A DNA stretch of 33,756 bases from a virus, in IMG/VR virus record IMGVR_UViG_3300031841_002825, positions 1 through 33,756 of that record, one strand, 5' to 3'. Below are positions 1 through 33,756 of the stretch, piece by piece (within the stretch, counting starts at the first letter, position 1; every line of letters begins with the position of its first letter). Made by a program: the position numbers and the translations under genes. Under the pieces are notes generated by a model. That model did no database searches and was not told where the DNA came from. It saw nothing but the letters and a program-made list of their open reading frames with translations.

Positions 1-319
1 ATCCATCGTACTTACCTACCGTAGCGGCATCCCCGTAAGTCTTTTCTGTTCCGTCGTAGAACACGTTGGCTCTGTTCTCATACCCAAACCTCGCAATCTT
101 TCTTACTCCGAGTGTGAGAGAGTAGTCAAATGGTGTCTCTATTACATCTGTCGTTAGAGATCCAGTGGACACAGAGTACAGCTCATCGTCTGACACAGAG
201 TTACCACCGTTTACTGCTGAGTAGAAGGTGGCTCTTCTAAGCACCTTTTTGTAAAAGCTGTTCTGCCCAGCCGTTGATAGAGATATCAGAAAAAGGATTG
301 TTAGTGCGAGAAATCTCAT
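1..319 (-). CDS. Secreted protein of unknown function, C-terminus cut by the window edge
   Basis: I translated this directly: it starts at the CAT at 317-319 and stays open for 106 codons to the left edge. The first residues, MRFLALTILFLISLSTAGQN, form a clear signal peptide (Arg, hydrophobic core, small residues before AGQ), so the product should leave the cytoplasm. The mature part begins NSFYKKVLRRATFYSAVNGG and later contains PFDYSLTLGVRKIARFGYEN followed by VFYDGTEKTYGDA. I recall similar KIARFGYEN proteins in marine Bacteroidota phages, but no function is established that I know of. The start overlaps the stop of the upstream secreted-protein gene as ATGA, so the two are probably translated together. 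Both proteins begin MRFL. It could be an envelope- or surface-acting late protein. The reading frame is certain; the role is unknown. Confidence 0.8.
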   Translation of the reverse strand, partial: MRFLALTILFLISLSTAGQNSFYKKVLRRATFYSAVNGGNSVSDDELYSVSTGSLTTDVIETPFDYSLTLGVRKIARFGYENRANVFYDGTEKTYGDAATVGKYDG

Positions 320-2460
320 TGCTTGATTATTCTTTCTACTACGATTCTGCCCTTATAATTTACCACAACCTCATAAAGGCCTTTAGGAAAGTATGTAAGG
401 TCTATTTGCTGCCCTGAAGCGGTTGACACTAGAAGTTGCCCAGACGCGCTGTAAACGTCTGCAAACGCCCCTATCGGCCCCTTGAAGTTTATCACCCCAT
501 TTGTTGGGTTTGGATAGAGCTTAATGAAAGACATCACCCACTCTTCGATTGACGTCACTCCATCGGAGCAGTACTGATACATGTCGATGCACACCTCATC
601 CCATGCTTCTTCACAGCAGTAAGGGTCAACCTCGATCACCCATGAGTAGCAGTAGTCGTTGGCCCAGTATGGTTCGCCAGGTCCAGTGATACATCCTGCG
701 TCGTACAGACACTCTTCGTTTTCTGGGATGTTTGCGTAAGGATTGTAGTTGGCCGCGTCAGGATCCATACACCCAGGCAGAGGCATCTCACAGCTACCAT
801 TGTCTGTGTTTGCGAGTGGGTCGTAGTTGATGGCGGCGGGGATGGTACACCCGTAGATGAATGGGATACAGCCCCCGTTGTCTGTGTTTGCTTCAGGGTT
901 GTAGTTGTATTGCGTGGGATCCATGCACCCAAACACGACCTCTTCACAATCTCCTGAGTCTGTGGCATCTGCGTTGTAGTTAAAAGCTGTTGGGTCTTGG
1001 CACCCCACAATCTCAAGCTCGTCACATACCCCGTCTGCATCCGTGTCATTTACGCATGCGTTGTTGCAATCGTAGTATTCGATAGGGTAGGTGCAAGATG
1101 CAGATACATTTGCCTCTGAGTCGTAGTTGCACGCAGTGGAATCGGTACATCCCTCTACAGCTGGTATGCAGAAGTCACCACACACTGGTACGCCTGTGTA
1201 TCTAAACGGGAACTTGATGATTGCATCTGTCCATGGGTTCGTGCCAGCCTCCATAAACACACCGTTTGGCCCGTCGAAGTAAAATCCGCACTGAGCAGCC
1301 GTAGTCTCTGCGTTTCCTTGAGTGAAGAAGATTACATCAACCGCTTCCCCTGAATACAATGGTATCTGAATCTCTTTCTCAAACTCGTCTACGGGGAACA
1401 TTGTAAACGGCCCAAAGATCTCATCACCTTGAACGACTCCAATCCAGCTGCCGAACCATCCGTCACCAGCTCCGTCCGTCAGGGTCAGAGTGAAGTAGCA
1501 GCTATCCTCGGTATCCATTGTGTTTGCGTCAGGATTGTAGTTGATAGAGCTCTCATCTGTACAGCCTAAAATCACCTCTGTTTCGCAGCTTCCGTCGTCA
1601 ATGACCGCAGTATGGTCGTACTCCACAAACAACGGATCGGTACATCCCTGAGGCACAGGCAACACGCACTCTTCAACCTCTATGGTGTCGCTGCTCGTGC
1701 TGCTGTACTGGAAGCTGTCCCCTACATAGTACAGCGTATCTCCGCAAAGCGTTGTAACTGAGAGGTTTCCGTCAACACCGCCAAAGCAACTACCGCACAT
1801 ACCATCTCCGTATGTGTCGTATACATTTACCTTGAACTCGGTGCCGACAGGTAGGCATACCGCATCGATTACTGGTACGCCTGTTGTTGTGTACCCCGAT
1901 CCATCTGCTACAATCTCACCATCTGGGAATGTAATCAAGTCCCAGCTAATCTCACCAGCGTAGGTGTCAGGGGTGACTGTAATAATGATGTTGTTTTCTC
2001 CCTCGTCACACTGCTCAGGTGGGAAGGAACATGGGCCTGGGGCATTGGCCCATGGGTTATAATCTAAAGCTCCTGGATCCATACACCCAAAGATTGGGGG
2101 AGGGCAGGGTAGAATTTCAAAAGGTATGGTAAGCTCGCTACCACCGAAGTCGTACACCGCCGTGTCCAGACCGCAAGGATTTCCTAAAGAGAACCACCCT
2201 TCACCATAGCCGCAGCAGATACCGTCTCCGTAAGAATCATAGATGGTGAAGTCATACTCACCAGCCTCAAGAAAGACAAGGCGTTCGGTATAAGAGTTGC
2301 TATAGATGACCCCAGGTGATTCTTCAACTACAAATCCATTTTCATCTGTAATCAACCAGCTGGTTTCTGACGAGTATAAGTCAGCTTGCAGTGCGACAAT
2401 CAACCACCCCTGCTGTGCTGAGGCAAACAGAGGCAAGAACATCAGCGGTAAAAATCTCAT
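316..2460 (-). CDS. Secreted Cys-rich repeat protein with T9SS type A sorting domain
   Basis: 714 residues. The N-terminus MRFLPLMFLPLFASAQQ is a signal peptide. Residues about 20-118 and 157-265 are two related beta-rich modules, each with a Y-D-[ST]-Y-G-D-G motif (75-80 and 215-220); a third, weaker module covers about 323-435. Eight repeats of the form GC-x-D/I-x(5)-NYN-x(2)-AN-x-C begin near 125, 272, 299, 437, 487, 511, 537 and 563. A DTDADGVCDELE Ca-binding-type motif lies at 472-483. Residues 590-632 form a Cys module containing DPYCCEEAWDEVC. The C-terminus (647-714) begins KLYPNPTNGVINF and matches the T9SS type A sorting domain, which directs export across the outer membrane and cell-surface attachment or release in Bacteroidota. 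All these modules are typical of flavobacterial secreted proteins. ATGA overlaps couple it to the upstream holin and the downstream secreted gene. Function is unknown: adhesion, receptor masking or spread of progeny are possible. Its GC content looks higher than that of the tail genes. Confidence 0.93.
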   Translation of the reverse strand: MRFLPLMFLPLFASAQQGWLIVALQADLYSSETSWLITDENGFVVEESPGVIYSNSYTERLVFLEAGEYDFTIYDSYGDGICCGYGEGWFSLGNPCGLDTAVYDFGGSELTIPFEILPCPPPIFGCMDPGALDYNPWANAPGPCSFPPEQCDEGENNIIITVTPDTYAGEISWDLITFPDGEIVADGSGYTTTGVPVIDAVCLPVGTEFKVNVYDTYGDGMCGSCFGGVDGNLSVTTLCGDTLYYVGDSFQYSSTSSDTIEVEECVLPVPQGCTDPLFVEYDHTAVIDDGSCETEVILGCTDESSINYNPDANTMDTEDSCYFTLTLTDGAGDGWFGSWIGVVQGDEIFGPFTMFPVDEFEKEIQIPLYSGEAVDVIFFTQGNAETTAAQCGFYFDGPNGVFMEAGTNPWTDAIIKFPFRYTGVPVCGDFCIPAVEGCTDSTACNYDSEANVSASCTYPIEYYDCNNACVNDTDADGVCDELEIVGCQDPTAFNYNADATDSGDCEEVVFGCMDPTQYNYNPEANTDNGGCIPFIYGCTIPAAINYDPLANTDNGSCEMPLPGCMDPDAANYNPYANIPENEECLYDAGCITGPGEPYWANDYCYSWVIEVDPYCCEEAWDEVCIDMYQYCSDGVTSIEEWVMSFIKLYPNPTNGVINFKGPIGAFADVYSASGQLLVSTASGQQIDLTYFPKGLYEVVVNYKGRIVVERIIKQ

Positions 2461-2894
2461 TTTTTAGCTTTCTCTATGGTTCTTCCAGCGAAGTAAGCGC
2501 CGAACGATGTTAGCATAAGTATCTCTAACAAAGATACATAGCTATCTTTTACGTTAAATGGTAGGTTATCAAGGGAATCCAGTACCATCGTTACCATAAA
2601 CATCGACATAAGGGCTATCAAAGTAGCTGGTCTGATGAGCTTTGCAAGCTTCACGTCCCCTCCCATGTCTGCCTTCCATCTCTCCGTGACGTTGTTCTGG
2701 AATGCAATCTCTGCGTCAATCTTTGCTTTAGCCTCAGCTGGGTCTATGTTTGGCTCTTTGTCGAGCAAGTTCTTTACAACACCAAGCGCACCCTGATCTG
2801 GCAACAGGTCCCCGACAGTGTCGAGGATGCCTGGCGCCTTCTGCTTCAACCATCCGCCAAGGGCGGTATCTTTTATTTTTTTTGCCTCACTCAT
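2457..2894 (-). CDS. Holin, three-TM (Holin_3TMs) type
   Basis: 145 residues. The N-terminal half (1-70) is soluble and partly amphipathic (GILDTVGDLLPDQGALGVV). The motif ERWKADM at 71-77 and LIRPATLIAL at 86-95 lead into a first membrane segment at about 88-106 and a second at about 118-136. It ends GAYFAGRTIEKAKK. The RWKADM, then RP-x-TL and hydrophobic helix, then GRTIEK arrangement is the pattern of the phage 3TM holin superfamily, which forms inner-membrane lesions that time lysis. It starts at a TAATG junction with the giant cargo protein and its stop overlaps the next gene as ATGA. No endolysin is adjacent within the window. The family call is from recognised motifs, not a search. 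Confidence 0.75.
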   Translation of the reverse strand: MSEAKKIKDTALGGWLKQKAPGILDTVGDLLPDQGALGVVKNLLDKEPNIDPAEAKAKIDAEIAFQNNVTERWKADMGGDVKLAKLIRPATLIALMSMFMVTMVLDSLDNLPFNVKDSYVSLLEILMLTSFGAYFAGRTIEKAKK

Positions 2895-5800
2895 TATTCT
2901 TCAACTTTTGGGTAATACTTGTAATATTCTTTTAGCACTTTCTCCATAAGCAGCATTTCAGACTCCTCTATAATTCTAATCTTGTTTTCTTTTTCTGCCC
3001 AAGCATCAGCCACCTTAAGATTAAACATGTCGTATCCGAGTTCATCCTGTTGTTTCTGAAGAAGTTTCTTGCTCTCTTGCAACTCAGCCCACTCCATTTC
3101 ACTGTCCATGATCAATTTCTGGACAGCCAAGGCTCCCGAATATCTAGCCTGGGCACCGCCAACGGTGTCTTCAACGGCCCTGTAGTCGTCCAGTCTATCA
3201 TCTCTACTTGGCAGCGGCTTATCTTTGTTTTCCATAAGATCTTCAATGTCACCAAACTCAGCCAAGTATGAGCCAACCACGGCTTTTGCTTCGTAATAGT
3301 TTCCATACGCAGCATATTCAAAATCCTCTTGATAGAATTTTTTTATAATAGGCCATGTATCCACACCTCCCTGACCAGCAGCCATATCTAAAATGCCTTC
3401 TGCAGCATCACCAAACATAATGTATGAGCTACCTAAATAGTTCTGTAATAGATAGTTGAATGCGTCTGGATTAAAATCAAGGTCCCCACTAATCTGGTCG
3501 CTACCTCCACTAACCCATGATTCATTCAGCACATTCGCAATATCTTGCATCAATGATGGGGAATCGATAGCTTGCGAAGCTCTAGATTGTCCAGGGCGTG
3601 CTTCCCTAAAAATTGGATTGCCGAAGCCATCTACATTCTGAGACGCGTCAATCATTGGTGCAATCGGGTCTATTTCCGTGAGCGCACGAACAACTAAGCC
3701 AGGTTGACTTATTGGGTCTATCGATTTTGTTGGATCATCCTCCACACCAACGCCACGGAAATAAATGGGAGACATATTTTCAACGAAAGAAGATCCCATA
3801 TACAAAGCTCCATCCACAGGGTCTCTCTCGCCACTCTGAACTTCAGCAACTGCGACCCCAATATCACTTATGCCGCCATAACCATACGCCTTCGGTATTA
3901 GAATCCTTGCTCCAGTTGAATCTCCAGGAAGCATAAACACATAATTCCTCTTTTTAACCTGATCTGGAATCTTGTCGTAGAATGTTACGCCATCGGTGTC
4001 TGTTTCTGTGACTGCCTGATTGAATTGTGTTAGCATATAGCTAAAACCAATACTACCCATAAGAAGCTTTTGAGCATTAGTCAATCTCTGAATTGGATTT
4101 CTAACATTACCCTCTGGATCAACCTTCGGGCGAAGGGCGATAGAAGTCTTGGCAGTCATATCAGCGCCCTGCAGTCCAGCATTCAAAAAGAACTTCATAG
4201 AGCTAATCATAGGAGTAGTATTTCCAGACCTATTGAAGTCAATACTCACATCCTTTGCTACGGCTGCAGCATAATCTGGCTGCACCCCCTGTTTTCTCAA
4301 AGCCTTAAACACTTGGAATCTAAAGACGTTTTCAAAGGTGTTATTGAATGATTCGATAAGACCGAAGCTGTTGTCATACATCCACTGTGTGGCTTTTTGA
4401 CCTCGAACGGCATCGTCAACCTCACCAGCCAATTGCTTAGATAAGTCTTCTAATGGTTGGCTGTAAGCCCACCCAGTTTTGCCGCCATGAGCTTTGTATT
4501 CTTGGTACAACACATTTTCTTGACCTCTAAAATTTGTACCAGGTCCAAATTCATCAGCCGCAATAGCCTTAAATGATCTGTAGAATTCACCGCGTCCAAC
4601 TAAGTGAGAATCAGATACAAGCTGTTTAATGTTTATTGGTTTTCCTTGTGCGTTATAAAGAGCGTAACCAAATTCCTTTTCTGCAGCACTCAAGGCGTTA
4701 ACTATTGAACTTTGATAATCACGAACGCTGTTTCCTGCCCAGAAGGTAGTAGAATATTGAGTGTACATCTTCGGCACAAGACTCATCATCCTTTGCAGCG
4801 GCTGAATAATTTTGACATAAAACTGATTGTCGCTTGGGCCAGAAGTTTTAAATGGCTTTGCGTATGCCTCGTTAGCAAACGTGATATATTTTTTCTGCCC
4901 GTCGAGATATACCATGACGGTATTACTAGCCAATGAATTGCCTTCATCCGAAACGGTATAATGCTTGGGGTTGGGGTTTGAAGTGAGGAGTTCGTAGAGG
5001 CCTTGGAGAGCCACGTTCTTCTGGCCAGCCACATGGATTTGTGTATTCTGCTGTATAGTTTTTGCAAGAATACTTCCAGTCTCATCGCTACGTCCAGATG
5101 CTTTTCTTAGTTGATCTGGAATCCCACCCTGCCTTCCTCTAGATGGGAAAATTGCTTCAATAATCTCATTGTCAATGAGGGCAATATTACCATCAGTAGC
5201 CTTCATGCCCTCACCAGTCAGTGTGACATAGTTCTCCGAGGTGGCCTGCATTTTATCGTACATAGCACGATCAATGAAGCCATATGCAAGAGCAGCATCT
5301 CTAGTATTTTGCTGGATGGCTCTATGTTCTTCTCTTACAGATTCAAAGGATTGCTTGAGCTCTTCTGGAAGTGAGTTTAGGAATGCTTCTGCATCCGCAT
5401 CAGACATACCGCTACCTTTTCTTGTAGCGATCTTTTCACGCAAGAAATTAACCCTGCTCTGCTGCGATGTCGTAAGCTGCGTGGCATCGCCATTGACAGA
5501 CCCCAACAGAGCGTCTAGCTCTGCTTTGTTGTCTGCAAGAACTTTCTTGTTTCTTTCTGGAGCAAACTTGGCTACAGACCACCTGTCATAAAGGCCAATG
5601 ATATTTTTCTCATAGACCTCTGGAAGGTTCTCGTAAAAACCTGCATCTGTGGTTTTTTGCAATTGTCTCAACTGATCTATCAACCCACCATCACGTGATC
5701 TAAGATTGATCATTTCTTCAACCTGGTATGCAGCCTTAGATACCGCGAGCTTTTGCAAAACTTCAAAATCTTGATTAAGCGAAACTCTTCCAGCCTGGTT

Positions 5801-8161
5801 CTCTGTGTCCAGATACTCCATAATAGACCTTTGGAGCATGTTCACATCTTCATACTTATCAATGAATTCTACATACCACCAATTAGACAGGCCTGGCTCA
5901 AAGTCTGTAGACATAGGTTTCCCATCCCCATCCGTAGCTCTTGGCTGATAAATATCTGGAGGCGGAGTAGTGGCATCTTTTGATGCAATGTCTGGGTCGA
6001 CCTCATACAATTTCTCAATGTTGAGTCTCTTCTCCCTGATAGCATCAAGATCATTTTTAATGGCCTTGCCAGCATCTCCGTTTGGATCCTCCAAAGAGTT
6101 AAGTTGACGCAGTTTTGAGTTGTAATCTCTATGAAGATTCAAGATATTCTCATAATCTTCAGGATTCATTCTCAAATAGAATTGTTCGTCAGCACTCATG
6201 GTGCTTAGCTTCTGCTCCTCAAGGGCAACAAGCTGACGTTCAGCATAGATCTGTTCGTTTTTATCCGTACTGTTTCTCAGGATTTCTAAGAACTTGGTTC
6301 TCTGCTGATTGATTTTGATGTTTCCACCGTTTCTGCCGACAGCATCTCTAGCCAACGCGTTAGCAATCTGCGCTTTGGTTTGCACATAGTTTACCGCAGA
6401 AGCAGACCCAGTGACCCCAACGGTAATGGGAACCACGCCAAGGGCTACGTCAAGACCAAGTTCAAAAACATCATTCGCCTCATACTCTTGTCCAGATTGC
6501 TCAAGCATACTTACGTACTGAGCCATGGCAGCAGTTGAAGCTGTAACGCTATTGACTGGAACTGAATAACCAAGATTTGTAAGGTGTGAATTCCACCACG
6601 AGTTCATCTCTTTTCCAACGTTGGCAGACGATCCAGCACCCTTCAATGCCTTTAGAAAAAACAATGATGATGCCCCAGCGGAAACAAAATCAGTACCAAA
6701 TACAGTGCTGAGGTGACCCCACCGAGCACTGTTATCAAAGCTCTCAGTGTATTTAGACATAAGCTCAGGGTCACCGCCAGTAGCAAGCATCATCTCCTCA
6801 TGCCCAATAGTAACACCGTCCTTTGTGTATCTCTTAAACATAGGGTGGTTACGAGTCCTTGCGGATTCAACTGCCGTGCTGAGAGTTGCCCCCTCTACAC
6901 CAATAAGGCCTACACTCAACCACCATGGGGCTGCAGCACCTCCAGTAGCAGTAGTAGTGACTGCTGCCGCTGGAATGAGAACAGCCATAGTAGGAGTAGA
7001 TTCCGCCAAAAACCCACTAAGCTGCATGAGGCCATTAGCAAACTGCATGTCGGTGAAGTTGCCACTCATACTCTCTGTGAATTGAAGAGTATTGGCCCTG
7101 ATCTCGTCAGCTTTCTCCCTCATCTGCTCAACATTCTTGGCCTCACCGCCAAACATGTTATATACAGCATTGACCAAATCAATGCCAGCAGCGTCAAACT
7201 TGTCAACGAGATAGCCAGAAAACTTTGGGACAGGCATGGTTGCCGCAAAGACCTCAGAGTTTCCAGATGCCATCTCAAATCCGTCAAATTTTAGAAACGG
7301 TGTGTTCCCAACCTGTCCCTCACCAGTAAGATCGAGCATGGATCCATAGTTCTCAAGCATATATTGCTCTGTATACTTGAGAGCTTCTTGGCTTTGCCTA
7401 ATGTTTTTTGGCATGGCGTCAAGCATGGAGGTAGCGACGCTCTCATTGATTTGAGATGTAAGATGCTTACTGACTGCCTTGACCTTGTTGCGATATATCT
7501 TATCCTCTGGCATGGGTGTAACAAAAGCGTCCCCAATCATTGGGACACTGGCCCCAGCCGTTGGATCAACGACATAGCTTGACTTATACTCAATGCCGTT
7601 TCTCTCTAAATACGCGTCATCTTTTGCTAGCTCTTCGGAGATTTTAGCAAGGTTGCCATCAACAGAATTCCACCACCATTTACCTCCATTCACAAAATCT
7701 GAGAATGCAGATTCTATTTGGGGGGTAATGTGTTCGCTACCCAGCCCATCCATAATTCTGATAAAACCAGCCTTTTGAAAGGCATCGTAATGAACAGGGT
7801 CAATTTCAAGCCTTGCCCTGTTAGACGGTGTGTCTTCCCATGGGGCCACCTCGCCCGTCAGGGGGTCAACACTAGGGTCTCTAAGCCCGTCAATCTGAGT
7901 GCCTACGTTAGAGTCTGGCTGTGGAGCTACAGGTGAAACCGAAGAACCAAGATCTTGTCCTCCCTGAGGAGCTGTAGCTTGCGCCGACTCCGTAACTCCC
8001 TCTCCCGAATCGGACTGTGAGGTCGAAGTATCGTCTTTTTTTTTTAAGTACTCATTAAAATCTGAGACGCCACGCATCTGAAGGCTTCGACCAATAAATT
8101 GATCGTTTTTTCCCATGTTGCGCTGGTCGGCAATAAACTGCAAGATATCTTCTTCCTCCAT
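2894..8161 (-). CDS. Giant internal virion/ejection protein with LPD38-like polyvalent region
   Basis: 1755 residues. The N-terminus (1-40) is a short helical segment followed by a Ser/Gln/Asp-rich linker (44-110). Hydrophobic stretches at about 384-430 (TMAVLIPAAAVTTTATGGAA, then WWLSVGLIGVEG) and 567-590 could cross or insert into a membrane. Residues about 600-980 are mostly helical and charged. VMVYLDGQKKYITF (1082-1095), then TTFWAGNSVRDYQSSIVNAL (1138-1157), then FRFQVFKALRKQG and SIDFNRSGN (1306-1314) with KFFLNAGLQG (1323-1332), match what I know of the large polyvalent protein-associated domain LPD38 found in phage proteins that travel inside the virion and are ejected with DNA. No catalytic motif is evident. 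It is coupled to the preceding internal protein (TGATG) and the following holin (TAATG). A run of ten A occurs in the coding strand at codons 39-43. Confidence 0.78.
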   Translation of the reverse strand: MEEEDILQFIADQRNMGKNDQFIGRSLQMRGVSDFNEYLKKKDDTSTSQSDSGEGVTESAQATAPQGGQDLGSSVSPVAPQPDSNVGTQIDGLRDPSVDPLTGEVAPWEDTPSNRARLEIDPVHYDAFQKAGFIRIMDGLGSEHITPQIESAFSDFVNGGKWWWNSVDGNLAKISEELAKDDAYLERNGIEYKSSYVVDPTAGASVPMIGDAFVTPMPEDKIYRNKVKAVSKHLTSQINESVATSMLDAMPKNIRQSQEALKYTEQYMLENYGSMLDLTGEGQVGNTPFLKFDGFEMASGNSEVFAATMPVPKFSGYLVDKFDAAGIDLVNAVYNMFGGEAKNVEQMREKADEIRANTLQFTESMSGNFTDMQFANGLMQLSGFLAESTPTMAVLIPAAAVTTTATGGAAAPWWLSVGLIGVEGATLSTAVESARTRNHPMFKRYTKDGVTIGHEEMMLATGGDPELMSKYTESFDNSARWGHLSTVFGTDFVSAGASSLFFLKALKGAGSSANVGKEMNSWWNSHLTNLGYSVPVNSVTASTAAMAQYVSMLEQSGQEYEANDVFELGLDVALGVVPITVGVTGSASAVNYVQTKAQIANALARDAVGRNGGNIKINQQRTKFLEILRNSTDKNEQIYAERQLVALEEQKLSTMSADEQFYLRMNPEDYENILNLHRDYNSKLRQLNSLEDPNGDAGKAIKNDLDAIREKRLNIEKLYEVDPDIASKDATTPPPDIYQPRATDGDGKPMSTDFEPGLSNWWYVEFIDKYEDVNMLQRSIMEYLDTENQAGRVSLNQDFEVLQKLAVSKAAYQVEEMINLRSRDGGLIDQLRQLQKTTDAGFYENLPEVYEKNIIGLYDRWSVAKFAPERNKKVLADNKAELDALLGSVNGDATQLTTSQQSRVNFLREKIATRKGSGMSDADAEAFLNSLPEELKQSFESVREEHRAIQQNTRDAALAYGFIDRAMYDKMQATSENYVTLTGEGMKATDGNIALIDNEIIEAIFPSRGRQGGIPDQLRKASGRSDETGSILAKTIQQNTQIHVAGQKNVALQGLYELLTSNPNPKHYTVSDEGNSLASNTVMVYLDGQKKYITFANEAYAKPFKTSGPSDNQFYVKIIQPLQRMMSLVPKMYTQYSTTFWAGNSVRDYQSSIVNALSAAEKEFGYALYNAQGKPINIKQLVSDSHLVGRGEFYRSFKAIAADEFGPGTNFRGQENVLYQEYKAHGGKTGWAYSQPLEDLSKQLAGEVDDAVRGQKATQWMYDNSFGLIESFNNTFENVFRFQVFKALRKQGVQPDYAAAVAKDVSIDFNRSGNTTPMISSMKFFLNAGLQGADMTAKTSIALRPKVDPEGNVRNPIQRLTNAQKLLMGSIGFSYMLTQFNQAVTETDTDGVTFYDKIPDQVKKRNYVFMLPGDSTGARILIPKAYGYGGISDIGVAVAEVQSGERDPVDGALYMGSSFVENMSPIYFRGVGVEDDPTKSIDPISQPGLVVRALTEIDPIAPMIDASQNVDGFGNPIFREARPGQSRASQAIDSPSLMQDIANVLNESWVSGGSDQISGDLDFNPDAFNYLLQNYLGSSYIMFGDAAEGILDMAAGQGGVDTWPIIKKFYQEDFEYAAYGNYYEAKAVVGSYLAEFGDIEDLMENKDKPLPSRDDRLDDYRAVEDTVGGAQARYSGALAVQKLIMDSEMEWAELQESKKLLQKQQDELGYDMFNLKVADAWAEKENKIRIIEESEMLLMEKVLKEYYKYYPKVEE

Positions 8162-10212
8162 CAGTTTGGCGTTTTGTTAATTCTGTCGAACATAGCGTTA
8201 AGGGTGTATCCAAGAGATGGATTCACGGCGTTGGGGTACTGTTGTCCTGTCTTTCCATACAGGGCATCAAGCTTACTGCCAAGGGTATTGAGCTTACTGA
8301 TGTCGCTAATTGGGTCAAAGTAGAATACAAGTTCAGGCGTATCTGTTGTGAACGTCTTGCCCGCAAGATAGCCACCCTGTTGAACCCTTCCTCTATCCCT
8401 AAGTGATTGGCTACCATCGGGAGCGGTGACAACGTCGAATAGAGGTGTATCCAGACCAAACGTAACCTGTCCTTCTAGAGGTACAATTGGCAAGCCAAGG
8501 GTTCCTACACCAAAGCCAGTGACACCGCTTTTGTTAAGGGCGACTCCAATCTGCAATTTGCCCTGATCATCTTCGGTAAAGAACACTGTGTCGATGTTTC
8601 CTTCAACACCAGTTTGTGGCGAGAACTGAAGCTGTGTGCTGCCTGTAGAATTAATTGCGAAACGACCAATCGTTTGTGGTAGGTGGTGTCCATCAATCTC
8701 AAACTGCTCAATGAATGATCGTGTAACACCTGCTTGCTCCCTAAGGCGCTGACCCGCCAGGGCAAATGACGGAGCCCCAACGATAACAATGTCGCTGACT
8801 CTTTGTCCAGGCTGGATCTGTTGCCCCAAAACAGCTTTCTCTGCTAGAAGCCTGGCATATCCCAAATGGAAGGCCTGTCGCGCTTCTACACCGTTTGCAT
8901 CTGTGCCATAGAGCAAGCGACCAGCATCAATCTCGTCTTCGATTTGCTCGATTGAGAAGATGTCGTTTGGATTAAGAGTGGTCATGCCAGCCAACATGTC
9001 TGTGAACAGATCACTCTGACGATCTTCTCTCGTATCCTGTCTTACGGCTCTATCATATTTACTTCCGTTGACAAGCTCTTTGACGTAGTCTGGGTTTGAC
9101 TTAATCCTATCGAACCTTGTCTGAAGATTAGCCAACTGCTCCTCTGTAGCCTGCACGTTACCCTGCTGGTCTAACTCAAAGGCCAAGGCTGGATTGTTGA
9201 ATCTAAAGGCACGAGCCTCAGCTTCCGTAAAGATATTTGGATTGTCTTTTCTAGCCTGATTAAGCATTGCATATCGAATCTCCTGTCCCATTTGACTGGT
9301 GTCATCTACAATTCCTGGGGCCAAACGGTTTGCAGTGCCCCTATCCCACCCAAGCTGCACTCTATCCGCCTTAACCTGTGGCTGCAGGTATTCTTGACCA
9401 AGGGCAAAAAGATCTTTTGCTTCTCTGTCTACAGAAAAACGCTCTATATTGAAGAGGCCTTGGTGGTTAGCACCGTAGATGGACAACCCATCGAGGTATG
9501 CCCCAGGTTGGGCATAGCCACTTGAACTTCTGCTATCAACAACACCGTTTGGGCTTTTAAGCTTTAGACGAGGCGTAGGCCCACTGTAATCAATCTCCCC
9601 ATATTTTGCGTAACCGCCCTGAGTGTACGTCCCGTCTTCGATTTCAGCTCGAGTGGCTCCGATAAATCCAATGTCCGCGTAATCCTGCATCTGAGATAGG
9701 CGGCTGTTGGCTTGCGTGGCATCGTCCAGTTGGTAGTTCTTATCGACTGGCGCCTTCTCTTGAAATTTTCTCCGAGCCACGGGGTCAGAGATAAGATTTT
9801 CAATCAGCTCAATCTCGTCCTCGGGGGCATACTCTCCCTCGAAGTGATTGTAATTGTACAAGTGGTCATAGAAGGACTCGGCTTGAAACAACAATGCTTG
9901 GCCCTGAGCCACGCTGGTGATTGGGACCCCGTCCTGCAGAGTCATGTTTTGTATCTGCTTGTCCACGCCATCCACATACTCTGCCCAAAAAGGCCTTAGA
10001 GCTGGCGCCAGGTCCGCTCCCGTCTCTTGATAAACGCCATCAAGAATCTTCTGAACTTTGTTGACTTGAGATCTGCGTGCGTTCTGAAGCTGCTGCTTGC
10101 GACGCGCATCAGCCTGAGCGGCAGTGCCAGCCGCTTGGATGAGCCCCTCAAAGCCCTTCATGTTAATACCACCCCCAGTGTATATTGGGCCCTGTACTGG
10201 TCCGTTAGCCAT
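8161..10212 (-). CDS. Putative internal virion (cargo) protein
   Basis: 683 residues, no signal peptide or membrane segment. The N-terminus MANGPVQGPIYTGGGINMKG is Gly-rich and is followed by an Ala/Gln/Arg-rich helix (about 25-60) and a long helical, acidic middle section (about 60-440). The last 200 residues look beta-rich (for example LQFSPQTGVEGNIDTVFFTE). I do not recognise a named domain. The context is strong: it lies between two other large proteins of internal-virion type, joined to both by one-base TGATG overlaps, after the tail tube and hub genes and before the holin. In crAss-like and other podoviruses this position holds the cargo/ejection proteins packed in the capsid and delivered with the genome. 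That role is inferred from position only. Confidence 0.72.
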   Translation of the reverse strand: MANGPVQGPIYTGGGINMKGFEGLIQAAGTAAQADARRKQQLQNARRSQVNKVQKILDGVYQETGADLAPALRPFWAEYVDGVDKQIQNMTLQDGVPITSVAQGQALLFQAESFYDHLYNYNHFEGEYAPEDEIELIENLISDPVARRKFQEKAPVDKNYQLDDATQANSRLSQMQDYADIGFIGATRAEIEDGTYTQGGYAKYGEIDYSGPTPRLKLKSPNGVVDSRSSSGYAQPGAYLDGLSIYGANHQGLFNIERFSVDREAKDLFALGQEYLQPQVKADRVQLGWDRGTANRLAPGIVDDTSQMGQEIRYAMLNQARKDNPNIFTEAEARAFRFNNPALAFELDQQGNVQATEEQLANLQTRFDRIKSNPDYVKELVNGSKYDRAVRQDTREDRQSDLFTDMLAGMTTLNPNDIFSIEQIEDEIDAGRLLYGTDANGVEARQAFHLGYARLLAEKAVLGQQIQPGQRVSDIVIVGAPSFALAGQRLREQAGVTRSFIEQFEIDGHHLPQTIGRFAINSTGSTQLQFSPQTGVEGNIDTVFFTEDDQGKLQIGVALNKSGVTGFGVGTLGLPIVPLEGQVTFGLDTPLFDVVTAPDGSQSLRDRGRVQQGGYLAGKTFTTDTPELVFYFDPISDISKLNTLGSKLDALYGKTGQQYPNAVNPSLGYTLNAMFDRINKTPN

Positions 10213-11474
10213 CAGTCTTGAAATTGTGGTAGCGTAAATACATTCAGAGCAGACATTAGTTCTCTTACTTCTTTCTTCTGAGGATATTTATCAAGAAACT
10301 TAAGGAGCATGCTCACATCAACATTTTTGAATGCATCGTGAATAGATCCTGACTGGTCGCTATTTAGAACTGTCATGCTGCCATCTTCGTTGACGGTATG
10401 ATCTTCTTGTCCAGTTGTCTTAGCTACAGTTTCACCTGACTCAGCGTCTACAATATTGTACTCCTGCTTGTCATGATCCTCTGGGCCACTGGTTCGAAGC
10501 GTGTCCCCAGGCTTCATCACACCCCCCATAGCCGCTACATTTTCAACAGTGTCTACAGTGTCTGTTGGCTCGCCAACTTTTAATTTTTTCTCCTCCTTTT
10601 TCTTCTCCTTATCCTCTTCTTCATCTTTTTTCTTTGGCATGGCGGCTAACAAATCCCTAATGGTTCTTGGGTTAATCCCACCACCAACATACGCTCCAGC
10701 TTGGGCTGTCTTAATAACCCCTCCATCCTCACGAGGAAGTGCATTGATGTCTCTATCTCTGACCAACCATGTCGGAAGTGCATTGCTCAACCATGTCGGA
10801 TTCTCACCTGTCTTCATACTCTTCTGCAACCCCTGTGCCATCTGATTACTCTTATTCTGTGGATTATCTTCAGAGTTAGATTTAAATCCAAACATTCCAT
10901 CACCCGTATAACCTGGGAACATGCTGCCAAAAGCATCGGGGTTAGCCGTTTGAAATGTAGCCAGATCCATAGGAATATCTAGAGCCTGTCCAATAGCGTC
11001 GTACTGAAGTTGCTGACCTTTATTGAAAGCTTCTGTACCAGTTTGGAAATCAAATTGAGCGAGTCCTCTTGATACATCTGCCTCCCTTTCAGCCGCTTCA
11101 ATAAGTGGTTGGTTTGCCGCAGCCATAGCCCTTGCCGTTTGGAATCCAACATCCGCACCAGCTTGTGCTACATCTCCAGCATATCCTGGCACAAGCGCCG
11201 AAATTGTAGATTGATCCCCTGATTGCAAAGCATCTAAAAGACCAGCGACTGAAGAATCCAACCTCTCTTGAGTTCTTTGCTGGCCCGCAGCAAGAAGGCC
11301 TTTCTGTTCCTGTACTCCTGCAAGTGTTTCCGCAGTAGGTCCAGCCGTAGCAAGCATGGCCTCTCTCCCAGCCTTAGCAAGTTCTTCGCCTGCAAGCTTT
11401 TGCTTTCTCCCAATAAGATAATTTGCCCCTGATCCTAAGAGCTGCGCGAGTACTAAAGCTGATCCTAATGCCAT
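10212..11474 (-). CDS. Putative internal virion protein, small N-terminal hydrophobic segment
   Basis: 420 residues. Residues 2-22 (ALGSALVLAQLLGSGANYLI) are hydrophobic and Gly/Ala-rich, resembling the start of T7 gp14-like and other internal virion proteins. Residues 25-165 are an Ala/Gln-rich helical region. A Gly-rich segment GAYVGGGINPRTIRDLLAAM (260-279) is followed by a highly charged Lys/Glu tract at 281-299, encoded by a long polypurine tract (10578-10640, pyrimidines on the plus strand). The C-terminal part contains GPEDHDKQEYNIVD and TGQEDHTVNEDGSMTVLNSD. It is the first gene after the promoter-like TATTTTTG at 11498-11505 and is coupled to the next cargo-type gene. An ejection or cargo role is inferred from context and composition. 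Confidence 0.72.
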   Translation of the reverse strand: MALGSALVLAQLLGSGANYLIGRKQKLAGEELAKAGREAMLATAGPTAETLAGVQEQKGLLAAGQQRTQERLDSSVAGLLDALQSGDQSTISALVPGYAGDVAQAGADVGFQTARAMAAANQPLIEAAEREADVSRGLAQFDFQTGTEAFNKGQQLQYDAIGQALDIPMDLATFQTANPDAFGSMFPGYTGDGMFGFKSNSEDNPQNKSNQMAQGLQKSMKTGENPTWLSNALPTWLVRDRDINALPREDGGVIKTAQAGAYVGGGINPRTIRDLLAAMPKKKDEEEDKEKKKEEKKLKVGEPTDTVDTVENVAAMGGVMKPGDTLRTSGPEDHDKQEYNIVDAESGETVAKTTGQEDHTVNEDGSMTVLNSDQSGSIHDAFKNVDVSMLLKFLDKYPQKKEVRELMSALNVFTLPQFQD

Positions 11475-11497
11475 TTATCTTAGAATAATGTGTGTAA

Positions 11498-11505
11498 CAA
11501 AAATA
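11498..11505 (-). promoter_or_regulatory. Bacteroidota-type -7 promoter box (TATTTTTG)
   Basis: Minus-strand TATTTTTG fits TAnnTTTG. It lies 23 bases before the ATG of the first internal virion gene, in a 36-base intergenic gap. It differs from the six TATATTTGC copies elsewhere in the two n positions and lacks the trailing C. It would start the cargo-holin-secreted protein unit. I see no clear -33 element. Confidence 0.5.
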
Positions 11506-11510
11506 CTAAA

Positions 11511-12809
11511 TTATTTTTTAGTGCTTGATTTTCCGCCATGATCATACTCTGTGTACTCAAACTCCACCTGCATAGATGAAATTTCGAAGTCTGTGTTGCC
11601 AAGAATAACAAATGCGTCTGCAAAAGATCCGTGAGGATCTGCACCATTTATAACCCCTGGTGTCATAGCAAACAAGTATTCTCTACCCTTAGCAACAAAT
11701 TGTTGAATGTCATTTGACCCTGGGTCCCATGTAAATTGAAAGGAGGGGTATACACTCCCAAATGCAGGTGCGCCTGGCGTTCTTTCAAAGTATACGTGAG
11801 GACTTCCTGTGGTAGTATTTGCAGCTATAAGCAAGAATTTACCCTTTTTAAAAGAGTTTGTTGCGTCAGAATATGGATCCCCAAAAGACAAGTAGGTTGA
11901 ATAACTTTCGCCTTCATTAAAGTTGCTGGCTTCTGCAAAATTTGTTTGATATCGAGCACTTACGGGCTCATATGGTCCAATCCTTACATATGGGACGGCT
12001 GACATGGTGTTATTTTCATTGACCCTGCCACTAAAAAATTTAGTGTACTCACCAGCTTGTCCTCCAAAAATGCTAGAGGGCAAAGGATTATTTGACGCGA
12101 AGGACTCGATTTCAAAAGCATACAGCTTTTGGTTGTTAAGGACTGGCGCTGCCTCAAATCCATCAGCGTCTACGATCAGCCCATTTATAACTAAGTTGTC
12201 TTGTGGTTGTGGATCATTAGAATCTAATTCAGGTGTCAAATGAGTCCATATATTATCCCCATCCAAATAAGCAAAGTGCAGGTACACATTCTTTATTTTC
12301 CCTATTGCCTTGATGTTTGTCCCAGACATATAGAAATCTTTCCCAATTTCCCCATAAACAGAGTTGCCTCTACGCGCGAGCGGTGATAAATTGTGTAGGC
12401 CTTCGGAGGCGGAATTTAGGTTGTTATTGTTGCTGACAATAAATGCGCTTGCACCCAAAGAAAGACCAGTCACCTCAGAAGATTTGTTTAGTCCAGAAAT
12501 CGAGAATGACTTAAACAGCTTATTAGATGACGTCGTATTTGAGGCAGAAGAAGCAAATGACTTTGCAGTAAACCCATTAAAACTTACAGCCAAGGCGCTT
12601 GGCAATGAATGCTCGGATGAATTATAGAATGAGTTGAATCCATCAGAAGAATCATTATGTCTATAAATTGGCTTTCTACCATCACCCTCAGTCTTTTGGT
12701 TGGGGGAGGTAAAAAACAATTTGTCAAGATGCATCATGCATGACGGCGCATAAGAGTACCGAGTCTTCCAGTATTCAGACTTGTTGTCAAAAGCTATTGT
12801 CTGTTTCAT
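11511..12809 (-). CDS. Tail hub/stabilisation-like protein, separate downstream partner of the nozzle protein
   Basis: 432 residues. The N-terminus MKQTIAFDNKSEYWKTRYSY, then APSCMMHLDKLFFTS, then IYRHNDSSDGFNSFYNSS (48-65), resembles a module I know from tail hub/stabilisation proteins of Bacteroidota podoviruses (pattern: F-D-x-K-x-W-x-S/T-x-Y-S-x-x-P, a Phe-rich strand, then Y-x-HN followed by FYG/FYN). In many relatives this module is the C-terminal part of one long polypeptide. Here it is a separate gene whose ATG overlaps the stop of the 1781-residue nozzle gene as ATGA. The remainder is beta-rich, with a probable jelly-roll-like C-terminus (EISSMQVEFEYTEYD). It should be a distal tail component. 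Family assignment is from remembered patterns. Confidence 0.68.
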   Translation of the reverse strand: MKQTIAFDNKSEYWKTRYSYAPSCMMHLDKLFFTSPNQKTEGDGRKPIYRHNDSSDGFNSFYNSSEHSLPSALAVSFNGFTAKSFASSASNTTSSNKLFKSFSISGLNKSSEVTGLSLGASAFIVSNNNNLNSASEGLHNLSPLARRGNSVYGEIGKDFYMSGTNIKAIGKIKNVYLHFAYLDGDNIWTHLTPELDSNDPQPQDNLVINGLIVDADGFEAAPVLNNQKLYAFEIESFASNNPLPSSIFGGQAGEYTKFFSGRVNENNTMSAVPYVRIGPYEPVSARYQTNFAEASNFNEGESYSTYLSFGDPYSDATNSFKKGKFLLIAANTTTGSPHVYFERTPGAPAFGSVYPSFQFTWDPGSNDIQQFVAKGREYLFAMTPGVINGADPHGSFADAFVILGNTDFEISSMQVEFEYTEYDHGGKSSTKK

Positions 12810-15800
12810 TTTACAGTTTCTTCTGCTGAAATAAATCCTCCACTGCTAGACACCGAGAGACCTAAGTATGATCTCGTGGGATCTTCCTCCGATGGTTCGA
12901 CATCAGTTATCCCCGAATCTACGGTAGAATCATCTCTCGTCGGTGTTCCATCATCAGGTTCTGTTGGGCCGCCATCTGTTCCGCCATTTCCTCCAGTCCC
13001 CCCATCATCCGTTGGATCTGCTGGCCCGCCATCGCCATTTCCTCCAGTCCCCTCATCATCCGTTGGCTCTTCTGGCCCTTCATCGCCAGTTCCCTCATCA
13101 GTTCCTTCGTCACCAGTATCTTCGGTTTCGTCCGTTCCTTCTGGTGCGACGGGACCTTCATCTCCCCCTGGCTGTTCAGTGTCTACATCACCATCAATAA
13201 TTGTCACGCCTTCAAAGACGCCAGTAAGTGGGTCATATTCAAACTCTTCCCCAGTGAAGTCCTCCATATTAAACACGGAGATAATATACTCATCGCGGAG
13301 CGGATCATACCCAGATACAACACGAACCTTTCCTTCCCCATTGCGCTCATCTTTCAAGGCCTGGGCAAAGATGTTATTGAAGTATGCCTTCATGTTGTTA
13401 TTAGATACAACTGCCACCCCCTTGCTTCTAGTCAGCTTATATACCTCCCTCTTTCCCTTGTGCGCAAAATAGATGGCCTCTCCAGCTCGAATAACGCCTT
13501 CTGGGTTTCCACCAGAACCATAGTCTCCTCCATAAAACTTTTGTGTACCAAGAATCTTTTGAGACGCAATCAAAGACTGTTCGCCAGTAGCCGTTGATAT
13601 AATGTTTCTGCTAACTGGAATTGAACTAGCCTTGTTTTCTTGAATGACAACGACATTGTCATAATCATTCAGAATGTAGTTGATAGACCCATATTCATTA
13701 GGTAAGTCCTTAAAGTTCAGGGTCGTTGCGTTAAACGTAGTATATCTATTGGCTTTTGAGGCGTAATTGTTTTTATCAGAGTATATTAAGGACGACCTTT
13801 TGTACAGGGGTTTTGATCCTGGGACAATAACCTTTGGCTTACCCCAATCCAGACCATTGCACCCAGGTATAAGGTCTGTAAATGCAAGCGTTTCAAGTAT
13901 CACGTTTTTAAATGATGGAAGAGATTCTATATCTCCATCCACACTTTCAGTTGAAAGAAATTGGAATCCTTCGCCATCGACGTAATCTGGGAAGTTAACT
14001 GCAACTCTTCGCCACCATACATCACCGTCCTTTAAAGTGATAGACGTTTGGGAATGCACTGGATTTCCCTGGCTGTTTCTAGCAACATCGTACTTTTCCC
14101 CTATTTCATAATAAAATCTATCATCAAATTCTTGCACCTTCTTTGGCGAGAATATTTCAACAACAGTTCTATTATTCCAGAAATTTGACCCAACATCATA
14201 CGTTGGGTTATTGTCATCATCTAATGCCTGCATTGAGGCAACAACCTCACCATATGTAAATCCACTGGCATCAGGATTGTTTTTTAGCACCAAAAATTGA
14301 CCCGTTTTGTAGGTTGGGGCTTGACCGCCATAGTTAAGGTCACCAACTTGTTGTTCGCCTTCACCTTGAAAGAGAGGATTCTCTAATGGATTGCTAGATA
14401 GGTTTACGACATCAACAATATCAAAAACATAGTTTTTTGGATACACCACCTCTTCACCATCCGTGTCTGTATAGTACAGAATCCTAAGCCTATCTCCTTG
14501 CTTATGCGTGTATAAATCTTTGCCGCCGTCTTTGTTTACCGCGCCAAAAGCATGACTATATGATATGTTGTTAACACCCTGAAGGTGGGCCAGCGAAACA
14601 TATATCAGTGACTCATCGTTACTTAATGGGTCTGTCTCAACAACACTCTGAACAAATGCTGGGCCAGTTGTATACTGAACAAAGTCACCAATTGTACTAT
14701 TCGGACTATACACAATTTGATACTGAGTAGCCCATGACGGTGGGTCATTGTTTAGAGACAACAACACATCTACCCTACCCTTTTCATCAAAACCACGTTC
14801 AGCGTTACTATATCCATTTACGTATACATTGCCTAGATAATTTACATTTCCAGAGCGACCCCTTTGGTCATAATAGACAATTCCAAAATCATGATTGGCA
14901 TTTGTCTTAAACGATCTTGGATAGTATAAGCCACTTATACCAGTTGCAAATGTCGTGACGCTAACAACCTCTACCCACGTATTGAGAGTAGAGGGAACGT
15001 CATGATTGTAGGTCAAAAGAGTGCTGTCACCATCGGCATTAGCGTCGGGCATATAATGATACCCAAGAGATTCGTATGGAGATGCAATACTTGTGTTTCT
15101 AAAACTCTTTAAAAAACCTCTTGACTTTACCCAGCCAATAAGATCTTCAGAGTCGCTCAAATCCAAAAGCGGTGAGCTTTGACCAGCACTGGTTCCTGCG
15201 TATTGAGCTGGATTTTGCAGTTCATCAAGAGAGGCTGTTGGCAACTGGTTTTTGTCAACAATATATCTTCTCCTAAGATCACCCTTAAATAGAACATATG
15301 GGGATATGCTGCCCCAAGAAACTTCTTGACCAATTCCAGTTTTATTGTTTTCAAACCCTGGCCCCCCTTCCCCATCGACCAAAGAAAACAAAGCATTTTG
15401 ATTTACAAGATCAGAATTTAATCCAGCAGTTGATGAGATGTAATTAAATACTTCGTCACTTGTGTTTATCAACTTAAGGTTTTCACTAATGTTGCCAGAT
15501 GGAGCAGACAAATAACCAAGACAATAGCTCCCCCTTCCGTTGTTAAATCCAGCGGCAAGATTTGCAAGCTTCCAATCTAGAATTGGGTCAATAACGTTGT
15601 TTTCATATGGATTGATATATCCACTATTAACAGTATTCTGTTGACGAATAATGTATTGATACTGAGTGTATCCAAAGAAATACATATTCCTTGGGTCATT
15701 TTGCATCCATCCAATAGAATTTTCACTAACATCGTTGTCAGGAATCCAGGACTGGTTTTCTGGAAGATAGATAGGGAGTGATTCGATATCTGTTGATGCA

Positions 15801-18151
15801 ATTGTCTCCCTAGAATATGTAATCCAATAGGCTATGTTGCCATTAATTAAATTAATTGGAAGTATACCAACCCATAATTTGTTCTCTCCATTGTAAACTT
15901 CTTCAGGAAGAGCATCGGTATTGGCTCTAGCAGAGATGAAGGTTCCAACGGGAACATACGGGATGCACGTATACACCTCTACATTACCCAAGGCCTTTAG
16001 GTCAAGGCCAATATAGCAGTTTACATCATTTGGCTCTGTATCGTATGCGTCCTCCATATAGGTGAAGGCCTTCAGGCCAAAAGAAACGTTTGCCTTATTA
16101 ACAATAAAGTATCCAACAGGCTCTTCAGTATGATCGGATGGAGATCCTTCATTTGACTGAACACCAACAATCAAATGCTTTCTATAATCGTTGCCAGATT
16201 GAGAATAGATTTTAGACCCATCACTAAGGTCCAGGTCTATATCGTATGAAGCAATACTCAGCGTCTGTTGAACCTCTGTGGCAAAATCCTGACCACTGAT
16301 TTGAGGCATATCAACTTCCCCAGTAAGGAAATGATATATAGTATCTTTAATAAAGTTCTTTGGATCGCTCGTATCAAAATTTGTTTTAAACGTAACAGAG
16401 AACCTCAATGGCTCAGATTTGATGATGAACGGATTCGCAGCAGACGTACCATAAGAAACAGCAGTGCTGCCAGAAATGGACGGATTATTTATAATTGATC
16501 CCTCTGGGCTAGGATTTGGAAACCACCCCTGGTAATTCCATAGGTTTCGAGCTTCATCATTTATCCCATCAATAAACTTAACCCCCTTATTTTGACCAAA
16601 ATATTTTTTTCCGCTACGATATAGATCTGAATCTGAGTCAGTTTCAGGAGCTTGCGATCCATCGTCATTGATGCGATCTAAAATCTCATCATTGTTGTTT
16701 TCTCCATTGAAAAATCCAGCCTCCCTACTTCCGTGATATGAATTTTGCTGGTTGTAGAAATGAAAGTGGTTATCTGGGATAACCGTAAAGTCTACCTGTA
16801 TAATGGTTTCCGACTCCAAGTAATCGCTTGGAACAGTAGACAAATCAATCTTATAGCCAGCAACCCTATTAGTTCCAAGTTTCTTGTAGATTTCTTGAGA
16901 TTCAAGGTCTTCATCATTCGGGCGGGCCCTGAATTGATTGATTACTGGAACAACACTTATTTGGATCAGGTCACCTTGTCTTGGTGTTCCATTGTAAACA
17001 GCCGTTATATCTGCAGAAACATCCACTTCTGGATATTGCTCTACATAATTACCATAAATAAGTCTGTCAGACGATACTGTCTGAGCCTGTGCAATCCTTG
17101 GTAGATTGCTGAACGGCATATTTGATTCTTCTTCTGTGATTGGAATAAGAATCCTATCGTTATAGAAATTATAGGTAATATCACCAAGTGTGTCGTAATC
17201 TGGTGAGTCAGTTTGCAGATCTTTTATCTCGTCAATCAATCTCCACAAACCCAAATTTCCGTATCGAACAAGAATTTTAATCTCAGAAACCTCACGTGAC
17301 CCACGAGGAATTGAAAGAACACATCTATTTTCAAGGTTTACACTAGAAGTAACAACCCCCAATGCAAGGTATGCTGGTGGCACAGCAATCTTAGAGTAGG
17401 TTGACAATGCGCTTTCTACGTTGTCTCTGTATACGTACTGATATGCAAACTGCAATCCAGGTATACTCGTAAAGTTCGAAGAAGACCTAGATGGATCAAA
17501 GTCAAAACCAAAAGTAATAGGTGATAACGGAGTCCTAGGACATGCCGTAATCATATCCAAAATGTCGATGTCATTATAGTCATTGAGGCTGGCCTCCATA
17601 ACGTCATAGACATTAAGCTTTCTTGGTTCGTTCTTGTTGTCGGTGAAGTACAAGAGTACATTGCCGCCGTCTTCAGATTCATTTGCATTTCTGCGTTGAC
17701 CAACATAAACAACGTCAGCTTTTACAAACCCGTCACTTGGAAAATTGAATTTAGGAGACGTATATACCTTAACGTATGACTCTCTTACGTTGTTGCCAGG
17801 CAAGATAGCGTCCTGATCCCAAGCATATACGCCCATCTGGTCCGAATCGTTGGACCATGCGAAAAAATAAATGACATTAAACACCTCGTCGGCCACAGAT
17901 CCAATGACTCGAAACAAGCTATTGTCACTGATAAGGCTGTCAATGCCCGTAATTTCCTCAATACTTGCGTTTGATGGAATGGGTTTGACCACACCAGAGT
18001 CGCCTGAAAAGTTGTTTTGCTGAGCGTTAGTTGTCCCTAAGTTGTAGCTTTCTTTAAGCGCAATATTCAGCGCATCAATCATATCGGTTGATGGCCGATA
18101 CTTTGAATCTACATCAGAGTTTAACCTCTGCGGAATTACTTTATCAATCAT
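12806..18151 (-). CDS. Giant nozzle/tail tubular protein B-like structural protein
   Basis: 1781 residues. It begins MIDKVIPQRLNSDVDSKYRP (residue 1). A propeller-like N-terminal region follows: FNVIYFFAW (91-99), LLYFTDNKNEPRKLNVYDV (166-184), then PGLQFAYQYVYRDNVESALS (231-250) with TYSKIAVPP and SEIKILVRYGNLGLW. This block is what I know from nozzle/tail tubular B and tail stabilisation proteins of crAss-like and marine Bacteroidota podoviruses. The folded part ends near VRVVSGYDPLRDEYIISVFN, the usual end of the propeller part. After it comes an acidic Gly/Asp/Thr/Glu/Pro low-complexity tail at about 1657-1740 with two 17-residue repeats, then a short Ser-rich end. The protein starts at a TAATG junction with the connector gene and is coupled by ATGA to the hub-like gene. 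It probably forms the tail tube extension below the connector. Confidence 0.8.
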   Translation of the reverse strand: MIDKVIPQRLNSDVDSKYRPSTDMIDALNIALKESYNLGTTNAQQNNFSGDSGVVKPIPSNASIEEITGIDSLISDNSLFRVIGSVADEVFNVIYFFAWSNDSDQMGVYAWDQDAILPGNNVRESYVKVYTSPKFNFPSDGFVKADVVYVGQRRNANESEDGGNVLLYFTDNKNEPRKLNVYDVMEASLNDYNDIDILDMITACPRTPLSPITFGFDFDPSRSSSNFTSIPGLQFAYQYVYRDNVESALSTYSKIAVPPAYLALGVVTSSVNLENRCVLSIPRGSREVSEIKILVRYGNLGLWRLIDEIKDLQTDSPDYDTLGDITYNFYNDRILIPITEEESNMPFSNLPRIAQAQTVSSDRLIYGNYVEQYPEVDVSADITAVYNGTPRQGDLIQISVVPVINQFRARPNDEDLESQEIYKKLGTNRVAGYKIDLSTVPSDYLESETIIQVDFTVIPDNHFHFYNQQNSYHGSREAGFFNGENNNDEILDRINDDGSQAPETDSDSDLYRSGKKYFGQNKGVKFIDGINDEARNLWNYQGWFPNPSPEGSIINNPSISGSTAVSYGTSAANPFIIKSEPLRFSVTFKTNFDTSDPKNFIKDTIYHFLTGEVDMPQISGQDFATEVQQTLSIASYDIDLDLSDGSKIYSQSGNDYRKHLIVGVQSNEGSPSDHTEEPVGYFIVNKANVSFGLKAFTYMEDAYDTEPNDVNCYIGLDLKALGNVEVYTCIPYVPVGTFISARANTDALPEEVYNGENKLWVGILPINLINGNIAYWITYSRETIASTDIESLPIYLPENQSWIPDNDVSENSIGWMQNDPRNMYFFGYTQYQYIIRQQNTVNSGYINPYENNVIDPILDWKLANLAAGFNNGRGSYCLGYLSAPSGNISENLKLINTSDEVFNYISSTAGLNSDLVNQNALFSLVDGEGGPGFENNKTGIGQEVSWGSISPYVLFKGDLRRRYIVDKNQLPTASLDELQNPAQYAGTSAGQSSPLLDLSDSEDLIGWVKSRGFLKSFRNTSIASPYESLGYHYMPDANADGDSTLLTYNHDVPSTLNTWVEVVSVTTFATGISGLYYPRSFKTNANHDFGIVYYDQRGRSGNVNYLGNVYVNGYSNAERGFDEKGRVDVLLSLNNDPPSWATQYQIVYSPNSTIGDFVQYTTGPAFVQSVVETDPLSNDESLIYVSLAHLQGVNNISYSHAFGAVNKDGGKDLYTHKQGDRLRILYYTDTDGEEVVYPKNYVFDIVDVVNLSSNPLENPLFQGEGEQQVGDLNYGGQAPTYKTGQFLVLKNNPDASGFTYGEVVASMQALDDDNNPTYDVGSNFWNNRTVVEIFSPKKVQEFDDRFYYEIGEKYDVARNSQGNPVHSQTSITLKDGDVWWRRVAVNFPDYVDGEGFQFLSTESVDGDIESLPSFKNVILETLAFTDLIPGCNGLDWGKPKVIVPGSKPLYKRSSLIYSDKNNYASKANRYTTFNATTLNFKDLPNEYGSINYILNDYDNVVVIQENKASSIPVSRNIISTATGEQSLIASQKILGTQKFYGGDYGSGGNPEGVIRAGEAIYFAHKGKREVYKLTRSKGVAVVSNNNMKAYFNNIFAQALKDERNGEGKVRVVSGYDPLRDEYIISVFNMEDFTGEEFEYDPLTGVFEGVTIIDGDVDTEQPGGDEGPVAPEGTDETEDTGDEGTDEGTGDEGPEEPTDDEGTGGNGDGGPADPTDDGGTGGNGGTDGGPTEPDDGTPTRDDSTVDSGITDVEPSEEDPTRSYLGLSVSSSGGFISAEETVK
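12984..13085. repeat. Two tandem 51-bp units encoding an acidic Gly-rich linker
   Basis: Bases 12984-13034 and 13035-13085 are adjacent 51-bp units that match at about 46 of 51 positions when aligned by eye; a shorter degenerate copy follows to about 13109. They encode two 17-residue units, each with the core PTDD then GTGGNG, in the low-complexity tail of the nozzle-like protein. The unit is a multiple of three, so copy-number change would not break the frame. The whole compositional tract spans roughly 12930-13185. Confidence 0.85.
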
Positions 18152-19047
18152 TAATACTTAGGTGATTGCTTGAAATTCTTACGAATAGTCTTGAGCGCCT
18201 CCTCTTTGCTAAAGTTTGAAAGTCTTGCTTTGGCCTTTCTGCGCTCATTGTAATATTCAGAACGAGCTCTCATCTTTTCATTCGCTGGAATGGTAGACTT
18301 TCTCTCACACAGCTTGTAGTAGATATAGCATCTCAATGCCTCTTCAGCATACACGTGAATTACTGGGTTTGTAGAACGCGCCTCATCACAGATGTATTCA
18401 AGAACAATATCCGTTGTCTCAGAGCTTGTGTCTAATTCAATTCTGTTTTGATCAAGATTGATTCTATACTCGCCTGGAGCATATCCACCACCAGAACCGT
18501 ACAATCTCCCAAGGCCTCCCTGAAAAAGATAGTTTTCAAAAACATAAAAGTCAAGATCTCCACTGTCAGCTGTTGATGACGCAGTAGCCCCCTTGTCGTC
18601 TTGTCTGTTCTCTATTCTGTTCTGAGTAAGGTTAAGTGGACCCTGAGCACTGTCTGTCTTCCCAATAGTTCCGTCATCTTCTACTTTAATCTTTCTAGAG
18701 TAGTTGATGTTTTTGTTTTGATTGAAAACCCGAATGATGCCTTCAGAATCGACGATTCCAAGCTTTACAATATCTACATAATCATCTGGAAGGATGATAG
18801 TATTATTTGATTGTACAGGCCTTTTGATGGATCGCACACGGCTACTCACATCAAATCCAAGCTCACGAATGCCTCGAAGCGCAATGTTTCTAATAGCGGC
18901 ATCCGATGCATTACTTGCATAATCGTCTCCATCCATAGTGATCAAGTAGTCGTTGATCACCTGACGAAGAGAGACAAAATTCATTGTCTCACTGCTTGTC
19001 CCAGTGCTCGGCCTGGAACCTCTGTATACTACGTCTTCAAATGCCAT
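18151..19047 (-). CDS. Head-tail connector / tail tubular protein A-like (ring) protein
   Basis: 298 residues. The pattern SLRQVINDYLITMDGDDYAS (26-45), then NIALRGIRELGFDVSSRVRS, then NNTIILPDDYVDIVKLGIVD is what I know from small connector proteins of Bacteroidota and marine podoviruses. The LPDDYVD-x-VK segment resembles tail tubular A/adaptor proteins. The C-terminus is helical and basic (YYNERRKAKARLSNFSKEEA), as expected for a protein that packs against the portal. Overlaps of TAATG at both ends tie it to another connector-type gene upstream and the nozzle gene downstream, which is the expected assembly neighbourhood. Exact ring position cannot be told from sequence alone. Confidence 0.72.
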   Translation of the reverse strand: MAFEDVVYRGSRPSTGTSSETMNFVSLRQVINDYLITMDGDDYASNASDAAIRNIALRGIRELGFDVSSRVRSIKRPVQSNNTIILPDDYVDIVKLGIVDSEGIIRVFNQNKNINYSRKIKVEDDGTIGKTDSAQGPLNLTQNRIENRQDDKGATASSTADSGDLDFYVFENYLFQGGLGRLYGSGGGYAPGEYRINLDQNRIELDTSSETTDIVLEYICDEARSTNPVIHVYAEEALRCYIYYKLCERKSTIPANEKMRARSEYYNERRKAKARLSNFSKEEALKTIRKNFKQSPKY

Positions 19048-19829
19048 TATTCAGCTTTTTCTTCTGCTATAGCAAAGGTGGAAAGGTAGCTATCTCTCAA
19101 TCTAATACCGATCATCTTTGCTATCTCAATGATTAACTCGTTCTTATAGTGGTCGGGAAGCTCAAAATGCCTTGAGTTCAATACATCGGGTACAGTAATG
19201 TTGGCACCAGCTTGCATCTCAACGTAAACTGGCGTTGAACTTAAATCAATGGCCCCGTTAGATGCGTCAATAGACTTAGGCTGCCTGTAGTATTTAAGCA
19301 GAATTGAGTTCACCTCAAATGGAAATACTTCAATTTGATTGGTGATAATTGCTACAGGAAAATCAGATGTAGGCCCAGAAAGATTGCTGTTCAGCACCCT
19401 TTCGGCTGTTTCAGAATTATAGATAAGATCCAAATTCCTATCTGTATCTGTAGTTCTGATGCTAATAATCCTTGCCAAATCCTCTGGCTTTCTAAATACA
19501 CTAGCCTCCAAATCAGCAGGATTGATGTACTCACCCTGAGTTTCCTCGTCGTAATCTTCGGGCTGAGGAACATCGTCACTCAAAGATCTGGTGGTAATAA
19601 AATACGACAGATCTTCTTCTACCATCTTATACAGGGACTTGTCTCGCGATGCATCAATGCCCGCTTTTCTGGCCCTGTTTGCTGCAAGCAGCTCCTGGAA
19701 CATCTCATTAAAAACGTTCTGCTGAGCGATACCAGCAAAGGTGCTAAAGACTTCTGGGGTAACGAATCCTCGTTGATCCTTATTGCAAAGGTCTCTAACA
19801 GCGTTATATACATCAACAATATTTACCAT
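19047..19829 (-). CDS. Putative neck/ring (connector) protein
   Basis: 260 residues when started at the ATG at 19827-19829 (MVNIVDVYNAVRDLCNKDQR). The open frame continues upstream to 19898, but that extension would run through a terminator hairpin and the TATATTTGC promoter box, so I reject it. The sequence has a helical N-terminus (FAGIAQQNVFNEMFQELLAA), a beta-rich middle (PVAIITNQIEVFPFEVNSIL) and a C-terminal helix FELPDHYKNELIIEIAKMIG. The last motif is familiar from structural proteins next to tail tubular A-like genes in Bacteroidota phages. It starts the connector-nozzle-hub transcription unit. The promoter box ends only three bases before the ATG, so the mRNA may be leaderless. Confidence 0.72.
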   Translation of the reverse strand: MVNIVDVYNAVRDLCNKDQRGFVTPEVFSTFAGIAQQNVFNEMFQELLAANRARKAGIDASRDKSLYKMVEEDLSYFITTRSLSDDVPQPEDYDEETQGEYINPADLEASVFRKPEDLARIISIRTTDTDRNLDLIYNSETAERVLNSNLSGPTSDFPVAIITNQIEVFPFEVNSILLKYYRQPKSIDASNGAIDLSSTPVYVEMQAGANITVPDVLNSRHFELPDHYKNELIIEIAKMIGIRLRDSYLSTFAIAEEKAE

Positions 19830-19832
19830 ACA

Positions 19833-19841
19833 GCAAATATA
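19833..19841 (-). promoter_or_regulatory. Bacteroidota-type -7 promoter box (TATATTTGC)
   Basis: Minus-strand TATATTTGC, three bases upstream of the ATG at 19829 and directly after the U-tract of the terminator at 19848-19877. It would drive the connector-nozzle-hub unit. With initiation usually a few bases after the -7 box, the transcript should begin at or next to the start codon. Confidence 0.65.
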
Positions 19842-19847
19842 AGAAAT

Positions 19848-19877
19848 AAAAAAGCCGCTTTTTAGGGCGGCTCTTTT
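19848..19877 (-). terminator. Intrinsic terminator after the AT-hook-like gene
   Basis: AGCCGC (19853-19858) pairs with GCGGCT (19867-19872) around an 8-base loop. After one mismatch, four A-T pairs extend the stem to 19848-19877. On the minus strand the stem runs into TTTTTTATTTCTTA. It lies between the gene ending at 19895 and the promoter at 19833-19841. Confidence 0.8.
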
Positions 19878-19894
19878 AATAAAAAAAATCAATA

Positions 19895-20764
19895 TCAAGA
19901 CATAGAATCAAGCTTGTCTTCAATCAAAGACAATACTGATGCTCCGCGCTCAGTGAGACAGAACCTAACCATTGTGTCGATTGGGTCTTGGCCAACAGGT
20001 ACAGATACAATCAGAGTATTGGCGTCAAACCAGTACACACCATTACTCTTAATGGAGATGATTTGATAGTCAGAGGCTTGCTTGACTGTAGATCTACAAG
20101 TAACCTCAGGCGAATCCAAAGCCTGCATAAATTCAATTGGCTTGGACTTAGCAATCCTCAACAAATTGTATCTAATTTCAGCAGTATTTGCATTGATGTT
20201 AATGCCGTAGTACAAAGCAATAGCAAGCAAATCATTGATGTCTCTATCTCTTACAATAGAAACGGCATCAGACACAGCAAATTCTCTTTCAAGCTCTTGA
20301 GCAGCATCTCTCGTCTTGTCAACCAAAGAAAAAACTTTACCACCATTGGCCTTATTCAATGGGTGAAGTTCAAGAAACTTTTTGAGGTTTGGCTTTTCCT
20401 TAGGCACAAACAACCTGCCATCAGTAAAGGCTACTGACTTTCTAACCGCATTTTCTGATTGCTCATCAACAAAGATAGACGGCTCGTTAGGGCAGTATCT
20501 AATTTCTCTTACTGTATCTAGCTCCTTGTCGTAGATGGTCACACCCTTTTGAGGAAGCATAAACACTACGCCTCCGCCCTTAATAATCTCATACTCAGTT
20601 GCAATTCGAACTTCTTCCTTGCGCTTAAGAGATCTTTTAGCAGGGGCCTTAGGTTCGGGCATCTCCTTAGCAAAAGATTGCACAGGTGCTGACGGTGGTG
20701 TTGGTTTTGAAACTGGTTTCTGAACTTTAGGTCGTCCAGGGGACCTTTTGGTTTTGGTTTCCAT
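19895..20764 (-). CDS. Conserved phage protein with N-terminal AT-hook-like motif
   Basis: 289 residues. The N-terminus METKTKRSPGRPKVQKP carries an AT-hook-like core (basic residues around P-GRP-K), then a Pro/Lys-rich linker to about residue 50. The folded part includes GVVFMLPQKGVTIYDKELDT, VREIRYCPNEPSIFVDEQSE, GRLFVPKEKPNLKKFLELHP and LLAIALYYGININANTAEIR. I recall proteins with these motifs, in this order, in many marine phages, where they are uncharacterised. The AT-hook-like segment suggests contact with AT-rich DNA, so it could be a DNA-associated capsid protein or regulator, but its position between virion genes does not decide this. It follows the concanavalin-like gene by 11 bases and ends at an intrinsic terminator. 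Confidence 0.7.
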   Translation of the reverse strand: METKTKRSPGRPKVQKPVSKPTPPSAPVQSFAKEMPEPKAPAKRSLKRKEEVRIATEYEIIKGGGVVFMLPQKGVTIYDKELDTVREIRYCPNEPSIFVDEQSENAVRKSVAFTDGRLFVPKEKPNLKKFLELHPLNKANGGKVFSLVDKTRDAAQELEREFAVSDAVSIVRDRDINDLLAIALYYGININANTAEIRYNLLRIAKSKPIEFMQALDSPEVTCRSTVKQASDYQIISIKSNGVYWFDANTLIVSVPVGQDPIDTMVRFCLTERGASVLSLIEDKLDSMS

Positions 20765-20775
20765 ATTAAAATGAA

Positions 20776-22065
20776 TTAAGATTTATAGAATTTAAACAAG
20801 TCTTCGGCAAGTAGTCTGGCTTTACCCACACCAATGTCCTGTGGTATAACTCCAAAACGACCAATATACCCTTTAAATCCAATTCCGCCAGGAAGAGATA
20901 GAATGTCTTTAACTGTGCCAAGACGTTCGATTAACAGGTTTCCATCTGTTCTGGCAGAAGAGTCCTTGGTGAGTTTGTCGTTTAGAGCTTTTGTTTTTGC
21001 TGGGATAAAACCAATAATATCGCCATCTCTATTATGCATAATCATATTGAAGTTCTTGTCTCTTCTAATGACAAAAACATCCACGTCATAATCATCAACA
21101 ACCTGATTAGCAACTTGAGATTTAGGCCACGTATATGATACTGTTCCGTTTTTGTTGTCGTTTGTTTGGGTCGTTGCTACCGCACCCTCTATCCCACTAT
21201 GTCTCACTGAAAACGAATTTCTCTTGTCAGTAACACTTACAACAGTAAGATCAGTGCCAGCAGGATAGCTCCCACCAAACCCAACTGTTTCTCCAGCTGC
21301 ATCACCGTAAACACACATAGGCGGTACTACCTGACCAAGAACAACATATATTGTATAGTCGTCCGCAACAGTTAAAGAAGGCACAGTAAAGTACTCTCCA
21401 TTTCCAGTTAGGTTTGCTGACCTCTGAGAGATGTTGCTGCTTGAAGATGAGGTTTCACAAGACGGCGTGCCAGTAATGGTAGAGATGCTGTAATCAGATC
21501 CCCCAGTGCCAGCATTAGACCAAGACGTTATTGTGGCTCCATCTGCAAATCCGCTAAGGCCTTCATGATTAAAATCAACAATTGGAAGGTTGCCCCTAAA
21601 GTTAATCTCTGCAATGGTGTCCTGATACTGTTCCTCTTCTGTGCCAAGTGAGATCCTTCCTGTCTCCATATTAATAGGAGATGTAGAAACCTTAGCGATG
21701 AGATTAGTGGAGCTGCTAACATCAGAGAATCTCATATTTGACGTGTTATTTACAGCGTCAAACCTCATAATAAATTTGTTGTTGTTGGCGGAGATAAAGT
21801 TTAAGATGTCTACAATGAGATCAACCTCATGTCCATCCGATGAGGCTACAGATATATTTACTTTCTCGATAGCCTCCCCGATATTCCCAAAGGACTCCTC
21901 ATAAATACCAGCGTCATCAAAGGTCATGTTGACAAATCCTTTGGTGGCCGTGATGTTACAGAGTTTGTCTGAGGGTATTGATATGGCACTGATGCCAAGA
22001 CCGCTATCAGAGTCCCTTGTGCTCGCTGACGATACGTCAGATATATTGAACAGGAAGAATTTCAT
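20776..22065 (-). CDS. Virion protein with C-terminal concanavalin A-like (LamG-type) domain
   Basis: 429 residues. The N-terminal part (1-150) is beta-rich and includes GLGISAISIPSDKLCNITAT and FIMRFDAVNNTSNM; I do not recognise it. From about 160, LPIVDFNHEGLSGFADGATI, then TSWSNAGTGGSDYS, then FTVPSLTVADDYTIYVVLGQ, and the end GYIGRFGVIPQDIG followed by a terminal helix, follow the layout of concanavalin/LamG-type lectin-like domains. Such domains bind carbohydrate in many phage and secreted bacterial proteins. It has its own TATATTTGC box 19 bases upstream and precedes the AT-hook-like gene. A glycan-binding head or tail accessory is plausible; the ligand is unknown. Confidence 0.68.
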   Translation of the reverse strand: MKFFLFNISDVSSASTRDSDSGLGISAISIPSDKLCNITATKGFVNMTFDDAGIYEESFGNIGEAIEKVNISVASSDGHEVDLIVDILNFISANNNKFIMRFDAVNNTSNMRFSDVSSSTNLIAKVSTSPINMETGRISLGTEEEQYQDTIAEINFRGNLPIVDFNHEGLSGFADGATITSWSNAGTGGSDYSISTITGTPSCETSSSSSNISQRSANLTGNGEYFTVPSLTVADDYTIYVVLGQVVPPMCVYGDAAGETVGFGGSYPAGTDLTVVSVTDKRNSFSVRHSGIEGAVATTQTNDNKNGTVSYTWPKSQVANQVVDDYDVDVFVIRRDKNFNMIMHNRDGDIIGFIPAKTKALNDKLTKDSSARTDGNLLIERLGTVKDILSLPGGIGFKGYIGRFGVIPQDIGVGKARLLAEDLFKFYKS

Positions 22066-22084
22066 TAAATCAATTAAACTATAT

Positions 22085-22093
22085 GCAAATATA
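22085..22093 (-). promoter_or_regulatory. Bacteroidota-type -7 promoter box (TATATTTGC)
   Basis: Minus-strand TATATTTGC, 19 bases before the ATG at 22065 of the concanavalin-like gene. It overlaps no coding sequence: the 42-residue gene upstream ends at 22095. No -33 TTG is evident. Confidence 0.65.
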
Positions 22094-22094
22094 C

Positions 22095-22223
22095 TTATTT
22101 GTTCTTAAAATATTCGACCTGTCTAAGACGTTTTAATGCTTCTTTTCTAGATGAGTATGGACCACCTAGTCTTTTGCCAGATTTAGATATTACAACATAC
22201 TTATCTTTTTTCTTGACAATCAT
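22095..22223 (-). CDS. Small basic conserved phage protein (42 aa)
   Basis: Translated by hand from the ATG at 22221-22223: it begins MIVKKKDKYVVISKSGKRLG, continues GPYSSRKEALKRLRQVEY and ends FKNK. A longer frame exists upstream to 22502, but it lies antisense-frame within the previous structural gene and crosses a terminator, so this short start is preferred. The motif GKRLGGPYSSRKEA-x-KRLRQVEYF is one I recall from small proteins of many marine phages and cyanophages. Function is unknown; the basic charge would allow nucleic acid binding. It is alone in its unit, between the strong terminator with promoter upstream and another promoter downstream. The promoter box ends three bases before the ATG, predicting a leaderless mRNA. 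Confidence 0.82.
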   Translation of the reverse strand: MIVKKKDKYVVISKSGKRLGGPYSSRKEALKRLRQVEYFKNK

Positions 22224-22226
22224 AAT

Positions 22227-22235
22227 GCAAATATA
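22227..22235 (-). promoter_or_regulatory. Bacteroidota-type -7 promoter box (TATATTTGC)
   Basis: Minus-strand TATATTTGC three bases before the ATG at 22223, immediately downstream of the TTCG-loop terminator. It would drive the 42-residue gene and perhaps read on. Confidence 0.65.
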
Positions 22236-22239
22236 CAGA

Positions 22240-22267
22240 AAACAAAAAGGGGGCCGAAGCCCCCTTT
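22240..22267 (-). terminator. Strong intrinsic terminator with TTCG tetraloop
   Basis: On the minus strand AAAGGGGGC, loop TTCG, GCCCCCTTT: a perfect 9-bp stem (22246-22254 with 22259-22267) followed by TTGTTTT. It lies 20 bases after the stop of the gene ending at 22288, so it closes the capsid transcription unit. Confidence 0.92.
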
Positions 22268-22287
22268 CTCGAAACAAGTAAATGATA

Positions 22288-22677
22288 TTAGGCCTGAGCT
22301 GCTTGAACTGTAAAGTTTCCAACAGAAGCAATATCTCCAACCAAGTACTCACTAGCGTGATCGTCAGCAACAACGAGGAAAGATCCTTTGGCGTTGTTAA
22401 ATGCTTCAACCAATCCCTGCATAACAGCCTTTTGGTTGTTAGCGGTGCTAATAGTGAGAACAACAGTGTCCGCAAGGTTGTCGGCATCTGCAGCCGCGCC
22501 ATTACCGTGGAAGTTTACCTTACCATCAAAGTAAAGGGTAATCGTGGTGTCCGAAGTAGACTCCATGCCCCTAAACGTAGAGAGGGGGTAAGTGTTTGAT
22601 CCTGCAGCATTATCGTCATCGTTTGTGAGTGTAGCGTCGCTACGGAAGTACAAGTACTTTTCTCCTTTCAAAGCCAT
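22288..22677 (-). CDS. Putative small structural protein downstream of the capsid gene
   Basis: 129 residues, no signal peptide or membrane segment. The N-terminus MALKGEKYLYFRSDATLTND is followed by a beta-rich middle (TTITLYFDGKVNFHGNG) and an Ala-rich helix (AVMQGLVEAFNNAKGSFLVV), ending GNFTVQAAQA. I do not recognise a named family. It sits 27 bases after the major capsid gene in the same unit and is the last gene before a strong terminator, so it is probably made at high level with the capsid. A head decoration or capsid-associated protein is the likeliest role, inferred from position only. Confidence 0.72.
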   Translation of the reverse strand: MALKGEKYLYFRSDATLTNDDDNAAGSNTYPLSTFRGMESTSDTTITLYFDGKVNFHGNGAAADADNLADTVVLTISTANNQKAVMQGLVEAFNNAKGSFLVVADDHASEYLVGDIASVGNFTVQAAQA

Positions 22678-22704
22678 GTTTTCTAAGTTTTTTCAGTTTA
22701 ACAA

Positions 22705-24141
22705 TTAGCCCTTGATAACAACGTGCTGGTTAGCAGCGCGAGTGACCAAGTTAATTTCAGAACGGTAGTGGAACGTAGCAACGTCAGCTCCAGTGTCGCC
22801 ATTGTTGGTGTGTCCCAAGACACCGCCACCAGTCACCCAGTGCTCCATTTCGCGAGAGTAGCCATTTGCTTCCTTGTAGTACATAGCCAACGCAGGAGCC
22901 TTAGCGCCTGAACGAGGATCAGCAACTTGAGTCAAAGGAATCATAGAGCCCTGCAAGTAGTTAGAAGCGCCCAACAACGTTGGATCGTTCAACAACTTCC
23001 AGTCGTGCTTGTGGAACGTGTAACCACCGCGAGTAAACGACTTAAAGCCAAGCTTGACAGCCATATCAGCGTCGTTATTGAACGCACCGAACTGACCAGC
23101 CAAGCCTGCAGTCACACCAGTAGAAACACCAGAAGCGAGCATGTCGTCGATAGCGAGATCTTGCTTTCTGTTCAAGTACATAGCGTACTCAGAAGGAGCA
23201 CCCTGCTTGTCGAGTTCCAAGATCAAGTCATCAAATTCAGCAAAGCTATCGATTGGGTTAGCATTCGCATTAGAGATAACGATACCTCTGTCTTCAACAG
23301 CCGTGATGTAACCCTCAGAACCAGCAAAAGTTGCACCGAGGTCGTTGTCGGTGTCGTCGCTTGTCGTAGCTGCGTTCTTCTCACCGAAGAGCAACATCAT
23401 CTCACGACGATCCTCAAAGCGCTTACGAGCTTCTTGCTCACCGTACATAAACCATCTGTAGTCGCCATTGCCGAGATTCACCCAACCGATATTGGTTGCT
23501 TGTGATCCATTGACTTGGTAGCGATCCTTGACGATCATGAATGGGTTGCTACGCTTAACAACGTCAGAATCTTGGAAGTGAGTAGGTTGATCGGTTCCTT
23601 GAGCGTACAAATTACCCAAGTGAATCAACTTAAGTCCAGCAGTTGTAGATTCTCCAGGTGAGGTGACAGCGCCGTCGAGTCTCTCCAACTTGACAACAGG
23701 GTTCGTGTCGGTTGCCGCATTTTCGGCCTCGTTAACAATATATCTGAGGCCAGAGTCAGCGCTCATAACGACATCGTTTGCTTGCAACAAACCAGCAACG
23801 TGTGCTGCGCCGTCACCAGAAGCTGAGGTATCAATCGTAAAGTCGACAGTTCCAGGTGCGCCTGCGCCTCCAGTACCATTGTTAGAGAATGTACCCGTGT
23901 AGACTCTGTGACGACGGCCAGCTTCCCACCAATCGACTTGATCAGAAGTACCGCCTGAATTCACAGCACCAACGAGGTTCAAAAATCCAGTAATGCCTTG
24001 GTCGCCGTAAGACTCAACCAAGTCGGGCATGACAAAATCCTTAGTCGTCTTGATAAGGTTGTCAATAGTCGTGTATTTTTCGGGCGTCAGCCGCAGGTCC
24101 GAAGAGGCCTGGTCAATAGTAGCCCCAGTAATAGTAGCCAT
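22705..24141 (-). CDS. Major capsid protein
   Basis: 478 residues. It begins MATITGATIDQASSDLRLTP and has an N-terminal helical arm (KYTTIDNLIKTTKDFVMPDL), a long beta-rich middle with Gly/Thr loops (about 70-190), a central helix region (EQEARKRFEDRREMMLLFGE), and a C-terminal part with GYTFHKHDWKLLNDP and the end FHYRSEINLVTRAANQHVVI. The last motif is one I know from major capsid proteins of Bacteroidota podoviruses. Length, position 12 bases after the scaffold-like gene, and a codon choice and GC content that look distinct from the tail genes fit a highly expressed HK97-fold capsid protein. The fold itself is inferred. Confidence 0.85.
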   Translation of the reverse strand: MATITGATIDQASSDLRLTPEKYTTIDNLIKTTKDFVMPDLVESYGDQGITGFLNLVGAVNSGGTSDQVDWWEAGRRHRVYTGTFSNNGTGGAGAPGTVDFTIDTSASGDGAAHVAGLLQANDVVMSADSGLRYIVNEAENAATDTNPVVKLERLDGAVTSPGESTTAGLKLIHLGNLYAQGTDQPTHFQDSDVVKRSNPFMIVKDRYQVNGSQATNIGWVNLGNGDYRWFMYGEQEARKRFEDRREMMLLFGEKNAATTSDDTDNDLGATFAGSEGYITAVEDRGIVISNANANPIDSFAEFDDLILELDKQGAPSEYAMYLNRKQDLAIDDMLASGVSTGVTAGLAGQFGAFNNDADMAVKLGFKSFTRGGYTFHKHDWKLLNDPTLLGASNYLQGSMIPLTQVADPRSGAKAPALAMYYKEANGYSREMEHWVTGGGVLGHTNNGDTGADVATFHYRSEINLVTRAANQHVVIKG

Positions 24142-24153
24142 AATTTTCTAGTT

Positions 24154-25296
24154 TTAGATTTTAAGAGTTAGTTTGTTTGAGTTCCTACCCAGAATGCTTT
24201 TAAGCTGATCATGCAGCGGATTAGCAGCTGGTTGAGAGCTCTGTTGTGGAACCTGTGCAGCGACATTAGCCGCATTCTGCACAACACCCTTTTGACCATC
24301 ACTAAGGCCTTGTCTATAAGTAGACGCTACAATAGCGTCAATGTTGTCAAGAATGGCTCTGTGAGAATTGAGCTTGTCAAAGTCCCAGGTTCCGTCATTT
24401 TGGACATATGCGTCAAAGTACTCATCGAGACGAGAGTTCTTATTAACAAGGTCCTGTTTGTATCGGTCATCCAATCCGAAGGTGAAAGTCTTATCATTGC
24501 CTAGATCGAATTCCAATCCAGTCAAATCATTAGCCTCTCGTTTCATTTTTGAAATCCACTCTTCATTAATAAAGCTCTCTTGTTTTGCAGGCTCTGGCTT
24601 AGGTTCAGGAGCTGCATATCTCATGCGTTGCTCTTCAATCTGCTTCTTAGCACTAGCTGCGTCGACCTTCATCTGAAGGGCTCCAAGTTTTACTTCATCC
24701 TCAGAGTACTTGCCTGGATCCAGCTTGTACTTACTGTTGATAAGAGTGTTTACTTCATCGGCAGAAAGATTAGGATACTGCAATGCCATGTCTACTTTAA
24801 CCAAAGTAGCATCATCCATCTCGGAAGTGCTCAATGATTGATAGGTAAACCAGTCCTTGGGAGCACGCCCTGTCTCCGCAACGAACTTAGCAATAGCCTC
24901 CACCCTTTCGTCCAATTGGGTTTGTGGCGTAATAAGATCATCGAGAGACGCTACTTCTCTATTGAGCTTCTCGCTCAAATATGAGATGACTGCCTGCTCC
25001 ATGTCCTCATCACTATATTCTTCATCATCAGCAGATGACTGCTGAGTGAATTCACTTTGATTAACCTGAGCGAATTGATCGCTAGAAGGTTGTTGTTCCA
25101 GCTGAGACTCAGAAGTATCTTCTACTACTGGTTCTGCAGTTGGCGTTTCTGTTGGCTCAGAAACCACTTGAGACTCCTGTGGGGGAGCCTCTTCAGTTGG
25201 TGTTTCTACTGATGGTTCTGCAGTCATAGCTGCAGAAAGGGCTTCAGGAGAATCGTATACCTGAAACCCTGCAACGGTGTTTTTATTTTCGTCCAT
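24154..25296 (-). CDS. Putative capsid scaffolding protein
   Basis: 380 residues, strongly acidic at the N-terminus. Residues about 26-105 are low-complexity Glu/Pro/Thr/Ser/Gln (for example PTEEAPPQESQVVSEPTETP). A helical middle contains DEDMEQAVISYLSEKLNREV, then LSADEVNTLINSKYKLDPGK and a Lys/Glu-rich coil near 200-240. The C-terminus has NPLHDQLKSILGRNSNKLTL, a short basic helix of the kind that contacts the capsid shell in scaffolds. Location directly upstream of the major capsid gene (12-base gap) is the usual place. No protease motif is visible. The role is inferred from composition and position. Confidence 0.75.
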   Translation of the reverse strand: MDENKNTVAGFQVYDSPEALSAAMTAEPSVETPTEEAPPQESQVVSEPTETPTAEPVVEDTSESQLEQQPSSDQFAQVNQSEFTQQSSADDEEYSDEDMEQAVISYLSEKLNREVASLDDLITPQTQLDERVEAIAKFVAETGRAPKDWFTYQSLSTSEMDDATLVKVDMALQYPNLSADEVNTLINSKYKLDPGKYSEDEVKLGALQMKVDAASAKKQIEEQRMRYAAPEPKPEPAKQESFINEEWISKMKREANDLTGLEFDLGNDKTFTFGLDDRYKQDLVNKNSRLDEYFDAYVQNDGTWDFDKLNSHRAILDNIDAIVASTYRQGLSDGQKGVVQNAANVAAQVPQQSSQPAANPLHDQLKSILGRNSNKLTLKI

Positions 25297-25320
25297 AAAT
25301 ATTTAATTAGTTGTATTTAA

Positions 25321-25698
25321 TTATCCTGCATACGCAAACCCAGTAAAGGTTCCGTCACTCTTTACACTATCAAATCTTCCATAGATAGTTTGTCCAGCAA
25401 CCATTGTAATCGTAACATCTTGAGAGCTGACTTTTTGGTAGAATCCAGTAGCATCGCCATTTGCAGCGGCCTCATCAACATAAGCCTCACCAGTAGATGG
25501 GTCAATATATTTTACAACATTGGCAGCTGATGCAGCATCAATATTAATGTATTCAAAACAGGCGCCACCCTTGACTGTTACGTCTCCAGCAACACTACAT
25601 GTGATAGAAAAAAACTTTCCATTTACAGGAGATGATGCCGTAGTAGCGCTAGCGCTAATTGCATAAATATTAGATGGGAGCTGATTGTGTAGGTTCAT
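25321..25698 (-). CDS. Putative small structural protein of unknown function
   Basis: 125 residues. The N-terminus MNLHNQLPSNIYAISASATT leads into a beta-rich chain (KFFSITCSVAGDVTVKGG, then FEYINIDAASAANVVKYIDP) ending TIYGRFDSVKSDGTFTGFAY. There is no signal peptide or membrane segment, and I recognise no family. It lies between two small structural-type genes and the scaffold gene in one transcription unit, with gaps of 10 and 24 bases. A head accessory or decoration protein is plausible. Confidence 0.7.
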   Translation of the reverse strand: MNLHNQLPSNIYAISASATTASSPVNGKFFSITCSVAGDVTVKGGACFEYINIDAASAANVVKYIDPSTGEAYVDEAAANGDATGFYQKVSSQDVTITMVAGQTIYGRFDSVKSDGTFTGFAYAG

Positions 25699-25708
25699 AT
25701 CTTAATTA

Positions 25709-26122
25709 TTAGTTCTGATTAAAAGGTCCTGCACTAGAGCTATCTAAACCAAACACACCAAACTCAATCATCTGATCCACCTTAGTTCCATAGACCCTAT
25801 ATCCCTTATCCACCGCAACTGGAATAAAACAAAATTCAGAGCCCCCAACCTTTGCCACAAGACCATCACTATCTGTGTCGTTGTAGATATAGATGTAGTT
25901 TTCTTTCTCTAGCTCAAGGTTTTTTACAAACAGATATGCAGATTCAGTTCTGTCGTTTGCAGTATAAACTTCTAGGGCATTAGCGTTTACAGCAGTTTTA
26001 ACAACTTTCGCTCTGCTCAAAATGCCAGAATCAGCACTTGCAGAAAACTCTGCAGATACGCTAACAGGGCTTGCCAGAACGGAAGCACTATTCAATGTTA
26101 ATGTTGCCCTAAGTGTAGCCAT
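25709..26122 (-). CDS. Small structural-type protein, possible paralogue of the upstream gene
   Basis: 137 residues, beginning MATLRATLTLNSASVLASPV. It contains LEVYTANDRTESAYLFVKNL, an IYIYNDTDSDGL stretch, and FCFIPVAVDKGYRVYG near the C-terminus. The order of features (MAT-x-x-AT-x-TL-x-SA start, an internal YTA, then V[RK]N, then an aromatic or hydrophobic closing strand) parallels the gene just upstream, with which it shares a TAATG junction. I read them as diverged copies of one beta-sandwich-like virion protein. Function is unknown. Confidence 0.7.
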   Translation of the reverse strand: MATLRATLTLNSASVLASPVSVSAEFSASADSGILSRAKVVKTAVNANALEVYTANDRTESAYLFVKNLELEKENYIYIYNDTDSDGLVAKVGGSEFCFIPVAVDKGYRVYGTKVDQMIEFGVFGLDSSSAGPFNQN

Positions 26123-26550
26123 TATGAGTGATAAAGAGCCATGTATTCGATCGTCATAGACGTAGCAACACTTGGCGTAATAGTAATGTCCGTATCAGTA
26201 TCTGCACTGTATGGAAGTAACATCCAGTCACCAGCATAAAGTCTGCCGATTTCAAGAGCACCAGCATCTCCAGTGCCATTACCAAACTTAACGGTAAAGT
26301 ATTCTGAAGCAACAGTACTTGGATTTCTAACGTAAACTTTATGAGCTGGGTCAGAGGCGGCGCCAAAATCTGTTTCGTCAAACAAAACAACTTCAGAAGT
26401 TGCAGTGTAAATTTTTCTGTTTACACCAGTCGTTTGATCCAAACCAGTAACCGTTCCTCCCTTAGTGAGGGTCGCCGTCGTAGACAGTGAGAGAGCGTCA
26501 CCAGTGAGGTCAGCGCTCGATAATGTAATTGTTGCAGTAGTTGTAGCCAT
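26122..26550 (-). CDS. Small structural-type beta-rich virion protein
   Basis: 142 residues, beginning MATTTATITLSSADLTGDAL. It has VVLFDETDFGAASDPAHKVY, then YFTVKFGNGTGDAGALEIGR, LYAGDWMLLPYSADTDTDIT and a terminal MTIEYMALYHS. The AHKVYVRN, GRLYAGDW and IEYM elements are ones I recall from small virion-associated proteins of marine phages. It is the first gene after a TATATTTGC box (17 bases from the ATG) and starts the transcription unit that continues through scaffold and major capsid genes. A capsid or neck accessory role is inferred. Confidence 0.72.
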   Translation of the reverse strand: MATTTATITLSSADLTGDALSLSTTATLTKGGTVTGLDQTTGVNRKIYTATSEVVLFDETDFGAASDPAHKVYVRNPSTVASEYFTVKFGNGTGDAGALEIGRLYAGDWMLLPYSADTDTDITITPSVATSMTIEYMALYHS

Positions 26551-26567
26551 AATGGATAATTATTTAC

Positions 26568-26576
26568 GCAAATATA
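26568..26576 (-). promoter_or_regulatory. Bacteroidota-type -7 promoter box (TATATTTGC)
   Basis: Minus-strand TATATTTGC 17 bases before the ATG at 26550. It sits in a 30-base gap and would drive the small structural, scaffold and capsid genes down to the terminator at 22240-22267. Confidence 0.65.
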
Positions 26577-26580
26577 CTTA

Positions 26581-26805
26581 TTATTTCTTTTTCTTTTTGC
26601 CAGACCGAATCTTAGCTGCCTCTCTTTTTCCAAAAGCAGATTTAACTCTTGCCATAGCCCAAGCATGCTGAGACACTTTTGGCCTGTTTCCAGAGCTCAT
26701 ATATGCGGCAAGGCCTCTTCTGTAGACCTCCTTTTGAGCTGGGGTCAAACTAGAAAAGCCTTTACCTTTTTTCTTGGATTTTCCTCCTTTCTTAAGTACA
26801 ATCAT
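26581..26805 (-). CDS. Small Lys/Arg-rich phage protein with SGNRPKVSQHAWAMARV motif
   Basis: 74 residues, very basic at both ends: MIVLKKGGKSKKKGKGFSSL at the start and KIRSGKKKKK at the end. The centre reads LTPAQKEVYRRGLAAYMSSG followed by NRPKVSQHAWAMARVKSAF. I recall the SG-x-RP-x-x-x-x-x-AWA-x-x-RV core from short proteins of marine phages and cyanophages; their role is not established as far as I know. The start overlaps the upstream gene's stop as ATGA. The charge suggests binding to packaged DNA or RNA. Confidence 0.78.
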   Translation of the reverse strand: MIVLKKGGKSKKKGKGFSSLTPAQKEVYRRGLAAYMSSGNRPKVSQHAWAMARVKSAFGKREAAKIRSGKKKKK

Positions 26806-26996
26806 ACCTTGTCTCTTTGTGCCATAAGTTTTTTTAGTCTTGCTTCTACGGCAGGCGGAAATCCTTTCTTTTTTCTCTTAGCCTTGGTTCCTCTATACTT
26901 CTTGTAAATCTCAGAAATCTGTTGCATAAGTTTTTTTCTTTTTGCAACATTCGAGCTACCACGAGTGTATTTCGGATTAAATTTCATTTTACCCAT
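26802..26996 (-). CDS. Small Lys/Arg-rich phage protein (64 aa)
   Basis: 64 residues: MGKMKFNPKYTRGSSNVAKR, then helical KKLMQQISEIYKKYRGTKAK and FPPAVEARLKKLMAQRDKV. Roughly a third of residues are Lys or Arg and it has no membrane segment. The ATG at 26994-26996 overlaps the previous stop; the Met at codon 4 (MKFNPKY) is an equally possible start. It is the middle gene of three basic miniproteins sharing one promoter. Function is unknown. Confidence 0.75.
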   Translation of the reverse strand: MGKMKFNPKYTRGSSNVAKRKKLMQQISEIYKKYRGTKAKRKKKGFPPAVEARLKKLMAQRDKV

Positions 26997-27174
26997 GACT
27001 CACAAGCTTAAATTTAGCTTGTTTTACAGCATTAGGATGCGGTTTATAATCTCCCTTCATGAGGAAATATCTACCGCGTTCCTCCATCCAGTGGAATCCT
27101 TTAGGGGGGTCAACCGCTTGAGTTTTTGAGGAAATTTTAATCTTCCCTCCCTTGTTATACTTTACAGCATTCAT
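26989..27174 (-). CDS. Small basic phage protein (61 aa) with GFHWMEERGRYFLMK motif
   Basis: 61 residues starting at the ATG at 27172-27174 (MNAVKYNKGGKIKISSKTQA). The frame is open up to 27282, but that would overlap the fibre gene's end and the promoter box, so the shorter start is preferred. It contains DPPKGFHWMEERGRYFLMKG and ends with HPNAVKQAKFKLVSHG. I recall similar KGGKI, PKG-[FY]-HWM and RY-[FY]-LMK short proteins from marine phages, without known function. It opens a three-gene set of basic miniproteins. The TATATTTGC box ends 13 bases upstream of the ATG. Confidence 0.78.
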   Translation of the reverse strand: MNAVKYNKGGKIKISSKTQAVDPPKGFHWMEERGRYFLMKGDYKPHPNAVKQAKFKLVSHG

Positions 27175-27187
27175 GATCTTTAGTAAT

Positions 27188-27196
27188 GCAAATATA
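27188..27196 (-). promoter_or_regulatory. Bacteroidota-type -7 promoter box (TATATTTGC)
   Basis: Minus-strand TATATTTGC in the 37-base gap after the fibre gene, 13 bases before the ATG at 27174. It would drive the three small basic genes. Confidence 0.65.
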
Positions 27197-27211
27197 TGAA
27201 AGACGTAAGTA

Positions 27212-28546
27212 TTAAACCACCCTCCATTCTTTCGATGGTGAGAAGAATACTTCGTTCTGAGAGGCGTTGACGACATACCCACAGACTCTTACGTAATCGC
27301 CAGTACCTGAAGGTGCTGTAGCAGTAAGCTCACCAGCTGTGTTAGACAAGTAAAGAACATCACCAGCAGAAGCCCCAGAGAATCCAGCATTAGAAGAGAG
27401 TTTGATGACACCTTCGATAAGCATTGAATTTGCAGAAGCTTCATCTGTAGCCACTGCAATCATGCCGATAGAGGCGCCAGCTACGTCAGCATCTCCTTGT
27501 ACCCAAGCGCTGCTGCTAGCGACGTACACTACGCCAGCCGTCACAGTACCAGTAGCAAACTGAGTAACGATCTTAGATCCAGCACCATACTCGCCAGCAG
27601 ATGGTGATGTTTGAGATCTACCGTTTATCTCTATAGCGTCTGCTCTAAAGTTACCTTCTATCTTACATCCACCCACAACATGAAGAGTTTCAGTCGGGGT
27701 TACTGTCCCAATACCGACTCTACTGTTAGCGATGTCAATGTAAGCCACGCTTGTAGCCGTAGCCACGGAGCTGGTGTTCCCTGCCCAGATATTACCAGTA
27801 GGAATGTTCGGGACATCGTTGGTTCTTCCGATACAAGACACCTGAAAACCCTGCAGAATTGTACTATTAGTCTTCAGCACAATACCTACGTTCTGAATCA
27901 AGTAAGTCCCTGTAGGTTTTGTTTGTGACAAACCACCACCAGAGTTTGAAACATATAAGATGTCTCCTTCAGACAATCCAGTAAAGCCAGATACGTTGGT
28001 GTTAAAAACACCCGACATAATGGCGTATCCGTCTTTGGTGTCTCCAGTTGTCGTAAGCGTAGTCTCTGCTATACCAATAGCTGGCATCTTTGCAGGATCT
28101 GAGGCATCAGCAATACCCACAAGTATGCGCTCACTACCACCAACCTCACCCCTAGAATAAACAGGAGTGCCTGCTGGTATCGTAGCCCCTTCGTCGTTCC
28201 TTATTGTAATTCGGGTAGATCTGACATGGTCGAACGTTAATGCACCAGCGCCATCGGTAACCAAAACCTGATCATCTTCACCGTCAGCAGCAGGGAACGA
28301 ATACGCACTCCACTTCGTGTCATAGTCTGTGGCGCTGTTCTTCTGAAGAAACTGGTTCTCTGCTCCTCCAGAAGCCACCCCAGAACCAGTATCGCCTTTA
28401 GGCCCTTTTTCAGTAACAATAAAACTTGGTGCGGATGGAACTGCGACAGATACGGTAGTAACTGTCTGAGATAGACTTACAGTATTACCGCCCGAAACAG
28501 AAACATCTACCGTGTTGCCTTGGGATGTCGATACACTTACACTCAT
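27212..28546 (-). CDS. Fibre/spike-like virion protein with collagen-like motif and duplicated domain
   Basis: 444 residues. The N-terminus is a Ser/Val beta repeat (VSVSTSQGNTVDVSVSGGNT). A short collagen-type EKGPKGDTG follows at 47-54. Two related domains come next. The first, about 112-240, has ATIPAGTPVYSRGEVGG, ADASDPAKMPAIGIAET and GLSEGDILYVSNSGGGLS. The second, about 328-444, has GVVYVASSSAWVQGDADVAG and GASAGDVLYLSNTAGELT. Between them SRVGIGTVTPTETLHVVG (275-292) is the GIGT-x-x-P-x-E-x-LHV motif common in tail fibres, often before a chaperone domain that is absent here. It should be a trimeric host-contact or head-fibre protein. It starts in an ATGA overlap with the preceding accessory gene, in the portal operon rather than the tail operon, so a head or neck fibre is also possible. 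Confidence 0.78.
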   Translation of the reverse strand: MSVSVSTSQGNTVDVSVSGGNTVSLSQTVTTVSVAVPSAPSFIVTEKGPKGDTGSGVASGGAENQFLQKNSATDYDTKWSAYSFPAADGEDDQVLVTDGAGALTFDHVRSTRITIRNDEGATIPAGTPVYSRGEVGGSERILVGIADASDPAKMPAIGIAETTLTTTGDTKDGYAIMSGVFNTNVSGFTGLSEGDILYVSNSGGGLSQTKPTGTYLIQNVGIVLKTNSTILQGFQVSCIGRTNDVPNIPTGNIWAGNTSSVATATSVAYIDIANSRVGIGTVTPTETLHVVGGCKIEGNFRADAIEINGRSQTSPSAGEYGAGSKIVTQFATGTVTAGVVYVASSSAWVQGDADVAGASIGMIAVATDEASANSMLIEGVIKLSSNAGFSGASAGDVLYLSNTAGELTATAPSGTGDYVRVCGYVVNASQNEVFFSPSKEWRVV

Positions 28547-29004
28547 CTTTTTGCACCGCTAGTAATCTTAGTAACGTCTTCATTTATTACAAAAGCTCCA
28601 CGCAAAACGGTTGTGTGTGTGTCAACTCCAGATGTTGTAGGTAAAATATATTGAAGATCATATACATGACGACCCGCAGGTACATTGCGCATAGTAGCAG
28701 CGGTAGCTTTAATAGTGACATTTCCGCTATCATCGACAACAAAAGGCTCAAAATAAGCTCCTCCAGGAATCTCTGCAGTACCAAGGTCTACACCCTTAAG
28801 ACCCTTTTCTGTAGTAGCAATAAGAGGGCTTGTAGATCTTTTAGCCGTAGGCCACACCTGCATAACAAAAGAGTAATTAGATGTTGCAAGCGTCAGTCCA
28901 GTGCCAGTGGAATCCTTGAGAGTTAGAGTAAGCTCAAATGTGTCTCCTTGACGGCACGTAATATCCAGAACTTCTGATACGTCTAAGTTTACTTTATTGG
29001 CCAT
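28543..29004 (-). CDS. Ig/BppU-like accessory virion protein
   Basis: 153 residues. CRQGDTFELTLTLKDSTGTG (17-36), then YSFVMQVWPTAKRST, a Gly-rich turn, and NVPAGRHVYDLQYIL (107-121) ending VLRGAFVINEDVTKITSGAK follow the pattern [RQ]GDTF-x-L-x-x-x-L-D, M-x-VR, AG-x-YVYDLQ, and L-x-G-x-F-x-V-x-x-D-V-T. I know this from small Ig-like/BppU-N-like phage proteins attached to baseplates or fibres. It overlaps the portal end by 11 bases and is coupled by ATGA to the fibre-like gene, which suggests it links that fibre to the virion. Confidence 0.7.
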   Translation of the reverse strand: MANKVNLDVSEVLDITCRQGDTFELTLTLKDSTGTGLTLATSNYSFVMQVWPTAKRSTSPLIATTEKGLKGVDLGTAEIPGGAYFEPFVVDDSGNVTIKATAATMRNVPAGRHVYDLQYILPTTSGVDTHTTVLRGAFVINEDVTKITSGAKR

Positions 29005-31423
29005 TTTGCATATTCATTAAAACATTTCTCATAGGATTGCCATCATCTCCTTGTAACTCTGTTCTCTGCCCTTTTCTTTGAGAGATAAGCTTTGACTGCT
29101 CTACAGCCTGTTTTTTAACCCTTTCATCCTTTCGATCCTCTTTAAGAACCTCAAGCTTTTCTTTAAAGTCCTCTTCAGTTTCTTTAAATCCAAGAGTAGC
29201 CTTAGCACGAATGGTTTCAATCTCCTTATTGAACTCGTGTCTCATTGCCGCCATCTGTGCCTCAAGTTGAGCTTTAAGCTGCATTTTCTGAGCTTCAATT
29301 TGTGCTTCAGCTTGCATTTTTTGACCCTCAATTTGAAGCTGTATGGCTTGAGATTGCTGCGCCATTTGAGCCTGCATCTGCTGTTGCTGTGCAGCCATTC
29401 TCTGTGCTTGTTCAAACTTCTTTTTTCTTCTAACAATTAGAAGTCTTTCTGCTTGATTTATATCTTTAAGCTCTCTAATGGCCATGGCATCCTCAAGATC
29501 AATCTCCTTTTGTCCAAGAGAGATTTGTATTGCTTGCTCCAAGTATGCTTGGTCTTTATCATCCATATCCTTTTGAACCTGGACACCAAAATTGTACATA
29601 GGAAGTCTAGAGAAGCTAGTAAGAACACTCATATTGGTTTGACCAATAGCATTTCTATAAACCTCCATAATAACAGAATCTTCTGGCAAAATCTGCAAAC
29701 ACTTGACGATATCATTACAAACATTCTTGTAAAGAATCATCGAAGCATTTGTAATGTCATATGTTGCATTATTAGATGCGGCAATGGCTTGCTCACGCAC
29801 GCCCACCAAGGCTTCTGACTTTGGAGTGCTGGCATCTACAACTTCATTAATACCTGTAGTATCACGTATCATTCTGAGGTAGTGGTTATACAAACCAATA
29901 AGCTCATTAATGTTTCTAATACTATTTCCAATCTCACGGATTGGAGGGTTTTGAAAGCCTCCCTCTGGGTTTTTACTTCTATAGTAAAAAACACCAGTTT
30001 GTTCATAAATGTCATGCAGGTCCAATGGCTGCAATTCACCACCCTTTCCAAGCTGCACATTTTCCAACCCTTCAATGTCAATAATCAAGCCATCTGGTTT
30101 AGCCTTAGCGATAGCTTGTTGAATTTTAAGGTGAGTTAACTGAAGCATGTCTGCAAACCCGACACAACTTGATACCATTGATTTTGGCATCATGTCAGTA
30201 AGATTTGTTGCTACAACAGAATAAGACATTCTTGCCTTACTAATGTCGTAGATGTTTTTGGGCACATTGTGCATTCTGCCATACCCAAATAGATAATCAG
30301 TGCCAAGGATGAAATAACCCTTATACACATTTACGATCTCCATTTTATATGGCTTGCGCTCAAAGACACTACCTGCTTTTTCTTTATAGTCAAATCCTTC
30401 GTAAAAGAAGTTTCTATTCCCAAATCTATTTTCCTTCTCCTCAAAGTACATGCAGTCTGTCGACAAAAACTCAAATTCCAAAACATCAACAGAGTACTCA
30501 TCGTATTCATAAATGTTTTTTCCTATGGTGCTGTCATACGCCTGACCATTTGCGCTTCGCCCAGAAACCTGTTTAACGATTTTTTGAAAATCTTCTTCTT
30601 CAAGTTCGCCACTAGCAATTCTTTTTAGCTCCTGGATCGGCATGGTTCTAATGTGCCCAGCATAAGTAATATCCTCAAAGCTTGGGTCATTGGTTTCGCT
30701 ATGAATAAAATCCTTTGGATCTACATAGTGAGTCTTGATACCGTAGTTTGGGTCATTTGATCTTTTAACTACAGCCATTCCATTAGTAGCCAGATCATTT
30801 ACGCATCTTCTAAAGATGTTGTCGTCAAAACTATTCCACGACAATGTCATATCTGTTGCCACTTGAGCAGCAATCTCAGCATCACTTTTGACATTCTCAC
30901 CAATAAAAATTTCAGCTTCAGCTTCATTGTCTGGAATCATCTCTGGGTCCATGCCAATTGTAGCCCCAGTCTTCTCCTTAAATGCCATAAGCTGTTTCTT
31001 GAGAGCTACTTGTATTTCAATCCTTTTTTTATCCCTATTCTTTTCAGAAGAAGACAATGGGTCTACAGCCTCAAGGTTCGGATATAAATTCCTACCAAGG
31101 ATTTTATTTACTACAATTCTGACAAACTTTGGAAGAATTGGAACTGGAGTAAAATCAAGATTCATCAAACTTCCATCACCAGAATTTGGGTCAAGATTGT
31201 TTAAGAGTCTTTTATAAATAGTAGTATCCTGTACGCCATTTGCGTATTCTTTGTTCCTTTTAAATAGATTATACCGTTTTGAGAACAAAGAAGAACTGTC
31301 GGTTCTCTTGCCCCACTGAGACTCAATAGCCTTAGCATATTTTAATCCATACGCTCTGCTCTCTTTTTCTTCCTGAGGAGCAAGCGGGTCTGGAAAATTT
31401 TTTTTTCCGCTATATTGTTTCAT
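28994..31423 (-). CDS. Portal protein
   Basis: 809 residues. The N-terminal part (20-120) contains RYNLFKRNKEYANGVQDTTI and LDFTPVPILPKFVRIVVNKI, followed by wing and stem-like regions including NDLATNGMAVVKRSNDPNYG and IRNINELIGLYNHYLRMIRD with TTGINEVVDASTPKSEAL. The last motif (IGLYNHYL, then TG-[IV]-NE) is characteristic of portal proteins. From about 665 to 780 is a long Gln/Ala/Met-rich coiled coil (starting FEQAQRMAAQQQQMQAQM), as seen in crAss-like and related large portals. It should form the dodecameric vertex ring through which DNA is packaged. It follows the terminase gene by 33 bases, with a TATATTTGC box in that gap, and overlaps the next gene by 11 bases. Confidence 0.88.
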   Translation of the reverse strand: MKQYSGKKNFPDPLAPQEEKESRAYGLKYAKAIESQWGKRTDSSSLFSKRYNLFKRNKEYANGVQDTTIYKRLLNNLDPNSGDGSLMNLDFTPVPILPKFVRIVVNKILGRNLYPNLEAVDPLSSSEKNRDKKRIEIQVALKKQLMAFKEKTGATIGMDPEMIPDNEAEAEIFIGENVKSDAEIAAQVATDMTLSWNSFDDNIFRRCVNDLATNGMAVVKRSNDPNYGIKTHYVDPKDFIHSETNDPSFEDITYAGHIRTMPIQELKRIASGELEEEDFQKIVKQVSGRSANGQAYDSTIGKNIYEYDEYSVDVLEFEFLSTDCMYFEEKENRFGNRNFFYEGFDYKEKAGSVFERKPYKMEIVNVYKGYFILGTDYLFGYGRMHNVPKNIYDISKARMSYSVVATNLTDMMPKSMVSSCVGFADMLQLTHLKIQQAIAKAKPDGLIIDIEGLENVQLGKGGELQPLDLHDIYEQTGVFYYRSKNPEGGFQNPPIREIGNSIRNINELIGLYNHYLRMIRDTTGINEVVDASTPKSEALVGVREQAIAASNNATYDITNASMILYKNVCNDIVKCLQILPEDSVIMEVYRNAIGQTNMSVLTSFSRLPMYNFGVQVQKDMDDKDQAYLEQAIQISLGQKEIDLEDAMAIRELKDINQAERLLIVRRKKKFEQAQRMAAQQQQMQAQMAQQSQAIQLQIEGQKMQAEAQIEAQKMQLKAQLEAQMAAMRHEFNKEIETIRAKATLGFKETEEDFKEKLEVLKEDRKDERVKKQAVEQSKLISQRKGQRTELQGDDGNPMRNVLMNMQNGQ

Positions 31424-31442
31424 TTACAAGAGAGTATATGTT

Positions 31443-31451
31443 GCAAATATA
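31443..31451 (-). promoter_or_regulatory. Bacteroidota-type -7 promoter box (TATATTTGC)
   Basis: Minus-strand TATATTTGC in the gap between terminase and portal, 19 bases before the portal ATG. It would drive portal, accessory and fibre genes. Confidence 0.65.
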
Positions 31452-31456
31452 AGGAA

Positions 31457-33571
31457 TTAGCCGATGACTTTATATCTCCTAAAAAATCGCCTCTCATCAA
31501 AGCTGTCAACCTTTTTCTTTTTAACCTTTTGAGCGGCGAGAAGAGCCAAGCCAGAACTAATTGTTAAGTCAAACTTTGTTCTATTGTCTATCTTATATCC
31601 TATCCAATCTTCAAGAGTTTCATTAAAATACATTTTACCCATCTCAGCCTTTTCATGATTGGCCCCGACATGATTATGAATGTAAGATTCAATTGCATGA
31701 GCATGAGCCTGAATGACATCTTGAGAGTTTGATGGGATACCCTTGGTCTTCACTTTTACCTTAGCTGTACTGCTGCTTAAATGTTGAGGTCGATCCATTA
31801 AGTATCCATCGTAACCCCTTGATTCAAAGTATCTTGCAATACCGTACTTATTGTTTTCAATTAAGATGGGATACCCATAAAATACAGCTGCCATTAATAC
31901 ATCTTCATAAAAGATTTTTGCTAATGGCGGCCTAGAGGCATACTCTACAACAAACATGTTTGATGGATATTCCATATGAAATTTGTTGTATAAATGTAAA
32001 GCGCCCTTAGATCCTCTCCCATCTACAGTGGCGTCTAGGTCATAAGAGTCAACACCTCCGCATCCAATGTCTGAGTTTGGAGCAACTCGCTTCCCTCTAA
32101 CTATTTCTTTTTTATTTCGAAATTCAGGCGGAGGCATCCACGCCACCTTAAATCTTCCATTTGGATCTGGGCTAAAAACAACTTCCGTATCGCTCACGCC
32201 GCCCTTCCATACAAAATTTCCAACAACAACTGGGTTGGGAAATAGCTCATCATTGTATTGTATCTGTTCATATATTTTTCCAATATTGAACAAACTCCCA
32301 TCAATGCTATCCCTAAAGGCCTCGTCTTCTGTAAATGGAAATTGACGAGTAACCTCATTTAACTCTGATGGATCATGCTTCAAACTCTGTCTTTCATTTT
32401 TAAGATAGGTTTTAGCGCCAATCAAAATATCTTCTCCATCGAGGGCTTCAATAGTTTCTTTAGGGTCTTCAACTACTGGGTTTCCAAATTTGTCAAAAAA
32501 CCCTTCTAAAGCGTGAAATGATGGAATGAAAATCCTATATAGTCCCGTTCTGGTCCGTCCATTCGCGTTCCTCTCGTTCGGATCCGAATCCTTCCACAAT
32601 TCCTTGTACTCCCTCCCACCCTTGTCCATCGGATTTACGGTGCTTCCTACGAGGGCTTTTCCCACGATTTTTCTTCCGACGATCAAACAGGTCCGCTGAA
32701 TCCTCCATGCGTCCCTTATGTCTGTAGGTTTTTCCCATTTTCCAGCCTCATCTAGATACAGCAAATGTAGCTTCTCGCCATCATATGCGTTGTTAGTTGT
32801 GTTCTTCCAGTTTATAACCGTATTAAGAGCTTCGCCCGTCTGCGCAGTCTTATTCTTCTTCGTGATTCTCTTACTCGGCTCGCGAAAAGCCAGCTCCATG
32901 CGTGGGTTAGTGGTACCATCTTGAATTGGTTTAAAGAAGAAAGGGTAGTGACGAAACATGTACACTACTTTCTTCATGAAAATATTTTCTTGAGCGTCCT
33001 TACCAGTTTTAGACTGAATTCCTAGGAGCTTATCTTTTACTTGTGAAGCCTCATCAAGAAGTACAGCGGAGCAGATATTAGTATATCCGCTACGCCTGCA
33101 CTTCGTATAGAGCTGCCCAATACATCTAGGATCCGCCTCACACGCAGCTAAATGTACGAAAATTTCTCTTTGGAAGTTTAAAAAGCTCGGATACCCTATA
33201 TCCATCCGAGTCCATTGAAGCATCATGTAGTGCCTACCCGTAATATATGTAGGGACACCATTATTGTAAAACCAAAAGCCTTCACGCCTGCGGCGAAACT
33301 CCTCTTCGATATACGGAGAAAACTTTTGTCGAAACTCCCTTGGCATCTCCCCCCACTCATCCATAGAACGAATCCTAGACAGCTCTTCAGGCATAGGACG
33401 CCTCTCCCACAGCTGCAAGTCGTTTGACTTTCCATATCCCTCAATTTCTTTTTCGGGAGGCTGAGCGGGAAGTACAATGAGTAGCCCACTGAGTTCAATA
33501 ATCTCACCCTGTGTACCGTTGGGACAAATTGCAATAGCATGCTCATCGTAGTTATCGACCCTGACCAGCAT
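31457..33571 (-). CDS. terL: Terminase large subunit
   Basis: 704 residues. The ATPase domain has KCRRSGYT (157-164) in the Walker A position, unusual in lacking the classic GKS/T, and LHLLYLDEAGKW (268-279) as Walker B with catalytic Glu. A coupling-motif-like VGSTVNP lies at 308-314. The nuclease domain (RuvC-like) has CGGVDSYDLD (504-513), IENNKYG (571-577) and KFDLTISSGL (666-675), giving the expected acidic residues D508, E572 and D668. It packages concatemeric DNA into the prohead via the portal encoded next. The start overlaps the upstream 42-residue gene by 20 bases. The first third has a more GC-rich stretch (about 32540-32700) than the C-terminal part. Confidence 0.9.
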   Translation of the reverse strand: MLVRVDNYDEHAIAICPNGTQGEIIELSGLLIVLPAQPPEKEIEGYGKSNDLQLWERRPMPEELSRIRSMDEWGEMPREFRQKFSPYIEEEFRRRREGFWFYNNGVPTYITGRHYMMLQWTRMDIGYPSFLNFQREIFVHLAACEADPRCIGQLYTKCRRSGYTNICSAVLLDEASQVKDKLLGIQSKTGKDAQENIFMKKVVYMFRHYPFFFKPIQDGTTNPRMELAFREPSKRITKKNKTAQTGEALNTVINWKNTTNNAYDGEKLHLLYLDEAGKWEKPTDIRDAWRIQRTCLIVGRKIVGKALVGSTVNPMDKGGREYKELWKDSDPNERNANGRTRTGLYRIFIPSFHALEGFFDKFGNPVVEDPKETIEALDGEDILIGAKTYLKNERQSLKHDPSELNEVTRQFPFTEDEAFRDSIDGSLFNIGKIYEQIQYNDELFPNPVVVGNFVWKGGVSDTEVVFSPDPNGRFKVAWMPPPEFRNKKEIVRGKRVAPNSDIGCGGVDSYDLDATVDGRGSKGALHLYNKFHMEYPSNMFVVEYASRPPLAKIFYEDVLMAAVFYGYPILIENNKYGIARYFESRGYDGYLMDRPQHLSSSTAKVKVKTKGIPSNSQDVIQAHAHAIESYIHNHVGANHEKAEMGKMYFNETLEDWIGYKIDNRTKFDLTISSGLALLAAQKVKKKKVDSFDERRFFRRYKVIG

Positions 33572-33680
33572 AGGATTTAGAATAAAATTTAGAGGCCTTG
33601 TTCTTGGACTGTTTCGTCTTAGCGTGAACCCCCTTTCTTCTAATTTTTTTCTTTTGAATTTTAACTTCTAGCTTTTTCAT
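33552..33680 (-). CDS. Small basic conserved protein upstream of terminase (42 aa)
   Basis: Translated by hand from the ATG at 33678-33680: MKKLEVKIQKKKIRRKGVHA, then KTKQSKNKASKFYSKSYAGQ and GR, stop at 33552-33554. It is almost half Lys/Arg. The pattern RKGVHAKTK-x-S-x-x-K-x-S-x-x-Y-x-K-x-Y-x-GQG is one I recall from short proteins just before terminase in Bacteroidota and marine phages. Its function is unknown; binding to DNA during packaging is a guess from charge and position. The ATG overlaps the upstream HNH-like stop (ATGA), and its 3' end overlaps the terminase start by 20 bases. Confidence 0.82.
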   Translation of the reverse strand: MKKLEVKIQKKKIRRKGVHAKTKQSKNKASKFYSKSYAGQGR

Positions 33681-33756
33681 TTTAATTTATTTCTTCTTTC
33701 TATGGTTTTAATTCTATGGCAGTTTGAGCATCTAACATCACACTTTCTAATTTCTT
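33677..33756 (-). CDS. Small HNH-type / zinc-ribbon protein, C-terminus only (cut by window edge)
   Basis: The frame is open from the right edge to TGA at 33677-33679. The visible 25 residues include EIRKCDVRCSNCHRIKTIER and end RNKLK. KCDV-x-C-x-NCHRI-x-T is the hallmark C-terminus of small phage HNH-like proteins, in which the C-x(2)-C pair binds zinc and His lies in the HNH fold. HNH proteins next to terminase often help cut DNA during packaging, which fits the ATGA coupling to the small basic gene and terminase. The N-terminal catalytic part is outside the window, so activity cannot be judged. Confidence 0.78.
   Translation of the reverse strand, partial: EIRKCDVRCSNCHRIKTIERRNKLK

Follow-up and report, generated by a model that had tools for sequence, protein, structure and literature searches.

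The sprB-sprF gene pair encodes a type B cargo protein of the type IX secretion system (T9SS), followed by an outer-membrane barrel of the PorP/SprF kind. T9SS cargo encoded by a phage has been reported once before, in Cryophage, a Bacteroidetes phage with variable proteins carrying T9SS type A sorting domains, and its authors already suggested hijacking of the host system together with superinfection exclusion (Bellas et al. 2020, PMC7468147). The Cryophage cargo bodies comprise an endoglucanase, a GH39 protein and a PA14 protein, found in one phage with variants (PMC7468147). In phage T5, superinfection exclusion protects against adsorption both to infected cells and to cell fragments (PMC9586334); the small lipoprotein responsible, Llp, has been described as an early product.

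Here, we describe a widespread, conserved phage cassette that pairs a T9SS-tagged cargo gene with the gene for a predicted outer-membrane barrel. The novelty lies in this cassette rather than in phage T9SS cargo as such: the openly accessible papers that we searched mention neither a conserved pairing of cargo and barrel, nor phage-borne type B tags, nor a wide spread among marine phages. Judged by its description, Cryophage is set apart from the cassette described here, which joins Cys-repeat cargo to a barrel, occurs in many phages, lies beside a holin and includes type B tags as well. The phage proteins share with bacterial type A and type B cargo (TIGR04183 and TIGR04131) the same sorting domains, in sequence and fold, and a signal-like N-terminus; unlike bacterial cargo, they are encoded in a late phage operon and have a phage-specific barrel as partner. 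As in sprB-sprF, the cargo gene precedes an outer-membrane barrel gene, but no relationship between the phage barrel and PorP/SprF could be detected, and most of the phage cargo is type A. The likeness to T5 Llp is by analogy, a phage-made envelope protein that would be expected to alter which receptors are accessible, both on the infected cell and on fragments of it (PMC9586334); unlike Llp, it would consist of a large T9SS-tagged protein plus a barrel, encoded in a late operon.

The DNA analyzed here (the window) comprises the 33,756 bases of a virus record from IMG/VR, in which the virion, packaging and lysis genes all lie on the minus strand. These include a large terminase (31457..33571; phrog_6681, E 3e-207), a portal (28994..31423; phrog_6547, E 1.5e-191) and a major-capsid-like virion protein (22705..24141; phrog_13704, E 7e-113), alongside other virion proteins and a large protein of 1781 aa. 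A 1755-aa protein with an LPD38 domain (PF18857, 48 bits) is encoded at 2894..8161 (minus strand), by the final large gene ahead of those for lysis and export. Its counterparts in L002, L007 and G028 are likewise very large (1735 to 3102 aa) and hold the same place, the LPD38 domain being named for the window's copy. Next on the minus strand come a holin (2457..2894; phrog_3427, E 9e-20), the T9SS-tagged, Cys-rich cargo gene (316..2460; 714 aa) and, at the contig end, the 5' part of an outer-membrane barrel gene (2..319; 106 of about 344 aa). Overlaps of 1 to 4 bases link every gene in the stretch that starts with the LPD38 gene and ends with the truncated barrel gene, and the ATGA-type overlaps that the initial annotation placed on either side of the cargo gene are indeed found, at -4 bases on both the holin and the barrel side. 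The same annotation called the operon holin-led; the holin does adjoin the cargo gene, but it is not first, since packaging and virion genes on that strand occupy about 30 kb ahead of it. By position, the cargo gene thus shares strand and gene overlaps with late virion and holin genes.

The cargo protein is strongly acidic (114 acidic versus 13 basic residues) and contains 39 cysteines. Residues 1-16 (MRFLPLMFLPLFASAQ; 2413..2460, minus strand) form a signal-like N-terminus ending in ASAQ, with a hydrophobic peak of 2.2 compared with at most 1.8 in the other window genes tested, and L10, the P10 region and Q16 are conserved among relatives. The signal peptide proposed earlier is predicted here by hydrophobicity; this hydrophobicity test, which is passed by 65 of 69 long cargo ORFs, replaced a stricter signal-peptide pattern that 25 of the 69 passed. 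Residues 125-584 (709..2088, minus strand) hold eight GC...NY[ND]...C repeats (residues 125-144, 272-292, 299-321, 437-456, 486-505, 511-531, 537-557 and 563-584), some of which are separated by predicted beta-rich modules; cysteines are conserved in relatives. The count of eight Cys/NYN repeats thus stands, but the strict NYN occurs in half of them, the others having NYD (two), DYN (one) or EYD (one). Both expected YD[ST]YGDG motifs are present, as YDSYGDG (residues 74-80) and YDTYGDG (residues 214-220), and a third variant, TDGAGDG, lies at residues 328-334. Residues 590-631 (568..693, minus strand) form a GC..YWxNDxCYxWVIxxDPYCCExxWDxxC module that is largely invariant across eight relatives; its DPYCC..WD..C part, also noted previously, spans residues 612-624, and the same type of module recurs in the cargo bodies of L094, L099, L104 and G217.

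Three beta modules had been proposed as well, and three beta-rich blocks are predicted (residues 17-116, 155-252 and 320-423), at low confidence (AlphaFold, eight alignment rows, mean pLDDT 48). Given this whole-model mean, only the C-terminal part of the model was used and no fold is claimed for the rest. The cargo protein matched no carbohydrate-binding or adhesin family in Pfam or NCBIfam. Repeats of the cargo kind, and YD.YGDG modules, occur in very large marine Flavobacteriales proteins, and distant homologous modules in Flavobacteriales genomes share 27-45% identity with the cargo. Two like Cys/NYN repeats are also found in a protein of Synechococcus phage S-CAM3 annotated as virion structural (NC_031906.1:36382-37932; L115:3569-5119), which has neither a signal-like N-terminus nor a T9SS C-terminal domain.

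The KLYPNPTNG C-terminal domain (CTD; residues 648-714 of 714; 319..519, minus strand), assigned to T9SS in the initial annotation, is a type A sorting domain by several lines of evidence. It scores 33.6 bits against NCBIfam TIGR04183 (curated cut-off 23; E 2.8e-8), so that a search of residues 647-714 against T9SS models is significant, and 26.6 bits against Pfam PF18962, slightly below the cut-off of 27. A profile of eight relatives matches T9SS CTDs in the PDB, with 8glk_D at E 5e-6 and gingipain CTDs weakly. In the predicted structure, whose body is of low confidence, the CTD has a local pLDDT of about 63-80, and its fold matches the CTDs of NucA and mirolase (Foldseek: 8glk_D, TMt 0.76; mirolase CTD 8qb1_A, TMt 0.62; both with probability 1.00). 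The cargo therefore carries a real T9SS type A tag, as judged by three sequence libraries and by fold.

A scan of IMG/VR with the cargo protein found 11 relatives (53-71% identity), nearly all full length and beside phage genes. Because these eleven keep the protein among phage genes, the cargo is a phage gene and not a host chimera, and a chimeric left end of the window is ruled out by the gene order kept in relatives. The usual order is holin, tagged gene, barrel, a 94-aa protein with a single hydrophobic segment, and a small secreted thioredoxin-like protein. An amidase takes the place of the upstream holin in L004, L005 and L010, the cassette genes are ordered differently in L007, L008 and L011, and tail-fibre-like genes come after the tagged gene in L007 and L008. 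The 94-aa protein behind the barrel (L002:11175-11459 and relatives) has a coiled-coil-like tail in addition to its hydrophobic segment and is 82-95% identical in several relatives. The thioredoxin-like protein behind the barrel (112-121 aa; L002:11463-11828, L007:7604-7951 and relatives) matches PF00085 at E 5e-4, below the cut-off, and lacks CXXC at the usual place; a role as an active thioredoxin for disulphides is therefore not claimed.

The product of 2..319 is 67% identical to the L002 barrel over the part present. A full-length relative is modeled, at low confidence, as a many-stranded barrel, and the 50 matches listed by Foldseek for this model are all outer-membrane barrels, with E values from 2e-7. 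All 80 barrel ORFs tested for hydrophobicity have a signal-like N-terminus. The cut-off neighbor of the cargo gene is thus predicted to be an outer-membrane beta-barrel. Membership of the PorP/SprF family was considered and rejected: PF11751 gave no hit in Pfam at E up to 1, and hhalign against ten SprF-like proteins gave a probability of 0.5% with a shallow phage profile.

When IMG/VR was searched with the barrel profile alone, blind to T9SS, at least 543 stretches were found to encode the barrel, making this lineage frequent in marine viromes. Within 5 kb of the barrel, 79 of the best 80 of these loci have an ORF with a T9SS CTD, as detected by an HMM trained on CTDs from phages (14 sequences); only L259 is an exception, because the locus edge truncates it, and its contig does carry a CTD. 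The tagged ORF lies directly upstream of the barrel in 76 of the best 80 loci, with a 4-base overlap in 44. The public TIGR04183 model agrees, matching all 46 whole contigs compared with it, 43 of them above the cut-off. Clustering the barrels of these 80 loci gives 53 groups at 95% identity (34 at 90%), and the loci therefore do not represent one phage sampled repeatedly; they are the top matches to a query from tagged phages, and linkage may be looser for barrels further removed from it. Among 396 genomes from the order of a marine Flavobacteriales MAG, two contain the barrel, and in each of them the contig that bears it is phage-like. One of these (G460 C16) also holds terminase, portal and capsid genes, and its barrel, 94-aa and thioredoxin-like genes stand without an adjacent tagged gene, a point against the envelope-remodeling explanation given below. 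The other (G217 C32) has the entire four-gene cassette, in a Flavobacteriales genome that also encodes SprA, the T9SS translocon. The barrel is a phage-specific marker rather than a common cell gene.

Cargo bodies range from about 460 to more than 1,000 aa and contain between 2 and 18 repeats when counted with a permissive pattern, while the PNP motif at the start of the CTD is kept in 78 of 79 cargos, the remaining one having PSP. Divergence of cargo and backbone disagrees between phages (portal 90% and cargo 44% in G017; portal 34% and cargo 53% in G007), so that cargo bodies either diverge or move between phages without regard to the backbone, and G012 has a different cargo, of 412 aa, at a second place. 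Since the L004 body is nearly unchanged from that of L002 while its CTD differs yet is still recognizable (pN 0.07 versus 0.36), the export tag is kept as a module. Comparisons with the window protein are saturated for most pairs, so dN/dS was taken from closer relative pairs only, giving about 0.05-0.09 for the cargo body, 0.05-0.29 for the CTD and 0.02-0.05 for the barrel; these closer pairs show the signature of purifying selection on both cargo and barrel. We read the cargo as a module that is exchanged between phages independently of the backbone, with its export tag under selection.

Type B tags also occur. A type B-tagged gene is found in 6 of 33 long contigs, and in G028 it occupies the place after the holin; these phages therefore use two kinds of T9SS tag. 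In that genome, the holin is followed by a secreted protein that resembles M43 metalloproteases and includes a dockerin-like part, and then by a type B-tagged repeat protein (L204:17665-19581, G028:39578-40726; L204/L205). In L309, L311 and L312 (contigs G051, G058 and G062), the cargo-barrel pair has a type B-tagged gene nearby, encoded on the other strand, and long DTxYVTDTLY-like repeats are present in L311, L312 and L314.

Of 32 contigs selected solely for their portal similarity, 8 have tagged proteins, many of the remainder being fragments. Eight of these contigs are at least 40 kb long, and five match TIGR04183 (G012, G017, G018, G019 and G022); in G028 the tag is of type B, G025 stops at the holin and is uninformative, and G030, with no tagged gene after the holin, is a true absence. 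TIGR04183 found no match in the cultured portal relatives phi38:1, Calle_1, elemoE and MW202828, nor in phi14:2 and phi18:1, and the cassette is therefore dispensable for infecting flavobacteria in general. Searches of cultured phages by tblastn with the cargo and with the barrel found no full-length relative, and a CTD search of cultured phages gave two weak places only. The cultured portal relatives (about 30% identity) all infect Cellulophaga, Flavobacterium, Tenacibaculum or Maribacter. Because of these hosts, and because the cassette occurs in a genome with SprA, cassette phages likely infect Flavobacteriales; for the window itself, we infer the same.

How might such a cassette act? The cargo would enter the periplasm through its signal peptide, presumably by Sec export, and the host T9SS would then carry it across the outer membrane by means of the type A CTD, while the barrel encoded directly behind it would insert in the outer membrane. 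Export to the cell surface is very probable. Conservation of the cargo-barrel pair in many marine phages suggests that the outer surface of the infected cell is probably rebuilt late in infection, with cargo and barrel coating or altering it. Masked receptors could keep sister phages from superinfecting a doomed cell and progeny from being lost on the cell or its debris. Gliding and T9SS components and their adhesins have been implicated in phage adsorption in these bacteria, and SprB and RemA have been suggested as phage receptors (PMC13288928). Because a late, variable, surface-directed protein fits this purpose and adsorption in such hosts seems to involve gliding adhesins that depend on T9SS, masking of receptors or of the surface is our best functional guess for the benefit, a reasonable one although it falls somewhat short of probable. 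No relative with a known masking function was found, and the early timing described for Llp, set against the late operon of the cargo gene, is a point against masking. Taken as a whole, a late-expressed envelope-remodeling cassette with receptor masking as its benefit is the explanation that we consider somewhat probable on the present sequence comparisons. A more specific variant, and a rather doubtful one, would be a dedicated two-part export system of marine flavophages in which the barrel holds or positions modular, exchangeable T9SS cargo with type A and type B tags as a surface coat, with no known counterpart.

Other uses of an exported protein deserve weighing against receptor masking. 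The cargo could be an adhesin or matrix protein that sticks the infected cell to particles, cells or glycans and thereby aids the spread of progeny. Its resemblance to very large marine Flavobacteriales proteins fits such a role, as do its acidic body and D.DGD-type motifs, which could bind calcium; with no adhesin or carbohydrate-binding family matched and little time between late expression and lysis for a benefit to accrue, we regard it as unlikely. That the tag itself is a decoy, loading T9SS or its partners and so blocking secretion of the receptor adhesins SprB and RemA, would agree with the proposed receptor role of these proteins (PMC13288928) and with the presence of both tag types, but a decoy would call for neither a dedicated barrel partner nor a long body that is conserved, rich in disulphides and subject to purifying selection, and this explanation is improbable.

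Equally improbable is a role in lysis, with the barrel and the exported cargo destabilizing the outer membrane much like spanins in other systems: the cargo adjoins the holin (or the amidase in L004) and the 94-aa neighbor has a hydrophobic segment and coiled-coil-like tail, yet a variable protein marked for secretion past the outer membrane is unlike a lysis part, and related flavophages do without the tag. The repeats in the S-CAM3 protein and the tail-fibre-like genes of L007 and L008 might point to a virion fibre or decoration protein; since virions assemble in the cytoplasm while the cargo is marked for export, and the S-CAM3 protein lacks both signal-like N-terminus and CTD, this destination is very improbable. 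Finally, the distant Flavobacteriales modules could reflect host sequence fused to phage through misassembly, or a transient acquisition without function, for which purifying selection and the same pairing in dozens of independent contigs leave practically no room.

If surface remodeling by exported cargo is correct, the chief protein-export apparatus of Bacteroidota serves phages in remaking the host surface ahead of lysis, and control of superinfection in flavophages becomes testable. The barrel would then serve as a phage-specific marker gene for locating such cargo, and the cargo genes would offer a natural repertoire of interchangeable domains exported by T9SS. It would also follow that proteins with T9SS domains, when encoded on viral contigs, should not be written off as host contamination. 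Two further type A domains, both unrelated to the cassette, were observed in other phage sequences: one in a 187-aa protein of a 642-kb phage genome (LR756502.1:325937-326140; L359) and one in an unverified fecal phage clone that may be bacterial (MT836089.1:10943-11146; L358).

Follow-up and report, generated by a model that had tools for sequence, protein, structure and literature searches.

Almost invariant -7 boxes that look like Bacteroidota sigma-A promoters precede structural-module genes in an uncultured phage family

The structural genes of the marine virus studied here are preceded by short boxes that look like a stripped-down, almost invariant form of the normal promoter of its presumed Bacteroidota hosts, kept across a large uncultured virus family. 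The window, as the whole analysed stretch is called below, is a 33,756-base virus contig whose products include a terminase, a portal, virion proteins and a holin, and the minus strand is the coding strand for every principal gene. Our preferred reading, which we consider likely, is that they are sigma-A-type late promoters of Bacteroidota which consist of the -7 element only and are probably read by the host sigma-A, the label "late" being taken from the gene content of the window (terminase, portal, virion proteins). In this explanation the near-invariant -7 element, TATATTTG followed by C or T, would suffice with no need of a -33 contact, and the RNA polymerase of the host, equipped with a factor of the sigma-A type, would bind the box and initiate at the A 12 nt past its first T, whereby the structural module would be split into several units, each separately started. 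The proposal of a preliminary description, that -7-type promoters lacking a -33 TTG start short transcription units of the structural module, agrees with the look of the sequence, and is extended below by a leaderless and a leadered class of sites, by boxes placed after terminators and by a separate bipartite -33/-7 promoter.

All six TATATTTGC boxes first noticed on the minus strand were found in place, with none on the plus strand, as was the variant TATTTTTG at 11498-11505(-); the seven sites fit the Bacteroidota -7 element TAnnTTTG (revised TAHHTTTG). Shuffled sequence is expected to contain 0.35 copies of TATATTTGC (maximum of 3 in 100 shuffles), and the 6/6 copies lie in short intergenic gaps before genes, always on the coding strand, as had been described. 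Gene calls were simple ORF calls in which start codons were corrected (the gene after the 19833 box to 19829, after 22227 to 22223 and after 27188 to 27174); the window gaps then sum to 378 bases, and the probability that 6/6 boxes fall there by chance is ~2e-12. A -7 box occupies 7/7 window gaps of at least 29 nt (six TATATTTGC, one TATTTTTG) and 0/5 of those of 27 nt or less. For the plain consensus TANNTTTG the window shows no excess (23 copies vs 27 expected), and therefore the enrichment is specific to TATATTTGC. Other scans of the window gave generic sigma-70 promoter matches no commoner than in shuffles, no match to Rfam or to tRNAs, and no excess over chance of the palindromic motif AGAGTATATACTCT, which is enriched in the gaps of another clade. 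The sites and genes are the following, from high to low coordinates:

31457..33571, minus strand: terminase large subunit, 704 aa (phrog_6681, E 2.9e-207)
31443..31451, minus strand: TATATTTGC box preceding the portal gene; predicted start 31439 (A), 16-nt leader, ATG 31423
28994..31423, minus strand: portal protein, 809 aa (phrog_6547, E 1.5e-191)
27188..27196, minus strand: TATATTTGC box; predicted start 27184 (A), 10-nt leader, ATG 27174
26989..27174, minus strand: small ORF, 61 aa, ATG start, first called from an upstream GTG (ORF call)
26568..26576, minus strand: TATATTTGC box; predicted start 26564 (A), 14-nt leader, ATG 26550
26122..26550, minus strand: ORF, 142 aa (ORF call; weak phrog_8610)
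22244..22269, minus strand: intrinsic terminator GGGGGC-TTCG-GCCCCC-TTTTT, directly upstream of the 22227 box; passes the strict-stem test
22227..22235, minus strand: TATATTTGC box; predicted start 22223 = A of ATG (leaderless)
22095-22223, minus strand: ORF, 42 aa, behind the 22227 box (start read from sequence)
22085..22093, minus strand: TATATTTGC box; predicted start 22081 (T; next base A), 16-nt leader, ATG 22065
20776..22065, minus strand: ORF, 429 aa, downstream of the 22085 box (ORF call)
19847..19878, minus strand: intrinsic terminator GCCGCCC...GCGGC-TTTTTT, directly upstream of the 19833 box (terminator scan)
19833..19841, minus strand: TATATTTGC box; predicted start 19829 = A of ATG (leaderless)
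19047..19829, minus strand: virion structural protein, 260 aa, N-terminus MVNIVDVYNAV (phrog_14543, E 3.7e-32)
11498..11505, minus strand: variant box TATTTTTG; predicted start 11493 (A), 19-nt leader, ATG 11474
10212..11474, minus strand: ORF, 420 aa, behind the variant box (ORF call)

With the terminase large subunit of the window (31457..33571) as query, 80 uncultured relatives were retrieved whose terminases are 80-98% identical to it. Their loci hold TATATTTGC 138 times in sense and 8 times in antisense, in 77/80 loci, and the reversed pattern used as control occurs only 1 and 3 times. In the gap between terminase and portal, TATATTTG was present in 91/91 scored in-family rows, which correspond to 85 distinct records given that six full-length records were also counted as loci, and in 0/3 outgroups. 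Ten family genomes (one partial) taken together with the window have 58 boxes in gaps in sense, 4 in gaps in antisense and 13 within genes in sense, the reversed pattern being found once in their gaps. An unbiased k-mer scan of gaps placed TATATTTG at the top in the clade of the window (19 vs 0.5) and also in a sigma-less group (32 vs 1.0), and in a third group (G020, G023) a different, AT-rich repeat ranks first. Between gaps and genes TATATTTG is enriched ~21-fold, and other TAnnTTTG forms up to about 6-fold. The base after TATATTTG is C or T in a near-invariant manner. Single sites can also be followed: one of like kind to the 26568..26576 box is seen in G001 (at 34006) and other relatives, and one similar to the 22085..22093 box in G001, G007 and G011. 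Moreover, TATTTTTG and not TATATTTG precedes the apparent G001 counterpart of the 420-aa ORF, and this variant form seems to have been kept between the window and G001. The open-access collection that was searched for literature holds no description of these boxes. A 9-mer so repeated and conserved in gaps might in principle be the operator of a phage regulator, which we regard as the least probable reading of all and reject, the box being asymmetric (it is not a palindrome), locked to the coding strand (138 vs 8) and identical to the host -7 consensus.

The geometry of the sites points to a single start base. The -7 element of F. johnsoniae has been given as T-12 A-11 T-8 T-7 T-6 G-5 (PMC6847099), from which +1 is expected 12 nt beyond the first T. 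The phage geometry also agrees with that of F. psychrophilum, whose -7 box spans -12 to -5 (PMC9723704). Many of the family loci are related, so that non-redundant counts are given. Among 73 non-redundant sites the distance from the first T to the ATG is 11-14 nt in 34 (exactly 12 in 28), 15-21 nt in 2 and 24-39 nt in 37, and 92% of the leadered sites have an A 12 nt past that T. The predicted start is accordingly the A at this position, and thus both classes indicate, in an indirect way and from sequence only, one start base: an ATG lies at or adjoining it in ~47% of the non-redundant sites, for which a leaderless mRNA is predicted, and most of the remaining sites have predicted leaders of ~12-27 nt. 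The window site whose predicted start base is a T (22081) speaks against the explanation. A role of the box in the mRNA itself, as a ribosome-binding or processing signal and not as a promoter, would agree with its position nearly always just upstream of a start codon. We consider it very improbable, since a ribosome site would hold one spacing to the AUG and the observed spacing is either 12-13 or spread over 24-39 nt, and moreover the box fits the host -7 element and many copies lie directly behind terminators.

Intrinsic terminators are indeed frequent beside the boxes, with a strict-stem terminator within 45 nt upstream of 17/71 boxes vs 7/4400 random positions. At the site upstream of the gene for the 260-aa virion protein, 10/10 genomes where it was found retain the hairpin, the T-run, the box and the start; the hairpin stems differ in sequence among these genomes, and the ATG lies at 12 or 13 nt in 8/10. 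At terminator-box sites the hairpin occupies the position expected for a -33 element. In the proposed mechanism, terminator, box and start codon would there follow each other within ~60 nt, and the mRNA would often start at the AUG itself.

How far these promoters depart from those of the bacteria was judged from three Bacteroidota genomes, of the family of a MAG with a 69% identical terminase, which may not be that of the phage's host. The MAG, UBA10340 (L214, DNHN01000326.1), includes a 13-kb contig from a related phage, which is a weak hint at the host. A similar scan of the three genomes placed an ATG at 12-14 nt in 21/130 cases, so that leaderless promoters would be a feature of the phylum which the phage family over-uses. 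A purely phage trait is ruled out, these ATGs being present in the compared Bacteroidota too, if less often. Published figures are 5.5% of leaderless mRNAs in F. psychrophilum and, for B. thetaiotaomicron, 3.7% with 5' UTRs shorter than 10 nt, vs the ~47% predicted for the phages. The phage boxes also differ in that they mostly fix the two free positions as TA (63/107 family gap boxes vs 12/130 in the compared genomes, which are not proven hosts) and restrict the following base to C or T. This strictness, far greater than in the compared Bacteroidota promoters, argues against the preferred explanation, as host sigma-A alone offers no obvious cause for it.

The absence of a -33 TTG at the expected distance, remarked on from the outset, is confirmed, as 9/73 non-redundant family sites have one vs 8.4 in shuffles. 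For the gap boxes of the ten family genomes and the window the figure is 3/63 vs 7.9 expected, and the family boxes thus lack the classical Bacteroides -33 TTG/TTTG element. A missing -33 is not odd in itself: F. johnsoniae promoters likewise have no clear -33 motif (PMC6847099), so the element does not define the flavobacterial promoter form. With respect to sigma-A promoters of the phylum (sigma-ABfr; -33 TTTG / -7 TAnnTTTG), the likeness thus comprises the -7 element, the predicted start 12 nt past the first T and, as in F. johnsoniae, no clear -33 (PMC6847099). Gap boxes other than TATATTTG have a TTG at -33 spacing in 13/34 sense cases vs 5.4 expected. Moreover, at least 9 family members carry one bipartite TTG-N20-TAACTTTG promoter each, mostly ~150-250 bp upstream of the TATATTTG box that comes first in the late module; beside the -7-only boxes, this makes two promoter classes in the family. 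Sites of this kind are at L028:5200, L039:2009, L054:3466, L085:131 and L010:2673, and also in G001, G011, G012 and G020.

As for the factor that reads the boxes, the preliminary description left two alternatives, strong -7-only host promoters or a phage-encoded factor, and suggested a search for a phage sigma factor or RNA polymerase. A search with PF04542, PF04545 and the G001 sigma protein revealed a full-length sigma-A homologue in five of the searched family records (G001, G011, G012, G020 and G023; e.g., L101:14145-15050), all of which hold a family-type terminase. The phage sigmas are 47-71% identical to one another, and a small tree does not unite, with support, the sigmas of one sigma-bearing group with those of the other. 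No sigma match was obtained in G002, G003 and G005-G008, and G004 gave a weak, sub-threshold match to region 4 alone. The portal of the window is 86-91% identical to those of G001, G011 and G012 and 65-68% to those of the other full-length family members, which places the window in the clade of the former, where 3/3 full-length members have the homologue; because of this identity to sigma-bearing phages, the missing half of the window phage probably carries a sigma gene as well. No PF00940 match indicative of a T7-type RNA polymerase appeared in 12 records, in a search run without positive control, and no sliding-clamp co-activator family is among the Pfam and PHROG matches listed for three genomes.

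A phage sigma is thus encoded in the clade of the window, but members without the gene carry the same boxes. One of them, G007 (59 kb, 7 gap boxes, no sigma match), is apparently complete, judged by its terminal repeat, and therefore the boxes cannot need this sigma family-wide; dependence on it was discarded, the boxes occurring alike with or without the gene. Because this apparently complete relative has no detectable sigma gene and the same boxes, the host RNA polymerase probably reads them, and strong -7-only host promoters fit best, although in the window's clade, with its sigma, a phage factor may contribute. The most serious rival is that of a phage-specific late promoter, in which a phage factor (in the window's clade the sigma-A paralogue, in the other members a small protein that escaped recognition) steers host RNA polymerase to -7-only boxes in the manner of T4 gp55. 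We hold it to be rather unlikely. It would account for a consensus that is short, strict, -33-less and concentrated in structural modules, for the distinct TTG-N20 promoter close to where the late module begins, and for the sigma homologues of the five records, with three of which the window groups; the sigma-less members and the exact fit of the box to the host -7 consensus do not favour it. Region 4.2 can be read both ways, since TRER is replaced by SSER or TAER in the sigmas of G001, G011 and G012, but G020 and G023 retain the arginine. The changed residue is the one we take to be equivalent to R584 of E. coli sigma-70, which helps to read the -35 element, and the change could weaken -33 reading in the window-clade sigmas. 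These proteins have regions 1.2, 2, 3 and 4, as in phage-encoded primary-type sigmas, and a conserved part starting MRQLKIT, as in the compared bacterial sigma-A, to which they are ~51-53% identical, with the -33-reading helix changed. Within the preferred explanation the factor would probably be the host's own sigma-A, and the phage paralogue may share or take over this role in the window's clade. A more speculative and still less likely scheme is that the paralogue lost -33 reading and its holoenzyme came to serve exclusively late promoters of the -7-only, largely leaderless kind, as a T4-like switch evolved independently from a Bacteroidota primary sigma, with the boxes of sigma-less relatives served by host sigma-A.

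T4 late promoters (TATAAATA, served by gp55, gp33 and gp45) are likewise a short, strict consensus with no upstream element before late genes (PMC1524935), and the family boxes, short, strict, of -10-only type and before late genes, resemble them in this respect. They differ in that the box sequence is the Bacteroidota -7 box, that homologues of gp55, gp33 and gp45 were not seen among the matches listed, and that a phage sigma is not present in all users of the box, sigma-less members using the same one. The named relatives of the window virus, namely Podoviridae sp. ctfjg026 (MW202828), the Flavobacterium elemo phages and Cellulophaga phi38:1 (Pervagoviridae/Elemovirus podoviruses in the last two cases), share a related terminase and portal and the order of the structural module. 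Their terminases, however, are 35-49% identical, and the three tested have no TATATTTG in the terminase-portal gap.

If these proposals are true, a 9-mer with a predictable start base would be the promoter rule of a widespread uncultured marine phage family, whose transcription units could be read straight from contigs. The two spacing classes predict unusually many leaderless mRNAs in Bacteroidota, where Shine-Dalgarno sites are lacking and leaderless messages are rare, and the re-tuning of a Bacteroidota primary sigma becomes testable through a phage sigma whose -33-reading helix is altered.

Two further observations concern the gaps of the relatives. A tRNA-Ile (anticodon TAT) ends ~7 bases before a leaderless-type box in L017 (989-1071), L036, L050, L055, L075 and L014, with a tRNA-Arg (TCT) further downstream. 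AT-rich inverted repeats, possibly operators or terminators, are found in early-module gaps (G011:2263, 5280, 6165 and 57996; G020:9482 and 11649; G023:14880, 16087 and 20907), and they vary in sequence from clade to clade.
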